Below are positions 1-64,000 of a stretch of DNA of 64,000 nt, one piece after another. Every line of letters starts with the position of its first letter. The first letter of the stretch is position 1. The position numbers and the translations under genes are program-made. Below the pieces are notes generated by a model. That model ran no database searches. It was not told where the DNA came from and saw only the letters and a program-made list of their open reading frames with translations. The stretch is from an uncultured Bacteroidales bacterium (lineage in GTDB: Bacteria > Bacteroidota > Bacteroidia > Bacteroidales > Paludibacteraceae): NCBI GenBank assembly GCA_900319645.1, contig ONPG01000004.1, positions 62,001 through 126,000 on the forward strand, given 5' to 3'.

Positions 1-1130
1 TCGTAATAATGGAAATGCGGGAAGAGGACCGATTCGTTGGTGTCGTCGAGCGAGAAACCGAAACGGCACTCGGTGGCGATATAGCCAAGTTCCTGGTAGA
101 AGGTCTTGTCCCAGTCGAACATATCCATATATTTGTCCATGTAAATCTTGGTGTTGCCGCATTTCCACGTGCTGAGGTATTGCAGCCACGGCCAGAAATC
201 CTTGGGTTCGAGCGTCCCTTTCTCCGCCAGGATCTTTCTCAGTTCGTCCGCCCGCTCGGGATTAGGCGCCATATACGCGTCGAGTTCGTCGCGGATGTCA
301 AAGGGTATCTCAAAATCCTTGGTAAGCGTACCGTGCTCGATGTCGTTGATCATCAGATCGGTGTTCTCGTGGAGCGCACGGAGGAGTTCGAGTATCGTGG
401 ATGGGTTGGCGGTCGCCCAGAGTGTGACATCGCGATGCTGTAGCGCCAGACGCATAAGCGTATAGTTGCGGGCGGCGTAGTCCGGGATAGACATCACGCA
501 CGAAGGCGCCGTGTAATGTTTTTTGATAATAGCCGGAATGTCTCGTACGAGCACACCGCTGACCGAGCCGTAGAGGGTGCCGTCCGGAGCGTATCCTTCG
601 CACTCCTTGCCCACCGTCGTGAAAATATGTCCGCCGAAAATACGGCTGCGGTGCTTGACGAAGTTCCACGTCCAGATGTGGGACATCTTGCCATAGACAT
701 CCTTGAGATACTTATGGGTCATCGGAATCCATTTGGGTTCGGAGGTAGTGCCGGAAGTGGTGGCGTACATATCGGGTTTGCCCGGGAAAAGGACGTTCTC
801 CTCCCCGTTTTTATGCCTCTCCACGTAAGGCCGGAGCGTCTCGAAAGAGTCGTTGACGGGCACGTAGAGGCGATAAAGCCGGAAGAGGTCGTCGGCGGTG
901 GTAGCGGAAAGAATACGATCGAAATGATGCTCCTTGCCATAAACCGTGTCGCGGCTGATAGTCAGGATGTCACGCAGGGTTTTCTCCGCCGTGTGCTTGG
1001 GTTTGCGACTCCAGAAACGCAGACGGAGTGTCTGCGAGCCGCCTACCAGCATCAGCATGAAGTTGATCAGAAACGGGTATGGCAGTGCTCTGCCTTCATT
1101 GTCCAGATACGGTTTTTGTTTGTTGCTCAT
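1..1130 (-). CDS. GH3-family acyl-adenylating enzyme (auxin-responsive promoter family), 3' end missing
   Basis: About 376 residues are present before the frame runs off the left edge, so the C-terminus is outside the window. Residues 124-136 carry the adenylate-forming motif TSGTTSEPKWIP. The following aromatic-rich region (IWTWNFVKHRSRIFGGHIF) and the overall layout match the GH3 family common in Bacteroidetes. Such enzymes activate a carboxylate as acyl-AMP and usually conjugate it to an amine, but the bacterial substrate is not known. The ATG at 1130 overlaps the last 35 bases of the MMPL transporter gene, so the two are translationally linked. A role in making or modifying a substrate exported by that transporter is inference only. 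Confidence 0.85.
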   Translation of the reverse strand, partial: MSNKQKPYLDNEGRALPYPFLINFMLMLVGGSQTLRLRFWSRKPKHTAEKTLRDILTISRDTVYGKEHHFDRILSATTADDLFRLYRLYVPVNDSFETLRPYVERHKNGEENVLFPGKPDMYATTSGTTSEPKWIPMTHKYLKDVYGKMSHIWTWNFVKHRSRIFGGHIFTTVGKECEGYAPDGTLYGSVSGVLVRDIPAIIKKHYTAPSCVMSIPDYAARNYTLMRLALQHRDVTLWATANPSTILELLRALHENTDLMINDIEHGTLTKDFEIPFDIRDELDAYMAPNPERADELRKILAEKGTLEPKDFWPWLQYLSTWKCGNTKIYMDKYMDMFDWDKTFYQELGYIATECRFGFSLDDTNESVLFPHFHYY

Positions 1131-4100
1131 CGTCCGTTTGATTTGGTTCGTCCGCGGTTGCAGGCTCTGAGAAACGGTTCTTCTTGCCGTAAACCCCCCA
1201 TTTATCCAACGCCACAAGCACAGCCGGGACAACAGTGAGTATTAAGAGTATTGCGACAAATGCACCCACAGCGATGCAGCCGACAATATTAGAAATCATC
1301 AAATCGTCAATGAGTGCCGCCATCACGCCCGGAGCAATAACCATAATCAGTCCGGAAGTCATGATTGTGCGGATCGAACCTCTATAAGCCGCAGCGGCTG
1401 CGTCCTTGGGCAGCATCGTACGGCGGTATTCGCGGTAGTAGTTCGTGAGGAGAATACCATAATCAATCGTGGCTCCCATCAAGATGGCCTGCACGATCAG
1501 GTAAGCGAGATACAGCATCTGTCCTGCCACCAAACCGGACACCACCACATTGACGTACACCGCCGTCATCACAGTCACCACGAGAATAGTCGGAACGATG
1601 AGGGAACGGAACGTGACAGCCACAATCAGGAAGATAGACAGGATGGTGAGCAACGTAACGATATTCATCTCGTGGTTGAAGCCGTTGCGCATTTCGGCGT
1701 ACATCACCGACTCGCCCACGTAGAAATGTTCATTCTCCAGACAAGCGTCCGCCATCGAGGTGAGTCTGTCCACAAACGCGTAAGTCTCAGGCGACTCAGG
1801 AGGCAGCGAGGTGAGTAGCACTAACAGCGAATGGTCGGGCTTGCGCATTTGTCCGATGCCGTCCATCACTTGTGTGCGGACCTCAGCCACTTGGGTGCGC
1901 GAACTATCCGGGATAATTGCCGCCAGGCGCGGGTCATAGACCAAGGTATCGCACACGAAGAGAAGCAAGCGGTCCAGTCCCAAGTGGATTGTATCGCACT
2001 TGCTGTGAACGGCTGCGTAGTAATCGTACAGGAGCGACATCTGGTCGGCAGTCACAGGCTCGGACTGAACGCCCGACAACTCCATGAGACGAGCCATTTT
2101 CTTAGCCATCTCGTCCGCCGGATAAGCCTCGTCGCCAAAGACCAGTTCGGTGAACAGCTCAGCCTGCAGGTCTTCGCGTGAGGGTTTCTTGTGTACGGGT
2201 TTAGCAGGCTCTTTCTCCTTGATTTCCGCTATCTCTTTCTCTTCTGCCTTGTTGGCAGGCTCGGCAGCCACGACCACATCCTCCGGCAGTGCGATCGCAC
2301 GCGGTTTGCTGGGTTTGAGCGGTTCCGCCAGAGCCACGGGCTCCACGGGTTTGGCAGGCTGCACAGGGTGAGCGAGCGCATAGAGTTGGTCATCCGTATA
2401 GTTGTCAATACCGAACGAATGAAGCAGTATATTCAGTTCACCGGGCGTGAGCGAAGCGTTTTCGTTCGCCAGATCCATCAGGTAAGCACGCTGCTCCAGC
2501 TGCTGACGCTGCTCGTCGGAGATCATACCCGCCAAACCAGGACGTTTGAACAGATCGTCCTTGAGCAGGTGTACGTACTGCAGCGGCGTGAGTCTTTTGG
2601 CTTTGCCGGGCGCGTAGCCATAGACAAGCTGGGTCTGTATCTGCGAGGAGCCGATGAAAAGCGACATCTCCTTGACCGACATAGGCAGGCGTATTGCTAC
2701 CGTGTCCGTCAGTTTGTGCATCTCGATGGTCAGCGGCGTAGGCTGGCTGGAATAGAGCGAGTTGAAGAACGGCACAACGGCTATACGGTTCGATTCGATG
2801 ACCGGAGTGACGAGCGTGTCGGTGACAATAGGCATCGGTTCGGCTATCAGCATATCGACGGGTGTCGTGTCGCGGACCACCACCGTGTCGGGTTCCTCCG
2901 CCGGGACTGCCGGTTCGGGTTGCGGTTCAGGTTCAGGCTCAGGAGCCGGAGCCGGCATATCGAGCATCGACTGCAGCAGTTCCACCTGATTGCGCATGTC
3001 GTCGTTGATATACGATGCAAAAAGCGGACTGTTGACACAGTGACTATGGAGGAAGCGTGCCAGGTCCGGGAACTTCATCGGCTGCTGGGCTTGGCCTTGT
3101 GCCGAACGCATATAATAGAGCAGCTGCATCGTCTCGGGCGAGAGCAATGCCAGCTGTTCGGCTGTCGGCTGGGGAGCATCGGCGGGCATCATATCCGCCA
3201 GCATCACCATCAGCGACTGGATGTGGCGCGTCTGCTCTGCAGGCGTGAACGGTTCGCACATCAGCGTGGGATAAGAGATCACCGTCTGGATTCCCGGTTG
3301 CGCCGAGAGACTGTCCGCCAAGCGGAGGACTCGGTTCTCTTCGGAGGTCTCATAAACCAGCACAAACGGATTGAGAGCCGGGAACACCTGCTCTATCCGC
3401 GACTCTTTCTCCGCGGAGAAGAAGATCGTTGTGGTGTGTGAGAAATACCATGAAGCGAAGAACAACACGACGGCACCGATAGCCATACTGACTTTGTGGC
3501 TCGTAACGAAACGTGCGAGACCGTCGGTAGGCGGCACGTAGGCTTTTTTGGCTGTACGATTGATCGTGCGGCGGAACAGCAGCATCAGCGAGGGCAGCAC
3601 GGTGAACGTACAGATGAGCGAGCAAACCACTCCTTTCGCCAGCACGATACCCATATCAGCGCCTATTTTCAGACGCATGAAACAGAGCATCAGCAGTCCC
3701 ACGACCGTGGTGAAAGCCGACGAGAGGATAGACGGAGCCGCACGGCGAACCGCTTTGTTGGCGGCAATGCCGGCTGTCTGACGGTCCGTGTGCTCGTCCT
3801 GCTCCTGACGGTAACGGTTGAGCAGCACAATACAATAGTCGAGCGAGAGAACCGCCTGAAGGATCGATCCGATAAAATTGGTGGTGATAGACACCGACGG
3901 GAGCAAGGCGTTCGTGCCCATATTTAGCACTACCGCCATGAGCGTAGTAATCAGTATGACCACAGGCTCGAACCACGACTGCGCCATCAGGAAAAGTACC
4001 AGCATAATCAACACCGCTGCAATGATCATCACCGATACGGGTGGTGTGGCTCCGTCCTGGCTGGTCTCGACCACACAGGTCTCGCCGAAACGGTGGCTGA

Positions 4101-4467
4101 TTTGCTTGCCCAGCGCTTTCTGGTCAACCGACTTGGGTACATCCAGGTCGAAGACCGTATAGGCGCTGTCGGCGCTGTAACGATAGGTGACGCCGTGCAC
4201 GTCGGGATAAGCGTCGAGCAGCGAGGTGATGCCCGGAATCTCCTTCGGGCTGACGCCTTCGAACATCACATGTACATCCGCTCCGGACATCTGCGCAGCC
4301 GAACCGAACTCGGAGGTAACGATCTCCAGTCCGCGCTTCATCTGCGAGTCGTCCGGCAGATATTTGGTGAGGTCGGCATTGACATTCACGTGCAGCATCA
4401 AGATGCCGCACACGACGGTCAACACCACCGTCAGTCCAAATAATATGTAATGTGTGCGCCGTTTCAA
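1096..4467 (-). CDS. MMPL/RND-superfamily transporter with very long periplasmic insertions
   Basis: The protein has 1123 residues. An N-terminal membrane segment (about 8-25) is followed by a periplasmic part, a first membrane cluster (about 145-345), a long insertion of roughly 550 residues and a second membrane cluster (about 925-1095). This is the two-repeat architecture of MMPL exporters, which use the proton gradient to export lipids or hydrophobic compounds. The insertion contains a proline/glutamate run near residues 500-520 (APEPEPEPQPEPAVPAE) and a second charged, low-complexity part near 690-760. It makes the protein longer than I expect for Bacteroidetes homologues. No ATG precedes the first membrane segment. 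The only fitting start is the TTG at 4467, inside an AT-rich repeat just downstream of rluB. It is probably cotranscribed with rluB and the GH3-family gene. Confidence 0.85.
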   Translation of the reverse strand: MKRRTHYILFGLTVVLTVVCGILMLHVNVNADLTKYLPDDSQMKRGLEIVTSEFGSAAQMSGADVHVMFEGVSPKEIPGITSLLDAYPDVHGVTYRYSADSAYTVFDLDVPKSVDQKALGKQISHRFGETCVVETSQDGATPPVSVMIIAAVLIMLVLFLMAQSWFEPVVILITTLMAVVLNMGTNALLPSVSITTNFIGSILQAVLSLDYCIVLLNRYRQEQDEHTDRQTAGIAANKAVRRAAPSILSSAFTTVVGLLMLCFMRLKIGADMGIVLAKGVVCSLICTFTVLPSLMLLFRRTINRTAKKAYVPPTDGLARFVTSHKVSMAIGAVVLFFASWYFSHTTTIFFSAEKESRIEQVFPALNPFVLVYETSEENRVLRLADSLSAQPGIQTVISYPTLMCEPFTPAEQTRHIQSLMVMLADMMPADAPQPTAEQLALLSPETMQLLYYMRSAQGQAQQPMKFPDLARFLHSHCVNSPLFASYINDDMRNQVELLQSMLDMPAPAPEPEPEPQPEPAVPAEEPDTVVVRDTTPVDMLIAEPMPIVTDTLVTPVIESNRIAVVPFFNSLYSSQPTPLTIEMHKLTDTVAIRLPMSVKEMSLFIGSSQIQTQLVYGYAPGKAKRLTPLQYVHLLKDDLFKRPGLAGMISDEQRQQLEQRAYLMDLANENASLTPGELNILLHSFGIDNYTDDQLYALAHPVQPAKPVEPVALAEPLKPSKPRAIALPEDVVVAAEPANKAEEKEIAEIKEKEPAKPVHKKPSREDLQAELFTELVFGDEAYPADEMAKKMARLMELSGVQSEPVTADQMSLLYDYYAAVHSKCDTIHLGLDRLLLFVCDTLVYDPRLAAIIPDSSRTQVAEVRTQVMDGIGQMRKPDHSLLVLLTSLPPESPETYAFVDRLTSMADACLENEHFYVGESVMYAEMRNGFNHEMNIVTLLTILSIFLIVAVTFRSLIVPTILVVTVMTAVYVNVVVSGLVAGQMLYLAYLIVQAILMGATIDYGILLTNYYREYRRTMLPKDAAAAAYRGSIRTIMTSGLIMVIAPGVMAALIDDLMISNIVGCIAVGAFVAILLILTVVPAVLVALDKWGVYGKKNRFSEPATADEPNQTDDEQQTKTVSGQ

Positions 4468-4491
4468 TTGTCAATTATCAATTGTCAATTT
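4465..4491. repeat. AT-rich spacer repeat (CAATTGTCAATTAT words)
   Basis: The whole gap between rluB and the MMPL gene consists of CAATTG/TCAATT words. It starts next to the rluB stop codon and supplies the TTG start of the transporter. Spacers of the same kind occur at 6227-6254, 16692-16719, 36045-36125 and 49428-49463. Confidence 0.75.
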
Positions 4492-4494
4492 CCA

Positions 4495-5652
4495 TTATTC
4501 AAAAGCCCCCATTTGCAGCATTGCCACCTCTTTGGGGTTGAGGAAACGGTATTTGCCGCGGGCTACGTTTTTCTTGGTCAGTCCGGCGAAGGAAACACGG
4601 TCGAGCGAAACCACCTTGTATCCCACTTTCTCGAACATGCGGCGAACGACACGGTTCTGCCCCGAGTGGATCTCCAGACCTATATGTTTGCGGTCGGATT
4701 TGGGGAACTCGAGTGCGTCGGGGATAATACGCTCATCGTCCAGCACTACGCCGGCACGCAGGATAGCCTCATCGACTTCGTCCAAATCACGGTCGAGCGT
4801 TGCGGCGTATATCTTTTTCTTGTTGAACTTGGGATGTGTCAGTTTGGCAGCCAGGTCACCGTCGTTGGTGAGAAGGAGCACACCGGTCGTGTTGCGGTCG
4901 AGACGACCGACCGGATAGATACGCTCGGCACACGCATTGCGGACGATGTCAATCACCGTGTGACGCTCCTGAGGATCATCCGTGGTGGTCACCGTGTTCT
5001 TGGGCTTGTTGAGCAGGATATATACCTTGTGCTCACGACGAACCGGCTGATCGTGGAAACGAACTTCGTCGGTCGGCAGCACTTTGGTGCCTAACGAATC
5101 AGCCACCTGGCCGTTGACCGTGATTACACCTGCCTGGATAAAATCATCCGCTTCGCGACGCGAACAGATTCCTGCGTTAGCAAGGAACTTGTTCAGACGG
5201 ATAGGCTTGGTCGGATCTTCGTTCTGGCGGTTGTAGGTGTAGCGTTTCTGAGCCGAATAAACGCCCTGATTGCGTTTGGGTTTGTTGAAACGCGGACGTT
5301 GCTGCTGGTTTTGATCGCCTTCACGCTGGAAAGAGCGGTTGTCTCCCTCCCGCTGGAATCGCGGACGCGGCTGGAAAGAACGGTTGTCGCCTTCACGCTG
5401 GAATCGCGGACGAGGAGTTGCTCCTTCTTCGCGCTGGAAACGCGGACGAGGAGTTGTTCCTTCTTCGCGCTGGAAACGCGGGCGGGGTTGGTAGGAACGG
5501 TTGTCGCCCTCACGTTGGAAACGCGGACGGGGTGAGTAAGACGGCGTCTGCTCGCCATCACGGCGGAAACGCGGACGGGGGGTACGTTCGCCCTCGTGGC
5601 CGAACCCGGCAGGGCGATGATTGTGATTGTCTGAGGAATAATCGTTGTACAT
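4495..5652 (-). CDS. rluB: 23S rRNA pseudouridine synthase, RluB/RsuA family, with repeat-rich N-terminal tail
   Basis: From the ATG at 5652 the protein has 385 residues. The first 145 or so are a basic repetitive tail built from the unit RPRFQRE followed by G/E-rich residues. An S4 RNA-binding domain follows (IRLNKFLANAGICSRREAD, from about 147), then the catalytic domain with GRLDRNTTGVLLLTNDG near 250, which contains the conserved nucleophilic aspartate. The family converts a uridine in 23S rRNA helix 89-90 to pseudouridine. A frame extends upstream to 5742, but the added residues look non-coding, and the shorter start has an A-rich leader typical of this phylum. The tail probably binds RNA. 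Its repeated DNA units suggest growth by tandem duplication. Confidence 0.92.
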   Translation of the reverse strand: MYNDYSSDNHNHRPAGFGHEGERTPRPRFRRDGEQTPSYSPRPRFQREGDNRSYQPRPRFQREEGTTPRPRFQREEGATPRPRFQREGDNRSFQPRPRFQREGDNRSFQREGDQNQQQRPRFNKPKRNQGVYSAQKRYTYNRQNEDPTKPIRLNKFLANAGICSRREADDFIQAGVITVNGQVADSLGTKVLPTDEVRFHDQPVRREHKVYILLNKPKNTVTTTDDPQERHTVIDIVRNACAERIYPVGRLDRNTTGVLLLTNDGDLAAKLTHPKFNKKKIYAATLDRDLDEVDEAILRAGVVLDDERIIPDALEFPKSDRKHIGLEIHSGQNRVVRRMFEKVGYKVVSLDRVSFAGLTKKNVARGKYRFLNPKEVAMLQMGAFE

Positions 5653-5803
5653 GATTGTAACTTGAGTTTTTGTTTGTACCTTAATAACTATGCGGCTTGG
5701 TTGATGCCGCTTTTTCCTTTCATTAGTTGACTGTGCGTACATAGGAGGGCCGACTGCCGCTATTCCTTATACTTGCGTGTACGCCTGCGCGATTTTAGTA
5801 CCG

Positions 5804-5841
5804 ACAAAAACTCCAGAACCTGTTTAGTCCGGAGTTTTTGT
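5804..5841 (-). terminator. Hairpin terminator of the DUF177-rpmF operon
   Basis: The perfect 11-base arms ACAAAAACTCC (5804-5814) and GGAGTTTTTGT (5831-5841) enclose a 16-base loop. The site lies 51 bases past the rpmF stop codon. The T-rich 3' arm on the minus strand supports intrinsic termination. Confidence 0.7.
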
Positions 5842-5891
5842 GGGGATCTTTCATGCTGATTGCAAAAGCGTTTTTACTTGGTTCTTTAGCC

Positions 5892-6077
5892 TTATGCCTC
5901 AGCTGCCTGCTCAATAGCCAGTTTGCCACGATAGTAGCCACAACTCGGGCATACAGTGTGGTAGATGTGAAGCGCACCGCAGTTCGGGCATGTTGCCAGT
6001 GTCGGAGCTTTCACTACGTCATGAGTACGACGTTTGGCTTGGCGGGTGTGTGATTGTCTTCTTTTAGGATGTGCCAT
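5892..6077 (-). CDS. rpmF: 50S ribosomal protein L32
   Basis: The protein has 61 residues starting MAHPKRRQSHTRQAKRR, the highly conserved L32 N-terminus. The pair CPNCG and CPSCG forms the four-cysteine zinc ribbon of the zinc-binding form of L32. The frame is open upstream to 6158, but homology begins at the ATG at 6077. It lies downstream of the DUF177 gene, the usual pairing in bacteria. A strong hairpin follows at 5804-5841, so these two genes form a complete short operon. Confidence 0.97.
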   Translation of the reverse strand: MAHPKRRQSHTRQAKRRTHDVVKAPTLATCPNCGALHIYHTVCPSCGYYRGKLAIEQAAEA

Positions 6078-6226
6078 TTCGCATTCGGCAATCTCACGCA
6101 TTGACCGACGACCTCGTCGTCGTTTGGGCGCTCGATGCCTCCGTTCTTCGGTCCGCAAAACGCTGTTTCACGTCCCGGGTAAAGGGAGACGCCTCCTTGC
6201 CGTGGGAGGAATAAATATTAATTACT

Positions 6227-6254
6227 AATTTTCAATTATCGGATATCAATTGTC
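6227..6254. repeat. AT-rich spacer repeat overlapping a stop codon
   Basis: TTTTCAATTATC and ATCAATTGTC words overlap the last two codons and the TGA stop (6246-6248) of the DUF177 gene and continue toward rpmF. Same word family as 4465-4491. Confidence 0.6.
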
Positions 6255-6698
6255 TTCGGGTTCCGGCTCGTCACACAGGTGGGACTGGAGGAGAAGATCC
6301 ATTTGCGGGTTGCAACCACCTTCTGGGTGACAGTGGACAAGCGGAATATTGATACTTGCTATTTCATATACGAGCCACTCGAGATCCAGTTTTCCGCTAT
6401 TAGACATTGCCTCATCCGGGTCCTCGTCTTCCGAAAAAATCTCCTGCTCGTCGTCTATCGCAAGGCTCATCGTATCAAGACAGCGGTCGCAAACAACACG
6501 GACAATCCCGTGGACTGCTATCTTGAGCGAATAATCGTCCTCACGGAGATTAAGCGTTGCTGTAGCAGAAACCTCTCCGCCGAGAATTTCCGACTTCTCT
6601 ATCCTACTAAAGAAATCGTCATTCAGCTGAATATCAAACCGATGCACGCCTATCGGAAGGCGTGAAAGGTCAATGATATTATTGTTCTGCTCGCTCAT
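6246..6698 (-). CDS. DUF177 (YceD-like) protein, partner of L32
   Basis: The protein has 150 residues from the ATG at 6698 (MSEQNNNIIDLSRLPIG). A possible upstream start at 6758 is excluded because the promoter (6716-6747) lies between the two. It has the DUF177 fold features: an N-terminal strand-rich part, then VCDRCLDTMSL and, further on, HCHPEGGCN, two cysteine-containing motifs of the Bacteroidetes branch. The family is linked in bacteria and plants to 23S rRNA processing or accumulation and is almost always encoded just before rpmF, as here. The last codons and the TGA stop lie in an AT-rich spacer repeat. Confidence 0.88.
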   Translation of the reverse strand: MSEQNNNIIDLSRLPIGVHRFDIQLNDDFFSRIEKSEILGGEVSATATLNLREDDYSLKIAVHGIVRVVCDRCLDTMSLAIDDEQEIFSEDEDPDEAMSNSGKLDLEWLVYEIASINIPLVHCHPEGGCNPQMDLLLQSHLCDEPEPEDN

Positions 6699-6715
6699 AA
6701 GCGCAAAATCGGCTG

Positions 6716-6747
6716 CAAAGTTACAACAAAAATCGCACATATGCAAA
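6716..6747 (-). promoter_or_regulatory. Promoter of the DUF177-rpmF operon
   Basis: On the minus strand it reads TTTGCATATGTG (-33 region) and TAACTTTG (-7 box, 6716-6723), the Bacteroidetes sigma consensus with the usual spacing of about 20 bases. It is 18 bases upstream of the chosen DUF177 start. Confidence 0.8.
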
Positions 6748-6911
6748 TTTTCCTGCATTTTTTTTAGAAAAAAGCGATTTTTTCTGCTTTTGCGGTTGGT
6801 TGTGAGTTGTTGGCTGTTGGTTCGAGATGACGTGATTTCGAGACTACGATATTTCGATATTTCGACAGAACGTGATTAGCCGTTAGTCCATGACCAGCAG
6901 TCCTTATGTAT

Positions 6912-7050
6912 AAAAATAAACGAGGGGCAAAAGTCCCTCGCTCCCGTTTTCAAGATAAATATAAAATATGCTGGCTTAGTCAGTTGTGTCGTGTCGGTCA
7001 CGATATACACGACCGACGAGCAAATAGACCATTTAGGTCGGTTTGCAATT
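6912..7050 (-). ncRNA. Candidate structured small RNA, about 139 nt
   Basis: A -7 box TACCTTTG (minus strand, 7057-7064) precedes a region with no convincing ORF. The region holds three hairpins in order. The first has arms GCAAA/TTTGC with inner GACC/GGTC (7020-7046). The second has perfect 7-bp arms GTCGGTC/GACCGAC (6993-7017). The third is a CGAGGG/CCCTCG stem (6921-6940) followed by a U-rich tract (6911-6920), which fits an intrinsic terminator. Promoter, folded body and terminator together indicate an independent transcript. I cannot assign it to a family. A 6S-like RNA is possible but has no specific support. Confidence 0.5.
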
Positions 7051-7170
7051 CGAGTGCAAAGGTAGTGATTTTTCGGGAAAAACCACTCGCATTTCGTACA
7101 AATCACACTAACAAAACGTACAATTTTGTATTTTTCTGTAAAAATATCAGAATTTCAGCACACACGGTGT

Positions 7171-8265
7171 CTATCTGCGCAACTCACGCTGCCTGTATTG
7201 CAAAGGTGTGGCCCCGGTAGTCTCCTTGAAGACGCGGTAGAAAGTCTGGTCGGTAAGGAAACCGCTCTGCGAGATGGCGTCGGCTATCGCGTCGTGATCG
7301 GAGTGGTAGCGGGGATCGGTCAGGATACGCTGGACGTTCGCCACACGGAAGGTGGCAACGTATTGCGAGAAACTCAGCCCGCGGTTGCGGTTGATACAGT
7401 TGCTGACGTACGTCCGGTTGCTCCCAACTGCAGAAGCCAGGTCGTGGATCGTCAGAGACGGGTTGCGGTAGAGCCGGCGGTCACACATAAGCTGGTCTAT
7501 CTTCGTCATCAGCACGTCCTCTTCGTCGGACAATGGAGTCTTAGAGCCTTGTATCTCGCCCTCCTGCGGCTCCTCTGTGTCTTTCTGTTCCAGGTCGCGG
7601 GGCAACACTGTGTCAGCCGCCACATAGCCCAGACCGTAAAGCAGGATGGTCATTATAACCGCCGGAATACCCGCAAGCACGCCTTCGGCAAAGAACCCCC
7701 TGCCGATAACATTCAGCAGCATAGAAGCCACCGCCGTTACGCCGAACAGCTGCAACAGAATGTTAATCGGGCGAAGCAGATCACTCCGGTAGTCGGAATA
7801 GGTGTCGTCCATCTGTTTGCGGGCTTTTTGCAGAAGGCGGGAGCCTTGCACCCACACCCAGACCACTTGTGCCGCAAAGCACACGCGGGCGAAGAGCCCC
7901 AGCGCAACTATCCCCCACTCTATGTTCCGCAAAAGCGGATAGGACAAAGCTATGACAAGTGCCGGCATCAGCATCCACACGTAGTCACGTCCCTCGTGCG
8001 TGCGCACTAACGCACGCAGGTACATATAAAATAAAGGATAAACAGAGAGATTGACAATCGCGTACGACCACTCGCCGGCAAAAGAAGGATAGCCGGAGAA
8101 ATACATCCAATGGTCACCGTACAAGACCGTCGTTGCCGCATAGAAGAGCGTTAACATCCTGTTCACCCGGACCTCGCCGTTGTGCATCACACAACGGATC
8201 AGGAAGAACACCGCCCAAAACAGGCAGACCAGCAAAGGCAACGATATCAGAAGATGGTAAAACAA
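7171..8265 (-). CDS. Membrane-anchored AraC-family transcriptional regulator
   Basis: The protein has 364 residues. The N-terminal 230 or so contain six or seven hydrophobic segments (for example LLISLPLLVCLFWAVFFLI near the start). The C-terminal 110 or so form an AraC-type double helix-turn-helix: LTIHDLASAVGSNRTYVSNC for the first helix pair and DAIADAISQSGFLTDQTFYR for the second, ending in the family signature FKETTGATPLQYR. Such proteins sense a signal in the membrane and bind DNA directly; the target is not apparent. The start at 8265 is a TTG and is uncertain, because no ATG lies before the first membrane segment. It follows pheS, separated by a microsatellite-like spacer. Confidence 0.85.
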   Translation of the reverse strand: MFYHLLISLPLLVCLFWAVFFLIRCVMHNGEVRVNRMLTLFYAATTVLYGDHWMYFSGYPSFAGEWSYAIVNLSVYPLFYMYLRALVRTHEGRDYVWMLMPALVIALSYPLLRNIEWGIVALGLFARVCFAAQVVWVWVQGSRLLQKARKQMDDTYSDYRSDLLRPINILLQLFGVTAVASMLLNVIGRGFFAEGVLAGIPAVIMTILLYGLGYVAADTVLPRDLEQKDTEEPQEGEIQGSKTPLSDEEDVLMTKIDQLMCDRRLYRNPSLTIHDLASAVGSNRTYVSNCINRNRGLSFSQYVATFRVANVQRILTDPRYHSDHDAIADAISQSGFLTDQTFYRVFKETTGATPLQYRQRELRR

Positions 8266-8276
8266 GACTTAAGGAA

Positions 8277-8305
8277 AGATGAAAGATGAAAGATGAAAGA
8301 TGAAA
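8277..8305. repeat. Microsatellite AGATGAA x4
   Basis: Four tandem copies of the 7-base word AGATGAA/GATGAAA fill part of the spacer between pheS and the AraC-type regulator. Nothing else is recognisable in this 141-base gap apart from a small hairpin (8398-8415) whose loop contains the pheS stop codon. Confidence 0.8.
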
Positions 8306-8406
8306 AGCGGCTTGGTTCTCTATCGGAATCGCATCGAGCCACTATCGCATCCTGTCCCACCCTATATATACTATGTATATATCCCGTTGAATTTGAAAGC
8401 TGCTTT

Positions 8407-9453
8407 TTAGCAGCTCTCAAACTGACGGAGGAAGCGGACGTCGTTCTCGGAGAACAGACGCAGATCCTTGACGCGGTACTTGAGGTTGGTGATACGCTCC
8501 ACGCCCATACCGAAGGCATAGCCGCTGTACTCCTTGCTGTCTATACCGCAGGACTCCAGCACGTTCGGATCCACCATTCCGCAACCGAGGATCTCCACCC
8601 AACCGGTGCCTTTGCAGAACGAGCAGCCCTTGCCGCCGCAGATGTTACAACTGATATCCATCTCTGCGCTCGGCTCCGTGAACGGGAAATACGACGGACG
8701 CAGACGAATCTTGGTCTCCGGTCCGAACATCTCCTTGGAGAAATAGAGCAAGGCCTCGCGCAGGTCAGCAAAGCTGACGTTCTTGTCGATATAGAGCCCC
8801 TCCACCTGGTGGAAGAAACAGTGTGCACGGGCGGAGATAGCCTCGTTGCGATACACACGCCCCGGACAGAGCACGCGGATCGGCGGTTTCTGGCTGGTCA
8901 TCACACGGGTCTGAACGGAAGAAGTGTGCGAACGGAGCAGGATGTCCGTCGGCTTCTGTACGCCCATCTCTTTCTCAACAAAGAACGTATCCTGCATATC
9001 GCGAGCCGGGTGTTCGGGCGCAAAATTGAGCATGCCATAGACGTGCTTGTCGTCCTCCACCTCCGGTCCCTGCGCAATCGTAAAACCGATACGGGAGAAG
9101 ATATCTTCTATCTCTTCGCGGACGAGAGACAGCGGGTGACGCGTACCTAACTGAATAGGATCCGGCGTACGGGTCAAGTCATTTACCATTTGGTCATTTG
9201 CCATTTGGTCATTTATTCTCTCTCGCATCTCGTTGATACGGGTCTCGGTCTCCTGACGCAGTTGGTTGAGGAGTTGTCCCAATTCGCGTTTCTGTTCGTT
9301 AGGAACGGAGCGAAACTCATTGAAAAGCGAGGTGATCTCGCCTTTCTTACTCAGATATTTGATACGAAGCGCCTCCAGCTCCTCTGCGCTGTTAGCCTGC
9401 ATTTGCTGTACTTGCCCCAGCAAGTCGTTGATACTATCCTTTAATGAACCCAT
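8407..9453 (-). CDS. pheS: Phenylalanine--tRNA ligase alpha subunit
   Basis: The protein has 348 residues, normal for PheS. The N-terminal coiled-coil tRNA-binding arm (residues 1-90) precedes the class II catalytic core with motif 2 (RVYRNEAISARAHCFFHQVE) and motif 3 (FGMGVERI) near the C-terminus. Residues CNICGGKGCSFCKGTGWVE form the cysteine cluster typical of the Bacteroidetes enzyme. It charges tRNA-Phe together with PheT, which is not in the window. The linker between arm and core contains the translated repeat NDQMANDQMVND (9177-9217), made from an ATTTGGTCATTT-type word repeated three times, an in-frame insertion in a tolerant loop. The promoter lies at 9481-9512. Confidence 0.96.
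   Translation of the reverse strand: MGSLKDSINDLLGQVQQMQANSAEELEALRIKYLSKKGEITSLFNEFRSVPNEQKRELGQLLNQLRQETETRINEMRERINDQMANDQMVNDLTRTPDPIQLGTRHPLSLVREEIEDIFSRIGFTIAQGPEVEDDKHVYGMLNFAPEHPARDMQDTFFVEKEMGVQKPTDILLRSHTSSVQTRVMTSQKPPIRVLCPGRVYRNEAISARAHCFFHQVEGLYIDKNVSFADLREALLYFSKEMFGPETKIRLRPSYFPFTEPSAEMDISCNICGGKGCSFCKGTGWVEILGCGMVDPNVLESCGIDSKEYSGYAFGMGVERITNLKYRVKDLRLFSENDVRFLRQFESC
9177..9217. repeat. In-frame tandem word repeat inside pheS
   Basis: Three imperfect copies of the word CATTTGGTCATTTGC are translated in frame as NDQMANDQMVND in the arm-to-core linker of PheS. This is one of several spacer-type words found inside coding sequence in this window. Confidence 0.7.
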
Positions 9454-9480
9454 TCTATTGGTAAATTATAAAATCGGGTA

Positions 9481-9512
9481 CAAAATTACTACAAAAAATC
9501 GACATATGCAAA
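9481..9512 (-). promoter_or_regulatory. Promoter of pheS
   Basis: The minus strand reads TTTGCATATGTC (9501-9512) and TAATTTTG (9481-9488), 28 bases before the pheS ATG. It shows the extended -33 element shared by many promoters in this window. Confidence 0.8.
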
Positions 9513-9771
9513 TGCAAATGGAGAAAAATCTTTTTTTTCTCAAATAGACGGGCATTTTTTTTGATTTTTATCCTTCGTGGCACACTCTCGCACTAACATA
9601 ATGGACAAAATAGGTTGACTTTTTTCCGGGAACATTCGGGAGCGGGATTATCCCGCGTAACTACCAAGAAAGAATAAAGAACAATCTTAATAATCGTCAA
9701 AAATTATCCAAAATTATCCAAAAATTATATATATTGGTCAACAATTAAAAACAATTGCCAACAATTATTAG
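9513..9771. other. AT-rich intergenic region with a GC-rich palindrome
   Basis: No ORF is supported here. The only features seen are the perfect palindrome-like word GCGGGATTATCCCGC (9652-9666), which recurs almost unchanged at 31659-31675, and short repeats of AAAATTATCC and CAACAATTA near 9705-9770. Confidence 0.5.
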
Positions 9772-10167
9772 TTAGTCGGAACAAGGGAGACCGTACTCGT
9801 TCTCATCCGGGGCGGAGGGCAGAAGGAGGAAAATGAGCAGGACAATACTGCCAATATAGGGGACCAGATTGATGAGATACCACCACCCGGAACGACCTGT
9901 GTCGTGCAAACGGCGGACGGAAACAGCAATCATGGGAATTACCAAAGCGAGAAGCGCCATGACCAACAAAAGCAACAGTAAGACATAGATTAGTCCGCCT
10001 TCGCTTTTGTACAGAGCGCCCACTACTCCTGCTCCTCCTGCGGCAAACGTAGCAGCCAGGACATTCACGAGATAGAACCACCAGAACTCCGGGCGTGAAG
10101 CACGGCCGGAGAAAGTGAAATACTTGTCAGAGAGACAGGTTTGAACCGATTCGGTAAAAGACATCAT
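9772..10167 (-). CDS. DUF805 family membrane protein
   Basis: The protein has 131 residues. The N-terminus shows the DUF805 pattern of a cytoplasmic segment followed by FSGRASRPEFWWFYLVN, then three or four membrane helices and the conserved motif VRRLHDTGRSGWWYL before the last helix. This matches the family (typified by E. coli YhaH/YhaI) over its whole length. The function is unknown; these are inner-membrane proteins. Two start codons, 10167 and 10164, are equally possible. It may be cotranscribed with the TonB-domain protein 67 bases upstream. Confidence 0.88.
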   Translation of the reverse strand: MMSFTESVQTCLSDKYFTFSGRASRPEFWWFYLVNVLAATFAAGGAGVVGALYKSEGGLIYVLLLLLLVMALLALVIPMIAVSVRRLHDTGRSGWWYLINLVPYIGSIVLLIFLLLPSAPDENEYGLPCSD

Positions 10168-10234
10168 AAGAGTAAAGACTTTGAATTAAACAATTGGTAT
10201 TGTGTTTGTTGCCGAGCAACAAGCGAGTCGTTGG

Positions 10235-11890
10235 TTATTTCTTTTTGTTGTCCGGTTTCTTTTCCTGAAGGCGGAAGTTAACCGGCATAGTGTATTTGAC
10301 ACGTACGGGTTTTCCTTTTTGCATGCCGGGACGCCATTTAGGCATTGCTTTGACGACGCGAACCGCCTCTTTGTCAAGCGAAGGATCCCCACCCGATTGG
10401 GCAACTTGAACATTCGTAATCGAGCCGTCTTTATCCACCACAAACTGCACAATCACCTTGCCCTGGATATTGTTCTCATAGGCGATCTGCGGGTATTTCA
10501 CGTTCTGCTGCAGAAATGCGAACAACGCCGTTGTTCCCCCAGGGAACTCAGGCATCTGCTCGACTACGATATAGGTGCGACCGTCGTCCTTCTCCTCTTC
10601 AGGAGCGGGTTGCTCAGAAGCGGGTTGTTCGGGAGCGGGAGCGGGCGACGGGAGAGGTTGAACCGAGTCTTTGGGAGCAGGTTTGATATTATAGGTAACA
10701 GGTAGCGTAAAATAGGCGCGTACGGTTTCGTTTTTGAGGACAGCAGGTTTCCATTTGGGCAGAGTGGCGAGTACGCGTAGCGCTTCGGCATCCAAGGTGG
10801 TGTCACCACACGAGCGGAGGACCTCAAAATCAGAGAGATCGCCATTTTTGTTTACCACAAAACGGGTTATGGTTTTTCCGCGGAAACCACGCTCTGCCAC
10901 CTCGGGTGAGACTTGCAGGTTGGTGGCAATATAGTGGAAGAGTTCCTTGACACCTTGCGGATACTCAGGCGGCGTATCGACCGCCTGGTAGATCTCGCCG
11001 GAATGAGCGTAAGCCTCCTCCGTCATCGCCTCCACAAAGGGTTGGAAGGAGCGGTAATACTCGGGTGAGTAGTCTTTCATCCATTCTCCCATTTTGGTTA
11101 GGAACTGTGCACCGAGCATCAATGGGTCAGAAGCCATCTCTTTTGCCGCTTCCGTGACGTGATGATAAGCCGGCGAGTCGCAGGCCTCGAGGAGCATTTG
11201 CAAGTCGGCGGTTTTGAGCACCCGATGGGTCATTTGCGTGAGGATGACAGGAACCGAAGAAGCCAGATAATCCATCAACCGGGCAGTAACCTGTTCCGCA
11301 TTTTCAACTCCTTCGCTTTGCAAGCGGGTGGAGAAAGTGGTTGTTAAACCGGCAAAAGTCTGGCGAATGATTTCGTCCATTTGTGAGGCCTTGTAATAAC
11401 GGCTGAACGCCTCACGGTATTCGTCCGAGACATCCTCCTTCAGAGCAAAAGGTTTGGGCTGTCTGTTTTCCAGAATCTCTGACATAGCCGAATTGATGGA
11501 AGCGGTCAGTTGCTGATATTCAGGACTTTGCTCCATATTTTGGAAAGCAGTCAACATCTTGGTTTGTATCTCCCGGAAACGAGGGTTGGTACTGAGATTC
11601 GTCAGTTGTTGTAGTTCCTCCTGAGTGACGTGCTTGCGGAAGACGGAGTCCATGACATCCGCGAAATCTTCTATCATTTGGTTATTGGCATAAAGGTCAA
11701 GCAGGAGGTGCGCCTCAGCGAAATGGTTGGGGTACGCCTGAGATAAGAATTGAGAGAGCTGATCCTTAACGGGTTGGGTGATGTTGGCATCTCCTGATTC
11801 GAGGTAACGCACCAAGGCTTTGTGGTACGAATCGGCATAAGAAGGTATCAGCAAGCAGGCAACGAAAAGGAGTAGAAATAGACGTTTCAT
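10235..11890 (-). CDS. Exported protein with two TonB C-terminal domains
   Basis: The protein has 551 residues. It has a signal peptide (LFLLLFVACLLIPSYA), a helical N-terminal part (to about 290) with no domain I recognise with certainty, a first TonB C-terminal domain (about 300-395, starting PPEYPQGVKELF), a proline-rich linker, and a second TonB C-terminal domain (about 440-545, starting MPEFPGGTTALF). Both copies keep the VVNKNGDLSDFEVLRS or VVDKDGSITNVQVAQS core and the final VKYTMPVNF strand. A classical TonB has one such domain and an inner-membrane anchor. This one has two and only a signal peptide, so it may bridge periplasmic proteins rather than energise receptors. It has its own promoter at 11949-11981. 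Confidence 0.85.
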   Translation of the reverse strand: MKRLFLLLFVACLLIPSYADSYHKALVRYLESGDANITQPVKDQLSQFLSQAYPNHFAEAHLLLDLYANNQMIEDFADVMDSVFRKHVTQEELQQLTNLSTNPRFREIQTKMLTAFQNMEQSPEYQQLTASINSAMSEILENRQPKPFALKEDVSDEYREAFSRYYKASQMDEIIRQTFAGLTTTFSTRLQSEGVENAEQVTARLMDYLASSVPVILTQMTHRVLKTADLQMLLEACDSPAYHHVTEAAKEMASDPLMLGAQFLTKMGEWMKDYSPEYYRSFQPFVEAMTEEAYAHSGEIYQAVDTPPEYPQGVKELFHYIATNLQVSPEVAERGFRGKTITRFVVNKNGDLSDFEVLRSCGDTTLDAEALRVLATLPKWKPAVLKNETVRAYFTLPVTYNIKPAPKDSVQPLPSPAPAPEQPASEQPAPEEEKDDGRTYIVVEQMPEFPGGTTALFAFLQQNVKYPQIAYENNIQGKVIVQFVVDKDGSITNVQVAQSGGDPSLDKEAVRVVKAMPKWRPGMQKGKPVRVKYTMPVNFRLQEKKPDNKKK

Positions 11891-11948
11891 AAGCTATCAG
11901 ATTAGAGGTCGATTAGATGTTGATTAGTCGAATCATTCAAATTTGCCG

Positions 11949-11981
11949 CAAAGGTACAAAAATTATTCCAATTATGCAAAT
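11949..11981 (-). promoter_or_regulatory. Promoter of the double TonB-domain gene
   Basis: The minus strand reads TTTGCATAAT at the -33 position and TACCTTTG at the -7 position (11949-11956). It lies 58 bases before the ATG. Confidence 0.75.
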
Positions 11982-12028
11982 AAATGGTGTATTTTTTTGC
12001 TTTTTTCAGGTTTGTCGAGGCGGTATCC

Positions 12029-12093
12029 TGCCGGCATCGAGCCGCTAATCACGCTATAATAACGCTATAATCACGCTATAATCACGCTATTTT
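12029..12093. repeat. 65-bp dispersed repeat, copy 1
   Basis: This segment is repeated at 31094-31158 with one mismatch. It holds four ACGCTAT words, most within an 11-base period ACGCTATAATC, and begins TGCCGG. Both copies lie between divergent genes, just behind the promoter of the minus-strand gene. Confidence 0.85.
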
Positions 12094-12553
12094 GAGAAAC
12101 AGAAAACTGAAAACTGAAAGGCGCTCCGGCATATTATACCGGAGATTATATAAACACTCCGCGTAGGGCAAAGGGAAGTTGAAAGTTGAGATAATCGTTT
12201 GAGCAGAGCGAGATAAGAAAATTGAAAATTGAAAGGAACTCACACCGGCTCTCCCATTACGGGAGGGAGACAAAGCGGCATTCTCAATCCGCTATGCGCG
12301 GCGGATACATAAGGAGGAATGCCGAATGGATTAGGGAGGAGGGATGGGGGATGGGGGATGGGGGATGGGGGATGAGGGATAGCATCCCTCATATATATAG
12401 ACAGAGGCCGACCACCCTCCATAAAGGAGGGAACAGGAACGGGGAATGGAAAGCCGGCTCTCAGCCGGCACAATGGACGAATGGAAGGGAATGGGCGGGA
12501 ATAGACGGGAATGGACGAAAAAAGAGGGTTTGAGGATGAAAAATGAAGAAAAA
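12094..12553. other. Non-coding region of simple repeats upstream of lptD
   Basis: No gene is supported. The region contains GAAAACTGAAA repeats (12103-12120), a CTCCGG/CCGGAG hairpin (about 12122-12144), GAAAATTGAAA repeats (12217-12236), a CTCCC/GGGAG hairpin (about 12252-12268), four copies of a GGGATGGG word (12343-12376) and a CCCTCC/GGAGGG hairpin (about 12415-12431). It looks like an accumulation of mobile or slippage-prone short words. Confidence 0.6.
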
Positions 12554-12585
12554 TTTGCGTATGTCAGAAAAAAGTAGTATCTTTG
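12554..12585 (+). promoter_or_regulatory. Promoter of lptD
   Basis: TTTGCGTATGTC (12554-12565) is followed by TATCTTTG (12578-12585). Transcription would start about 12 bases before the lptD ATG, giving a very short leader. Confidence 0.8.
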
Positions 12586-12604
12586 CAGGCTAAATTGCGT
12601 ATAT

Positions 12605-15600
12605 ATGCGCTTACGCGAACGTGTACATATAAGAATCGGAATGGCTATTTGCCTGCTACTATGCTGCTTACCGGCGGCGTGGGGACAATCGAACGTGCCT
12701 ACAAGCGTGGCAAACGGCGGAACACCCGAAGGCGTGTACCTGGAATACGCAGGCAGACCGGATAGCCTAACCACACAAGCCCCACCCCAGCCCTCCCCCG
12801 CAGGGAGGGAGACAAACCCGCAAGAGAAGGAGAACAGGACGTGGGTGAAGACGGATACTATAGCTCCACAAAACCTGCAAACCTCTCCCCAACCCTCCCC
12901 ACAAGGGAGGGAGAATAGCGCTACGGATAGTATAGCCCCACAAAACCTGCAAACCTCTCCCCAACCCTCCCCACAAGGGAGGGAGAATAGTGCTACGGAT
13001 AGTGCAGCCGTAATGAGAGGCGACAGCACGGCAATACAAGGCGACAGTACGGCTATGAGAGGAGATGGTGTGAACGGAACGGCAGGAAGAGACAGTTTGA
13101 AGAATCCGCTGGCGGAGAGGAGTAGCGGGAAGATTGCGGGGCCTATACACTATCAGTCGAACGACTCACTCGTTATGCTCAAGAACGGAACCGCTTTCCT
13201 GCACGGAGAAAGCGAATTGCAATACCAGACGATGGAACTGAAGAGTGAATATATCCGTGTGAACTTAGACAGCAGTCAGATCTATGCACACGGCGTATAT
13301 GACAGCCTGACATACGACTGGAAAGGCAAGCCTGTGTTCAAAGAAGGCAAAGACAGTTACGAGACCAACGAGATCACGTATAATATCAAGACCCAGAAAG
13401 GTTACATCCGCCGAGTGGTGACACAACAAGGCGAAGGCTATGTGATAGCCGACCGAACGAAGAAAATGGATGACGATGTGATGATGATGGGCGGCGGACA
13501 ATATACGACCTGCGACAATCACGACCATCCGCATTTCTACCTGAAGATGACGAAAGCGAAAGTGAAACCGGGTCATTACATAGCCGCAGGTCCGTCGTAT
13601 ATGGTGGTTGGAGACGTGCCGCTTCCGTTAGCCATTCCCTTCGGATTCTTCCCGTTCACGAACAAATATTCGTCGGGACTGATCATGCCGAACTTCGGCG
13701 ACGACTACACGCGAGGCTTGTACCTGACCGGCTTGGGATACTATTTCGCCATTAACGACTACATGGACCTGCAGGTGACGGGCGATATATACACCCGTGG
13801 AACCTGGGCTGTCCGTGCGCAGAGCAAGTATATATGGCGTTACCATTTCTCGGGAAGCGTGAACATCAGTTACCGAAACGACGTAACGGGCGAGAAAGGT
13901 CTGCCGGACTACAGTGCGACGAAGAACTTCCAGGTACAATGGACCCACTCGCAGGACAGCAAGTTCAATCCGTACAACACGTTCTCGGCAAGCGTGAACT
14001 TCGCGACAAGCGGTTACAACCGCAGTAACATCAACAGTTATTACAACGCGAACCTGTATTCGGAGAACACGAAGAGCAGTAACATCAGTTACCAGCAACG
14101 CTTCCCAGACAGTCCGTGGAGCCTGAGCATGAGTGCGAACCTGACCCAGCGAACGAAAGACTCGACGATCTCGCTTACGTTGCCGGAATTAGCTGTGAGC
14201 ATGAGTACTATCTATCCGTTCAAGAAAGCGAGAGAAGCGTATTACAAACGCACAGGCAAAGTGCGGACAGGCAAAGAGAAATGGTACGAGAAAATCAGTA
14301 TCCGCTATACAGGAAACGGTCGAATAGCCGTGAACAGCATCAAAGAGAAAGACTTTCTGACCAGCAATTTCCTCCGGGATTGGCAGACAGGTCTGAGGCA
14401 TACCGTTCCGATAAACGCCAGTTTTATGCTGTTCAAATACCTGAGCGTAACACCCAGCGTGAACATGACCGACCGCATGTATTTCCAGAGGATCGACCGG
14501 AACTGGAATGACGTGGAACAGAAGCTGCAAATGGACACGACATACGGATTTTACAACGTGTTTGATTTCAACGTGGGTCTGAGTCTGAGCACGAAGATAT
14601 ACGGATTCTACACGCCGTTGAAGAAACTGTTCCCGAACAGCAAAGTGGAGAAATTCCGTCACGTGATCACTCCCCGTCTGAGCGTCAGTTACCACCCTGA
14701 CTTCGGCAAGGAAGGCTGGGGTTATTACGGCAGTTACGACGAGCAGGTGTTCAGCGGGACCGATACTATAACCGGCAGGAAAATACCGAAACTGGACGAG
14801 GCGGGCAATCCGATTTACCAACACCAAGTGTATTCGCGATACCAGAACGGCATCTACGGCAACGCTCCTCGAGGATTGTCTGCGACGCTGAGTTTCGGCG
14901 TGGACAACAACCTGGAAGTGAAAGTGGTGAACAAAGAAGACACCACGGGTAAAGTGCCGTACAAAGTGATCAGTTTGATAGATAATCTGGGTATCTCGGG
15001 CGGCTACAACTTCGCCGCCGACTCGATGAACTGGAGTTTGTTCTCGGTCAATCTGCGTCTGAAAATCCCGAAGCTGAACAACTACAGTCTCAACCTGAGT
15101 ACGACCTTGGACCCGTATATGTACGAGTTGAACGCGGCAGGTAATCCTGTGCGCACGAACAAGCAATACTGGCACAACAAGCGTTTCCCGCATTGGAGCG
15201 GATTGCGATGGAACTTCAGCTACACCATCAGCAACCAGACGATCAAGAAATGGCGCGACAAGATAGAAGGACGACGCTCAAGCAGCAAAGACAATAACTC
15301 GTCTCCGGAAAGCGGTTCGGGAAGTCCGAACATGGAAAACATGAGCCGGAACGAAGACGGCACGATGAACAACGGCAAGCTGAACAGCAACAAAAGCAGT
15401 TCGAACGAACAAGTGGATGACGGATACGTGAAAACGGAATTCCCGTGGAGCATCAGTTTCAGTTATTCGCTCGCCTATTCGCCGGGAAGCACGTTCGACT
15501 ACGAGAAGATGTACTATAAAATGCAGTTCACCAACAACCTTTCGCTCAACGGCAACATCGGATTAGGCAAAGGCTGGAAAGTGAGCGCGAGCATGAGTTA

Positions 15601-15805
15601 CGATTTCACGTACAAGAAAGTGACGAGTTGCACGTTCAACGTGAGCCGCGACCTGCATTGCTGGAACATGAGTGCAAGCATCAACCCGATAGGTCCGTTC
15701 AAGAGCTATAACTTCCACATAGGCGTTAACGCGTCCATCTTGAGCGACCTGAAGTACGACAAGAACAGCAACCAGAGTACAAACAGCAGGGTGAACTGGT
15801 GGTAG
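12605..15805 (+). CDS. lptD: LptD-like LPS-assembly outer-membrane protein
   Basis: The protein has 1066 residues. A signal peptide (MAICLLLCCLPAAWG) is followed by a low-complexity linker (about 30-175), an OstA-like beta-jellyroll domain (about 180-330) and a long beta-barrel to the end. The signature YTTCDNHDHPHFYLKMTKAK is diagnostic of the Bacteroidetes LptD family, which inserts lipopolysaccharide into the outer leaflet together with LptE. Many barrel strands start with aromatic and serine/asparagine pairs, and the chain ends VNWW, as expected for an outer-membrane protein. The linker holds a 72-base tandem duplication and GDSTA repeats, so it is longer than usual. An alternative start at 12641 removes only the region before the signal peptide. 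Confidence 0.93.
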   Translation: MRLRERVHIRIGMAICLLLCCLPAAWGQSNVPTSVANGGTPEGVYLEYAGRPDSLTTQAPPQPSPAGRETNPQEKENRTWVKTDTIAPQNLQTSPQPSPQGRENSATDSIAPQNLQTSPQPSPQGRENSATDSAAVMRGDSTAIQGDSTAMRGDGVNGTAGRDSLKNPLAERSSGKIAGPIHYQSNDSLVMLKNGTAFLHGESELQYQTMELKSEYIRVNLDSSQIYAHGVYDSLTYDWKGKPVFKEGKDSYETNEITYNIKTQKGYIRRVVTQQGEGYVIADRTKKMDDDVMMMGGGQYTTCDNHDHPHFYLKMTKAKVKPGHYIAAGPSYMVVGDVPLPLAIPFGFFPFTNKYSSGLIMPNFGDDYTRGLYLTGLGYYFAINDYMDLQVTGDIYTRGTWAVRAQSKYIWRYHFSGSVNISYRNDVTGEKGLPDYSATKNFQVQWTHSQDSKFNPYNTFSASVNFATSGYNRSNINSYYNANLYSENTKSSNISYQQRFPDSPWSLSMSANLTQRTKDSTISLTLPELAVSMSTIYPFKKAREAYYKRTGKVRTGKEKWYEKISIRYTGNGRIAVNSIKEKDFLTSNFLRDWQTGLRHTVPINASFMLFKYLSVTPSVNMTDRMYFQRIDRNWNDVEQKLQMDTTYGFYNVFDFNVGLSLSTKIYGFYTPLKKLFPNSKVEKFRHVITPRLSVSYHPDFGKEGWGYYGSYDEQVFSGTDTITGRKIPKLDEAGNPIYQHQVYSRYQNGIYGNAPRGLSATLSFGVDNNLEVKVVNKEDTTGKVPYKVISLIDNLGISGGYNFAADSMNWSLFSVNLRLKIPKLNNYSLNLSTTLDPYMYELNAAGNPVRTNKQYWHNKRFPHWSGLRWNFSYTISNQTIKKWRDKIEGRRSSSKDNNSSPESGSGSPNMENMSRNEDGTMNNGKLNSNKSSSNEQVDDGYVKTEFPWSISFSYSLAYSPGSTFDYEKMYYKMQFTNNLSLNGNIGLGKGWKVSASMSYDFTYKKVTSCTFNVSRDLHCWNMSASINPIGPFKSYNFHIGVNASILSDLKYDKNSNQSTNSRVNWW
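12854..12997. repeat. 72-bp tandem duplication inside lptD carrying a hairpin word
   Basis: Two nearly identical 24-codon units are both translated with the core SPQPSPQGRENSATD. Each unit contains the hairpin word CCCTCCCCACAAGGGAGGG. A third diverged copy (PSPAGRET) precedes them at about 12787, and related words lie in the intergenic region at 31627-31657 and in mfd. Confidence 0.85.
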
Positions 15806-16097
15806 ACCTGCGCTTTGCGGGTATTGGATGGCATTGCGGCAGCAGACATGGCATTGCGACAGAAACCCCACGAAGACCGCGCGTCCCCAACGCGCCCTCC
15901 CGTCCGCGCTCCAAGCGCGGAAGCCACGGTCTCTTAGGGGTTCTGCCGAATGAAAACCGAATGCTGCCGAATGAGAGCAGAACGAGAGGACGAGAGCCAA
16001 ATGATTACAGAAAGAGAACCGAATGCTGCCGAATGAGAGCTGAACGAGAGAGAAAGGGAGAGAGAATGGATTTGAAAAAATATAAAATTGAGATATT
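15806..16097. other. Non-coding spacer with repeated CCGAATG words
   Basis: I see no gene. It contains two TGGCATTGCG words (about 15829 and 15849), a GCGC-rich inverted segment around 15900-15920, and three copies of CTGCCGAATGA (about 15951-16036). Repeats of GAACGAGAG follow up to the SlyD-like gene. Confidence 0.5.
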
Positions 16098-16694
16098 ATG
16101 AAAATTGAAAACCAAACAGTAGTGAAAGCCACGTACGAGCTATGGATAGCCGACGAGAATGGCAAAGAAGAAATGTATGAAAAAGCCACGGAGGAAAGTC
16201 CGTTAGTATGGTGTCAAGGCGAGGGAATGATGCTTCCCGCTTTTGAGGCCGCGATGGCAGGAAAAGCAGAAGGCGAGACGTTTGATTTCGTGCTTGCCGC
16301 CAAAGATGCTTATGGCGAGTATTTAGAAGAAGGACTGATGGAGTTGCCGAAGAAAATGTTCTTCAACGGCGACGGCGAGTTCGACGAAGAACGTGTGTTT
16401 GTAGGTGCCATCGTTCCGATGAACACCACGGATGGTCAGGTAGTGAAAGCACAAGTGTGCGAGATAACCGACGAGACCGTAACCATCGACCTCAACCATC
16501 CTTATGCCGGCGAAGACCTGCATTTCAAAGGAACGATCTTGGAGTTGCGCGAAGCGAGTCCTGCCGAGTTGGAGGCTATACGCCATCCGAAACACGGTTG
16601 TTGCGGAGGCGGTTGCCACAAAGGCAAAGGGAAGAAAGGCGAATGTGGTGACTGCGGAGAAGGCGGTTGCGACGGCTGCGAAGGATGTAGTTAA
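16098..16694 (+). CDS. slyD: SlyD-like FKBP-type peptidyl-prolyl isomerase with metal-binding tail
   Basis: The protein has 198 residues. The FKBP domain starts at once (VVKATYELWIADENGKE), followed by GEGMMLPAFEAAMAGKAEGE and the inserted flap domain containing FVGAIVPMNTTDGQVV. It returns to the core with DLNHPYAGEDLHFKGTILEL, the SlyD signature. The last 35 residues are rich in cysteine, histidine, glycine and lysine (HGCCGGGCHKGKGKKGECG), like the nickel-binding tail of E. coli SlyD. It is expected to be a cytosolic chaperone and prolyl isomerase that may also store or deliver nickel or another metal. No hydrogenase or urease gene is nearby. It is separated from der by an AT-rich spacer repeat. 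Confidence 0.93.
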   Translation: MKIENQTVVKATYELWIADENGKEEMYEKATEESPLVWCQGEGMMLPAFEAAMAGKAEGETFDFVLAAKDAYGEYLEEGLMELPKKMFFNGDGEFDEERVFVGAIVPMNTTDGQVVKAQVCEITDETVTIDLNHPYAGEDLHFKGTILELREASPAELEAIRHPKHGCCGGGCHKGKGKKGECGDCGEGGCDGCEGCS

Positions 16695-16719
16695 TTGACA
16701 ATTGATAATTAAAAATTGA
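16692..16719. repeat. AT-rich spacer repeat starting at the slyD stop codon
   Basis: TAATTGACAATTGATAATT words begin with the TAA of slyD and fill the gap to der. Same family as 4465-4491. Confidence 0.7.
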
Positions 16720-16726
16720 AAAAACT

Positions 16727-18043
16727 ATGGCAAATATTGTAGCGATAGTGGGCCGTCCCAATGTCGGGAAATCGACCCTGTTTAACCGCCTGACGGGTAC
16801 TCGCCGGGCGATAGTGATGAACACAGCCGGTACAACCCGTGACCGCCAATACGGCAAAGCCGAATGGTGTGGACGGGAGTTTTCCGTGATCGATACCGGC
16901 GGATGGGTGGTCAACTCAGACGACACTTTTGAGAGCGAGATCAACCGACAAGTGGATCTGGCGATCCGTGAGGCAGACGTAGTGATGCTGGTGGTGGATG
17001 TGAACGAAGGAGTGACACAATTTGACATGGAAGTGGCGCACCTGCTTCGTCAAGCCAAGAAACCGACCGTGCTATGCGTCAACAAAGTAGATACGTTTGA
17101 GAACCAATACGGAGCGGCAGAGTTCTACAAACTCGGTTTGGGCGAGCCGTTTATCCTGAGTGCGGAGAACGGCTTGGGAACAGGTGATTTGCTGGATGAA
17201 GTGGTCAGCCGTTTCCGCAAAGAAGACACAAGCGACGAGGAACTGGAAGAGTTGCCGCGTTTTGCGATAGTGGGTCGTCCGAACGCCGGCAAGTCGAGTA
17301 TTCTGAATGCGTTTATCGGCGAAGACCGAACGATAGTGACCGACATTCCCGGTACTACGCGAGACAGTATTTATACGCGTTACAACAAGTTCGGCAAGGA
17401 CTTCTATCTGGTAGATACCGCGGGAATCCGCAAGAAAGCGAAGGTGACGGAAGACATGGAGTATTACTCCGTGGTACGTTCGATCCGTGCGATAGAGAAC
17501 TCGGATGTGTGCATTCTGATGATTGACGCCACACGCGGCATCGAAGCACAAGACCTGAACATCTATTCGCTCATCCAGAAGAACAAGAAAGGCTTGGTGG
17601 TGTGCATCAACAAATGGGATCTGGTGGAAAGCAAGACGAATCAGGACATTAAAGCGTACGAGAGTGCCATTCGCGAGCGCATAGCTCCGTTTACGGATTT
17701 CCCGATTATCTTCACCAGCGCTCTGACCAAACAAAGGATCTTCAAAGTGGTGGAGACCGCCATTCATGTGTATGAGAACAAGAACAAGAAAATCCCGACC
17801 GCACAACTGAATGACAAGTTCCTGCCGCTGATAGAGAACTATCCCCCACCCGCATGGAAAGGCAAGTATATCAAGATCAAATACTGCACGCAGTTGCCGA
17901 ACACGCAGATACCGACCTTTGTGTTCTTCGCCAACCTGCCGCAGTACGTGAAAGAGCCGTACAGACGATTCTTAGAGAACAAGTTGCGCGAATGGTGGGA
18001 CTTTGAGGGCACACCTGTTCAGCTGTTTATCCGAGGCAAATAA
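16727..18043 (+). CDS. der: Ribosome-associated GTPase Der (EngA)
   Basis: The protein has 438 residues with two consecutive GTPase domains, the hallmark of Der. The first has GRPNVGKST (about 8-16), the switch DTGGW and NKVD. The second has GRPNAGKSS (from about 183), [10 protein letters not shown] and NKWD. The C-terminal KH-like domain ends the protein (about 350-438). It acts in 50S ribosomal subunit maturation. The frame starts at 16727 with a typical A-rich leader. No frame disruption is seen, and its codon use is like that of its neighbours. Confidence 0.98.
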
Positions 18044-18096
18044 GCACCCCGTAATTTGAAGATTCTTTAAGAAAAAGTTTACTTTTTACTTAAATA

Positions 18097-18128
18097 TTTG
18101 CATATGTAAAATATTTTTTGTAACTTTG
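18097..18128 (+). promoter_or_regulatory. Promoter of the porU-porV operon
   Basis: TTTGCATATG (18098-18107) and TAACTTTG (18121-18128). The predicted start of transcription is only about 8 bases before the first ATG at 18143. No other promoter of this type is found before 25205, so it may drive seven genes. Confidence 0.8.
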
Positions 18129-18142
18129 CACGCTCATTTGTT

Positions 18143-18700
18143 ATGAAAATAATCGGGTTTGTATATCGAGAAGGAGAAAAGACCACCGGGAAAGGTGAGA
18201 AAGAGGGCAAATGGACGATGGTTTTGAAAGGCGATTCGTGCCTTCTGAACGGTCGCAAGCCCTTGTTCATCCCCGACTGGACGAAGGAATTAGGGATGAC
18301 TCCGTGTTTGGTATTACGCGTGAGCCGTTTAGGCAAAGAGATCAGCGAACGCTTTGCCGGACGTTATTATGACGCCATCGCCCCGGGAGCGGATTTCGCA
18401 GCCTTGGATCTGCTACGAGAAGCGCAGGAGGAAGGCTCGAGTTGGACACCCTCAATCGGATTCGACTACTCGCTTGCCCTCGGAGAATGGATGGATATCC
18501 AAAAGGACGATGTACAAAGTACAAAGGAATGGGTGATGACGCCAGAAAAAGCGATAGCCGAAGCCAGCCGCTGGATGACCATCCGTCAAGGCGACCTCAT
18601 TTATATACAAGCCCAAGAAGCTCCACGGAGGGTGGAGAAAGAAGAAATAATCCGTTTTGCCGTTAACGGCGAAGAAAAACTATATTGCAAAATCAAATAA
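18143..18700 (+). CDS. Degenerate fumarylacetoacetate hydrolase (FAH) family protein
   Basis: The protein has 185 residues. The middle part (DSCLLNGRKPLFIPDWTKEL, then LVLRVSRLGKEISERFAGRY and YDAIAPGADFAALDLL) follows the FAH-domain pattern seen in other Bacteroidetes. At the position where FAH enzymes have the metal ligands ExE (YETELVV type), this protein has TPCLVL. The central part before the C-terminal strands (ISEASR-like stretch and RQGDLIYI) is shortened and contains the 39-bp inserted element (residues 118-130). It therefore looks unable to bind the catalytic metal and may be a structural or regulatory remnant. It is the first gene of the porU operon, and its TAA is separated by one base from the porU ATG. 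Confidence 0.7.
   Translation: MKIIGFVYREGEKTTGKGEKEGKWTMVLKGDSCLLNGRKPLFIPDWTKELGMTPCLVLRVSRLGKEISERFAGRYYDAIAPGADFAALDLLREAQEEGSSWTPSIGFDYSLALGEWMDIQKDDVQSTKEWVMTPEKAIAEASRWMTIRQGDLIYIQAQEAPRRVEKEEIIRFAVNGEEKLYCKIK
18494..18532 (+). repeat. 39-bp coding repeat element in the FAH-like gene
   Basis: It encodes 13 codons, DIQKDDVQSTKEW, in frame. The same element, in the same frame, occurs at 32983-33021 and 34753-34791 in mfd. An intergenic relative lies at 23352-23390. Confidence 0.8.
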
Positions 18701-18701
18701 G

Positions 18702-21700
18702 ATGAAACGATTCGCAACAATCCTCGTATTCGCAGCGATGAGTCTGTCCCTGACGGCAGGCATTCATACGTATGTGGATGAGTCGGTATTAAGTACCGGA
18801 CACTGGGTGAAAATCCGCGTGAAAGAAACAGGTGTATGCCGCATGACGTTCGACGAGTTGCGCAAAGCCGGTCTGAACCCACAGCAGTTGCGTGTGTACG
18901 GCTACGGCGGTGTGATGCTTGCGCAGGACTTCACCAAGAAAAAGATAGACGACCTGCCCCAAGTGCCGGTATATATGGGCGAGGATTATGTGCTGTTCTA
19001 CGTTCGCGGCAACATAGGATGGAGCTACAACGGCGCACGTTTCGTTCACACCCGCAACACGTATTCCGACTACGGATACTACCTGCTGAGCGACGACACG
19101 GGCGAGATGCTGGCTCCCACGGAGGGCGAAGCTATCAGCGGCACTCCGACAGAGGTGAGTTTCTATACGAACTATCAGGTACACGAAGAGGATTTGCTGA
19201 ACCTGGTGGACCGCACAGGCATCTCGGGCGGCGGACGTGAGTTCTACGGCGAGCAGTTCAACGGCGGTCAGACACAGAGTTTCGTGTTCAAGACCCCGAA
19301 TGCCCGCGAAGGCGAGCAGACCATCGCCTATGTAACAACCGCCGGCTACTCGAGCACGACCTCCACCTTCCAGATCAACGCGAACGGTCAGATCAGCACA
19401 ACCCGTATAGAGGCCGTGGTAAACGACCACTACACGATGGCCAAAACAGGCAGCACGTCCATGCGTGTGCCCGCTCAAGCCAACGAGCAGAAAATGGAAC
19501 TGACTTATCAGAACCACACAAGCGGCGCGTTAGGATGGCTGAACTATATTGAATGGATGGTTCCGTGCGACCTGAAGATGTCCGGCGACTGGATGGGAAT
19601 ACGGACAAACATCAATTATCTGAGCAACACCCCGGTACGTTTCCACTTGTCAGGAGCCGATACGAACACCCAGATTTGGGACGTAACCCACCCTCAGTCG
19701 ATCGTAAGAATGCCCGCCACCATTGAGGGCGACGAGATGCTATGGACAGGTACGCAGGCAGACGGCATCCATGAGTACATAGCCGTGAACACCCGCGGTC
19801 AGAAATGGGTGGATGCCGAAGTGGTGGGCGAAGTAGCCAACCAGAACCTTCACCGGTTGAAGAATATCGATTACGTGATCATCTGCCCGGTGGGATACGA
19901 AAGTATCAGCGAGCAGTTAGCACGCGCCCACGAAGAGAAAGAAGGATACACATGGGCGGTAGTGACCGACCAGCAAGTGTATAACGAGTTCTCGTCGGGC
20001 ACACCGGACGCTACGGCTTACCGCTGGCTAATGAAAATGCTGTATGACCGTGCGGACGAAGTGAATGCCAAGCCAAGATGGCTGCTGCTAATGGGTCACG
20101 GTACGTTTGACAACCGCAAGTTGCTGAACTACTCCGGTGTGAGCCTGCTACTAACTTATCAGTCGAAGAACTCGACCAAAGAGGTGGATGCCTATGCGAC
20201 GGATGATTATTTCGGTTTTTTGGACGATAACGAAGGCGAGTTGGACACCGCCGGAACCATGGATATAGGCGTGGGACGATTGCCATTCGGCAACCAAGAC
20301 GAAGCGCAAGGTGTGGTGAACAAAATCATCACTTATATGCGTAACGAGAACCCCGGCAAATGGAAGAGCCAATTGGTTTATCTGGCAGACGACGGCGACC
20401 ACGGCGGACACACGGAGACCTCGGAACAAAGTGCAGAACGCGTGAGATTAAAGAATTTAGATTTCATCGTCCACAAGATTTATCTGGACGCCTATCCGCA
20501 GGAAGTGAATGCCAGCGGCGAGAGTTACCCTATCGCCAAAAACAAAGTGCTCAACCTGCTGAAGAACGGAGCTTTGTTCTTCGATTATTCGGGTCACGGC
20601 GGCTACAACGCGATTACCAACGAGTCGATTCTGAACCTGCGTGACATAGAAAGCATGAACAATGTGAATCAAGCATTCTGGCTGTTTGTGACCTGTAATT
20701 TCGCACAATGCGACGCTGGCAAACGTTCGGCAGCCGAAGCCGCCGTGCTGAACCCCAACGGAGCAGCGATCGGGGTGTTGTCCGCTACGCGTACCGTATA
20801 TGCGTCGCAGAACACCAACCTCAACCGTAACGTGTGCGACACATTGTTCGGTCACAGGAATCCATTCCACTATGACATCACCATCGGCGAAGCAACTGCT
20901 ATCGGCAAGAACAAGACAGGAGCCGACTCCAACAAACTGGCATATGTGCTATTAGGCGACCCTGCCTTACGGATCAACTACCCCACCGAATTCCAGGTAG
21001 CGACGACCACCGTCATGGACACGCTCAACGCACTGGATGTACAGCAGGTGGAAGGACAGATTATAGATGAGGACTCGACGGTAGTGACGGAGTTCAACGG
21101 CGAAGTAGATATCACTGTTTATGACAAACTGCAGGTAATCACCACCCGCGACAACGATGCGAGTGGTAGCGGAACAGACACCGCCAAGTTGCTGTATTAC
21201 AACGATTACCCGAACGTGCTGTTTACCGGAACCGCTCAAGTGACGGAGGGTAAGTTCAACTATACGTTTATGGTTCCCAAAGACATCCGGTATAATTACG
21301 GCAACGGCCGAATCGCTTATTATGCCCATACTACTGACGGCGGCGAGACGATGGAGGCAGTGGGTCATTTCCATGATTTCACGGTGGGCGGTTCGAACAG
21401 CAGTCTGCTGGCAGATACCGTTGGACCGGAGATGATTATTTATCTGAACAGCCCCGCCTTCAAAAACGGCGACAAGACATATGCCACTCCGCGTTTCTTT
21501 GCCGACCTGTATGACATACACGGCATCAACACCGCCGGAGCAGGCATCGGTCACGATCTGATGCTGATTATCGATAATGATCCGAAGAAGACCTATTCGC
21601 TCAACGAGTATTTCTCGGCATCGAACAACAGTTATCAATCGGGCCAGGTAAGTTACCTCATGGATGCCCTCTCCAACGGCTCTCACAGCCTGAGTTTCCG

Positions 21701-22055
21701 TGCATGGGACATGCTGAACAACAGCACGACGAAGACGCTTAATTTCATCGTGGATGCAGGGCTGGATCCATCCATCTACTCTGTGACGACATACCCCAAC
21801 CCGGTAGAAGAGAGCGGAGTGCTGAATCTGGTAGTCAACTACGACCAGCCGGACGAGTTGCTCTCAACAGAAGTATATATCTACGACATGAGCGGCCGTA
21901 TGGTTTGGAGCCACACGCAGGCTAATCCCGACCAGGTACAAGTGCCTTTCGGACAAATCGGCGTGAAGGCAGGTATATATATGTACAGCGTAAAAATCAA
22001 ATCCGCGACGAGCGGGTATAGTACCTCGTCGGGCAAAATCATTATTACCAAATAA
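18702..22055 (+). CDS. porU: Type IX secretion system sortase PorU
   Basis: The protein has 1117 residues with a signal peptide (FATILVFAAMSLSLTAG). A long N-terminal beta-rich part leads to a gingipain-like C25 peptidase domain (about 395-760). It contains DYSGHGGYN with the putative catalytic histidine at 632 and TCNFAQCD with the putative catalytic cysteine at 665, followed by LLGDPALRI. The C-terminal 85 or so residues, starting YPNPVEESGVLNL and containing YIYDMSGRMVW, are a typical type-A sorting domain. PorU cleaves the sorting domain from secreted cargo and attaches A-LPS at the cell surface. The start at 18702 was chosen because the upstream extension lacks a signal peptide. porV follows, as expected for this pair. 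Confidence 0.95.
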   Translation: MKRFATILVFAAMSLSLTAGIHTYVDESVLSTGHWVKIRVKETGVCRMTFDELRKAGLNPQQLRVYGYGGVMLAQDFTKKKIDDLPQVPVYMGEDYVLFYVRGNIGWSYNGARFVHTRNTYSDYGYYLLSDDTGEMLAPTEGEAISGTPTEVSFYTNYQVHEEDLLNLVDRTGISGGGREFYGEQFNGGQTQSFVFKTPNAREGEQTIAYVTTAGYSSTTSTFQINANGQISTTRIEAVVNDHYTMAKTGSTSMRVPAQANEQKMELTYQNHTSGALGWLNYIEWMVPCDLKMSGDWMGIRTNINYLSNTPVRFHLSGADTNTQIWDVTHPQSIVRMPATIEGDEMLWTGTQADGIHEYIAVNTRGQKWVDAEVVGEVANQNLHRLKNIDYVIICPVGYESISEQLARAHEEKEGYTWAVVTDQQVYNEFSSGTPDATAYRWLMKMLYDRADEVNAKPRWLLLMGHGTFDNRKLLNYSGVSLLLTYQSKNSTKEVDAYATDDYFGFLDDNEGELDTAGTMDIGVGRLPFGNQDEAQGVVNKIITYMRNENPGKWKSQLVYLADDGDHGGHTETSEQSAERVRLKNLDFIVHKIYLDAYPQEVNASGESYPIAKNKVLNLLKNGALFFDYSGHGGYNAITNESILNLRDIESMNNVNQAFWLFVTCNFAQCDAGKRSAAEAAVLNPNGAAIGVLSATRTVYASQNTNLNRNVCDTLFGHRNPFHYDITIGEATAIGKNKTGADSNKLAYVLLGDPALRINYPTEFQVATTTVMDTLNALDVQQVEGQIIDEDSTVVTEFNGEVDITVYDKLQVITTRDNDASGSGTDTAKLLYYNDYPNVLFTGTAQVTEGKFNYTFMVPKDIRYNYGNGRIAYYAHTTDGGETMEAVGHFHDFTVGGSNSSLLADTVGPEMIIYLNSPAFKNGDKTYATPRFFADLYDIHGINTAGAGIGHDLMLIIDNDPKKTYSLNEYFSASNNSYQSGQVSYLMDALSNGSHSLSFRAWDMLNNSTTKTLNFIVDAGLDPSIYSVTTYPNPVEESGVLNLVVNYDQPDELLSTEVYIYDMSGRMVWSHTQANPDQVQVPFGQIGVKAGIYMYSVKIKSATSGYSTSSGKIIITK

Positions 22056-22148
22056 TAACTAATCACAAAGAAAGATCGCCTATGAAGCATATCGCTTGAA
22101 ACATTTGAACCAAACAACAAAGCAATACATTAATTTTACAATAAACAA

Positions 22149-23351
22149 ATGAAAAAAACAATTATTTCTCTGGCAGCAGTGCTGTTTACCCTTCAGGCAG
22201 GAGCCCAGGGTACTCCCGATGCCACAATGAACCCTCTTATTACCTCAATGCCGTCTTTGTCGATAGCTCCGGATGCCCGTGCCGCCGGTTTGGGCGACCA
22301 AGGTGTGTCCACAGAGGCAGATTTCAACTCGCAGTACTGGAACCCCGCCAAGTACGCATACATGTACACGAAAGGCGGTATAACCGCGAACTACACGCCG
22401 TGGTTGCGCAAACTGGTAAGTGATATTGACCTTGCTTATTTGGCAGGTTTCTATAACTTCGGCGACCTGGGAGGCGGTATCGGAGCATCGTTCACCTATT
22501 TCTCGATGGGTGATGTAGCCTTGACCGACGGAGACGGAAACACTCTGCAGAACGTACGTCCGAACGAATGGGCATTGGATGTGAGCTATTTCCGTAAGTT
22601 ACATGAGTATGTGTCGATGTCGGTAGCGGTACGTGTACTCTACTCCGACTTGAACAACGGCTATAACAGTTCTATCGGAGGCGGAACGGAAATGCGTCCG
22701 GCAGTAACCGCGGCGGCCGATGTGGCGTTGTACTACCGCCAGCCTATTGACCTGCCTATGGGAACCAGCCATTTCGCATTGGGTTTCACACTGAAGAACT
22801 TGGGAGGAAAGATGACGTATGACCGCGTGACGAGCAACTTCATCCCTGCGAGCATGAATATCGGTGCAAGCTATGAGTTGCCGTGCGACAAGTATAACTT
22901 CCTGACCTTCTCTCTGGAAGCGAACAAAATGCTTGTACCGAGCCGTAAGTCGCGATTCACCGAAGGCTTTGACCCGAAAGACGAGAGCACATGGCAGATG
23001 AGCCAGGACGCTTATTCGGCACTCAACCCGGCTAAGGGATGGTTCCAGTCGTTCGCCGATGCTCCGGGCGGTGCCCGCGAGGAGTTTAACGAGGTTCGCT
23101 GGGGAGCAGGTATCGAGTACAGCTACAACAAGCAGTTCTTTGCCCGTGCAGGTTACAGCTATGAGAACTTCTACAAAGGTAACCGTAACTACCTCACTTT
23201 CGGAGCCGGTTTCCACCTGTCGATTGTTACTCTGGACGTGAGCTACTGCGTTGGTTTGGCAGCCAGCAACCCGCTTGACCAGACGATGCGCTTCACGCTT
23301 GGCTTCGACCTTTACGGCATCAAAGACCTGGTTAACAACCGAAAGAAATAA
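22149..23351 (+). CDS. porV: Type IX secretion outer-membrane protein PorV (LptO)
   Basis: The protein has 400 residues with a signal peptide (IISLAAVLFTLQAGAQG). The N-terminus after cleavage carries PSLSIAPDARAAGLGDQGVS, a signature of PorV/FadL-like barrels in this phylum, followed by alternating beta strands to the end. PorV shuttles cargo from the translocon to the PorU sortase and is an outer-membrane barrel. It sits directly after porU, in the same operon. The next gap is filled by a repeat that begins right after its stop codon. Confidence 0.95.
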   Translation: MKKTIISLAAVLFTLQAGAQGTPDATMNPLITSMPSLSIAPDARAAGLGDQGVSTEADFNSQYWNPAKYAYMYTKGGITANYTPWLRKLVSDIDLAYLAGFYNFGDLGGGIGASFTYFSMGDVALTDGDGNTLQNVRPNEWALDVSYFRKLHEYVSMSVAVRVLYSDLNNGYNSSIGGGTEMRPAVTAAADVALYYRQPIDLPMGTSHFALGFTLKNLGGKMTYDRVTSNFIPASMNIGASYELPCDKYNFLTFSLEANKMLVPSRKSRFTEGFDPKDESTWQMSQDAYSALNPAKGWFQSFADAPGGAREEFNEVRWGAGIEYSYNKQFFARAGYSYENFYKGNRNYLTFGAGFHLSIVTLDVSYCVGLAASNPLDQTMRFTLGFDLYGIKDLVNNRKK

Positions 23352-23390
23352 GTACAAGGTACAAAGGGACAAAGTACAAGGTACAAAGGA
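23352..23390. repeat. Spacer repeat of GTACAAAG words
   Basis: AGTACAAGGTACAAAGGGAC followed by a second round of the same words fills the entire gap between the porV stop and the ispF start. It is the intergenic relative of the in-frame 39-bp element. Weaker relatives lie at about 55700-55740 and 59709-59727. Confidence 0.8.
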
Positions 23391-23391
23391 T

Positions 23392-23862
23392 ATGAGAATT
23401 GGATTCGGATATGATGTACATCAGTTCACCCCTGACCGCCCATTGTGGTTGGGGGGAATTGTTGTACCATCGGAGAGAGGGTTGCTCGGCCATTCGGACG
23501 CCGATGTAGCCATCCACGCGTTGTGCGACGCACTCTTAGGAGCAGCAGCCATGCGGGATATAGGTTATCATTTTCCTGATACCAAGGGCAATGAGTTTGA
23601 GGGTATTGATTCGAAGATTCTGCTTCGCCGTGTGATGGAGATGATTCGTAAGGAGGGTTATGAACTCGGTAACTGCGACATCACTATTTGCGCGCAAGCC
23701 CCCAAACTCAATCCTCATATCCCAGCCATGCAAGCCTGTCTGGCAGAAGTTATGGGCGTTGCGCCCTCCCAAATCAATATCAAAGCGACCACAACCGAGC
23801 ATCTCGGTTTCGTGGGACGCGAAGAAGGAATAGCGGCACAAGCCGTAGCATTGATCAACTAA
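23392..23862 (+). CDS. ispF: 2-C-methyl-D-erythritol 2,4-cyclodiphosphate synthase
   Basis: The protein has 156 residues, the normal length. It starts MRIGFGYDVHQF with the zinc-binding DVH motif. It also shows GLLGHSDADV with the second histidine/aspartate site, the phosphate-binding DIGYHFPDTK, and the family end ATTTEHLGFVGREEGIAAQA. It catalyses the fifth step of the MEP pathway of isoprenoid synthesis as a trimer. The upstream in-frame extension to 23251 is rejected because it runs through the spacer repeat. Dxr of the same pathway is encoded at 49464-50621. Its stop overlaps the ATG of the next gene. Confidence 0.97.
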   Translation: MRIGFGYDVHQFTPDRPLWLGGIVVPSERGLLGHSDADVAIHALCDALLGAAAMRDIGYHFPDTKGNEFEGIDSKILLRRVMEMIRKEGYELGNCDITICAQAPKLNPHIPAMQACLAEVMGVAPSQINIKATTTEHLGFVGREEGIAAQAVALIN

Positions 23863-24236
23863 TGCGTAAGATTTTAGTATTCATATTCGTTTCTCTGTCC
23901 GTTGTGTATGCACATGCAGAGAGAGATGTGTTTGAGCAGGTATCCAAAGATCTGCTCCGCATGGGCGGAAAGCCCTCCGTAGCGGAGCAGAGCGGGCCGT
24001 ACACCCTCATTCAACTGACCGACAGCACAACTTTAGAGATCTACGAGGGTGACAAGTACACCGTAGTGATGACCGTTTGCGCGCCACAATGTTCATCATA
24101 CGCGCGCGTATATAATAAGGAAGGGGTACTTCTCTACCCTATAGAGCCGACCGTCACATCCATCTTTCCTCTTGCCAGTATGGACAAGCAAACGGGGGAG
24201 ATCACCTGGAAGGACAATGACAACTGGGAATATTAG
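23862..24236 (+). CDS. Small exported protein of unknown function
   Basis: The protein has 124 residues with a clear signal peptide (ILVFIFVSLSVVYAHA). The mature part is mixed alpha/beta with two cysteines in VCAPQCSSYARVY that could form a disulfide bond. I do not recognise a domain. The ATG overlaps the ispF stop (TAATG), and aroK follows after one base, so the gene is embedded in the operon and should be translated in step with its neighbours. Location in the periplasm or as a secreted protein is inferred from the signal peptide alone. Confidence 0.75.
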   Translation: MRKILVFIFVSLSVVYAHAERDVFEQVSKDLLRMGGKPSVAEQSGPYTLIQLTDSTTLEIYEGDKYTVVMTVCAPQCSSYARVYNKEGVLLYPIEPTVTSIFPLASMDKQTGEITWKDNDNWEY

Positions 24237-24237
24237 C

Positions 24238-24789
24238 ATGGAACTTCCAATTTATTTAGTGGGTTATATGGGAGCCGGCAAGACAACCGCCGGGCGCATA
24301 CTGGCAGACAAACTCGGCTGGTATTTTGTGGATTTGGACGAAGCATTCAAGGAGATACACGGTCTGTCCACCGCCGACTACATCCGCAAGCATGGTCTTG
24401 AGGAGTTCAGGAAAAAAGAGAAATACGTAGTAGAGGACATCGCCGACCAAATGCCGTATGAGAAAGTGATTTATGCCACGGGCGGCGGTTATCCGTGCTG
24501 GGAAGACAACATGGAATGTCTCCGAGAATTAGGGACCAGTATATATATCCGCTGGTGTCCCGAGCACCTTGCCAAGCGTCTGAGTCTGACCGATTTGAGC
24601 GAAAGGCCCGTTTTGCAAGGAAGGACAGAAGAGGAGTTGCTTGCCTTTATTGCCCCACAGCTGGAGGCGCGCGAGCCATACTACCGCCAAGCCCACCATA
24701 TATTAGACGTAAGCGAGTGCGACGAACACTCGGACGAGCGTATCGCCGAGGAGTTGTACCAATTTATCATCAATAACAGAAGAAAATGA
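24238..24789 (+). CDS. aroK: Shikimate kinase
   Basis: The protein has 183 residues. It shows the Walker A motif GYMGAGKTT (9-17), VDLDEAF with the shikimate-contacting aspartate, an arginine in EEFRKKEK, the glycine-rich ATGGGYP and the lid arginine in ERPVLQGR. It phosphorylates shikimate at the 3-hydroxyl, the fifth step of chorismate synthesis. The frame is open upstream to 24172, but the ATG at 24238 begins the conserved core. It overlaps sufE by four bases (ATGA), which indicates coupled translation. Confidence 0.96.
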   Translation: MELPIYLVGYMGAGKTTAGRILADKLGWYFVDLDEAFKEIHGLSTADYIRKHGLEEFRKKEKYVVEDIADQMPYEKVIYATGGGYPCWEDNMECLRELGTSIYIRWCPEHLAKRLSLTDLSERPVLQGRTEEELLAFIAPQLEAREPYYRQAHHILDVSECDEHSDERIAEELYQFIINNRRK

Positions 24790-25205
24790 ACAAAACCATT
24801 AACGAGATACAAGACGAGATCATCGAAGATTTCAGCGATTTGGAATGGTTAGACCGCTACCAGATGATTGTAGATTACGCGAAAGAGTTAGAGCCTTTTG
24901 ATCCGGCAGACCGTACGGAGCAGAACCTGATAGACGGATGTCAATCCAAAGTGTGGTTTACCGCCAAGATGGAAGAGGGGAATCTCGTTTTCCGCGGCGA
25001 CTCGGACGCGATATTAGTAAAAGGAATCGTAGCGCTTCTGATTCATGTGTTAAGCGGTCACAGTCCAAAAGAAATCGCCGATGCAGATTTATACTTCATC
25101 GACGAAATTCAGTTGCGCGAGCATCTCAGCCCCACGCGAAGTAACGGCGTAGCCGCTATGCTCAAGCAAATGAAACTCTATGCTCTCGCATATGCCAAAC
25201 TATAG
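24786..25205 (+). CDS. sufE: SufE-family sulfur acceptor protein
   Basis: The protein has 139 residues, matching SufE/CsdE over the whole length. The active cysteine lies in DGCQSKVWF (Cys52), and the C-terminal pattern LSPTRSNGVAAML is conserved. SufE accepts persulfide sulfur from the SufS desulfurase and passes it to the Fe-S scaffold. No other suf gene is in the window. It is the last gene of the porU operon, and its TAG stop lies within the stem of the terminator. Confidence 0.93.
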   Translation: MNKTINEIQDEIIEDFSDLEWLDRYQMIVDYAKELEPFDPADRTEQNLIDGCQSKVWFTAKMEEGNLVFRGDSDAILVKGIVALLIHVLSGHSPKEIADADLYFIDEIQLREHLSPTRSNGVAAMLKQMKLYALAYAKL

Positions 25206-25230
25206 CCTTCCGCTATAGTTTTTTTTTTTA
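25198..25230 (+). terminator. Intrinsic terminator of the porU-sufE operon
   Basis: Arms AACTATAG (25198-25205) and CTATAGTT (25213-25220) are followed by a run of about ten T. The stem includes the sufE stop codon. Confidence 0.9.
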
Positions 25231-25890
25231 TTCCTTAATCATTCCTCCTTCGAACAACCACTTACGACCGGGATAGAGTTCGGGCCACTGAAGGTTGTGG
25301 GTTGACATAAGCACGGTGATACCGGCCTGGCTGATGGCATAAAGGAGATCCATGATCTCTTTACCGGTTTCTGCATCGAGGTTTCCTGTCGGTTCGTCGG
25401 CAAGGATCATCTCCGGCGAATTGAGCAGGGCACGTGCAATCACGACACGTTGCTGCTCACCACCCGAGAGTTCGTACGGACGTTTGTAGGCTTTGGTTTC
25501 CATACCGACTTGACGAAGCATCTCAAGGACGTGGTTGCGCATGAGTGTTTTGTCTTTCCAGCCAGTTGCACGTAGTACAAAGAGAAGGTTTTCCTCGACG
25601 GAACGGTCAGTAAGGAGTTTGTAGTCCTGAAAGATGATTCCCATTCTGCGTCGGAGGTAAGGCAGTTGGCGTCGGCGGATATGTTGCATATCATAACCGA
25701 GCACCTTCGCCTCTCCATCCACAATCGGCAGAGCGCCATAGAGCGTTTTCATGAACGTCGATTTACCACTACCCACTTTTCCAAGCATGTAGATCATCTC
25801 GCCTCCCTGCACTCTCACGTTGATATCGTGGAGCACAATCTGGTCGGCCTGGTGAACCTCAACATTCCGATAAGAGATCAGTTCGCTCAT
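25228..25890 (-). CDS. ftsE: FtsE-like ABC transporter ATP-binding protein
   Basis: The protein has 220 residues. It has Walker [10 protein letters not shown] (37-45), a Q-loop in IIFQDYKLL, the signature LSGGEQQRV, Walker [13 protein letters not shown] and the switch histidine in MSTHNLQ. The pattern, length and pair [18 protein letters not shown] match FtsE, which with FtsX controls cell-wall hydrolysis at the division site. No ftsX is adjacent; the gene follows a DUF349 gene with a four-base overlap. A LolD-type role cannot be excluded on sequence alone. Confidence 0.85.
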
Positions 25891-27383
25891 GCGTCTTCCT
25901 CCTCAGCAGCTTTGATTTTCTCCTTGACTTCCGCCAATTGTGCCTTCAGCTCGTCGATTTTGCGTTGCATGTTATCCACCAGTTTGTTGGCACCTTTGGA
26001 CTTGGTGGTGAAGAAGAGGATATTGTTCTCTGCGGTCTTGATCTCCTGCTGGAGATTGTCGCGCATTCTATAGAGTTTCTGCGTGTCGTTGAGGTTTTCG
26101 ATACGTTTGCTGAATTGTGCTTTCGCGTTGTTTCTGCGCTCTTCGCGTGAGGCACGTTCCGCCTGCTGTGCTTCACGCTTGGCGTTGAAGAACTCGTCGC
26201 AGGCAGTAGTGAACTGTTTCCAGAGATCGTCCGAGAACTTGCGTGCGACAGGTCCGACGGTCTTCCACTCCGCCTGAAGTGCTCGTACCTGATCTGCCGA
26301 TTCGTTCCATTGTACCTCCTCGCCACTCTTGGCTTCTCCAGCCAGGAGTTGTGCTTTCTCAACAAGCGCACGTTTGCGTTTGAGATTGTCGTTGAAGACG
26401 TCGCGAACCTCTTTGAAGTGAGCGGTCTTGGCGTGGAAGAAGCGGTCGCACTCAGCGCGGTACTCTTCGTAGATGGATTGATTGTATTTCTTAGGTGCGA
26501 AGCCGATAGTACGCCATTCGTTCTGGAGAGCCTGGATTTTCTCGGTCAGTTCATCCCATTTCTTGGCAGAAAGGGGTTCGTTGTTCACCACGGGAGCGTT
26601 TATCTCTCGGAGCTGATCAACTATAGCCTGCTTGCGGTTGAGGTTCTCCTGCTCTTTGGCATGGAGTTCGTCGAAATAAGCCTGGTGTTTCTTGTTGATG
26701 ACGGTAGAAGCCTCTTTGAAGCGGTTCCAAAGTTCCTCACGGAGTTCGCGTGCGACAGGTCCAATCTCCGCCCACTCCTCGTGGAGTTGCTGCAAAGCCC
26801 GGTTGGCTTCGACGATATTCTCATTGTTCTGAAGACGCTCAGCAGCTTCGCAGAGAAGTGTTTTCATCTCGAGGTTCTTCTTGAAGTCGAGATCGCGGAG
26901 CTCGATATTGATTTTCACCATATCGTAGAACTGCTCCTGATATTGCTGGTACGCCTTGCGAACCTCCTGCACTTTCTCGACAGGAACGGCTCCTATGTTT
27001 TTCCACTCCGCCTGTAGTTCACGCATTCTGGGAAGAGCAGACATGACGGCATCGGTCTCGCTTTCAGCGAGCGACTTCATCTCGTCCAACAGTTTCAGTT
27101 TACGCTCGTAGTTGGCGTTCTGTTCCGCAGCCATTTTAGCAGCGAGTTCCGCTCTTTTGGCTTTGTACTCCGCGAGAAGGGCTTTGAACTGCTCTTCGAG
27201 TTCGTCGGTTTGGTTCCCGGCGACGTTCTCGACGTCCTCCGTTTCCACATCGGCTACTTCATCGGCAGTTTCCGCTCTATAGAACTGCGTTTTGATGTGC
27301 TCCACTTGGTCCTTTACGGCCGTTACATCCTGCTCAAGCAATGCCTTGAGTTCTTCTACAAGTTGTTGTCTTTCTGCTGACAT
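25887..27383 (-). CDS. DUF349 repeat protein, coiled coil
   Basis: The protein has 498 residues. It is highly charged and almost entirely helical, with five or six DUF349 repeats marked by the pattern LQAEWKxIGxVPxE (AEWKNIGAVPVEK, HEEWAEIGPVARE, QNEWRTIGFAPKK, AEWKTVGPVARKF). The C-terminal 90 residues are a coiled coil. DUF349 proteins occur across Bacteroidetes and Actinobacteria, and their molecular role is not established. Its own promoter, facing away from the SDR gene, lies at 27409-27440. Overlap with ftsE implies cotranscription. Confidence 0.9.
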   Translation of the reverse strand: MSAERQQLVEELKALLEQDVTAVKDQVEHIKTQFYRAETADEVADVETEDVENVAGNQTDELEEQFKALLAEYKAKRAELAAKMAAEQNANYERKLKLLDEMKSLAESETDAVMSALPRMRELQAEWKNIGAVPVEKVQEVRKAYQQYQEQFYDMVKINIELRDLDFKKNLEMKTLLCEAAERLQNNENIVEANRALQQLHEEWAEIGPVARELREELWNRFKEASTVINKKHQAYFDELHAKEQENLNRKQAIVDQLREINAPVVNNEPLSAKKWDELTEKIQALQNEWRTIGFAPKKYNQSIYEEYRAECDRFFHAKTAHFKEVRDVFNDNLKRKRALVEKAQLLAGEAKSGEEVQWNESADQVRALQAEWKTVGPVARKFSDDLWKQFTTACDEFFNAKREAQQAERASREERRNNAKAQFSKRIENLNDTQKLYRMRDNLQQEIKTAENNILFFTTKSKGANKLVDNMQRKIDELKAQLAEVKEKIKAAEEEDA

Positions 27384-27408
27384 AGGTTAATTTTTACACA
27401 ATTTGGCA

Positions 27409-27456
27409 CAAAGGTACAACATTTTTTTGATATGTGCAAAAAAAATTGTAACTTTG
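27409..27456. promoter_or_regulatory. Divergent promoter pair sharing a palindromic -33 element
   Basis: The minus-strand promoter has TACCTTTG at 27409-27416. The plus-strand promoter has TAACTTTG at 27449-27456. Between them lies TTTGATATGTGCAAA (27426-27440), a near-palindrome that supplies the TTTG box for both directions. Confidence 0.75.
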
Positions 27457-27475
27457 CACGCAATTTTGTAAAATT

Positions 27476-28255
27476 ATGAATACTCATTTCGCTTTAGTGA
27501 CCGGATCGTCGTCCGGAATCGGCCTTTCTTTGGCAAAAGGCTTAGCCTCGAGGGGCTACGACTTACTCATCGTCAGCAACGAGGAAATGATCCATACCCG
27601 TGCTCAAGAACTGCGTGCATCGTATCCCGGATTGCGTGTCGAATCGCTGGTTATGGATCTGAGTTTGCAGAACGCAGCCCGTGACCTATATGAATATACG
27701 CACGCGCACGAGATGGAGATAGAAGTGCTGGTGAACAACGCGGGTGTGTATCACGACCGTGACATACTGGATGACAGCGAGGCGTTCACATCGCTTATTC
27801 TGAACCTGCACATGTACACTCCTGCCATGCTTTGCTATTTGTTCGGTCAGGACATGCGCAAGCGAGGGAAGGGTTATATACTGAACGTGTGCTCCGTGAC
27901 GAGCAAGATCGTGGCACAAAGGCTTGGCACTTACGCCTCGACGAAGTCGTTTTTGGCGGCTTTCACCCGTTCGCTCCATATCGAGTTGAAGCCATACGGC
28001 GTGTATGTGACGAATGTGAGCCCGGGAGCTGTGGATACAGGATTGTACAATATCAAGCCTATCTATACCAAAATAGGCAAATGCCTGGGAATAATCGCGA
28101 GTCCTGAGATGCTGTCAAAGCGTGCTCTCAGGGCTTTGTTCCACGGCCGGAGCAAAGTGACCGTTCCGGCTGTGTTCTGGCATCTGCTGACCTTTATTAT
28201 ACAGCTGATTCCGACTTGTGTGCTACGGCTGATAAGACGTTTGGGTTGGTTCTGA
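27476..28255 (+). CDS. Short-chain dehydrogenase/reductase
   Basis: The protein has 259 residues with a classical SDR fold. It has the cofactor motif TGSSSGIG (10-17), NNAG in VLVNNAGVYH, a serine in the stretch NVCSVTS and the catalytic pair YASTK. The C-terminal 30 residues (VPAVFWHLLTFIIQLIPTCV) are hydrophobic, as in membrane-associated SDRs acting on lipid substrates. The substrate is not deducible. It is followed after one base by the SprT-like gene. Confidence 0.9.
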   Translation: MNTHFALVTGSSSGIGLSLAKGLASRGYDLLIVSNEEMIHTRAQELRASYPGLRVESLVMDLSLQNAARDLYEYTHAHEMEIEVLVNNAGVYHDRDILDDSEAFTSLILNLHMYTPAMLCYLFGQDMRKRGKGYILNVCSVTSKIVAQRLGTYASTKSFLAAFTRSLHIELKPYGVYVTNVSPGAVDTGLYNIKPIYTKIGKCLGIIASPEMLSKRALRALFHGRSKVTVPAVFWHLLTFIIQLIPTCVLRLIRRLGWF

Positions 28256-28256
28256 G

Positions 28257-28967
28257 ATGAGAGCGACAGTAGAATACATACAAGCGCGTTTTGACAGCTA
28301 TAACGAGCAGTTTTTCGGCGGCTCGCTACCTCCTATTCCTATCCGTTTGAGCCATGCGAAAGGATTCTTAGGGAAAGTCACTTTCACAAGGAGGCGGAAA
28401 GGGTTGTTTCAGAAGTACAAGAACGAGGATTTTGTACTTCGTATCAACGTGCGAATCGACCTGCCGGAAGAGGTAGTGGAAGACACTATCCTGCATGAGA
28501 TGATACACTACTATATCGCTGTCAATCAATGGAATGACACATCCGTGCACGGGCAATTATTCCGTCGTGAGATGGAGCGAATCAACCGGGAGGGGAACCG
28601 CCATATACGTATCTCGCACAGGCTAAGCGAAAGCGAACAACGGGAGGCGAGCGTGAAGAAAGGCCGGATAGTGGGAATCGTGCATTTCGAGGACGGGCGT
28701 ACGGGTATCAAGATTGTCCCCAAACAAGTCCGTCATCTGATCACATGGAACAGACGCGCAAAAAGTACTTACCAATTGGGAATCAAGCAGATAGAATGGT
28801 ATTACACAGACGACGAGTACTTCGCCAAGTACCCGTCGTCTGTTGCTTTACGGATTTATCTAGTAGATAAACCAGAGGAGATTCCTTTGCAGAAGGCACA
28901 CCAGATCGTGATAGAAGAGAATTGTGTGCGGCTGATTACCCATCCAGGAAGCAGCCTGAGATGGTAA
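28257..28967 (+). CDS. SprT-like zinc metalloprotease domain protein
   Basis: The protein has 236 residues. The zinc motif HEMIH (80-84) and the third ligand region with HGQLFRREM are those of SprT/Spartan-type peptidases. The N-terminal RFDSYNEQFFGGSLPPIPI segment is also typical. Related proteins cleave DNA-protein crosslinks, but many bacterial members are uncharacterised. The C-terminal third is a Bacteroidetes-type extension without a recognised domain. It is co-directional with the SDR gene and ends six bases from the stop of the convergent symporter gene, leaving no room for a separate terminator. Confidence 0.85.
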   Translation: MRATVEYIQARFDSYNEQFFGGSLPPIPIRLSHAKGFLGKVTFTRRRKGLFQKYKNEDFVLRINVRIDLPEEVVEDTILHEMIHYYIAVNQWNDTSVHGQLFRREMERINREGNRHIRISHRLSESEQREASVKKGRIVGIVHFEDGRTGIKIVPKQVRHLITWNRRAKSTYQLGIKQIEWYYTDDEYFAKYPSSVALRIYLVDKPEEIPLQKAHQIVIEENCVRLITHPGSSLRW

Positions 28968-28973
28968 AGTAGT

Positions 28974-29834
28974 TTATTTCTTCAGTTTGGTTATTCCCAC
29001 GTACGCCAGGAGGACGAGGTTCATCATAAGCGCGTAGATGATGGCGGGAATAGCGATCACTTCATTATTGAAAACCAGGGGACTACAAGCGATTGTGATT
29101 GCCTGTGCGGCATTCTGCATGCCGATTTCTATGACCAAGGTACGTCTTTCTCTTCCGGAGAGGCGTGCGAGCCATGCCAAGCCGGCTCCACAGGCCGTGG
29201 AAGCCAGAATGAGAAGGGTCATCATCAGCCCGAGCGAAGCGAAATGGGTGACGATGGTCTGTTTGTGCTGGACAAAGAAAATCGTGACGAGAAGGACCAA
29301 AGCCGGCATAGCTATCCGCTTGAGGACGTTGTGGATCTTCTCTGCCGCGGCGGAGCGATAGAGGTTGATCACAAAGCCAATAGAGATAGGAACCACCATC
29401 AGTACTATATTCTGTATCAGCAGTTTACCGACAGGTAGATGGATATTAACCGTCTCCCCCACTCCGGCTGTAACCCACGCCATGATAAGCGGCAAGGTGA
29501 AGAGTGTGATGATGGAAGAACAGGCTGTGAGTGTGACGGAAAGTGCCACGTCGCCTTTAGCCAGCATGGAGAAGACGTTGCTGGAACTGCCTCCGGGCGA
29601 GCAAGCTACCAGCATGATACCAATAAGGAAAAGAGGCGAGAGCTGTGCGGAGAAAGGCGTGAGCGTAATCAATCCCCAAGCGATAAGCGGGAGAAGGATG
29701 ATCTGTCCGATAAGTCCGATGAGGACGGGTTTCGGTCGTTCTGCAATCAGACGAAAGTCCGCCGGGCGGAGCGTCAGACCCAGATCGAACATCAACAGGG
29801 TGAGAATAGGCAGGACAATAAAAATTGCATTCAT
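28974..29834 (-). CDS. Bile acid:sodium symporter family (BASS) membrane protein
   Basis: The protein has 286 residues with nine or ten hydrophobic segments. The motifs MLVACSPGGSSSNVFSMLAKGD and IGMQNAAQAI(T)IA are the two conserved sodium-site regions of the BASS/SBF family. It probably imports an organic anion with sodium in the inner membrane; bile acid is only one of several known substrates. It is the last gene of a three-gene group with the epimerase and the unknown 165-residue protein (gaps of 3 and 6 bases). Confidence 0.9.
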   Translation of the reverse strand: MNAIFIVLPILTLLMFDLGLTLRPADFRLIAERPKPVLIGLIGQIILLPLIAWGLITLTPFSAQLSPLFLIGIMLVACSPGGSSSNVFSMLAKGDVALSVTLTACSSIITLFTLPLIMAWVTAGVGETVNIHLPVGKLLIQNIVLMVVPISIGFVINLYRSAAAEKIHNVLKRIAMPALVLLVTIFFVQHKQTIVTHFASLGLMMTLLILASTACGAGLAWLARLSGRERRTLVIEIGMQNAAQAITIACSPLVFNNEVIAIPAIIYALMMNLVLLAYVGITKLKK

Positions 29835-29837
29835 AGA

Positions 29838-30515
29838 TTAGCGGTTGAAAGATCCAGCCAAGATAGTTATGTCACGTCCGTTGATGGCGTAATGTGCATA
29901 GCCGTCACGGGTACATGCGAGCATGGAGAGCGCTACTTCTGTCATGGAGTTTGCCATTCCGAAGAGGCGCATGAGAGGATAGAAAAGGAGATAGATGAAC
30001 TGCATTTTCTGCATACATTTCTGGCCTTTCGCCCATCTCATGAGTGCCGGACGGTAAGCAAAAGTATGTCGGAAACCGAGCGTCCGGATATAGTTCTCTG
30101 TTGCCCCTTTAATGGGCATCCACCATTGTTTGCCATTCGGGTCGGTTCCTGCTCCGGAGAGGTAGATATAGGTCATTTGGTCCTTGTCAGGCATGATATC
30201 CGCAAAATGGGCGGGTATGTCGTACGAGATCCGTTTATAGACGTCTTCGGGCGTGCCGATAGAGGTTATTCCCGCAATAAAAAAGACGGCATCGTATCCC
30301 CGGAAATGCGGGTCTCCGGGTTGTAACGTCATGAAATCGGGGATGAGATACTCTTCGAGTTTGGCTTTTTCGTCCGCCGTGAGGGTTTGGTAGCGGTTGA
30401 TTTGTACGGAACGCCGGCTGACGGACAAGACTTTTTCGACTTGGGGCGTTCGCAAGAGTTCGAGTAGCACTCCTTCGCCCACATATCCCGTGGCTCCAGT
30501 AAGAATGATTTTCAT
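29838..30515 (-). CDS. NAD(P)-binding epimerase-like protein
   Basis: The protein has 225 residues. The N-terminus MKIILTGATGYVGEG is the Rossmann dinucleotide-binding motif of atypical SDRs (YbjT/HTATIP2-like). AVFFIAGIT and YIYLSGAGTDPNG follow the fold, while the usual YxxxK pair is replaced by a weaker KGATEN region. It is likely an oxidoreductase or epimerase of unknown substrate. The C-terminal third contains a hydrophobic stretch (FIYLLFYPLMRLFGMA). It is cotranscribed with the symporter. Confidence 0.8.
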   Translation of the reverse strand: MKIILTGATGYVGEGVLLELLRTPQVEKVLSVSRRSVQINRYQTLTADEKAKLEEYLIPDFMTLQPGDPHFRGYDAVFFIAGITSIGTPEDVYKRISYDIPAHFADIMPDKDQMTYIYLSGAGTDPNGKQWWMPIKGATENYIRTLGFRHTFAYRPALMRWAKGQKCMQKMQFIYLLFYPLMRLFGMANSMTEVALSMLACTRDGYAHYAINGRDITILAGSFNR

Positions 30516-30521
30516 ATGATG

Positions 30522-31019
30522 TTACTTGATTTCGTTAGAGATGACCGCTCTGAGGAAAGTGTAGAGCGTGTAATAGTGGCGGTATTGGGGCTGCGCGGAA
30601 TGGGTGTTGTAGTCAGGCGAAGACTTCGGGAGAAGCGAGGCGGCAGGATCCGGTTCGCCGGAGAGTTGCGCCTCGAAACGCGCTTGGTATTCAGCAAGTT
30701 GCGAGCGGAGTTGCTCCGCTTTCTTGCGTTTAGCGGCAGGGAGAGAAGCGATCTGCTCGGGCGTGAGTTGGCCCGCTTCGAGAAGCTCCTGTGAGCGTCG
30801 GAGCGCCTCCGAGAAACGGTTCATGTTCGCGAGTTCGGCTCCTTTGGGCGGTTTCTTTTTGAAATCGCGCGGGTTGGCGATGTGATAAGCCTCCTGTGCG
30901 TACGAATGAAGAACGGCTCCAGAGGCGGAGCGGATTTTTTTCTGGCGGAAGACGGTTCCTTCCTTGGTGTAAGCTCCGTGGAGTTCGGAGATGGTGTCGT
31001 TGAGTTGCGCTTTAGACAT
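30522..31019 (-). CDS. Unknown charged helical protein
   Basis: The protein has 165 residues. No domain is recognised. Residues 55-125 are rich in A, E, K, Q and R and predicted helical, with PPKGAELANMNRF and AEQLRSQLAEYQARFEAQ. The stretch LHSYAQEAYHIANPRDFKKKP precedes this. There is no signal peptide or membrane segment, so it should be cytosolic and might bind nucleic acid because of its basic character, but that is a guess. It is the first gene after the promoter at 31175-31206. Confidence 0.7.
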   Translation of the reverse strand: MSKAQLNDTISELHGAYTKEGTVFRQKKIRSASGAVLHSYAQEAYHIANPRDFKKKPPKGAELANMNRFSEALRRSQELLEAGQLTPEQIASLPAAKRKKAEQLRSQLAEYQARFEAQLSGEPDPAASLLPKSSPDYNTHSAQPQYRHYYTLYTFLRAVISNEIK

Positions 31020-31093
31020 ATGTTTAAGGGTTTTGTGGATCCGCCAAACGTGGCGGATACAGGGTTTAACAATGTGGAAAAAGGTGGTTAATG

Positions 31094-31158
31094 TGCCGGT
31101 ATCGAGCCGCTAATCACGCTATAATAACGCTATAATCACGCTATAATCACGCTATTTT
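31094..31158. repeat. 65-bp dispersed repeat, copy 2
   Basis: One mismatch from 12029-12093 over 65 bases. It lies in the same setting, between the start of a minus-strand gene and a plus-strand gene, but here it is downstream of the minus-strand promoter, in the leader of the 165-residue protein. Confidence 0.85.
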
Positions 31159-31174
31159 AACCAACAATCGGGTG

Positions 31175-31206
31175 CAAAGGTACAACATTTTTTTGACATA
31201 CACAAG
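31175..31206 (-). promoter_or_regulatory. Promoter of the unknown-epimerase-symporter group
   Basis: The minus strand reads CTTGTGTATGTC (31195-31206) and TACCTTTG (31175-31182). The transcript would include the 65-bp repeat in its leader of about 150 bases. Confidence 0.7.
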
Positions 31207-31287
31207 AGGAGAGGGAAAAAATTCGCAAAAAAGGGTTGTTTTAAGAAAAAAACATAAAAAACATTTTTGCACCTTGAAAAAACGGCG

Positions 31288-31500
31288 AATTAGGCGAATT
31301 AAGCGAATATTTATTGTTCACGAATTAAACGAATTAAACGAAGGTTTATTGTTCACAAATTAAACAAATTAAACGAAGGTTTATTGTTCACGAATTAAAC
31401 GAATTAAACGAAGGTTTGTCCGGCAAAGAAATACATAAAGGGACATAAAAGGGACATAAAAGGAATGTAAAAGGAATGTAAAAGGAATGTAAAAGGAAAA
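31288..31500. repeat. Minisatellite block upstream of mfd
   Basis: At 31288-31416, AATTAAACGAATTAAACGAA words alternate with GGTTTATTGTTCAC in about three units of 42-43 bases. At 31438-31500, GGGACATAAAA (2 copies) and GGAATGTAAAA (3 copies) follow. No ORF is supported in 31207-31525. Confidence 0.8.
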
Positions 31501-31525
31501 GAAAAAACAAAAAAGACGAGGGAAA

Positions 31526-31557
31526 TTTGCATATGTCAAAAAAAAGTTGTAACTTTG
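31526..31557 (+). promoter_or_regulatory. Promoter of mfd
   Basis: TTTGCATATGTC (31526-31537) and TAACTTTG (31550-31557). This is the best match in the window to the extended consensus. It leaves a leader of about 195 bases that is full of repeats. Confidence 0.85.
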
Positions 31558-31626
31558 CACGCTAATTTGCGATAATACGCGCGCACGCACGAATAATAAC
31601 GAAAGGGGAAACCCCAAAAAGGGGAA

Positions 31627-31675
31627 CCCCACCCTAACCCTCCCCACAAGGGAGGGAAGCGGGATTAAATCCCGC
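31627..31675. repeat. Hairpin words CCCTCC/GGGAGG and GCGGGATT/ATCCCGC in the mfd leader
   Basis: ACCCTCCCCACAAGGGAGGG (about 31637-31656) is the same word that is translated in lptD at 12891 and 12963. GCGGGATTAAATCCCGC (31659-31675) matches the palindrome at 9652-9666 except for the two central bases. Both would fold in the mfd transcript leader. Confidence 0.75.
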
Positions 31676-31702
31676 GGAAATAAAGAAAAACAGCAAGACA
31701 TT

Positions 31703-31784
31703 GTGCAGAGATAGAGAGGATTTGAAGAGATCGTGCATATAGAGGATTTGAAGAGATTGTGCAGATAGAGGATTTGAACATATT
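31703..31784 (+). repeat. Triplicated start-codon region of mfd
   Basis: GTGCAGA-GATAGAGGATTTGAA type units begin at 31703, 31733 and 31759 (30, 26 and 26 bases). Each supplies a GTG. The first two open short frames that stop at TAG within 12 to 36 bases. Only the third GTG is in frame with Mfd. Confidence 0.8.
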
Positions 31785-34700
31785 GTTCGGACAACACCCG
31801 GAAATTGAATTGATCAGACGGGAACTGGGACGCGGCAAGGACACTCATGTACTTGTCAGCGGACTACATGCCAGCGCAAGAGGACTCGCCTTCGCAAACC
31901 TTGCACACAAAGGGATGACACGGGGTGGAAACAAAGGGATGGATGCGCAGGGATTGAGAGGAAACGGAGGGATGGCAGCACAGGGATTGAGAGGAAACAG
32001 AGGGATGATGACAGAGGGATTGAGCACTTTCTTTATTGTCATGGACAATGCGGAGGCAGCACAATATTTGTTCGCGGACCTGAAGACACTATCCGGAGAA
32101 GAGGTTTATCTGTTTCCTGCTGCACAGAAAAGACGGGCAGTAGATGAAGCCGCACAAATACAACGGACAGAATGTCTGGCTGCCTTGACAAAGACACCAA
32201 ACCAAGCCTCACAAAGCCCCACCCAGCAAGGGAAAGACAGGAAAAGCGAGAAAGCAAGTGACAAGGCTATTACAACGGAATTGCAAAATTCCATTCTTGT
32301 TGTTACTTATCCGGAGGCGATGGCGGAGAGTGTGCCGGCTAAAGAGGAACTGAACAGGTCGAGTTTGCAACTGCAAAAAGGCGAGGAGATACAAGTGACG
32401 GAACTCGGAAATATGCTTTCGGAATTAGGTTTCGAGCGCGTGGATTTTGTGTTCCAGCCAGGTCAGTATGCCATCCGCGGAGGAATAGTGGATATATACA
32501 GTTACAGCCACGACAACCCTTACCGTCTGGACTTCTTCGGCGACGAGATAGACAGTATCCGCGAGTTCGACATAGAAGACCAGTTGAGCAAAAACCGAAT
32601 CGAAGAAGCGATTACTCTCACTCCGGGTCTGTCCACAAGAGAAGGCGAGAAAGCCAGTATCGTGGATTACCTGCCGGAAGAGACCGTTTGGGTAAGCAAC
32701 GACTGGAGTGTGGTGAGATACAAATTAGAGAGCAGCCTTCAAAATCCCTTCCCTGCCGCAAAGGGAGGAGAGTGGCTGGCTGGCAAACGGACCATCGAGA
32801 TGGCGGAGAAGAGTTATTTCCCCAACTGCTCGAAGATCGCTTTTGACATCGTGCCGCAACCTGTATTCCACAAGCAGTTTGACCTGCTGACGGAAGACAT
32901 CAAAAAGCACATCGAGGAAGGATACAAAGTGTATATCCTTGCCGACCAAAAGAAACAGCTGGACCGACTGGAAGCGATATTTGATGTCCAAAGGGACGAT
33001 GTACCAAGTACAAAAGACGAAACGGTTGTCACGTTTACCGGCATCAACACCGCCCTGCACGAAGGATTTATCGACCACGGGCTGAAGATATGCTGCTATA
33101 CCGACCATCAGATATTCGAGCGCTACCACCGTGTGACGATGGCAAGCGAGAACGCCCGCAGAGGCAAAGCGATCATCACCTTGCGAGAAATCAACCAGTT
33201 GCAGGTGGGTGATTATGTCGTTCACTCCGACCACGGCATAGCGAAATTCGGCGGTCTGGTGACCACTCCCGTAAACGGCAAGCCTCAGGAGATGATCAAG
33301 CTGATTTACCGGGACAACGCGAACGTGTTTGTGTCGATACACAACCTGCATCGCATCAGCAAATACAAAGGCAAAGAAGGCAGCGAGCCGACGATTTCCC
33401 GTCTGGGAAGCGGTCAATGGGAGCGTCTGAAAGAGCGTACGAAGGACAAAGTCAAAGAGATAGCCCGCGACCTGATCAAGCTATACGCGACCCGCAAGCA
33501 GCAACAAGGCTTCTCCTATTCGCCGGACGGATACCTCCAACATGAGCTGGAGGCATCGTTCCTCTACGAAGACACTCCGGATCAGGCGAAAGCGACGGCG
33601 GAAGTGAAGCACGATATGGAAAGTCCGATGCCGATGGACCGTTTGGTATGCGGCGACGTGGGCTTCGGGAAGACCGAAGTGGCAATGCGTGCCGCCTTCA
33701 AAGCCGCGACAGACGGCAAACAAGTGGCTGTGCTCGTTCCTACGACCGTACTGGCACTCCAACACTACAACACGTTCCGCGAACGAATGGCGAACATGCC
33801 CGTGCGGATTGAATACCTCAGCCGTCTGAAAAGCGCCAAAGAGACGAAAGAGACACTTGCGGACCTGGCGGAAGGCAAGATAGACATACTAATAGGTACG
33901 CACAAATTAGTCGGGAAAAGCGTCAAATGGCATGATTTAGGGCTTCTGATCATCGACGAAGAGCAGAAACTCGGCGTGGCAGTCAAGGAGAAACTGAAAT
34001 CGCTCAGGACGAATATCGACGTGCTGACGCTGACCGCTACTCCTATTCCGAGGACGTTGCAGTTCAGTTTGTTAGGTGCCCGGGACCTGAGTGTGATGAC
34101 CACCCCGCCACAGAACCGCTACCCTGTGCAGACCGAGATGATTACGCTGGACGACGAGGATATCATCAAAGAGGCGATAGACTTGGAGATGGGTCGCAAC
34201 GGACAGATCTTCATCGTCAACAACCGTATCGACATGCTGCCCCGTATCGAACGCCGCATACAGAAACTCTGCCCGGAAGCACGTATCGTGACCGCTCACG
34301 GACAGATGCCGGCAGATGAGATGGAAGAGCGGCTGGAGGCGTTTATCAACTATGATTACGACATCCTGATCTCCACCACCATCATCGAGTCGGGCGTGGA
34401 CATCCCGAACGTGAACACGATGCTGATCTTCTCCGCCGACCGCTACGGATTAGCCGACCTGCATCAGTTGCGCGGCCGCGTGGGCCGATCGAACCGCAAA
34501 GCGTATTGCTACCTGATCACTCCCGACCGCGAGTTGCTGACCGCCGACGCAAGACGAAGACTGGAGGCATTGAGCACCTTCGCGGAGTTAGGAGCAGGAT
34601 TCAACCTCGCCATGCAGGATCTGGACATCCGCGGAGCAGGAAACATGCTCGGGTCGGAACAATCGGGATTCATAGCCGACTTGGGTTACGAGACGTACCA

Positions 34701-35277
34701 GCGGATATTGAACGAGGCGATAGAAGAGCTGAAAGACGAGGAAGGGCTGGTAGATGTACAAGGGGACAATGTACAAAGCACAAAGGAACGGACATGGTGT
34801 TCGGACGCCCAGTTGGAAACCGACCTGCCGATCAGTTTTCCGACCGACTACATCCAGAACATCAGCGAGCGAATCACTCTTTACCGCGAGTTGGACGGTT
34901 TGCGAAGCGAAGAGCAGATACTGGATTTCCGCAAAAGGCTGATAGACCGCTTCGGACCACTACCAGAACCCGCAGAGGAGTTGCTGTCCGTAGTGAGACT
35001 GAGATGGCTGTGCTGCAGATTGGGAATAGAGAAAATACTCCTGAAACAGGAGCGGATGACCATCTATTTCGTGCAGAACAAAGACGCATACTGGCAATCC
35101 AATACGTTCGGGAAAGTAATCCAATACGTGCTTACCCGTCCAGACCGATGCAATATGGTGGAAGAACGCGACAAGAAAGGCGTTAAAACCGGCCGGCGCT
35201 ACGCTTCGATACTGAATGTGAAGACGATTGCCGGCGCCACCAATTTACTATCAAAAATAGAGAAAGGAGAATTATGA
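31759..35277 (+). CDS. mfd: Transcription-repair coupling factor Mfd
   Basis: The protein has 1172 residues. The UvrB-homology part covers about 1-440, the RNA-polymerase-interaction domain about 475-560 (GDYVVHSDHGIAKFGG), the translocase motor about 600-950 with Walker A GDVGFGKTEVAMR and the DEEQ box (IIDEEQKLGV), and the C-terminal regulatory domain the rest. Mfd removes stalled RNA polymerase at lesions and recruits UvrA. The start is a GTG at 31759; homology begins at once (IEDLNILFGQHPEIELI). Five insertions of repeat words are visible: 11-residue repeats near 52-90, PTQQGKD near 150, NPFPAAKGG near 330, and the 39-bp element at 409-421 and 999-1011. All are in frame and lie in loops outside the motor motifs. 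Confidence 0.96.
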   Translation: MQIEDLNILFGQHPEIELIRRELGRGKDTHVLVSGLHASARGLAFANLAHKGMTRGGNKGMDAQGLRGNGGMAAQGLRGNRGMMTEGLSTFFIVMDNAEAAQYLFADLKTLSGEEVYLFPAAQKRRAVDEAAQIQRTECLAALTKTPNQASQSPTQQGKDRKSEKASDKAITTELQNSILVVTYPEAMAESVPAKEELNRSSLQLQKGEEIQVTELGNMLSELGFERVDFVFQPGQYAIRGGIVDIYSYSHDNPYRLDFFGDEIDSIREFDIEDQLSKNRIEEAITLTPGLSTREGEKASIVDYLPEETVWVSNDWSVVRYKLESSLQNPFPAAKGGEWLAGKRTIEMAEKSYFPNCSKIAFDIVPQPVFHKQFDLLTEDIKKHIEEGYKVYILADQKKQLDRLEAIFDVQRDDVPSTKDETVVTFTGINTALHEGFIDHGLKICCYTDHQIFERYHRVTMASENARRGKAIITLREINQLQVGDYVVHSDHGIAKFGGLVTTPVNGKPQEMIKLIYRDNANVFVSIHNLHRISKYKGKEGSEPTISRLGSGQWERLKERTKDKVKEIARDLIKLYATRKQQQGFSYSPDGYLQHELEASFLYEDTPDQAKATAEVKHDMESPMPMDRLVCGDVGFGKTEVAMRAAFKAATDGKQVAVLVPTTVLALQHYNTFRERMANMPVRIEYLSRLKSAKETKETLADLAEGKIDILIGTHKLVGKSVKWHDLGLLIIDEEQKLGVAVKEKLKSLRTNIDVLTLTATPIPRTLQFSLLGARDLSVMTTPPQNRYPVQTEMITLDDEDIIKEAIDLEMGRNGQIFIVNNRIDMLPRIERRIQKLCPEARIVTAHGQMPADEMEERLEAFINYDYDILISTTIIESGVDIPNVNTMLIFSADRYGLADLHQLRGRVGRSNRKAYCYLITPDRELLTADARRRLEALSTFAELGAGFNLAMQDLDIRGAGNMLGSEQSGFIADLGYETYQRILNEAIEELKDEEGLVDVQGDNVQSTKERTWCSDAQLETDLPISFPTDYIQNISERITLYRELDGLRSEEQILDFRKRLIDRFGPLPEPAEELLSVVRLRWLCCRLGIEKILLKQERMTIYFVQNKDAYWQSNTFGKVIQYVLTRPDRCNMVEERDKKGVKTGRRYASILNVKTIAGATNLLSKIEKGEL
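31912..32030 (+). repeat. 33-bp in-frame tandem repeat in the Mfd N-terminus
   Basis: Copies begin at 31912 (partial), 31936, 31969 and 32002 and translate as GMDAQGLRGN, GMAAQGLRGN and GMMTEGLS. They interrupt the first UvrB-like domain just after the segment SARGLAFANLAHK. Confidence 0.8.
32983..33021 (+). repeat. 39-bp coding repeat element, first copy in mfd
   Basis: Codes for DVQRDDVPSTKDE (residues 409-421) in the same frame as the copies at 18494 and 34753. Confidence 0.8.
34753..34791 (+). repeat. 39-bp coding repeat element, second copy in mfd
   Basis: Codes for DVQGDNVQSTKER (residues 999-1011), at the boundary between the motor and the C-terminal domain of Mfd. Confidence 0.8.
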
Positions 35278-36050
35278 AATTTATAGGAATCATACCCGCG
35301 CGCTACGCGTCCACGCGCTTTCCCGGAAAGCCGCTGGCTGACCTGTGCGGCAAGACGGTTATCCGCCACGTCTATGAACAAGCCGTTCAGGCATTGGACA
35401 CAGTGGTGGTAGCGACCGACGACGAGCGTATCTATGACGCCGTGGAGTCGTTCGGCGGCAAAGTGGTGATGACACGCTCCGACCACCGTTGCGGAACCGA
35501 CCGCTGCCTGGAGGCATACGAAGCCATCACCACCGCCGCATGGCGCGAGAAAAACAACCGCGACACGGTGGTGATCAATATCCAGGGCGACGAGCCGTTC
35601 GCACAACCGGAGCAGATAGAGGCACTCATGGCTTGCTTCGAGACGCCGGAGACACAGATAGCCACCCTCGTGCGACCTTATACGGCAAACGACAGTTGGG
35701 CAGACCTGGAGAACCCGAACACACCCAAAGTTGTATGGAGCAAAGAGACAGGCGAAGCGCTGCTATTCTCGCGAAGCATCATCCCTTACCTTCGCGGCGT
35801 AGAGAAAAGCGAATGGCTGACGCGCGGCGAACACTACCGCCACATAGGCATGTACGCTTACCGTGCGGACGTGTTGGCGGAGATCACCCAGTTAAGCCCC
35901 ACTCCGCTGGAACAAGCCGAGAGCCTGGAGCAACTAAGATGGCTTGACCACGGATACCGGATCCGTATCGGCGTGACCGAGACCGCCACCATCGGCATCG
36001 ACACCCCGGAAGACCTGGAGAAGGCGGTGAGATGGTACAAAGAGAATTGA
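35274..36050 (+). CDS. kdsB: 3-deoxy-manno-octulosonate cytidylyltransferase
   Basis: The protein has 258 residues, the usual length. The N-terminus FIGIIPARYASTRFPGKPL is the conserved CTP-binding segment. INIQGDEPF carries the metal-binding aspartate. HIGMYAYR, LEQLRWLDHGYRI and the final GIDTPEDLEK are all typical of KdsB. The enzyme activates Kdo as CMP-Kdo for the lipid A-core of lipopolysaccharide. It overlaps mfd by four bases (ATGA). Its TGA stop is the first element of an AT-rich spacer repeat. Confidence 0.97.
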   Translation: MKFIGIIPARYASTRFPGKPLADLCGKTVIRHVYEQAVQALDTVVVATDDERIYDAVESFGGKVVMTRSDHRCGTDRCLEAYEAITTAAWREKNNRDTVVINIQGDEPFAQPEQIEALMACFETPETQIATLVRPYTANDSWADLENPNTPKVVWSKETGEALLFSRSIIPYLRGVEKSEWLTRGEHYRHIGMYAYRADVLAEITQLSPTPLEQAESLEQLRWLDHGYRIRIGVTETATIGIDTPEDLEKAVRWYKEN

Positions 36051-36125
36051 TAATTGATAATTCTTAGCCCTATGGGCACGATTATTTTCGGCAAGCGAAA
36101 ATTTTGATAATTGAAAATTGAAAAT
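36045..36125. repeat. AT-rich spacer repeat after kdsB, split by a small hairpin
   Basis: GAATTGATAATTGATAATT overlaps the kdsB stop. A 45-base insert with ATTTTCG/CGAAAAT arms (36084-36102) follows, then TGATAATTGAAAATTG words. The insert interrupts an otherwise continuous repeat. Confidence 0.65.
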
Positions 36126-36155
36126 TTTTTATTAACCTTATAAAACACAAAGATT

Positions 36156-36869
36156 ATGGCAAAAGAAAATTGTCCGACTCCGCACAACGGTGCGCAGTAC
36201 GGAGAGATTGCAAAAACAGTTATTATGGCGGGTGACCCGCTACGTGCAAAACTGATGGCAGAACGCTATCTGGAGAACCCCAGATTAGTCAACCAAGTAC
36301 GTAATATGTTCGCCTATACGGGCACCTACAAAGGCAAAGAGATTACCGTAATGGGGCACGGAATGGGTATTCCGTCCATCGGAATTTACACGTACGAGTT
36401 GTTTAATTTCTACGATGTAGAAACGATCATCCGCGTGGGATCGTGCGGCGCACGCCAGCACTACGTACATGTGGGCGACATCGTGATTGCGCTGGGCAGT
36501 TGCACAGAAAGTAATTACGCCGACCAGTTTGACCTGCAAGGCAATTTTGCTCCGATAGCCGATTTCCATCTGGCTCGCAAAGCCGTAGATGCCTGCGAGA
36601 AATTCGGTTACCGCTACCATGTGGGCAATGTGTATTCCGCTGACGTATTCTATTCGGAGGATCCTCGCAAAGCCAACTGGACGAAGATGGGCGTTCTTGC
36701 CGACGAGATGGAAGCCCCGGCGTTGTACCTGAATGCAGCCCGCGCAGGCAAGAAAGCACTGGTGATTTGCACCGTAAGCGACCATATCCTCACCGGCGAA
36801 GCTACTACCGCCGAACAACGTCAGAACTCGTTCACCAATATGATGGACGTTGCATTTGATATTATTTAA
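36156..36869 (+). CDS. deoD: Purine-nucleoside phosphorylase (DeoD type)
   Basis: The protein has 237 residues. The N-terminus (TPHNGAQYGEIAKTVIMAGDPLRAK) and GHGMGIPSIGIYTYEL give the family. IIRVGSCGA contributes to the phosphate site. LADEMEAPALY has the ribose-binding glutamate, and CTVSDHILTGE the base-binding aspartate. It releases purine bases from (deoxy)nucleosides for salvage as a hexamer. The next gene begins two bases after its stop, so the two are likely cotranscribed. Confidence 0.96.
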   Translation: MAKENCPTPHNGAQYGEIAKTVIMAGDPLRAKLMAERYLENPRLVNQVRNMFAYTGTYKGKEITVMGHGMGIPSIGIYTYELFNFYDVETIIRVGSCGARQHYVHVGDIVIALGSCTESNYADQFDLQGNFAPIADFHLARKAVDACEKFGYRYHVGNVYSADVFYSEDPRKANWTKMGVLADEMEAPALYLNAARAGKKALVICTVSDHILTGEATTAEQRQNSFTNMMDVAFDII

Positions 36870-36871
36870 CA

Positions 36872-37657
36872 ATGAGAAAACAGATTCTATTCATCGCATT
36901 GCTCTTTCTGCCTCTGTGCGCCGCATGGGGGCAGGAAGAACAATACAGTTCATCCTCGTACAACGACGAGAACCGCTACGAATCATCGTCGTCCAGGCGG
37001 GAAAGCAAGAAATCGTCTTCGCCCGTGTTCACCGGTTTCTCAGGAGGAATGATGATCCACGCGGGTTACATGTTCTCCGATTCTCCGGACAAGTTATTCA
37101 GCAACACGGGATTAGGAAGCGAAGACTACCGTAAGAACCTTCCCAAAGACGGAGCAGCCATCGGTTTGGGCGGTGCGCTCCGTATTCATCTGCTTGACCA
37201 CATCCATTTAGGAGCAGAAGGTCATGTAAGTACAATGCCGTTGATGAAGACAGGTTCGAGTATTCGTACCGCCTGGGGAGGCGCATTGTGCGACTACTAT
37301 TTCCATGTGGGAAAAATACGTCCGATGTTAGGAATGACGGTCGGAGGCGGTTCCATGCGCCGCTTGTATGTGCCCGATAACGCCGCAGTGGTCGTACCGA
37401 GCGGCGGTGACAGCACGTTCTACAACGCCTCGTTCACACGTACGCCGTTTTTCCTAATGGATCCATACGTGGGGATGGAGATCGGTCTTTCCAGCCACGT
37501 GGCACTTATTATCCGAATCGATTACATGCTCGCCTTCGGCCGGAGTACAAGCGACCTTGTCAAAGGATTGGCGGAGGACGTCAAATGGAGCAATTTTATG
37601 ACCCCGAGCGGCCCCAGATTGTATGTGGGACTGATGTTCGGCAAAATGAAGAAATAA
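36872..37657 (+). CDS. Outer-membrane beta-barrel protein, unknown
   Basis: The protein has 261 residues with a signal peptide (ILFIALLFLPLCAAWG). A serine-rich segment (about 25-55) is followed by about eight predicted amphipathic strands such as IHLLDHIHLGAEGHVS, WGGALCDYYFHVG and HVALIIRIDYML. The final strand is LYVGLMFGKMKK. It resembles small eight-stranded barrels of this phylum, but the family is not identified. It sits between deoD and yidC, with gaps of 2 and 18 bases. Confidence 0.7.
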   Translation: MRKQILFIALLFLPLCAAWGQEEQYSSSSYNDENRYESSSSRRESKKSSSPVFTGFSGGMMIHAGYMFSDSPDKLFSNTGLGSEDYRKNLPKDGAAIGLGGALRIHLLDHIHLGAEGHVSTMPLMKTGSSIRTAWGGALCDYYFHVGKIRPMLGMTVGGGSMRRLYVPDNAAVVVPSGGDSTFYNASFTRTPFFLMDPYVGMEIGLSSHVALIIRIDYMLAFGRSTSDLVKGLAEDVKWSNFMTPSGPRLYVGLMFGKMKK

Positions 37658-37675
37658 AACAAACACTACATATAA

Positions 37676-39586
37676 ATGGATAAAAACACTTGGATTGGCT
37701 TTCTATTGATAGCCGCAATTATTGTGGGTTTTTCGATGCTCAACCGTCCTTCGAAAGAAGAGTTGGCCGAGCGTCAACGCCTGCAAGATTCTATTAACGT
37801 TGCGCGTATGGCAGAAGCCGAGGCTCAACGTATCTCAGAGGAAATAACCGCCAGTTTGACGAGCACCCGTAACGAACCCTCGCCCACCGAGAGCAGCGAG
37901 GCTTTGGAGGCTCGCATACAGGCTGCTTATGGCAATCTGGCTCCCGCCGCACAAGGCGAGGAGAAATGGATCACGTTAGAGAACGAGCATCTGCGTTTGA
38001 CCCTCACCACTTATGGTGGTATGATCGAGCGTGCAGAACTGAAAGAGTATCACGCTTCGGGCGATACGATCAACCCGCTCTGTCTGTTCCGCGGAGACGA
38101 ATCGGAACTGGCTTTCACTCTGGTAACCGCCAACAACCGTATCGTGCAGACCAGCAATCTGTATTTCACTCCGGTAGAGAGCGAAGTGCCAGGTCGTGCG
38201 ATACTGCGTATCCCGACCACATCGGAGGACGCATACATCGATTTTGTGTATGACATGAGTGACAACTACATGGTTCACCTCAGTATCGAGCCTCACAACA
38301 TGCAGACCGAGTTGGCACAAAACGTCAACTCAATGGATATTCATTGGCGTCAACTGATTCCGCAACAAGAACAAGGACGCAAGTTTGAAGAAAGGTATGC
38401 CCAGTTGCAATACATGCTGGTGGGCGGCGACATTGAGAAATTGAGCGAGAGCAAAGATGACACCGAGAAAGAATCTGCTCGCGTACGCTGGATAGGCTAC
38501 AAAGATCAGTTCTTCTCAACTGTGATGATTGCCGACGATGCCTTCACCGGTTCGGTTTTCCGGTCGATGGTACAAGACAAACATTCCGGCTACATCAAAT
38601 CATACGCGACACAGACCTCTGTTCCTTTTGACCTGAGCGGCAAGACCCCGACAGGAATGCGTTTCTATCTGGGACCGAACCACTACCACACCCTGAAGGC
38701 CTATGACGAAGGGGTTGAGAAAAGCGAGCGTCTGTATCTGAACACCCTTGTACCATTAGGATGGAAGATTGTCAGCTGGATCAACACCGCGCTGGTCATT
38801 CCAATGTTTGACCTGTTTACCAGTTGGGGATTGCACATCGGTATTGTTATCCTGCTGATGACGATTGTGATCAAACTTATCATTCTGCCATTTGTCTTCG
38901 TATCGTACAAATCGAGCGCGAAGATGAAAGCTCTGAAGCCGCAGATAGATGCCATCAACGAGAAATACCCGGCAGAGAAAATGCAAGAACGCCAAACAGC
39001 CACGATGCAACTCTATCAACAGGCGGGCGTGAATCCGATGAGCGGCTGTCTGCCTATGTTGTTCCAGTTCCCAGTGCTGATGGCCATGTTCTGGTTCCTG
39101 CCAACAGCAATCGAATTGCGCGGCAAATCATTGTGGTGGGCAAATGACTTGTCCACATACGACGCCGTTTTCCAATGGGGATTCAACATACCGCTGTTAG
39201 GCGACCACCTGTCGTTGTTCTGTCTGCTGATGACCATCTGTAATATCGGCTATACCTATATTACCATGCAGACTCAAGCGACCGACCCGAACATGAAGTT
39301 CATGAAATATATGATGTATGCGATGCCGCTGATGTTCCTGTTTATATTCAACGACTACGCAGCAGGTTTGAGTTACTACTACCTCGTATCGCTCTTCTTC
39401 ACGATCCTGCAGACGATGATTTTCCGCTGGACGCTCAATGATGAGAAGATGTTAGCGGAGATAGAGGCAAACAAAAAGAAAAAAGCCGGCAAAACAAAGT
39501 CCGGCTTCATGCAACGCCTCGAGCAAATGCAACGCGAGCAACAGAAATACGCCCGTGAGCAAGCGAAGGCCAATATGCGCAGATGA
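37676..39586 (+). CDS. yidC: Membrane protein insertase YidC
   Basis: The protein has 636 residues. The N-terminal membrane anchor (WIGFLLIAAIIVGFSML) is followed by a large periplasmic domain (about 90-350) and the conserved five-helix insertase core (about 370-580). The core contains IVILLMTIVIKLIILPFVF, the cytosolic coiled segment with MKALKPQIDAINEKYPAEKM, NPMSGCLPMLFQFPVLMAMF and the final helices. The C-terminal tail is very basic and helical (KKKKAGKTKSGFMQRLEQMQ). It inserts inner-membrane proteins alone or with SecYEG. Length and domains are normal for Bacteroidetes. Confidence 0.97.
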   Translation: MDKNTWIGFLLIAAIIVGFSMLNRPSKEELAERQRLQDSINVARMAEAEAQRISEEITASLTSTRNEPSPTESSEALEARIQAAYGNLAPAAQGEEKWITLENEHLRLTLTTYGGMIERAELKEYHASGDTINPLCLFRGDESELAFTLVTANNRIVQTSNLYFTPVESEVPGRAILRIPTTSEDAYIDFVYDMSDNYMVHLSIEPHNMQTELAQNVNSMDIHWRQLIPQQEQGRKFEERYAQLQYMLVGGDIEKLSESKDDTEKESARVRWIGYKDQFFSTVMIADDAFTGSVFRSMVQDKHSGYIKSYATQTSVPFDLSGKTPTGMRFYLGPNHYHTLKAYDEGVEKSERLYLNTLVPLGWKIVSWINTALVIPMFDLFTSWGLHIGIVILLMTIVIKLIILPFVFVSYKSSAKMKALKPQIDAINEKYPAEKMQERQTATMQLYQQAGVNPMSGCLPMLFQFPVLMAMFWFLPTAIELRGKSLWWANDLSTYDAVFQWGFNIPLLGDHLSLFCLLMTICNIGYTYITMQTQATDPNMKFMKYMMYAMPLMFLFIFNDYAAGLSYYYLVSLFFTILQTMIFRWTLNDEKMLAEIEANKKKKAGKTKSGFMQRLEQMQREQQKYAREQAKANMRR

Positions 39587-39608
39587 TCAAACGAAGAGAT
39601 GCTCAGGC

Positions 39609-40100
39609 TCATGCAGAGATCTCATGAGCCTGACATCTCATCAGTTCCTGGCGGACGAGTGCCTCTCCGGCAGAAGAGAGCGTCATTCCATCCGCCTCAA
39701 GCAATTCAGAGTAGTGCGGGTTAGCCAGCATAGGGCTGGTGACATCAATGATGTGAACGCACTGCTGAGCAGCCACCCGGAAGAGAGCCAAGTTGTACAG
39801 ATCATGCAAGTTACGCAAGCGCTCTACAGAGCCCCCCAGCCAATAGAGAATGTTCTGACGCTCGCGCATGGACATGCCCTTGGTGATATGCGCAAAGAAA
39901 CGGTTCTCATCGATAATAGGCAAGCTGACTAACACCGGTTCAAAGCCTTTTGCGCGCGTTTGCGCGATATTATTACTATAGAGTGCTTTGTAAGCCACCA
40001 GTTCCATTTTAGGATGATGCACGTCACTCGGATTAGCGGCGATCGCATTCCAGTCAAATTGCAGGCCGCTCTCAGGTTGAATAAAAACAGTCTTGTTCAT
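39609..40100 (-). CDS. Unknown protein with a weak SGNH-hydrolase-like end
   Basis: The protein has 163 residues and no signal peptide or membrane segment. I do not recognise a family with confidence. The stretches IDENRFFAHITKGMSMRERQ, NLHDLYNLALFRVAAQQ and EADGMTLSSAGEALVRQEL look like the later blocks of SGNH/GDSL hydrolases, in which an aspartate precedes a catalytic histidine. Here the histidine position is a threonine, and the GDS block is absent. It is cotranscribed with the 31-residue membrane peptide at 40137-40232 and divergent from the LytTR regulator. Confidence 0.6.
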   Translation of the reverse strand: MNKTVFIQPESGLQFDWNAIAANPSDVHHPKMELVAYKALYSNNIAQTRAKGFEPVLVSLPIIDENRFFAHITKGMSMRERQNILYWLGGSVERLRNLHDLYNLALFRVAAQQCVHIIDVTSPMLANPHYSELLEADGMTLSSAGEALVRQELMRCQAHEISA

Positions 40101-40136
40101 AATATATAAGTATTAATAGATTGATTACAATACAGA

Positions 40137-40232
40137 TTACAGGTTGATAACCAGATAAGCAACGATCAACGGCAGTTGCAGGCAGTACAATGCCACCAGC
40201 ACATCCATTCCGATTCGTTTGACAGTTTTCAT
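40137..40232 (-). CDS. 31-residue single-helix membrane peptide
   Basis: The frame runs from an ATG at 40232 to a TAA at 40137-40139. The peptide starts MKTVKRIGMD, with basic residues, followed by a continuous hydrophobic helix (VLVALYCLQLPLIVAYLVI). A promoter of the local type (40287-40317) and an A/T-rich leader precede it, and the 163-residue gene follows after 36 bases. The positive-inside topology and length fit small regulatory or toxin-like membrane peptides. The function is unknown. Confidence 0.55.
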   Translation of the reverse strand: MKTVKRIGMDVLVALYCLQLPLIVAYLVINL

Positions 40233-40286
40233 AATTATTGTGATTTGATTTGTTCAACTTAATGTTTTGTTTGTCAATTGACGATG

Positions 40287-40317
40287 CAAAATTACTGCTT
40301 TTTGCAAAGGTGTGCAA
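40287..40317 (-). promoter_or_regulatory. Promoter of the membrane peptide and 163-residue gene
   Basis: The minus strand reads TTGC (about 40314-40317) and TAATTTTG (40287-40294), spaced 19 bases. The operator-like GTGACGAAA sites begin 15 bases upstream of its -33 box. Confidence 0.65.
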
Positions 40318-40331
40318 CTAATTGTGATAGT

Positions 40332-40417
40332 GTGACGAAAAAAGTGACGAAACACCCATAAAAAGTGACTAAAACGCAAATATAGTGACGAAAAAAGATT
40401 AATTATTATTTCGTCAC
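40332..40417. promoter_or_regulatory. Five operator-like GTGACGAAA sites between divergent genes
   Basis: GTGACGAAA occurs at 40332-40340, 40344-40352 and 40385-40393. A variant GTGACTAAA is at 40365-40373, and the inverted copy TTTCGTCAC is at 40409-40417. The first two are 12 bases apart and the last pair faces each other. LytTR proteins bind pairs of short direct repeats, so these are good candidates for autoregulation by the adjacent gene. Confidence 0.6.
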
Positions 40418-40438
40418 ACTAATAGAGGAGATGAAATT

Positions 40439-41233
40439 ATGAAGAAAATACCCGTATCTTTGCTATCCTATATAGGGTTGTTTTTGCATATACTGGCCTT
40501 GCCCGTATTCTTTTTGGCTTTCATATTGATATACGAGAGCGAATGGATGGATCGTTTTCTGAACGCAAACGGCGAAATGATGATATTCAACGCGCTGATG
40601 CTTACGTGTATATTGATAGGGATCATGTGCGGAAGCCGAATACCACTAACCGTTTACCGTGAACGTCTCAGGTTGTCGTGGTGGCAATACTCTCTATGGT
40701 CGCTTGCCGAGTTGCTTGTCTATTCGTGTTTTGCCGCTTTGTATATGGCTTTAATCTATGGTCATATAGGTTATTTTCCGGCACTTGGTCACTGTCTGCA
40801 ACTGAATTTTGCTATTCTGCCCTATGCCTATGTTATCAATGCGCTACTTATTACGTTGGTACGTCCCGATGCCCCAGCTCCCGCAGAAGAAGATCTGATA
40901 CGCTTTGCGGACTCAACAGGACGCCTCAAACTGGTCATCGCACACGATGTACTGCTGTTTATTGAAGCGCAAGAAAACTATATCCATATTTATTATCTGG
41001 ACGGCGAGAAGGTCAAAGAATACGCGCTCAGGCAATCCATGCGTGGAATAGACGAGTTGATGGATCGTCATCATATTATCCGTTGCCAGCGCTCGTTTTT
41101 TGTCAACCCGAGGCATGTGAAGGTACTACGGCGTGACAAAGAGGGGATGATACAAGCAGAATTGGACGTAGCGTCTATGCGTCCGGTTCCGGTTTCGCCC
41201 AAATACTATGAGCAGTTAAGCAAAATGCTGTAA
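40439..41233 (+). CDS. Membrane-bound LytTR-domain transcriptional regulator
   Basis: The protein has 264 residues. Four membrane segments fill residues 8-145 (IGLFLHILALPVFFLAFILI being the first). The C-terminal 100 residues are a LytTR DNA-binding domain: DVLLFIEAQENYIHIYYLDG, the central HHIIRCQRSFFVNPRHVKVL and the final PVPVSPKYYEQL. Membrane LytTR regulators occur in Bacteroidetes and usually act without a phosphorylated receiver domain, which is absent here too. The signal is not known. Repeated operator-like sites lie between it and the divergent pair of genes it may control. Confidence 0.9.
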   Translation: MKKIPVSLLSYIGLFLHILALPVFFLAFILIYESEWMDRFLNANGEMMIFNALMLTCILIGIMCGSRIPLTVYRERLRLSWWQYSLWSLAELLVYSCFAALYMALIYGHIGYFPALGHCLQLNFAILPYAYVINALLITLVRPDAPAPAEEDLIRFADSTGRLKLVIAHDVLLFIEAQENYIHIYYLDGEKVKEYALRQSMRGIDELMDRHHIIRCQRSFFVNPRHVKVLRRDKEGMIQAELDVASMRPVPVSPKYYEQLSKML

Positions 41234-41310
41234 CATTTTGCGTTAAACTGTTAAGTTGTTAAACTGTTAAACCGTTAAACTGTTAAAATGTTAAGTTGTT
41301 AAGCTGTTTA
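41234..41310. repeat. GTTAAACTGTTAAG word repeat between convergent genes
   Basis: At least seven copies of TGTTAA/ACTGTTAA begin just after the LytTR stop and reach into the last codons and the TAA of rlmN (41291-41293). Confidence 0.75.
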
Positions 41311-42373
41311 CAAGCATACCACAAGCGGCGAGGATGTCTTCTCCGCGCGAACGACGAATGGTCGTAGTCAGACCGTTGGATGTCAAGTAGTTCTGGAACC
41401 ATTCCATTTGTTTTTCATCTGATGCCGGGAAATGGCGGCTCTCCGTATTGGTGGTAGCCACCTGCTCTACTCCTTCGTGGAAACGGATGAGATTGATCCG
41501 GCAGTTGAGACCTTTGAGCAAACGTAGCAACTCTTTGGCGTGACGAGGGGTGTCGTTTTTGCCAGCCCAGCATATATATTCAAAGCTCACGCGCCGTTGA
41601 TGGGTCCAATCGTATTGTTTGAGGAGCTTGACCACATCGGTCAGGTGCATGAGTTTCTCAGCCGGCATAATCTCCGCCCGCTCCACTCCAAATGGGTTGT
41701 GCATAGAGACCGCCAAGTGACATTCGCTCTCGTCGAGGAAGCGCTTCATAGCCGGTATTCCCACCGTAGAAACCGTGATTCGCTTAGGCGACCACGCGTA
41801 GCCATACGAAGCTGTCATAATTTCCAGAGCACGCAGGACATTTTCCAGATTGTCCATGGGCTCTCCTTCACCCATAAAGACCACATTGGTTAAGGGCAAC
41901 TGACCGTTTGCCTGCGCCCAGTGGTCGATCTCCATGATTTGGTTGAGTATATCAGCCGCAGAGAGATGCCCGTGAAAGCCGAGGGTTCCGGTCATACAGA
42001 AACGGCAACCCATTTTGCAGCCCACCTGGGTGGAGACACACAGCGTAGCACGGTCATCCTCGGGTATATACACCGATTCGATAAACTGTGGTTCGCTGTC
42101 AGAGAGTTGAGATTCCGGGTTTGCGATTTGGAACAGGTATTTGCGTGTACCATCCTTGCTGACCGCTTCCCTGACGGGCGAATGACGTCCGATAAAATAG
42201 TTGGCCTTGAGCGCTTCACGTCCTTTGAGCGAGATGTTGGTCATCTCGTCAAAGGAACGTACACGACGCACATATATCCACTCCGCAAGCTGTTTGCCTG
42301 CGAACTTCTGCAGCCCGACACTAAGGGCGATTTCTTGCAGTTCCGATAGATTTTTGCCTAATAATGGTTTCAC
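41291..42373 (-). CDS. rlmN: 23S rRNA/tRNA adenine-C2 methyltransferase RlmN
   Basis: The protein has 360 residues. The radical-SAM cluster motif CKMGCRFC (Cys119, 123, 126) is followed by the family pattern FMGEGEPMDN, VGIPAMKRF and SMHNPFG, and the C-terminal catalytic cysteine lies in ILAACGMLVNS. It methylates A2503 of 23S rRNA and A37 of tRNAs. The start is a GTG at 42373, directly at the conserved beginning KPLLGKNLSEL. The last codons overlap a TTAA-rich repeat, so the C-terminus (NSLTT) is partly repeat-encoded. Confidence 0.96.
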   Translation of the reverse strand: MKPLLGKNLSELQEIALSVGLQKFAGKQLAEWIYVRRVRSFDEMTNISLKGREALKANYFIGRHSPVREAVSKDGTRKYLFQIANPESQLSDSEPQFIESVYIPEDDRATLCVSTQVGCKMGCRFCMTGTLGFHGHLSAADILNQIMEIDHWAQANGQLPLTNVVFMGEGEPMDNLENVLRALEIMTASYGYAWSPKRITVSTVGIPAMKRFLDESECHLAVSMHNPFGVERAEIMPAEKLMHLTDVVKLLKQYDWTHQRRVSFEYICWAGKNDTPRHAKELLRLLKGLNCRINLIRFHEGVEQVATTNTESRHFPASDEKQMEWFQNYLTSNGLTTTIRRSRGEDILAACGMLVNSLTT

Positions 42374-42495
42374 TGTGGGTTGTATATTGGTAGCAGAGTT
42401 ACTAACTATTAATTAACTTATTTCTAACTAACAACTAACACTTAGCAAGGAATTAGGAGTGAATTAGGAGTGAAATAGGTGTGAATTGGTGTGAC
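42374..42495. other. Spacer with repeated GAATTAGGAGT words
   Basis: The gap between mscS and rlmN contains TAACTAACAACTAAC words and then four copies of GTGAATTAGGA/GTGAATTGG (about 42450-42492) that end at the mscS stop. I see no terminator or promoter of the local type. Confidence 0.5.
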
Positions 42496-43506
42496 TTATT
42501 CGGATGGATTGAGCATTGTGACATCCATGTGCGGGTAAGCGAAGGTGAATCCTTGCGGCGGGAGTTCGGTATAGAAACGCTCCTGGAGATCAAAGAATAC
42601 AGGCCAGTAATCATCGCCACGTACCCAGGCTCTCACAACGAATGTGATGTCGTTCTCGTTGAGTGATTTGAGTGCCACGAAAGGAGCCGGTATAGCATCC
42701 ATTCGGTAGTTGACCGTGGTAAGCTGGTATTTGGTTACCTGCAGTTCGCGGTACAATTTGCTCATATTGGTATTCTCTTTGAGCACACGGCTGTCCGTAT
42801 TGAGAATAGCCAGAATCGCCTCTTTGCAGGCCTTGGCATCCACTCCGTACGACACGCTCACCTCCCACTCGACCCGGCGTAAGGGACGTCCGCTAAGATT
42901 ATTGATCTTTTCATTGGAGAGAGCTCCGTTAGGGAGAATCACCACCCGATTGTCGGGCGTAAGGATCTTAGTGGCAGTAATATTAACCTCCACGACCTTT
43001 CCCAATGTGCCCTGAGCCTCGATGAAATCGCCGGCCTTGAAAGGCTTGAAAGCCAAGAGCATAATACCTCCGGCGAAATTCTGGACCGTTCCGCTGAGTG
43101 CCATACCGATCGCCATACCTCCAGCCGCCAGCAAAGCAGCGAGCGAAGTGGTGTCCACTCCAAGCGTACTCACCGTAATGACGATTAACAAGATCGTCAT
43201 CGAAATAGAGACGAAAGAAGAAATGAAAGAGGCGAGTGTCGGCTCTACATTGCGTCGGGTGAACATACGTTTCAATCCTTTCTGAATCAGACGGATGATC
43301 CATATACCCACGCAATAGATTACCAAAGCCGCCAGCACTTTGAGTCCGAACTGGATCATCGTCTGCAAAACTTCCGTCCAAAATCCTTCCGGATCTTTTT
43401 GTGCGTACTCAATCATCATTTGCGCCCCAGCGCGGATTGAATCACGTTGGTGTTGCAACTCTTCCGGAGTAAACTGCTTCTGAAGGAGGATAAAAAGATT
43501 CGTCAT
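42496..43506 (-). CDS. MscS-family mechanosensitive channel
   Basis: The protein has 336 residues. Three membrane helices occupy about 55-160. The pore-lining third helix has the family pattern GMAIGMALSGTVQNFAGGIMLL. The beta domain follows with FKAGDFIEAQGTLGKVVEVN, and the C-terminal alpha/beta part completes the MscS fold. Such channels open under membrane tension and release solutes after osmotic downshock. The gene is the last of the nine-gene series starting at the fumarase; the gap to the DUF4293 gene is 18 bases. Confidence 0.92.
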   Translation of the reverse strand: MTNLFILLQKQFTPEELQHQRDSIRAGAQMMIEYAQKDPEGFWTEVLQTMIQFGLKVLAALVIYCVGIWIIRLIQKGLKRMFTRRNVEPTLASFISSFVSISMTILLIVITVSTLGVDTTSLAALLAAGGMAIGMALSGTVQNFAGGIMLLAFKPFKAGDFIEAQGTLGKVVEVNITATKILTPDNRVVILPNGALSNEKINNLSGRPLRRVEWEVSVSYGVDAKACKEAILAILNTDSRVLKENTNMSKLYRELQVTKYQLTTVNYRMDAIPAPFVALKSLNENDITFVVRAWVRGDDYWPVFFDLQERFYTELPPQGFTFAYPHMDVTMLNPSE

Positions 43507-43524
43507 AGTTTGTGTCTATTAAAG

Positions 43525-43983
43525 TTATCGAATTCGGTCAGCAGCTCGCACGAGCGCTTCGTCTTTGAGAATCCGGCGCGTAGCCATCACCGTCAAGACG
43601 AGACATACCAAAGGAATCGAGGCCCAAGGGAGGATGTGCCAGTCCACTCCAAGAGCCGTTTTGGCAAGCCACACGTAGATAGCCAGCACGCCGTAGTAAC
43701 CGAGGCACAACATAACCGTGAAGATATTCAACCGTGCTTGCAGGAGGCGTTTGTTGTAGAGAAAAATATCAACGAGCGCCAGCAGAGGAATGAGTATGGT
43801 AGTGAGCGTCAATCCCCAGAGTCCCTGGAGCGGGACAGAGGAATAAGCAAAGGCGGACAGTTCCCATATTTGCAGCGTCTCCGCTTCTTCGGGCGTAACA
43901 AACTGCAGGACAGGCATGAAACACAAGGTGATGCCTAAAGCAACCACGGCTAATAAATAAAGTGTTTGTATTCTCTGTATCAT
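43525..43983 (-). CDS. DUF4293 four-helix membrane protein
   Basis: The protein has 152 residues with four hydrophobic segments. The start MIQRIQTLYLLAVVAL is the conserved beginning of the DUF4293 family, found only in Bacteroidetes. The end carries RRILKDEALVRAADRIR, also a family hallmark. The function is unknown. It overlaps the acetyltransferase gene by four bases (ATGA), so their translation is coupled. Confidence 0.88.
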   Translation of the reverse strand: MIQRIQTLYLLAVVALGITLCFMPVLQFVTPEEAETLQIWELSAFAYSSVPLQGLWGLTLTTILIPLLALVDIFLYNKRLLQARLNIFTVMLCLGYYGVLAIYVWLAKTALGVDWHILPWASIPLVCLVLTVMATRRILKDEALVRAADRIR

Positions 43984-44492
43984 TTCATTGCTTCTTCTAA
44001 AGTTTCACATTTATCTCCATGGGCGTTGACCCAGCCGATTTGTCTGGCTGGATTGCCGACCATGAGAGCATAAGCAGGTACATCCTTGGTAACGACCGAA
44101 CCGGCTCCAATAAGGCAGTATTCGCCGAGTGTGTGTCCGCAAACGATTGTCGCATTCGCTCCGACAGAAGCTCCGCGTCGGATGATGGTCTGACGGTATT
44201 CATCTTTGCGGCTGACAGCAGCACGCGGGTTGATGACGTTGGTGAAGACCATCGAAGGTCCGAGGAAGACATCGTCTTCGCACCTTACTCCGGTATAGAC
44301 GGAGACGTTGTTCTGGATCTTACAGTTGCGCCCCAATACAACGTCGGGCGAGATAACTACGTTCTGACCGATATTGCAGTCCTCTCCGATAACACAATTA
44401 CTCATTACATGGCTGAAATGCCAGATTTTAGTTCCTTTGCCGATTTGGCAACCTTCGTCCACGTAGGACGACTCATGTACAAAATAATCCAT
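43980..44492 (-). CDS. Left-handed beta-helix N-acetyltransferase (WbpD/WlbB-like)
   Basis: The protein has 170 residues made of hexapeptide repeats (IGKGTKIWHFSHV, IGEDCNIGQNVVI, LGRNCKIQNNVSVY). It has the active-site region LGPSMVFTNVINPRA, the typical insert RRGASVGANATIVCGHTLGE and the end ALMVGNPARQIGWV. This is the pattern of UDP-2-acetamido-3-amino-glucuronate N-acetyltransferases that build surface sugars. No other sugar-nucleotide gene is adjacent; the neighbours are a DUF4249 lipoprotein and a TonB receptor. It overlaps the DUF4249 stop by one base. Confidence 0.85.
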   Translation of the reverse strand: MDYFVHESSYVDEGCQIGKGTKIWHFSHVMSNCVIGEDCNIGQNVVISPDVVLGRNCKIQNNVSVYTGVRCEDDVFLGPSMVFTNVINPRAAVSRKDEYRQTIIRRGASVGANATIVCGHTLGEYCLIGAGSVVTKDVPAYALMVGNPARQIGWVNAHGDKCETLEEAMK

Positions 44493-45517
44493 TATTTGAT
44501 TTTAATTTTAGTTCTTGTTTTGCTTGCCAGAATTCCGAAGCCGTTCTCTATGTTGCAGTAAACGGGCATCGGCTCTTCCTGTCCGAGCATTTCTGTAAAT
44601 ATCTGCCCGAGGTCAAATTCCCTCTGCTGCGAATCGTTCAAGCCCATATATGCAACCATCGAATTGTAATAGAGGTCGTATGCATCGCTTGTCAGGTCAA
44701 AAGTCATATTACAGGAATCCAATGTATAGGTTTGGTAATAGCGATACGGCTCTTCTCCCCACCACTTTTCATAGGAAGTTCCCAGCGTAAAAGTCAGTTC
44801 AAACTCCTTGCCGGAAGGGTAATCCGAGGCGAAACTCAATTCAAAAGACAAGTAACCGCGTCTTTCGTGACTGTACTTGTTATACAAGGCAAACATTTCA
44901 TCAGTAGTGAACATCACATTCGTTTGCCGAGATGACACGATGGTGTCCCAACGGACAAAAACACGGTCCTTGTCAAAAATAGGTCTTATAGTGGTTTTCG
45001 TAGAATAAGTAAAACCCCTCATCTTCACGATCTTGTCATCGAGCGGATAGTCCGGCAAACGAAGGCGTATCCGGTAATTATTATCTCGGGCTTCCGTTCC
45101 TTTCTCCCAAACAGTCTCCACCACTTGCGGTACATAATCCGGCGGGAGCACTTCCTGAGCCGTAGCCGTTCCAAAGGTAGGATGAGTGACTTGCAAGCGC
45201 AGAGTGTCCCCTGCCTCAATGGGTCGTGCGAGACGCAGATGATGCGCTATGCCCGCCACGGAATCACGGATAATCGCGTAGTTACCAGAAGTGCCATTCA
45301 AAGTGATAGTCAGGCTATCAAGTACCTCGGGATTGCGTGGTTTGGTATCCAAGAAGAAATAAGAACGCCCAATATAGCAGGTAAGCGAATCTTCACCTGA
45401 GTTAACAACGGCGTGGATCACCATTTTGGCATTCTGATACTCACCATTATACGGAATCTCCCTCTCGCACGCGATTAAGCAGAGTGCAAATAGAAATATG
45501 TATATTTTGCGACACAT
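44492..45517 (-). CDS. DUF4249 lipoprotein
   Basis: The protein has 341 residues with a lipoprotein signal (IYIFLFALCLIACERE), in which Cys16 follows the lipobox LIA. The mature part begins with beta strands (MVIHAVVNSGEDSLTCYIG), as in the DUF4249 family, whose genes are usually located beside a TonB-dependent receptor, as here. Such pairs are thought to take up a substrate across the outer membrane. The protein would be anchored in the outer membrane facing the periplasm or the surface. Gap to the receptor gene: five bases. Confidence 0.85.
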   Translation of the reverse strand: MCRKIYIFLFALCLIACEREIPYNGEYQNAKMVIHAVVNSGEDSLTCYIGRSYFFLDTKPRNPEVLDSLTITLNGTSGNYAIIRDSVAGIAHHLRLARPIEAGDTLRLQVTHPTFGTATAQEVLPPDYVPQVVETVWEKGTEARDNNYRIRLRLPDYPLDDKIVKMRGFTYSTKTTIRPIFDKDRVFVRWDTIVSSRQTNVMFTTDEMFALYNKYSHERRGYLSFELSFASDYPSGKEFELTFTLGTSYEKWWGEEPYRYYQTYTLDSCNMTFDLTSDAYDLYYNSMVAYMGLNDSQQREFDLGQIFTEMLGQEEPMPVYCNIENGFGILASKTRTKIKIK

Positions 45518-45522
45518 GACAA

Positions 45523-47973
45523 TCAGAATTTGAAGGTGTAACTAAGACTCGGCAAAATCGGGAAAAGACTGAGTTTGTACAACTTATTTCCCCGAGGATA
45601 GACCAGGAAGGGGTTGAAATTGCAGTAAGCGTTATATACTGCGATATTCAATATGTGTTCCCAGCCGGAGTGTTTCTTATCCGGCAAATGACACGTAGCG
45701 CCGAGATCCAGCCTGTGGTAATCCGGCATTTTGTAGTTATTGCGTTCACTCACGAAATAGACGTCACGCGATGTGTTTGTTCTGCCTTTTCCTGTAAGGG
45801 TATTAATGAGCGGGTCGTCGTATTTCTGCAACGGAACGGTTCCGCGCGTACCTGTTCCATAGACAAAAGTGGCTGCCACTTCCCATTTCTTGTTGATTTG
45901 ATATTGGAGAGTGACACTCAGGTCGTGCTCGCGGTCGTATTTTGCGTGAAACGGTTTGCCGTAATTGATGACCTGTCCTTCGCGGTTGAACTGGCGCATC
46001 GTCCGTGACCATGTGTATCCGATCCATCCGGTAACGGGTCCGACTTTGCGCTGGGCAAGGAACTGCACTCCGTAACTCCAACCGTCTCCGACACAGACCA
46101 TTTCCTGCCAATTCTTGCTACTCATATAGGAAGCTCCATCTTTGTATTCCAAGAGGTTGATCATCCGTTTGTAGTACCCCTCGACGGACAATTCAACTTG
46201 ATTCAAGACATTATAGGTAACTCCCAACGCCGCCTGCATGGAGTGCATGGGCGGGATCTTCGCCGTCACAGGCACCCAGAGGTCGGTTGGCAAAGAGACC
46301 GACGAGTTGGAAAGCATATGCACGTATTGGCTCATATATGCGTAACTCATCTTGATCGCCACATCCTTGTGGGGCAGGAAGCGCATTCCCACACGCGGTT
46401 CAAGAGAGGGATAAGTGGTCTTATCCGTATGGAAAAGAGCCGCGTGAAGACCAATATTGAGTTTGAACCACGAGCAGGGTGTATAGGTATCTTCGATATA
46501 TATATTCGCCTCGTGGGCATAGTTGGTTCCACCCAGTGAGACCGTTGAGTCCATTTGCAAGGTAGTGCTATCCGTCACCTCTTTCGCTTCAAATCGCCCG
46601 ACCTGCGGTCGGAACGTGTGAAACGTATAACTACCGCCAAAATGCACCTCGTGGCGGTTGTTCGGGCGCCATTCGAAATTAGTCTGTGCCATGAGATCCA
46701 TGATATAGGAGTTGTAATCCATTCCCAGCTCCATGTGCTCCCCGGCGGTTTTGCTATCCACCTCTTGCGTCAGACCGAGTTTGTATTTATAGCGGGTATA
46801 GCTGATTTGCGATGTGTTGTACAACCGCCCGTTGAAACGATGTTCGTAATTTGCCGCTGCGAAGAGATTTCCCCAGTTGTAACGCATTCTCATATAGCCT
46901 GTTTCCGTGTTGGCGTTGGCGTTGGAAGACTCGTTCTGGCGGAATCGCGCGTACACGACATCGTCTCCCATATAGAAGGATCCGCTGAGTTTGTCGTTTT
47001 CGGAGAAAGTGTGCGTCAGTTTGGCATTGAGGTCGTAGAAATAATAGCCCGCCGTTGCGACTTGCTCTCCGTCACTCTCGTTGGAAGTGACGATTGCAGC
47101 AATAGGCGCCATAAAAAGGTCGTACAGCGTTCTGCGTGCAGAGATATTGAAAGTGGTTTGCCCTTTGACCGTCTCTTTGTTGCGGTATTTGCGCCATTCG
47201 TCTTTGCTCCAATAGACAGGTCCTTCGACACTTACCTTGGTAGAGACAAGTCCGACGGTGAGGTTGCCGTGGTGGCCGTACGCGTCGCCGTCTTTCTGCC
47301 TCACATCGATGATGGAAGACAGGCGTCCTCCGTAACGGGCAGGGAAATTGCCTTCGTATAGCGTCACGTTCTTGATTGCATCGGCGTTGAAGACGGAGAA
47401 AAATCCCAGCATGTGATTGACCGAATAGAGCGGCACACCATCGAGAAGAATCAGGTTCTCATCGGGTCCTCCACCACGGACATACAGTCCTGCGGAACCT
47501 TCCGAACCGGATTGCACCCCGGGCAGGAGTTGGATAGCTTTAAGCACATCCACTTCGCCTCCGATGGCAGGAATACCCTTGATCTGCGAAACAGGCACTT
47601 CGACGGCGGACATCTGAACCGACTGGGTGCCGGAAACCGAATGTCCCGCCTCGACCACCACTTCACGGAGCACCGTAGCGGAAACCAGTTCCATTTCCAC
47701 CAGCGTATCGGTCGTCAGCCAAAAAGCTTCCGACAGCGTGCGGTCGTAGCCCACATATCCCGCCTGGAGTTGCACGGTGTCCGAAGGTATCGTCAGCGAA
47801 TAAAAGCCATTCACGTTGGTCACTGTTCCGACGCCGGAACGCATGTCCTGCACAGTAGCTCCGATGAGACGCTCGCCTGTCTGCACATCCGTTACATAGC
47901 CGCTCACGGTGGGCTGTTTGGCCATCAGCGGGAGCGTCAGGATGAGCATCAGAAAAACAGGAAAGCGTCTCAT
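45523..47973 (-). CDS. TonB-dependent outer-membrane receptor
   Basis: The protein has 816 residues with a signal peptide (FPVFLMLILTLPLMAKQ). A carboxypeptidase-like beta-sandwich (about 22-105, VSGYVTDVQTGERLIGATVQ) is followed by the plug (about 125-230, VLKAIQLLPGVQSGSEGSAG and YVRGGGPDENLILLDGVPLY) and a 22-strand barrel ending in YTFKF. The substrate is not evident, and no SusD partner is present. Instead it is paired with a DUF4249 lipoprotein, a distinct arrangement in this phylum. It sits in the long operon after rseP, with a 26-base gap. Confidence 0.95.
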   Translation of the reverse strand: MRRFPVFLMLILTLPLMAKQPTVSGYVTDVQTGERLIGATVQDMRSGVGTVTNVNGFYSLTIPSDTVQLQAGYVGYDRTLSEAFWLTTDTLVEMELVSATVLREVVVEAGHSVSGTQSVQMSAVEVPVSQIKGIPAIGGEVDVLKAIQLLPGVQSGSEGSAGLYVRGGGPDENLILLDGVPLYSVNHMLGFFSVFNADAIKNVTLYEGNFPARYGGRLSSIIDVRQKDGDAYGHHGNLTVGLVSTKVSVEGPVYWSKDEWRKYRNKETVKGQTTFNISARRTLYDLFMAPIAAIVTSNESDGEQVATAGYYFYDLNAKLTHTFSENDKLSGSFYMGDDVVYARFRQNESSNANANTETGYMRMRYNWGNLFAAANYEHRFNGRLYNTSQISYTRYKYKLGLTQEVDSKTAGEHMELGMDYNSYIMDLMAQTNFEWRPNNRHEVHFGGSYTFHTFRPQVGRFEAKEVTDSTTLQMDSTVSLGGTNYAHEANIYIEDTYTPCSWFKLNIGLHAALFHTDKTTYPSLEPRVGMRFLPHKDVAIKMSYAYMSQYVHMLSNSSVSLPTDLWVPVTAKIPPMHSMQAALGVTYNVLNQVELSVEGYYKRMINLLEYKDGASYMSSKNWQEMVCVGDGWSYGVQFLAQRKVGPVTGWIGYTWSRTMRQFNREGQVINYGKPFHAKYDREHDLSVTLQYQINKKWEVAATFVYGTGTRGTVPLQKYDDPLINTLTGKGRTNTSRDVYFVSERNNYKMPDYHRLDLGATCHLPDKKHSGWEHILNIAVYNAYCNFNPFLVYPRGNKLYKLSLFPILPSLSYTFKF

Positions 47974-47999
47974 TGGGCAGGAGAATCAAGATTCGTTTT

Positions 48000-49427
48000 T
48001 TAGAAGAAGAACCGGATAATATCGTTTCCGTTCGCAAAAATCAGCAAAGCCAGCAAGAGCCAGAAGCCCACTTCGTTGGCTTTCTCCAGGAACTTGTCGC
48101 TTGGCTTGCGACGAGTGATGATCTCCACCAAGAGGAAGAGAATATATCCACCGTCCAAAGCCGGAATAGGCAGGAAGTTCATGAAGGCAAGAATGATACT
48201 CAGCGTAGCCGTAATATACCAGAATCCACGCCAGTTCCAGACATCGGGGAACATGTTTCCTATGGCTCCGAATCCACCGACCGACTGAGCCCCTTCTTTG
48301 GTGAAAATCAGCCGGAACTGCTTGACGTACATCACCAGGAAGTCCCAACCGTGTTGTATTCCAGCCGGGATAGCCTGCAGGAGATTGTAATCGGTATGCT
48401 CCGTTTCAAACTGCGGCATTCTGACCGTAACTCCCAGCTGGCATTGATCTCCGAGGAACAAACGCGCGGATTGGCGTTCTCCGTTGCGGTAGAAATCAAT
48501 CGTGACGGAGTCGCAGGGGTGACGTTGCAGTTCCTTGCGAACGTGGATGAAACTCGGGGTCTCCACTCCAGCCACAGCCACCACGCTGTCTCCCGGTTGA
48601 ATACCGGCAATACCCGCTGTATTGTCCAGGATTACCTGCTCCACAACAAACGGGAACCACTCCGCCATGAGGACGTAACTCTGCTTGTGGTAGTTTTTGT
48701 CTGCGCGGGCTTTTTCACGTTCCTTTTTGTCAAAATCGTTGTGTTGGGCGAGGAAACGCTCTCCGAGGTCTTCGCTGAGGGTCAGCCGCACGGTGTCCGT
48801 TCCACGGAGGGCAACCACGTCGCGTTTGCCCTCCAGAATAATGGCGTTGATAGCCGCAGGGAGACTTGCAGGTTCTTCTCCGTTGATGGTCAAGATTTTA
48901 TCCTGCTGTTGGAAGCCTTCCTGCTCCATAATCTCGGAGTAGTAGAGTCCCGTGGTGATATTTTTGAGCGGCAGGGTGTCTGTTCCGTAGTGCCACATGA
49001 GCATCACAAAAATCAGCAGTCCCGCTGTGAAATTGACGAGAATACCGCCCAGGATGATCAGGAGTCTCTGCCAAGCGGGTTTACTGCGGAACTCCCAATC
49101 CTGTGGTTCGCTGGGGAGATCGTCTGTGGAATGGGTCTCATCCACCATACCGGCAATCGCACAGTAACCGCCGAAAGGCAGCCAGCCAATACCCCACTCT
49201 GTGTTATCGGGATATTTCGCCCACTCTTCGTCATCGTTCTTGGCGAAGAACTTCACGTGCCATTTGCCGTTGAATTTCTTGGCGCGCAGAAGACTGATCT
49301 GCGGATTGAAAAACATGTAAAACTTCTCTACACGCACATGGAAGAGGCGCGCAAAGAGAAAATGCCCGAACTCGTGTATCAACACGAGAAAACTCAGGGC
49401 TAAGATCAATTGTATTGCTTGAATCAC
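48000..49427 (-). CDS. rseP: Site-2 protease RseP
   Basis: The protein has 475 residues. The zinc motif HEFGH (18-22) lies in the first membrane helix. Two PDZ-like regions (about 125-360) and the second catalytic motif PALDGGYIL near the C-terminus follow, with three further helices. RseP cuts transmembrane anti-sigma factors and cleaved signal peptides. The start is a GTG at 49427 next to an AT-rich spacer repeat. It follows dxr, an association common in bacteria. Confidence 0.94.
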   Translation of the reverse strand: MIQAIQLILALSFLVLIHEFGHFLFARLFHVRVEKFYMFFNPQISLLRAKKFNGKWHVKFFAKNDDEEWAKYPDNTEWGIGWLPFGGYCAIAGMVDETHSTDDLPSEPQDWEFRSKPAWQRLLIILGGILVNFTAGLLIFVMLMWHYGTDTLPLKNITTGLYYSEIMEQEGFQQQDKILTINGEEPASLPAAINAIILEGKRDVVALRGTDTVRLTLSEDLGERFLAQHNDFDKKEREKARADKNYHKQSYVLMAEWFPFVVEQVILDNTAGIAGIQPGDSVVAVAGVETPSFIHVRKELQRHPCDSVTIDFYRNGERQSARLFLGDQCQLGVTVRMPQFETEHTDYNLLQAIPAGIQHGWDFLVMYVKQFRLIFTKEGAQSVGGFGAIGNMFPDVWNWRGFWYITATLSIILAFMNFLPIPALDGGYILFLLVEIITRRKPSDKFLEKANEVGFWLLLALLIFANGNDIIRFFF

Positions 49428-49463
49428 AATGGAAATTAAGAATTAAAAATTATAAATTAAAAA
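49428..49463. repeat. AT-rich spacer repeat between dxr and rseP
   Basis: TAAAAATTATAAATTAAAAA words occupy the gap, starting at the dxr TAA (49464-49466) in the minus direction. Confidence 0.65.
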
Positions 49464-50621
49464 TTACGATGGGAGGTATTGCAAAGCAATTTGTCTGGCT
49501 TGCTTGTCGGTCGCCACATAGTCTTCGTACGTCGGTTTGGCGATGAAAGGCGCTTTTGCCATCGTTTCGGCAATAATATCCGACATCTGCAGGAAAGCAC
49601 ATTTTCCTTCGCGGAACGCCAGATTGACGACCTCGTTCGCGGCATTGAGCACACAAGGGATGTTTCCACCCCGACGCATTGCCTCGTACGCGAGCGACAA
49701 GTTCGGGAAGCGCTCCAGATCGGGTTTCTCGAACGTCAGGTCCGCCAGGTCGAAGAGGTTGGCACGCGGGAAATCGCTTTTCAGGCGCTCGGGGAACGAG
49801 AGTGCGTATTGAATCGGCAGACGCATGTCCGGAGCACCGAGTTGCGCCTTGATAGCCCCGTCGGTAAACTGCACCGCCGAGTGGACAATCGACTGCGGAT
49901 GCACAAGCACCTCGATCTTCTCCACCGGCACGCCGAAGAGCCATTTCGCCTCGATGACCTCGAATCCTTTGTTCATCATACTGGCGGAATCGATAGTAAT
50001 CTTAGCTCCCATGTCCCAATTCGGGTGTTTGAGAGCGTCGGCTGCCGTCACGGTGCGCATTTGCTCCAACGTGAAGCGGCGGAAGGGTCCTCCGCTCGCA
50101 GTCAGGAGGATTTTCTCGATCTCGCTGCTGTCTTCTCCGACCAGACTCTGGAAGATAGCACTATGTTCGCTATCCACAGGCAGAATAGGCGTGTGGTATT
50201 GTTGCGCCAATTCGCAAATGATCTCGCCCGCCACGACCAGCGTCTCTTTGTTCGCCAGGGCAATCGCCTTGCCAGCTTTGATAGCCTCGATGGTCGGCCG
50301 TAATCCCGCGTATCCGACCATCGCCGCGACGACGACGTCGATACTCGGCATGGTCACCATCTCAGCGATGGCCTCAGCGCCCGCCCAGACCTTCACCGGC
50401 ATGTCCGCGAGCGCCTGAGAGAGCGGCTCGTAGAGCGACTCATCGGCGATACAGACCACCTCCGGGTGGAACTCACGCGCCTGTTTTACCAGCAGATCCA
50501 CACTACGGTTCGCGCAGATGGCATAGACCTCATATCGCTCCGGATAAGCCCTCACGACATCCAGCGTCTGGGTTCCTATCGACCCCGTGCTGCCTAATAT
50601 AGCTATTCGTTTTGTATTCAC
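49464..50621 (-). CDS. dxr: 1-deoxy-D-xylulose-5-phosphate reductoisomerase
   Basis: The protein has 385 residues. It has the NADPH motif GSTGSIGTQTL, ALANKETLVVAGE, the metal-binding PVDSEHSAIFQSL, the flexible loop near HPNWDMGAKITIDSAS and MMNKGFEVIEA. It catalyses the first committed step of the MEP pathway and fits IspF encoded at 23392. The start is a GTG at 50621. In the operon it lies 15 bases after the degenerate M23 gene. Confidence 0.97.
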   Translation of the reverse strand: MNTKRIAILGSTGSIGTQTLDVVRAYPERYEVYAICANRSVDLLVKQAREFHPEVVCIADESLYEPLSQALADMPVKVWAGAEAIAEMVTMPSIDVVVAAMVGYAGLRPTIEAIKAGKAIALANKETLVVAGEIICELAQQYHTPILPVDSEHSAIFQSLVGEDSSEIEKILLTASGGPFRRFTLEQMRTVTAADALKHPNWDMGAKITIDSASMMNKGFEVIEAKWLFGVPVEKIEVLVHPQSIVHSAVQFTDGAIKAQLGAPDMRLPIQYALSFPERLKSDFPRANLFDLADLTFEKPDLERFPNLSLAYEAMRRGGNIPCVLNAANEVVNLAFREGKCAFLQMSDIIAETMAKAPFIAKPTYEDYVATDKQARQIALQYLPS

Positions 50622-50636
50622 TTTTGCACTTTCCGA

Positions 50637-51473
50637 TTAAAAAGCTATCACCTCTTCGGGATTAAGCGGTTCGCCCGCTCTCCATATTTCATATTCCATT
50701 TCGTCAAGCCCGTTCATCATTCCCAGAGCATCGCCTGCCTCGACCGACATTCCCACGCTTTTCAAGACCTTCGACACGTGCCGATAGATACTCATGTACT
50801 GCTGATGTTGCACGATGAGCGTATAGGTGTTATCAATCTCCCGCTCGCAGAAGACCACCGTCCCTTTCATGACGGCGAGTATGTTCTCGTTCTTGGGCAC
50901 ACGCAGGTGTACGCTGTATTTCTGATGATCCGGCGCAGCCGCCTGTGTCACGACTCCACGCACGGGCCGAAAGAGACTGAGTGTTGTAAGCGGCGAGCGT
51001 GTCTCGAAGAGGAGGAGCTGGTCACGCTCTTTCTGCTCGTACTGACTCAGGAACTGCTCGGTAGCCTGATTGCGGATCTCGAGCAACTGGTTGCGTTGGA
51101 CAATCTGCATGGAATCAAGGCTTTGGACGCTATCCGACTCAATCGTACCCGCCGTCACGTTCTTGATCATATTCAGATATTGGCGCTGGATCGTCAGGTC
51201 GGTCTGGAGCGAATCCACACGCGCGGACTCCAAGATGAGTTGCTGGCGGATACTCTCGCTGTAGCCGGGGAGAATATTTCGTATCGGCGTATAGACAATC
51301 AGCAGCGACAGCAACGCTACTACCAGGGCAAAAAGCAGAGTGATCAGACTGAAGGCGTTCAGTCCGCTCAGGCGCACATGGAAAACCTCGCGCAACGTCA
51401 GATCGTCCTGCACAGCCAGACGATATTTGCGCCGCACGCGGCTCCACCAACTTTCTTCTCGCATGGTTGCCAT
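50637..51473 (-). CDS. M23-like (LytM) periplasmic protein, probably inactive
   Basis: The protein has 278 residues from the ATG at 51473 (51464 is also possible). It has one membrane anchor (about 38-62, LITLLFALVVALLSLLIVY), a coiled coil (about 85-165) and a C-terminal LytM-type domain. In active M23 peptidases the first zinc motif is HxxxD in a segment like HxGIDIAAP. Here the equivalent segment is HQKYSVHLRVP, without the aspartate. The last motif, VQHQQYMSIYRHVS, keeps its histidines. It resembles non-catalytic LytM factors such as EnvC and MepM relatives that activate amidases. It is located between fumarase and dxr. Confidence 0.8.
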   Translation of the reverse strand: MATMREESWWSRVRRKYRLAVQDDLTLREVFHVRLSGLNAFSLITLLFALVVALLSLLIVYTPIRNILPGYSESIRQQLILESARVDSLQTDLTIQRQYLNMIKNVTAGTIESDSVQSLDSMQIVQRNQLLEIRNQATEQFLSQYEQKERDQLLLFETRSPLTTLSLFRPVRGVVTQAAAPDHQKYSVHLRVPKNENILAVMKGTVVFCEREIDNTYTLIVQHQQYMSIYRHVSKVLKSVGMSVEAGDALGMMNGLDEMEYEIWRAGEPLNPEEVIAF

Positions 51474-51492
51474 CAAACTTTCGATTTTCCGC

Positions 51493-53130
51493 TTACAGGA
51501 TCGTACATCCAGCGCACGGTTTCAGTTGTTTGAAGAAGTCATTTCCTTTGTCATCCACCAGGATAAACGCGGGGAAATCCTCCACCTCGATTTTCCAGAT
51601 AGCCTCCATGCCGAGCTCGGGGTACTCCACGCACTCGATAGATTTGATATTGTTCTGCGCCAAGATAGCCGCCGGTCCGCCAATCGAACCGAGATAGAAG
51701 CCTCCGTGCTTCTGGCACGCGTTGGTCACATCTATCGAGCGGTTGCCTTTCGCCAGCATGATCAGACTTCCTCCGTGGTCCTGGAACTCATCCACGTAGG
51801 GATCCATTCGTCCGGCAGTGGTCGGTCCCATCGAACCGCACGCCATGCCAGCCGGAGTCTTAGCCGGACCGGCATAGTAAATGGGATGATTCTTCAAATA
51901 CTCAGGCATAGCCTCACCGGCATCGAGGCGCGCTTTGATCTTGGCATGTGCGATGTCGCGACCGACGATGATCGTACCATTCAGGCTCAGACGGGTGCCT
52001 ATCGGGTATTGTGTCAGAATAGCGCACACATCCTTCATCGGCTGGTTGAGGTTGATCTTAACGGCATCTCCTTCACCCGCCTGACGCAGTTCCTCCGGAA
52101 TCAGACTGCCGGGATTGCTGTCCAGTTTCTCGATCCAGATACCGTCTTTGTTGATTTTGCATTTGATGTTACGGTCCGCCGAGCAGCTTACGCCCAGACC
52201 TATCGGGCAGCTGGCGCCATGACGCGGCAGACGTACTACGCGCACGTCGTGCGCCATGTATTTGCCGCCGAACTGCGCGCCCAAACCTATCTTGTAAGCC
52301 TCCTGAAGCAGCTGTTTCTCCAGCTCCACATCGCGGAAAGCACGACCGGTCTCGTCTCCCGAGGTGGGCAGCGAGTCATAGTAGTGGGTGCTTGCCAGTT
52401 TGACGGTAAGCAGGTTTTTCTCCGCACTCGTACCGCCGATGACGATAGCGATGTGGTAAGGCGGGCAAGCAGCTGTTCCGAGAGATTTCATTTTCTCCAC
52501 GAGGAACGGGATTAATGTACCGGGGTTCTGGATGCGTGCTTTGGTTTCCTGATAGAGGTAGGTCTTGTTTGCGCTTCCGCCGCCTTTGGTGACGCAGAGG
52601 AAACGATACTCGTTGCCCTCGGTAGCCTCCAGATCGATCTGCGCCGGCAGGTTGCATTTGGTGTTGACCTCATTGTACATATCCAGCGGAGCGTTCTGGC
52701 TGTAACGGAGGTTGCACTCCGTATAGGTATTGAACACGCCGCGGCTCAGCGCCTCTTCGTCCTCAAATCCCGTCCAGACTTGCTGACCTTTCTCGCCGTG
52801 GATAATAGCCGTTCCTGTGTCCTGGCAGAGCGGGAGTTGACCTTTGCAAGCCACTTCGGCGTTGCGCAGGAAGGTCAAAGCTACATACTTGTCGTTGGCA
52901 CTTGCCTCCGGGTCGCGGAGGATTTTAGCCACCTGCTCGTTGTGGGAGCGACGTAGCATGAAACTCACGTCGTGGAAAGCCTGCTGTGCCATCAGCGTCA
53001 GCGCTTCCGGCTCCACTTTCAAGATCTCATGTCCTTCGAAATTGCCAACCGACACATGGTCCTTGGTCAGCAGATAATACTCAGTCTCGTCTTTTCCGAG
53101 CTGAAACATCGGTGCATACTTAAATTCCAT
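51493..53130 (-). CDS. fum: Class I fumarate hydratase (iron-sulfur)
   Basis: The protein has 545 residues from the ATG at 53130. The N-terminal catalytic half has [18 protein letters not shown] and [11 protein letters not shown], and cysteines for the 4Fe-4S cluster occur in [20 protein letters not shown] and [11 protein letters not shown]. The C-terminal beta-domain contains [11 protein letters not shown]. It interconverts fumarate and malate; the oxygen-sensitive class I enzyme fits an anaerobe. The extended start at 53172 is excluded because it would lie at the promoter (-7 box 53170-53177). It is the first gene of the nine-gene series. Confidence 0.95.
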
Positions 53131-53169
53131 AGTATTTCTATTTTTAATATTTTCGATAATTTGCGGGCG

Positions 53170-53200
53170 CAAAGTTACTACTTTTTTTTGACATACGCAA
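53170..53200 (-). promoter_or_regulatory. Promoter of the fumarase-mscS operon
   Basis: The minus strand reads TTGCGTATGTC (53190-53200) and TAACTTTG (53170-53177). No similar site lies between here and 42496, so it may drive nine genes. Confidence 0.8.
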
Positions 53201-53300
53201 GCGCGCGCGAAACTTTTATCTAATTTTTAGGGCTAAATGGGGGCAAATTGTACGTTTATGCTATATTTTTGCACTTTTTTTGAAAAAAAATGAAGAAATA

Positions 53301-53332
53301 TTTGGTCATGTCAAAAAAAAGCAGTACCTTTG
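53301..53332 (+). promoter_or_regulatory. Promoter of tRNA-Lys
   Basis: TTTGGTCATGTC (53301-53312) and TACCTTTG (53325-53332), 49 bases before the mature tRNA 5' end. Confidence 0.75.
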
Positions 53333-53380
53333 CACCCGCTTTTGAAAAAAATCGCACAATTTGCAAAATTTCGGGCACAA

Positions 53381-53453
53381 GTCTCCCTAGCTCAGTTGGT
53401 AGAGCAACTGACTCTTAATCAGTGGGTCGAGAGTTCGAGCCTCTCGGGGGACA
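53381..53453 (+). tRNA. tRNA-Lys (anticodon CTT)
   Basis: This 73-base cloverleaf has acceptor arms GTCTCCC and GGGGGAC, D-arm with AGCTCAGTTGGTAGAGC, anticodon stem ACTGA/TCAGT with loop CTCTTAA, and T-arm GAGAG-TTCGAGC-CTCTC. The anticodon CTT reads lysine AAG. The CCA end is not encoded. A terminator follows directly. Confidence 0.97.
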
Positions 53454-53461
53454 CAAAAAGA
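53434..53461 (+). repeat. 28-bp direct repeat, copy 1 (tRNA-Lys 3' end)
   Basis: It comprises the T-loop to acceptor 3' half of tRNA-Lys plus ACACAAAAAGA. An identical copy lies at 53555-53582. Confidence 0.9.
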
Positions 53462-53482
53462 CACTTTCAGGTGTCTTTTTTT
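53456..53482 (+). terminator. Terminator of tRNA-Lys
   Basis: Arms AAAAAGACAC and GTGTCTTTTT (10 bp) with a six-base loop TTTCAG, followed by more T. Confidence 0.9.
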
Positions 53483-53554
53483 GTACCCCGTCCTCAAACT
53501 CTCGAGAGAGGTCTTATCTCACTACGTTCGAACGATTATTGCCTATTGGCAATT

Positions 53555-53582
53555 TTCGAGCCTCTCGGGGGACACAAAAAGA
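53555..53582 (+). repeat. 28-bp direct repeat, copy 2 (isolated tRNA 3' end)
   Basis: It is identical to 53434-53461 without any recognisable 5' half of a tRNA. This pattern is what an attachment site or a deleted tandem tRNA would leave. Between the copies lie only 93 bases with no ORF. Confidence 0.8.
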
Positions 53583-53600
53583 GACGCAAAAATGCGTCTC
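53576..53600 (-). terminator. Terminator of the AmgK-MurU cluster
   Basis: Arms GAGACGC (53581-53587) and GCGTCTC (53594-53600). On the minus strand they are followed by TTTTTG. Located ten bases past the MurU-like stop. Confidence 0.8.
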
Positions 53601-53609
53601 TTCTTCGTT

Positions 53610-54377
53610 TTATAAGCTCTCCGCAAACCGTTCGGCTTCCTCAATTTGGTCTATCTTGCCCACATCCATCATTCGGTAGTCCGTCGGTAGGTAAGCGCGG
53701 AAGACCTCCTTTTCGCACAAGTTCAGGTAGAGGTCTATCAGCGAGAATTTCTCTCCTTTTTCCGCCACCACGGCGTCCATCTTCGAGAAAATCTTCGGAC
53801 TGAGAATCTGCATCCCGGAGAAAGCCAGTTTGCGTCTTTTCTCCACAGATGCACCGGCTGGTTTCACCTCGCCAGTTTTCACATTCGTCCATCCGCACAG
53901 ACGACCGTCTTCGTCAAAGAGCAAATAGCGTTGTGTCTCCCGCTCACTCACGACCAGCATGCCCAGCGTATCGCTCTCTGCTTTGCGCCACTCGGCTATG
54001 AATGCCTTCAGGTCTATATTGCTCAGGATATCCACATTGCAAACGAGAATGGGTTCTTCCTGTTTTTCGCCTGCGGACGAAGTTAGGAGCAGTTCTCCTG
54101 CTTTTCTCAGCCCACCGCCGGTCTCCAGCAGACAATCCCTCTCGTCGCTGACCTGTATTTCACACCCCCACCCTTTGTTCTCGCGGATGGCGTCTATTAT
54201 CATATCCGGGAAATGATGCACATTGACCACAATCTCCCGAATTCCCGCCTCGCGCAGTTTCTTCACCTGCCACTCTATCAAGCTCTTGCCAGCCAGTGGA
54301 ACCAACGCTTTCGGCATATTGTCAGTCAGCGGTTTGAGACGTGTACCCAGTCCCGCTGCAAAAATCATCGCTTTCAT
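53610..54377 (-). CDS. MurU-like nucleotidyltransferase
   Basis: The protein has 255 residues. The N-terminal nucleotide-binding motif MIFAAGLGTRLKPLTDNMPK and the pattern ALVPLAGKSLIEW identify a sugar-1-phosphate nucleotidyltransferase. VCNVDIL has the metal-binding aspartate and LETGGGL the sugar site. Its gene neighbour is an AmgK-like kinase, so the most likely reaction is UTP plus N-acetylmuramate 1-phosphate to UDP-MurNAc, the salvage route known from Pseudomonas. A mannose-1-phosphate specificity cannot be excluded on sequence alone. Confidence 0.85.
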   Translation of the reverse strand: MKAMIFAAGLGTRLKPLTDNMPKALVPLAGKSLIEWQVKKLREAGIREIVVNVHHFPDMIIDAIRENKGWGCEIQVSDERDCLLETGGGLRKAGELLLTSSAGEKQEEPILVCNVDILSNIDLKAFIAEWRKAESDTLGMLVVSERETQRYLLFDEDGRLCGWTNVKTGEVKPAGASVEKRRKLAFSGMQILSPKIFSKMDAVVAEKGEKFSLIDLYLNLCEKEVFRAYLPTDYRMMDVGKIDQIEEAERFAESL

Positions 54378-54380
54378 AGT

Positions 54381-54782
54381 TCACCAAGTCCTCTCTATTC
54401 CGCGTTCGCGGTGAATCAGGCGGATTGTTACCTCATATTTTTCTTTCAGGTGTTTTGCCAGATGTTCGGCGCAATAGACCGACCTGTGCTGTCCTCCGGT
54501 ACAACCGAAAGCCACCTGCAGATGTTCAAATCCACGCTCGATGAACCGCTCAGCGTGGTGGTCCACCAGTTTATATACACTCTCCAAAAACGTCAGTATC
54601 TCGCCGTCTTTCTCCAGAAAATCAATGACGGGCTGATCGAGTCCTGTCAGTTGTTTGTATTCTTCATACTTGCCGGGATTGTGCGTACTGCGGCAGTCGA
54701 ACACATAGCCGCCTCCGTTGCCGCTTTCGTCGCCGGGGATACCGCGTTTAAACGAGAAGGAGTAAATCGTTACTGATAGCAT
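54381..54782 (-). CDS. Free-standing RapZ C-terminal domain protein
   Basis: The protein has 133 residues, equal to the C-terminal half of RapZ (SFSFKRGIP at the start, VFDCRSTHNPGKY in the middle, VAFGCTGGQHRSVYCAEHLA near the end). The N-terminal P-loop domain of RapZ is absent. In E. coli this domain binds the GlmZ RNA and glucosamine-6-phosphate. The gene starts within the last 35 bases of the AmgK-like gene in another frame, so the two are translationally linked. A sensor of amino-sugar pools is inferred from this context. Confidence 0.88.
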   Translation of the reverse strand: MLSVTIYSFSFKRGIPGDESGNGGGYVFDCRSTHNPGKYEEYKQLTGLDQPVIDFLEKDGEILTFLESVYKLVDHHAERFIERGFEHLQVAFGCTGGQHRSVYCAEHLAKHLKEKYEVTIRLIHRERGIERTW

Positions 54783-55698
54783 AAATATAGGGGTATTCGT
54801 TTTGCAATTCGTTGTGCTTGGCGAAGAGTTCTTTCAGGTTTCGGATGGCATTGGGAATGGACTCCAAGAAATGGGGTTTGCGTTCGAAATAGCCTCTGTA
54901 GCCGTAGGCGCCGAGCACCTGCAAGGTCCTAAACAGCACAAAATGCGGCAGCGCAGCCCGCCATTCTGGTTCAGCCATATATGGCTGAAGCTGATGCAAT
55001 TCATTGAGATAGGCGTCGATCAGTTCGTCACGCAGAAACTCGGGGATATTCGCCTTCGCCTGCCAAAGAAACGACGCTACATCATACTGCGTCGGGCCTC
55101 TTCTTCCTCCCTGGAAATCAATAAAATACGGTTTTCCGTTCTTGATCATCACATTCCGGCTTTGCATGTCGCGATACAGGAAAGCCTCAGCCGGCTGCTC
55201 CAGGATTTTCGCCGTCAGGCGGTCAAAATCGTCCTCCAGTTTCGGCTCTGAGAACTCGATCTTCGTGCCCTTCAAAAAGCAGTATTTCCAATAGTTCAGA
55301 TCCCATCGGACAGCGCGTTCGTCCATACTCGGAACAGGGAAACAGACACTCCAGTCCAAGTTCTCCGCTCCTTTTATTTGTATGTGCGCGAGCGCGCGTA
55401 TAGTCTTTTCCAGCAGCGCTTTCTCTTCTGGGAGGAAAGTCCCTGTCTCTCTACCGTGTTGGATAGCCTCGAACAGCAAGGTGTTGCCCAAGTCCTCCTG
55501 GGTATAACTCATCTCGTCCTCACTCACCCACAACACGTGCGGAACCGGCAGCCCCTTCGCCTCGAAATGACGTGCCAGATAAATAAATGCACGATTCTCT
55601 TCGCGGTTGGTTCCCACGACACGGATGATGCTATGCCCTTCGGCGTCCGTCTCCCGCGTATAAACCCGGTTCGATCCCTGTTGTACGATATTTCCCAT
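54748..55698 (-). CDS. AmgK-like aminoglycoside-phosphotransferase-fold sugar kinase
   Basis: The protein has 316 residues. The kinase fold shows YTQEDLGNTLLFE (hinge), the catalytic loop FLYRDMQSRNVMI and the metal-binding DFQGGRRGPTQYD, which match AmgK and related kinases rather than antibiotic-resistance enzymes. AmgK phosphorylates N-acetylmuramate and N-acetylglucosamine at the anomeric position, producing the substrate of MurU encoded two genes further on. It is preceded by the lipid kinase gene, with a 46-base gap containing a weak GTACAAAG-type repeat. Confidence 0.88.
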   Translation of the reverse strand: MGNIVQQGSNRVYTRETDAEGHSIIRVVGTNREENRAFIYLARHFEAKGLPVPHVLWVSEDEMSYTQEDLGNTLLFEAIQHGRETGTFLPEEKALLEKTIRALAHIQIKGAENLDWSVCFPVPSMDERAVRWDLNYWKYCFLKGTKIEFSEPKLEDDFDRLTAKILEQPAEAFLYRDMQSRNVMIKNGKPYFIDFQGGRRGPTQYDVASFLWQAKANIPEFLRDELIDAYLNELHQLQPYMAEPEWRAALPHFVLFRTLQVLGAYGYRGYFERKPHFLESIPNAIRNLKELFAKHNELQNEYPYIYAISNDLLLLV

Positions 55699-55744
55699 CT
55701 TCCTTTATTGCTTTGTACCTGATACTTTGACCCTTAGTACTTTC

Positions 55745-56668
55745 TTACACCCTGAATTGCAACGCATTGTGCAGGCACGTCACTTTGCACGGGCCGATAA
55801 TATTCTCCAGTATGCCGTCCGCCTCAAACAGGATATGTTTGCGGTAACTGATCTCGATCTCTTTGCCCACGAGCGGATAGATAAATGGCAAGTCGGTCAG
55901 GTGACCGTTGTACAGTTTCGGCAGGGCTTTGAGGATCTGCTTGAAAGTCGGTTTCTTGACGAACATCGCGTGGAAGATTCCGTCTTGCGGATCCGCCTCG
56001 GGGTTCTGGCGTATTCCGCCGCCCGAGAAAGGTCCGTTTCCCACGTTCATCGTGAAAAGCTGGTCGTTCACCGCCTCTTTGCCATCGACCGTCAGAACCA
56101 TGTGTTGGGGTTTGTGCTCCACAATAGCGGCAATGAGTCCGAACAGATAATTGACGTGGTGGCTGCCGATATAGTATTTCAGCGCCTCCGCTTTCTTGCA
56201 GCACAGCGGATCGACGCCGAAGCCGACCGAGTTGATAAAATAACGGTGATGGGCGATACCGTTGCGCCAATAGGTGACACACCCGATGTCTATCGGATGG
56301 CCTTCGCCTTCAAAAAACCGCCGCAGACTCTCTTTGAAATCTTTCGTCAGGTTCCAATATCTACCCCAGTCGTTTCCCGTACCGCGGGGCATCAGACCTA
56401 TCTGGATTCCGGCGCGCTGCTCTGCGCTTATCTCCGCACGCATGATGCCGTTCACAGCCTCGCTCAGCGTGCCATCGCCGCCTAAGACCAGAATCTCGTC
56501 GTAGCCTTTCTCCGCCAACTCGCGGGCCAACTCTATTGCGTGGCCTGCATATTTCGTCACACGATACGCAAACGGCTGATGCCTTTTTCTGAGCAAACGC
56601 CACAGATAGACGCGCTGTGCGCGGAAGGCTCTTTTGCCGGATTTGGGATTGATAATTATTCCTAACAT
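55745..56668 (-). CDS. Diacylglycerol-kinase-family lipid kinase
   Basis: The protein has 307 residues. The DAGK catalytic domain begins MLGIIINPKSGKR, with the nucleotide motif VLGGDGTLSEAVNGI and PRGTGNDWGRYW, typical of the YegS/BmrU/DgkB family. The C-terminal part holds GGGIRQNPEADPQDGIFH, also diagnostic. It phosphorylates diacylglycerol or a related lipid to recycle it into phospholipid synthesis. It is first in a four-gene group ending with MurU. The promoter at 56715-56746 overlaps the terminator of the upstream ribosomal operon. Confidence 0.92.
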   Translation of the reverse strand: MLGIIINPKSGKRAFRAQRVYLWRLLRKRHQPFAYRVTKYAGHAIELARELAEKGYDEILVLGGDGTLSEAVNGIMRAEISAEQRAGIQIGLMPRGTGNDWGRYWNLTKDFKESLRRFFEGEGHPIDIGCVTYWRNGIAHHRYFINSVGFGVDPLCCKKAEALKYYIGSHHVNYLFGLIAAIVEHKPQHMVLTVDGKEAVNDQLFTMNVGNGPFSGGGIRQNPEADPQDGIFHAMFVKKPTFKQILKALPKLYNGHLTDLPFIYPLVGKEIEISYRKHILFEADGILENIIGPCKVTCLHNALQFRV

Positions 56669-56714
56669 GGTATTATTAACGATTGGACGATTTACGATTT
56701 ACAATTCGCGGGTG

Positions 56715-56746
56715 CAAAATTACACAAAAAAATCGACATACGCAAA
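56715..56746 (-). promoter_or_regulatory. Promoter of the lipid kinase-MurU group
   Basis: The minus strand reads TTTGCGTATGTC (56735-56746) and TAATTTTG (56715-56722). The -33 element is also one arm of the terminator 56726-56763. Confidence 0.8.
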
Positions 56747-56763
56747 TGTATGTCGATTTTTTC
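56726..56763 (-). terminator. Terminator of the L28-L33-DUF4295 operon
   Basis: Arms CGACATAC (56734-56741) and GTATGTCG (56748-56755) with A/T-rich extensions form a 15-bp stem. On the minus strand it is followed by a U run. Confidence 0.85.
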
Positions 56764-56801
56764 ATCAGTTTCCTTTCAGATTTCAGTTTTTCACCGTCCT
56801 C

Positions 56802-56954
56802 TTATTTGAAGAACTCGTTCACTTTCTCGTTCAGCACGATCTCCTCTTGGAAGATATAAGCACCGGTCTTGGGCGATTTCACCATCTTGATGCACTTGCT
56901 GTGTGCGCGACCGGAATTACCTGTTTGCAGGGTTGCAACCGCTTTCTTTGCCAT
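56802..56954 (-). CDS. DUF4295 small protein
   Basis: The protein has 50 residues: MAKKAVATLQTGNSGR at the start, KMVKSPKTGAYIFQEE in the middle and NEKVNEFFK at the end. It is the DUF4295 family, encoded throughout Bacteroidetes after rpmB and rpmG, as here. It has no cysteine pairs and is strongly basic, so it is probably a ribosome-associated protein. Its position in the ribosomal operon and conserved gene order support this. Confidence 0.9.
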   Translation of the reverse strand: MAKKAVATLQTGNSGRAHSKCIKMVKSPKTGAYIFQEEIVLNEKVNEFFK

Positions 56955-56986
56955 AGTTCTAAGCCTTTCTCAAATTTAGTGGTTAA

Positions 56987-57175
56987 TTACTTAATCTCCT
57001 TGTGAATCGTGTACTTCTTCAGATAGGGATTGTACTTCTTGAGTTCCAAACGGTCCGGAGTGTTCTTGCGGTTCTTGGTGGTGATGTAACGACTCATTCC
57101 GGGAACTCCGCTGGCTTTCTGTTCTGTGCACTCCAGGATGACCTGAACGCGCGCTTCTTTAGCTTTCTTTGCCAT
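56987..57175 (-). CDS. rpmG: 50S ribosomal protein L33
   Basis: The protein has 62 residues starting [18 protein letters not shown], followed by [20 protein letters not shown], the L33 core. It has only the cysteine in LECTE and not the paired CxxC motifs, so it is the zinc-free form of L33. It is second in the operon, 18 bases after rpmB. Confidence 0.97.
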
Positions 57176-57193
57176 TGCTTTACTCCTTTCGTT

Positions 57194-57427
57194 TTAGAGA
57201 TAGCCCTTCTCGGCTGCCTGCTTCAAGGCGTTGTCGAGGCCTATCTTGTTAATTGTTCTCAGACCGGCTGCACTCACGTTCAGCTCGATCCATGCATCCT
57301 GTTCTACCCAGTAGAACTTGCGGCGGAAGAGGTTCACGTCGAAGCTCCTCTTGGTATGGCGCTTCGAGTGCGACACATTGCAGCCGCCCATGGCTTTCTT
57401 GCCTGTAATTTGACAAATCTTTGACAT
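57194..57427 (-). CDS. rpmB: 50S ribosomal protein L28
   Basis: The protein has 77 residues from the ATG at 57427 ([20 protein letters not shown]). It has the L28 signatures [17 protein letters not shown] and [14 protein letters not shown]. The longer frame to 57454 is ignored because homology begins at MSKICQ. Its transcript has a leader of about 150 bases from the promoter at 57589-57621, long for this genome and possibly used for feedback control by a ribosomal protein. Confidence 0.97.
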
Positions 57428-57588
57428 TGTAGTATATATTTTATATTTTTCCAAATCCCAAGACGAACGATGCGCGTTCGCCTAACCCAGAGCGTTTCCA
57501 CACACCCTGTTCTCATAACCCACTCATCCTCAACACAATACATATAGACCCGCCCATATACTCAGTCTATTCCACACAAAATTTCGTG

Positions 57589-57621
57589 CAAAATTACTAC
57601 AAATTTTTCAAATATGCAAAT
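57589..57621 (-). promoter_or_regulatory. Promoter of the L28-L33 operon
   Basis: The minus strand reads TTTGCATATT (57611-57620) and TAATTTTG (57589-57596). In 57428-57588 I see no other feature than the presumed leader. Confidence 0.75.
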
Positions 57622-57716
57622 TTTTTTGCAATTATTTTGATATTTAGTGTCATTTTTCGTTTTTCTGGTACTTTTTCGCAACTACACATGACATTTTTAA
57701 TAATTTCGCCCGGATA

Positions 57717-57748
57717 TTTGTGTATTTCATTTTTTTTCACTACCTTTG
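57717..57748 (+). promoter_or_regulatory. Promoter of the SulP gene
   Basis: TTTG at 57717-57720 and TACCTTTG at 57741-57748, spaced 20 bases. It lies 37 bases before the ATG. The extended -33 element (GCATATGTC) is absent here. Confidence 0.75.
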
Positions 57749-57784
57749 CACCCGTTTTTTTGAAAGGTACAAACAATCACAAAC

Positions 57785-59518
57785 ATGCAATTCTCACTTC
57801 GCGAAGTTTTCGCACCTAAATTATTTAGCACGCTCGCGCACTACACACGCGCGCAATTTGCCCAAGACGCTCTCGCCGGCATCATCGTCGGTATCGTAGC
57901 TATCCCGCTTGCCATCGCCTTCGGTATCTCTTCCGGAGTCGGCCCCACTGAAGGACTTGTCACGGCCATCATCGCCGGATTCATCATCTCTCTTCTTGGC
58001 GGCAGCAAAGTGCAGATAGGCGGTCCCACCGGCGCTTTTATTGTCATCATCTACGGCATCATCCAGCAGTATGGTCTTGCCGGACTGACTATCGCCACGA
58101 TTATGGCAGGTATCATCCTCATTGTTATGGGTTTGTTCCACCTCGGCTCGGTCATCAAGTTCGTCCCCTATCCGGTTATTGTCGGATTCACAGCGGGTAT
58201 AGCCGTCACGATTTTCTCCACCCAGATGAACGATTTCTTCGGTCTCTGTCTGACCGACGTACCGGCGAACTTCATCGACAAATGGATCTATTACGCCAAC
58301 CATTTTCACCCCAACTGGTGGGCATTCGGCATAGGCCTTTTCTCGCTTTTGGTATGTATCGGTATGCCGTATATCACCAAGCGTATTCCCGGTTCGCTGG
58401 CGGCGATCATCTTCGCCACGGTGGCAGTCTGGTTGCTCAAAATGTATGCACCGGAGTCCTGGGGAATAGCTTCGCTCCAGACTATCAGCGACCTTTACGC
58501 GCTGCCGCAAGGTATTCCGGCTCCTCATGTGCCGTCACTTGATCTGGCGGACGGCGAATCGGTCTTCTCGCTGATCCAACGACTCTTCCCTTCGGCATTC
58601 ACCATCGCTATGCTCGGAGCTATCGAATCGCTGCTCTCCGCGATGGTGGCAGACGGTGTGATCGGCGACAAGCACAACTCCAACACCGAACTGATTGCAC
58701 AGGGCGTTGCCAACGTCGTTGTGCCTTTCTTCGGAGGTATTCCCGCTACGGGTGCCATCGCGCGAACGATGACCAATATCAACAACGGCGGACGCACCCC
58801 TGTCGCCGGCATCATCCACGCCGTGGTTCTGCTGCTCGTTCTCTTGTTCCTCGGCTCGCTCGTCGGCATGATTCCCATGGCTTGCCTCGCAGCGGTATTG
58901 ATTATGGTCAGCTACGGCATGTCCGGCTGGCGCACGATTGTCGGACTTTGCAAACACCCTTCACGCGACTTGTGGGTATTGCTTATCACGTTCTTCCTGA
59001 CCGTCATCTTCGACCTGACAGTAGCTATCGAGATCGGCATTCTCCTTGCGCTCGTACTCTTCCTGATGCGAACGAGCGAAGAGACCCATATCCGCACGTT
59101 CCACCACGAGATCGACCCCAACGAAGATACCGATGTCCAATCCAACCTCGAGCACCTCACTATTCCTGAGCGCGTGGAGGTCTATGAAATCGACGGTCCG
59201 TATTTCTTCGGTATTGCCAACCGTTTTGACGACATTATGGGACGTGTCTCCACCGAGAAATACCCGATTCGTATCATCCGAATGCGTAAGGTGCCTTTTG
59301 TGGACTCCACGGCGATGCACAACCTGGAGATGCTTATCCAGCGTTCTCACCGCGAGGGCACGACCATCATCCTCTCCGGTGTCAAGGAGCACGTACACCA
59401 CCAACTCCTCAAAGGCGGCATTGAGCAGATGATGAATCCGGACAATATCTGCCCGAATATCCACGTGGCTCTCCACCGCGCCGAGCATCTCCTTCAGGAA
59501 CTCGACGGCAAAAAGTAA
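57785..59518 (+). CDS. SulP-family anion transporter with STAS domain
   Basis: The protein has 577 residues. It has about 12-14 membrane segments in residues 30-440. GIIVGIVAIPLAIAFGI and GGPTGAFIVIIYGI are the substrate-site repeats of the SulP/SLC26 fold, and PFFGGIPATGAIARTMTN is the other conserved part. The C-terminal STAS domain (about 455-565) has VEVYEIDGPYFFG and the key region MRKVPFVDSTAMHNLEML. Family members exchange or take up sulfate, bicarbonate or dicarboxylates; the substrate is not determined here. It has its own promoter, and a two-way terminator separates it from the surface-protein gene. Confidence 0.95.
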   Translation: MQFSLREVFAPKLFSTLAHYTRAQFAQDALAGIIVGIVAIPLAIAFGISSGVGPTEGLVTAIIAGFIISLLGGSKVQIGGPTGAFIVIIYGIIQQYGLAGLTIATIMAGIILIVMGLFHLGSVIKFVPYPVIVGFTAGIAVTIFSTQMNDFFGLCLTDVPANFIDKWIYYANHFHPNWWAFGIGLFSLLVCIGMPYITKRIPGSLAAIIFATVAVWLLKMYAPESWGIASLQTISDLYALPQGIPAPHVPSLDLADGESVFSLIQRLFPSAFTIAMLGAIESLLSAMVADGVIGDKHNSNTELIAQGVANVVVPFFGGIPATGAIARTMTNINNGGRTPVAGIIHAVVLLLVLLFLGSLVGMIPMACLAAVLIMVSYGMSGWRTIVGLCKHPSRDLWVLLITFFLTVIFDLTVAIEIGILLALVLFLMRTSEETHIRTFHHEIDPNEDTDVQSNLEHLTIPERVEVYEIDGPYFFGIANRFDDIMGRVSTEKYPIRIIRMRKVPFVDSTAMHNLEMLIQRSHREGTTIILSGVKEHVHHQLLKGGIEQMMNPDNICPNIHVALHRAEHLLQELDGKK

Positions 59519-59631
59519 AAGGTAAAATTCTCCTCCCTCCTTGTGTTTCTCAATACCACATCGTTACCACTACGCAGGGTCGGAGCACAATTATTCATTT
59601 TTTCCTTTCAATTTCCCATTGCCCTACCATA

Positions 59632-59660
59632 AAGCGGAGCGCCCATTGAGCGCTCCGCTT
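59632..59660. terminator. Bidirectional terminator
   Basis: Perfect 11-bp arms AAGCGGAGCGC and GCGCTCCGCTT enclose a seven-base loop. It lies between the convergent SulP and surface-protein genes. Plus-strand T-run TTTTTC follows after a short gap. Confidence 0.8.
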
Positions 59661-59745
59661 CCCGATTTTTCAAATTAGATGCAGATTATTAAAACTTGGC
59701 TTGGGAATTCCTTTGTACTTTGTTCATTCATCATCTATTTGTACA

Positions 59746-62700
59746 TCACTTCACGGCTTGTCCGGTTAATGTATATACTTTCTCGCCGCGGAGGATGAAG
59801 ATCTGGCCGTTGCGCAGAACTTTCTGAGCAGAAGTACCTGTCTTGATGTTGCTGATAGCAGTCAGAGTTGTTTTCTCGAAGGTGGCGGTATAGGTTGCAT
59901 CTTCGGTAGCGATCACGATCTCCGGTGTCCAACCTTTGAAGGAGTAACTAAACTCTTCGTCATTCGGACGAGTAGGCTGTTCGCCTGTATATTCAGGCAG
60001 GGTGTTTTCTGCTACCGGCGAAGACTGCAACTCGGTGCCATCCCAGTTAACGAACGTGATTACGTAGGTCGGCGGAGTATAAGTGCCACTGGTTGTAAAG
60101 CTTTGCTCGGAGCCGTAGTAGATCTGGTCACCCACTTTTGCATATGCACGGTATTTATAGATGGTTCCTGCGTCAAGATCTGTGAGCGATACGCGCATGT
60201 TGATGCCGCTGGCTTTTACAAACACATGCTCGCCCAATGCCGCAGGCTTACGTGCCGGAGCATTTGCTCCGTTGTTAGCCCGGCTTTCCGCCCAGTATTC
60301 AAATCCCTGCTCGGTAAAGTCCTCCGATCCGGCCAATGCATAACCGCTGATGATTGCCGATGTCTCCGTGATAGCCGAAGCCGTATAGGTATAGAGCACA
60401 GGATCAAACTCCACCGTCACGTCGCCCGTGAAGATATACTGCCAATCGCCGTAGTACATATTGCCTGCCGTGGACTGATAGAACGCGCGGTATTTATAAT
60501 ATACGTCGTCTTTGAGGTTCTTCAGTCGTCCTGCCATCTGTCCCGAAGCAACCGGGCAATAGACTTTCGTACCCGCCATGCTTTCCGGTGCATTCTCGCG
60601 TTTCCACTCAAATCCGCAGTTTGTCTCCACATCGGACATATTAGTCTCCGCAAACAGCAACGCCGTCGAACTCGACACCGCCTTCGATTCCTTGGTCGTC
60701 AGTTCCAGCGCAGTGGTTTTGAAAGAGCAACTCAGCACATCGCTGTCACCCTCTGCTGTAATAACATAGAAAGGCACATTGGAATAAGTACTATTAGGCT
60801 CCAATCCTATATATTCCAATATATTCCCTGCCGTAGATTCTCCTTCTACAATTCCACAGGAAGCAATGTGATTAACCTCATCTCCTGCTCCCAAAGTGAT
60901 AGTTGCAGATGTTGCCCCTGTCGTGGAAGAAATGTGTGACGGATTGATAACACGCAACTTGTAGTTTTTCCAATAATTATCTGCTTTATATAGACTCAAC
61001 GAGCCATAAGGCACATAAATAACGGCATTGCTTGTCAAACCGATGTCGTATGCATTTAAAGGAGTCTTTGATTCCAAAGTAACGGTTGTGATGTTATTAC
61101 AGCCATAAAAAGCGTCATAGCCAATGCCGGTTACTTGATATTCTTCATCACCGTATGTAATTGTTTGTGGAACGGTTATATTGCCCGAGTATTCATTGTT
61201 ATAATCAATACATGATGTCCCACGATAGGTAAGTGTGGCTGTATGATTTAGGTTATCTAATAAGTAGTACTGATTTTTTATTCTTATCCCAAGCTGGTTA
61301 ATTGTAATATTTTTAACTACAGAATCATTGCATTCTTCGCTATAGAAAGCCAGTCTATATTCCCCACCTTTTAACCCTGTAGTCGAGCCATTCTTCTTGC
61401 CATTTATAGTATAATAGTCATATTTATAGTCCTTGTTTTCTGATACCGTCCATGATATAGAACCAGTATTCGGAGTGTCATAGACATCCTTTACCATAAA
61501 TTTAAAAGCGTAAAATGGTGCCACTCGTTTCCATAGAACGGAAATTGTTATCGTGCTATCACATCCTTCAACCGTTGTAAATGAGCGTGTCCATGTCTGC
61601 CTAGTGTTGGGCGTTTTTTGTATTGTACATTGAACTCCGTCAACGACCAACTCTTCACCATAGCAAAGAGTTGTGTCAGGCAAAACGATATTATATGCTC
61701 CTTCTACTGCGTACATGCAATTATCCAATGCATGCGAACCTATTTCTGTTTTGCAATTCTTTAAGGTGATTTCTGCTTTATTCATTCCTGCGCATAAGTA
61801 CGCAGGAATATATTCTACCTCATCTCCGATCGTAAAAGAAGTTATTTGCGACCTTAGGTCGTAGTTCTGGTATGATGAACTTGATGAATAGTAGTAAAAA
61901 GGAGTAGAAGTACTCTTAAAATCATTACAATGTACGGCATTCCATTTAATGGAGGTCAAATCACTGCAACTACAAAAAGCCATCTCACCAATATTCGTAA
62001 TGCTGTTGGGAATGGTAATGGAAGTTAGATTGTAACACCATGCGAAAGCCTCTCTACCAATGCTTGTAACACCACTAGGAATGGTTACAGTGGTCAGACT
62101 CAAGCATCGATAGAAAGCATAATTCCCGATGCTTGTGATGCCATTCGGAATAACTAGATTGGTTATCTCCGTTTCATTCATAAACAAATGTCGTGCACAA
62201 TTTAATGGGTTGGAAGTATAATCGGCAAACTCTATTTTACACCATGCAGCAATATCTTTAATTACAACACTGACCAAACTATCGCAACCGAAGAAAGCAC
62301 TACTTCCAATGCTTGTTATGCAGTTGGGTATTACTACTGAAGTTATATCACAATCTTTAAACGCATTATTACTTATAGATGTTACGGCATATGCTTCATC
62401 TGCAATGATTATTGAATCCGGGACTATTAATTTATTGCTAACTTGATTATTTTCAGCGACTTGTACCTCATGTAATAAATGATCAATATTATAAAACAAA
62501 TCTCCGTTTTTAATGCGTTTCCCTATCCTGAGATTAATATTTCTACCTAGTGAATTAGTAGCATTGATTGATATATAGCCCCCTTCATAAACGATCATTT
62601 CACCAGAAATAAGAAACCAGACTTTTTCTGCATAGTTTGAAGACAAGTTGATAAAAGCAAAAAATGAAGGTGATAGGTAGTCCGCATATTCACCAGCATA

Positions 62701-63099
62701 GACTGTTTGTGGAGTTGCGCTATAATTAATAGGGTATGTACCAGGTGCAAGAGATATAATATTATCAGGGATAATTATTTGACAATAAAGTATAGCACCA
62801 TTTGTATTTGATGCTGAAAGTAATAAAATATGATTATCTATATAATCATTATTAATGCTATAATTTTCAAAAAATTGTTCTATATCAGAATCCTCGTCAT
62901 ATGAATAATCATGGTTACTTATAGAATCATTATCTATTCTATCGGAAGCTCCTTTCTGCAATTTAGTCAATAGCGAAGGAGCATCACTTAACTTTTGTGC
63001 TTCTATTGACAAGGCATTAAGCGTAGCCGGAACAACCGCGTGCGCAATTCTTGTGCAAGCCACAATGGCAAGCAAGAGAGTAAAGAGTTTTTTTCTCAT
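59746..63099 (-). CDS. Secreted BspA-type leucine-rich-repeat surface protein
   Basis: The protein has 1117 residues with a signal peptide (LFTLLLAIVACTRIAHA). The middle part (about 215-480) has BspA-type leucine-rich repeats such as TSIGNYAFYRCLSLTTVTIP and VTSIGREAFAWCYNLTSITI. After several beta-sandwich-like regions (about 600-1030) comes a repeat like the InlB B-repeat (FVNWDGTELQSSPV). The short C-terminal tail (KVLRNGQIFILRGEKVYTLT) resembles the sorting-type ends of Bacteroidetes surface proteins, though it is not the classical type-A domain of PorU. The protein is likely a type IX cargo and adhesin. The N-terminal 600 codons are much richer in A+T than the rest of the gene. Confidence 0.85.
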   Translation of the reverse strand: MRKKLFTLLLAIVACTRIAHAVVPATLNALSIEAQKLSDAPSLLTKLQKGASDRIDNDSISNHDYSYDEDSDIEQFFENYSINNDYIDNHILLLSASNTNGAILYCQIIIPDNIISLAPGTYPINYSATPQTVYAGEYADYLSPSFFAFINLSSNYAEKVWFLISGEMIVYEGGYISINATNSLGRNINLRIGKRIKNGDLFYNIDHLLHEVQVAENNQVSNKLIVPDSIIIADEAYAVTSISNNAFKDCDITSVVIPNCITSIGSSAFFGCDSLVSVVIKDIAAWCKIEFADYTSNPLNCARHLFMNETEITNLVIPNGITSIGNYAFYRCLSLTTVTIPSGVTSIGREAFAWCYNLTSITIPNSITNIGEMAFCSCSDLTSIKWNAVHCNDFKSTSTPFYYYSSSSSYQNYDLRSQITSFTIGDEVEYIPAYLCAGMNKAEITLKNCKTEIGSHALDNCMYAVEGAYNIVLPDTTLCYGEELVVDGVQCTIQKTPNTRQTWTRSFTTVEGCDSTITISVLWKRVAPFYAFKFMVKDVYDTPNTGSISWTVSENKDYKYDYYTINGKKNGSTTGLKGGEYRLAFYSEECNDSVVKNITINQLGIRIKNQYYLLDNLNHTATLTYRGTSCIDYNNEYSGNITVPQTITYGDEEYQVTGIGYDAFYGCNNITTVTLESKTPLNAYDIGLTSNAVIYVPYGSLSLYKADNYWKNYKLRVINPSHISSTTGATSATITLGAGDEVNHIASCGIVEGESTAGNILEYIGLEPNSTYSNVPFYVITAEGDSDVLSCSFKTTALELTTKESKAVSSSTALLFAETNMSDVETNCGFEWKRENAPESMAGTKVYCPVASGQMAGRLKNLKDDVYYKYRAFYQSTAGNMYYGDWQYIFTGDVTVEFDPVLYTYTASAITETSAIISGYALAGSEDFTEQGFEYWAESRANNGANAPARKPAALGEHVFVKASGINMRVSLTDLDAGTIYKYRAYAKVGDQIYYGSEQSFTTSGTYTPPTYVITFVNWDGTELQSSPVAENTLPEYTGEQPTRPNDEEFSYSFKGWTPEIVIATEDATYTATFEKTTLTAISNIKTGTSAQKVLRNGQIFILRGEKVYTLTGQAVK

Positions 63100-63369
63100 A
63101 AATACATTCGCCGGTTATATCCCATCGGCACATCGGTTTTAAAGAATGAGGGTTTATTGTTTTTGTTGCCTGTATCTGTTCAATCTTAATTAACGTACAC
63201 TTTTTGAGCATTGTTCTGTGTCGCTTGTGTCTCGTTTGTGTCCCGTATGTCTCTCGATGGCGGAGGTTACCTAACGGCATGGTGCCAATCTTAATAATCG
63301 GACACTTTTGGGAATCTGACAGTAAAGACACATATACATACGAAAAGCGTGCGCTTTCGTTCGCTTCAT
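63100..63369. other. Upstream region of the surface-protein gene
   Basis: No convincing gene or local-type promoter is visible. A direct repeat CAATCTTAATTAACGTACAC / CAATCTTAATAATCGGACAC occurs at about 63180 and 63288. A small open frame on the minus strand (63017-63331) spans both copies but overlaps the surface-protein start and has no support. Confidence 0.4.
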
Positions 63370-63503
63370 TTGATTCTTTGAGGTTCTCGACTACCTTAAC
63401 ACTTCAAATAAATGCACGGAAAACTCACGCTGATACGTGAGCGTGCATAAACCGTACTTGAAGTGTAATGATTTTTGAAAGTGTCGAGTTTTCAAAGAAT
63501 CAA
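63370..63503. repeat. 134-bp fold-back element with nested inverted repeats
   Basis: The outer arms TTGATTCTTTGA (63370-63381) and TCAAAGAATCAA (63492-63503) pair perfectly, followed inward by CTCGAC/GTCGAG. The middle pair is ACACTTCAA/TTGAAGTGT (63399-63407 and 63458-63466). The inner pair ATGCACG/CGTGCAT and the tip CTCACG/CGTGAG close the structure. It has no ORF. Confidence 0.75.
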
Positions 63504-63579
63504 GTTTCTCGGCTTATTACGCTTTGGTTGGCGCAACGCTTTGCGCCTATATGTAATATTGTTATCTTACATTCAATGG

Positions 63580-63652
63580 TTATTTATCATGATAATGCTC
63601 TTCTGCTTGAATAACCAATACTGAAATTGATTCATCGTATATATCATAGATT
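63580..63652 (-). pseudogene. Remnant of a RelE/YoeB-type toxin C-terminus
   Basis: The frame IYDIYDESISVLVIQAEEHY followed by HDK and a stop resembles the last two strands of RelE/YoeB toxins (pattern VIYxIxDE...VLVIxAxxHYxD). The rest of a toxin, some 60-70 residues, is absent: the segment follows the antitoxin stop almost directly. It appears to be what remained after an internal deletion. Confidence 0.6.
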
Positions 63653-63904
63653 ATCAAAGAAATGTTGCATCTCTTGTGGTGTTTTACATGAAACCGTTTG
63701 TCCTTCTGCATACTCCTTGCGTGCATGGTTGATTTTTCTACGAAGAGCAGGAGTAATAATGAGGTCATCGGAATTTGCCTTCTGAGTTTTCGTTTCATCT
63801 AAAGAATGAGTATCCGATTTTGAGAAAGACCAGCCAAGGTTCCGTACCATTTGTTCGAACCAACCTACTTGCGCATTCGGAATTTGTACTGTCATTGTGA
63901 CCAT
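63644..63904 (-). CDS. Antitoxin of a degenerate RelE-type toxin-antitoxin pair
   Basis: The protein has 86 residues. The N-terminus MTVQIPNAQVGWFEQMVRN and the C-terminus INHARKEYAEGQTVSCKTPQ, followed by EMQHFFDNL, are the patterns of small Bacteroidetes antitoxins encoded before RelE-like toxins. The promoter at 63933-63963 is intact. The partner toxin is reduced to its C-terminal end, so the antitoxin is an orphan. The ATG at 63895 is an alternative start. Confidence 0.7.
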   Translation of the reverse strand: MVTMTVQIPNAQVGWFEQMVRNLGWSFSKSDTHSLDETKTQKANSDDLIITPALRRKINHARKEYAEGQTVSCKTPQEMQHFFDNL

Positions 63905-63932
63905 AAATATCCATTCTTTTTATTTCACGCTG

Positions 63933-63963
63933 CAAAATTACACAAAAAAAATGATACTTGCAA
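63933..63963 (-). promoter_or_regulatory. Promoter of the orphan antitoxin
   Basis: The minus strand reads TTTGCAAGTAT (about 63953-63963) and TAATTTTG (63933-63940), 29 bases before the ATG. Confidence 0.7.
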
Positions 63964-64000
63964 ATTTATGTGCCATTTTTAGTAAATTTTGTGTAAAGCA

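Follow-up and report, generated by a model that had tools for sequence, protein, structure and literature searches.

The small dispersed repeats of cyanobacteria are, like the heptamer repeat described here, very small dispersed elements. The palindromic elements of Rickettsia and Wolbachia (RPE and WPE) resemble it in another way, being repeats dispersed in frame through housekeeping genes and absent in relatives. In the accessible parts of two reports, RPEs are solvent-exposed, different families occupy nearby sites of one R. japonica gene, and there are hints that the in-frame dispersed elements of Rickettsia share insertion sites; QueA (tRNA ribosyltransferase-isomerase) appears there as a host of an RPE (PMC3767692, PMC10969869), and it is a host of the heptamer repeat as well. 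RPEs are palindromic and about 100–150 bp long, whereas the heptamer repeat measures about 30–40 bp and is without inverted repeats of at least 8 bp at three copies; unlike RPEs, it is used on both strands and its products include putative signal peptides. A preliminary description of this DNA had compared the element with those of Rickettsia, and the comparison holds for the in-frame position in conserved genes, but there is no palindrome and the conserved stretch is about 32–35 bp long. The heptamer repeats behave like Rickettsia palindromic elements without being one. They differ also from MITEs, in that neither terminal inverted repeats (three copies) nor a consistent target site duplication (67 copies) was found.

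Heptanucleotide simple repeats (those of Calothrix, GGGAATC of Xanthomonas, and TAACTGA) share with the present repeat a 7-nt unit, many short dispersed arrays and a patchy occurrence in relatives. According to the available portions of the papers concerned, TAACTGA repeats are reported in five Bacteroidetes too, and heptamer repeats form an over-represented class of bacterial simple repeats that is described between genes (PMC4692102, PMC4679880). Whereas the known heptanucleotide repeats, in those portions, are intergenic or over-represented between genes, the arrays described here also supply loops, C-terminal linkers and putative signal peptides in the products of conserved genes, with turnover between species. 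PARCELs are alike in that repeat DNA has spread into coding sequence, but the accessible text of the report presents them as tandem domains of 25 residues, in ORFs to which no function is assigned (PMC2996958), whereas here single short inserts lie in conserved enzymes. The element had been thought new for Bacteroidales. Published heptamer repeats do include some from Bacteroidetes, as far as the accessible text of PMC4679880 goes, but no paper on in-frame dispersal of the present kind was found in the open-access literature.

If the reading set out below is true, dispersed short repeats supply new protein sequence wholesale in essential bacterial enzymes, and the turnover is rapid between sister species, with a mobilising enzyme not yet in sight (Y1_Tnp was searched). 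The spread of in-frame elements, e.g. the Rickettsia palindromic elements, would then become testable in a genus with dozens of species genomes. A caution would also follow, namely that common descent of the proteins should not be read off from their linkers and signal sequences in such genomes without further thought.

The repeat and its copies in the window

The window, i.e. the whole 64-kb stretch of DNA analysed, contains three coding copies of the repeat and one non-coding copy. The features concerned, all on the + strand, are as follows.

18143–18700, + strand: FAH-like host gene, 185 aa; Pfam FAA_hydrolase, E 9.1e-9
18494–18532, + strand: repeat copy 1, phase 0, encoding DIQKDDVQSTKEW; loop of the FAH-like protein after LALGEW
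23352–23392, + strand: non-coding copy, making up the spacer from the porV stop codon to the ispF start codon
31759–35277, + strand: Mfd host gene (transcription-repair coupling factor), 1172 aa
31927–32024, + strand: a different repeat (33 bp x 3) in the N-terminal part of Mfd
32983–33021, + strand: repeat copy 2, phase 0, encoding DVQRDDVPSTKDE; Mfd site 1
34753–34791, + strand: repeat copy 3, phase 0, encoding DVQGDNVQSTKER; Mfd site 2

The three 39-bp segments first described, all in one frame, with two in the Mfd ORF and one in the FAH-like ORF, were verified by position and translation; their pairwise DNA identity is 29–32 of 39. The unit is not, though, a fixed one of 39 bp as had been supposed. 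It is built up from heptamers, one of the steps being 8 nt long, (GTACAAA)G(GGACAAT)(GTACAAA)(GTACAAA)GGA; in this composite the heptamer unit is G[T/G]ACAA[A/T] and the irregular 7-8-7-7 spacing is common to copies; one 8-nt step is present in 46 of 66 copies, which otherwise consist of tandem 7-nt units. The relative that had been noted between porV and ispF does fill the spacer and agrees with the 32-mer consensus at 30 of 32 positions after a 7-base shift, but in the register originally given it matches the coding copies at 10–11 of 39 positions only. A further 15-mer match within Mfd (33437–33451) reads RTKDKV in the stretch WERLKERTKDKV, and is taken as chance because that stretch is conserved in relatives. 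A search of the window with Rfam returned one tRNA and nothing else.

By translation, a pure heptamer array is free of stop codons in all frames of both strands. The sense strand in phase 0 gives the polar VQxDxVQSTKE, and the opposite strand gives hydrophobic peptides like FVLCTLYFVL.

Copy number in the source genome

The source bacterium is an uncultured gut member of the Paludibacteraceae, and its draft genome (48 contigs, 2.64 Mb) is 84.2% complete. The 15-mer core of the repeat, with at most two mismatches, has 134 matches in this genome as against 10 with a reversed-pattern control, and the 32-mer, with at most three mismatches, has 22 as against none in the control. More copies exist, then, than the few described at the outset, and the proposal of a dispersed element tolerated in coding sequence is upheld both by copy numbers far above control and by a peptide that is absent or different in most relatives. 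The evidence for dispersal and for the sharing of sites is strong. For the analyses of placement, 40 stretches were fetched, which together with the window hold all 22 of the 32-mer places and part of the 15-mer places.

Strand, phase and position of the copies

Genes were called with a simple caller trained on the fetched stretches, giving 263 genes, with 90% of 289,631 bases called coding. The core (15-mer) matches form 64 clusters, of which 51 are in called genes, in stretches that were fetched around listed matches and are not an unbiased sample of the genome. Forty-three clusters are in sense, eight are antisense and 13 are without a called gene. Seven of the antisense clusters are N-terminal, and the remaining one (L009, position 8109) is internal, in a hydrophobic stretch.

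Placement was also counted for the 32-mer copies, taken at 24 or more matching positions of 32 (67 copies). Internal copies number 28 in sense (22, 3 and 3 by phase) and none in antisense; the first 30 residues of proteins hold seven antisense and four sense copies; the last 45 residues hold 17 sense copies (eight in phase 0, one in phase 1 and eight in phase 2); and 11 copies have no gene call. By hand calculation, the chance that all seven antisense copies would be N-terminal among the 39 internal and N-terminal ones is about 2 in 100,000, for position classes (internal, N-terminal, C-terminal) picked after the data had been seen and gene starts as set by the caller. All seven read as putative signal-peptide cores, e.g. 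MKRFSIYIVLCTLSLSTLLSSCG and MKTSKYILYFVLCTFVLSLVSCE, judged by the pattern of a basic start, a hydrophobic core and often a cysteine, and a signal-like reading of this kind is found also in copies without a gene call (L004, L009 at 10157, L023 and L037). The fetched copies are found between genes, in enzyme loops, in C-terminal linkers and, in antisense, in putative signal-peptide cores. The single reading frame of the preliminary description applies to the three window copies, but elsewhere in the genome copies are also read in the other phases and from the opposite strand.

Host proteins and solved structures

Pfam searches covered 20 of the 44 host ORFs. The hosts of 32-mer copies include a UPF0004/radical-SAM/TRAM protein (MiaB/RimO type), an aromatic amino acid lyase, a 2-oxoacid:ferredoxin oxidoreductase subunit, DsbD, a Mur ligase, RibD, DXP synthase (Dxs), QueA, RsgA, a protein of the uracil-5-methyltransferase type and an OPT transporter; RibD has three such copies and RsgA two. 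The hosts of putative signal-peptide copies are an M49 peptidase, an outer membrane efflux protein, a GDSL lipase, a thioredoxin-like protein and two DUF proteins. The host ORF of L019 is without any Pfam match. Histidyl-tRNA synthetase (L028) was left out of the host count because it has a core match, reading VESTKT, without a 32-mer match.

In four enzymes the element lies at, or overlaps, a gap in a solved structure: 9 aa in RibD (2hxv), 11 aa in QueA (1yy3), 12 aa in RsgA (1u0l) and 7 aa in Dxs (2o1s). The FAH-like protein had no match among solved structures at E 0.001. An AlphaFold model of Mfd (39 sequences) has low pLDDT at residues 416–419 and 994–1009 and also in the other insert stretches, 54–86 and 150–175, which is weak support because the whole model is poor (mean pLDDT 68.2, pTM 0.43), with the conserved domains low too.

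The same sites in related genomes

Mfd was compared at 80 loci whose titles name Paludibacteraceae, Bacteroidales, one Bacteroidia and one Prevotellaceae, and whose named sources are mostly ruminant; 79 were used, the other having no ORF of more than 900 aa. The FAH-like gene was matched in 57 of the 61 genomes searched in the genus, its own included. At each site most relatives lack the residues or have others in their place, in line with the preliminary description: the DVQ.D.V.STK form occurs at Mfd site 1 in 0 of 79, the family occurs at Mfd site 2 in five of 79 (L044, L045, L048, L061 and L077), and in the FAH-like loop it occurs in three of 29 (L122, L123 and L124). In L068 and L092, Mfd site 1 has a related GTAGAAAGTACAAAGAC stretch that reads VESTKTKDRP. 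In the best-matching Mfd locus, L041, site 2 is of the NPSLEGG type and site 1 is without the peptide.

Other repeat-like peptides stand at Mfd site 2 elsewhere, among them NPSLEGGAQ..PSGEGRGEA, QMVNGK..NEKM, SLQDGSASLQDANATG, NDEMSATTSLNDG and LSTLDSRLSTLDSR, and 35 of the 80 rows are labelled 'other', having no assignable peptide family. The sister species L055 and L058 have 93.5% DNA identity in the mfd core and wholly different site-2 linkers with sharp edges. The FAH-like loop of many other relatives carries other repeat families, several of them the same as in Mfd. In RibD, sites 1 and 3 are like those of Mfd and the FAH-like protein, with the element mostly absent and other repeats in relatives. 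As for signal sequences, the element forms the signal core of an M49 lipoprotein in two of 30 genomes (G000 and G179), and the corresponding stretches of others agree with themselves at an offset of 7 in 11/17 (G155), 11/14 (G167), 11/17 (G173) and 17/20 (G178) positions, against 3/21 and 6/20 in two genomes picked as controls, the stretches tested for period 7 being chosen by eye after the data were seen. The same permissive sites are used by several unrelated repeat families in Mfd, the FAH-like protein, RibD and one lipoprotein signal.

The lengths of the sites show that the idea of insertion into proteins was correct in part. At Mfd site 1 the window has 54 nt against 27–30 nt in L041, L119 and L120, a net gain of 8 aa relative to L041 (30 nt), and there is net gain also in RibD, QueA, RsgA and Dxs, of 7–12 residues where it is seen; RibD site 1, for example, has 5–6 residues in 15 of 30 genomes, 13 in G000 and 8–18 in the rest. 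At Mfd site 2 and in the FAH-like loop, on the other hand, a variable linker of similar length is replaced. Site 2 measures 54 nt both in the window and in the distant L119 and L120, the linker of the window being about 10 residues longer than that of E. coli Mfd, and the FAH-like loop has 14 residues against 9–22 elsewhere. The N-terminal loop of Mfd with the 33 bp x 3 repeat is 41 aa long in the window; among the 79 relatives, L106 and L080 have other long loops of 30–31 aa and the rest have 11 aa or fewer.

Repeats shared within genomes

Mfd and FAH-like inserts from the same genome resemble each other more closely than those from different genomes do, with a local similarity of 19.4 against 14.2 in 28 genomes; one of 20000 permutations reaches the observed value, and 24 of 20000 when G000 is left out. 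For FAH and RibD (17 genomes) the corresponding figures are 63 and, without G000, 408 of 20000, and for Mfd and RibD (16 genomes) they are 455 and 3627, so that the Mfd–RibD likeness on its own is unsupported, because the effect vanishes without G000. In G179, (AATGGAC)n is present in both Mfd site 2 and the FAH-like loop, and it has 89 matches in that genome. Within single loci, which are short for such a test, 12-mers of the Mfd inserts were found elsewhere in 0 of 43 cases for both window sites; over 160 rows most values are 0–3, the best being 24 of 49 for site 1 of L042.

How the repeat may have spread

The copies are dispersed and share a composite unit. The reading that we prefer, and hold to be probable, is that the heptamer repeat was copied into permissive sites by templated copying and selection, and that these sites were rewritten from the repeats of the genome in which they lie. 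The composite would be a non-autonomous dispersed repeat, copied as a unit of about 30–40 bp to many places in the genome, possibly through templated repair at ectopic sites or non-allelic gene conversion, and without a dedicated transposase. Evidence for templated copying as the mechanism is weak and, as no event was caught between near-identical genomes, the copying step is one that we infer rather than see. After copying, selection would act on frame, strand and phase. The pattern of strand and phase suggests that copies are kept where the encoded peptide is harmless, the polar sense reading ending up in loops and the hydrophobic antisense reading in signal-peptide cores. Other genomes of the genus carry other repeat families in the same permissive sites; such sites are shared, and the linkers are presumably rewritten from whichever repeats are present in each genome.

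It seems unlikely that the copies are those of a miniature element (MITE, REPIN or palindromic element) that is mobilised by a transposase and kept when it inserts in frame. In-frame insertion in housekeeping genes does resemble the Rickettsia palindromic elements, and copy 1 is flanked by GAATGGATG and GAATGGGTG, but around the three coding copies there are no inverted repeats of at least 8 bp. The longest word common to both flanks (67 copies) is barely above permutation, at 4.16 against 3.97, with 9 of 200 permutations reaching 4.16, and six of the 67 copies share 6 bp or more between flanks, as against 4.0 expected. Y1_Tnp, the mobilising enzyme searched for, matches in 15 of 33 genomes, G000, G021, G134 and G179 included, but was not found in six copy-rich drafts (G185, G167, G190, G178, G162 and G202; 25–39 core matches, 63–97% complete), and no clear link to a Y1 transposase emerges. 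The three coding copies and L012 fold weakly (−2.3 to −7.9 kcal/mol, z −1.3 to −2.5); none of 200 shuffles folds as well as the spacer copy (−7.6, z −5.2), whose own GTAC units pair.

Whole linkers could instead be swapped between species by homologous recombination, in which case the diversity at each site would reflect exchange and not copying within genomes. On a tree of Mfd from which the variable columns were left out, the site-2 families that have a name are scattered, and a minimum of 19 changes is required in 45 rows (six for the six rows of the VQSTKE family), the labels being our own patterns and the 35 'other' rows being excluded from the count. Moreover, the sister species L062 and L064, with 91.5% mfd identity and wholly different site-2 linkers, differ also in the sequence next to the linker. 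Such exchange leaves unexplained why the same DNA recurs within a single genome, in spacers and in genes unrelated to one another, and why Mfd and FAH inserts are alike within genomes. Interspecies exchange of homologous linkers could explain part of the turnover, and as an account of the whole it is doubtful.

Local replication slippage, by which heptamer arrays would arise afresh at each site, fares worse and is considered quite improbable. Period 7 is by far the commonest among short tandem runs in the 80 relative loci (1.08 Mb), with 103 exact runs where 0.3 are expected; since the next commonest periods, 11, 9 and 8, have 28, 23 and 18 runs, short-period arrays are general here. However, the irregular 7-8-7-7 composite is met with repeatedly in places that have nothing else in common, antisense and non-coding copies among them. 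The irregular spacing, with the second upstream unit at −15, is found in 33 of 44 sense copies (two are regular) and in 13 of 22 antisense or no-gene copies (two of 22 regular). Because it recurs in the latter, the spacing is not an effect of selection for frame, and its recurrence in sense, antisense and no-gene copies implies that a unit longer than the heptamer was copied. That VQxDxVQSTKE is a functional protein motif under selection is scarcely credible, for although the RibD of G173 has DVQSTKE in different codons in a genome with 0 core matches, the same DNA is read in other phases, on the other strand and between genes, and relatives carry unrelated peptides at the same sites.

Distribution of repeat families across genomes

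The RibD of G173, whose DVQSTKE is either an old copy or a motif at the protein level, counts against templated copying followed by selection, and the same is true of the one internal antisense cluster (L009, position 8109) and of AATGATGGAATGAGCG, whose peptide is frequent at the Mfd and FAH sites but which has only 0–11 matches per genome. Copy number varies over the same 33 genomes: GTACAAAGTACAAAG, with one mismatch, has 0–45 matches per genome, and AATGGACAATGGACA has 98 in G000, 89 in G179, 43, 38 and 32 in three more and 0–9 in the rest, whereas reversed controls of all three give at most two per genome.

A wider version of the preferred reading can be put forward tentatively, with chances that we would place a little short of even. 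Throughout the genus, permissive segments (linkers, loops, signal peptides and C-terminal tails) may be continually rewritten from the short-period repeats current in each genome, essential enzymes would draw most of their new linker sequence from the non-coding repeat pool, and the two strands of one repeat would supply opposite kinds of peptide. Over 150 genomes of the family, the GTACAAAGTACAAAG pattern reaches 20 or more matches only in G000, G021 and G134, all of the window's genus; outside the genus its maxima are 13 and 12, in the form of one contig's tandem array and of variant units.

Phase-2 copies and C-terminal tails
In stretches of the window's genome that surround copies of the heptamer repeat, the repeat is also read in phase 2, where it encodes a C-terminal motif, LYLMYNGTMYNVQG; in some of these proteins a phase-0 copy lies directly before the phase-2 copy. 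The proteins concerned resemble T9SS cargo, and their tails may represent either the origin of the heptamer repeat or another of its targets.

Phase-2 C-terminal copies encoding LYLMYNGTMYNVQG
L003, 2599-2630
L008, 2437
L009, 2518
L014, 2559
L018, 5607
L026, 2496
L030, 2561
L034, 1475

RibD and Mfd of relatives
RibD site 3 of a relative's genome (G173, locus L218) carries DVQSTKE in different codons (GATGTTCAATCGACCAAGGAA), and despite this peptide no match to the core of the heptamer repeat was found in that genome. Some of the alternative inserts that relatives carry at Mfd sites 1 and 2 (loci L099, L071, L042 and L051) resemble, by eye, short hairpins with variable stems and constant flanking short direct repeats, e.g. 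GAGCGCTTCGCTC, with AATGATG units on both sides; these inserts look like a separate repeat type.

Other features of the window
The only Rfam match of the whole window at the gathering score is a tRNA (53381-53453). An 11-mer array, TAATCACGCTA, occurs twice, with 4.1 copies at each place, and a 72-bp tandem repeat, which encodes TSPQPSPQGRENSATDS twice within a 1066-aa ORF that resembles LptD, is another intragenic repeat family.

Tandem repeats in the window
12046-12090, TAATCACGCTA array, upstream of the 1066-aa ORF at 12605
31111-31155, TAATCACGCTA array, upstream of mfd
12851-13003, 72-bp repeat, within the 1066-aa ORF (12605-15805)
5325-5580 and 31286-31417, further repeats with periods of 45, 36, 48 and 35
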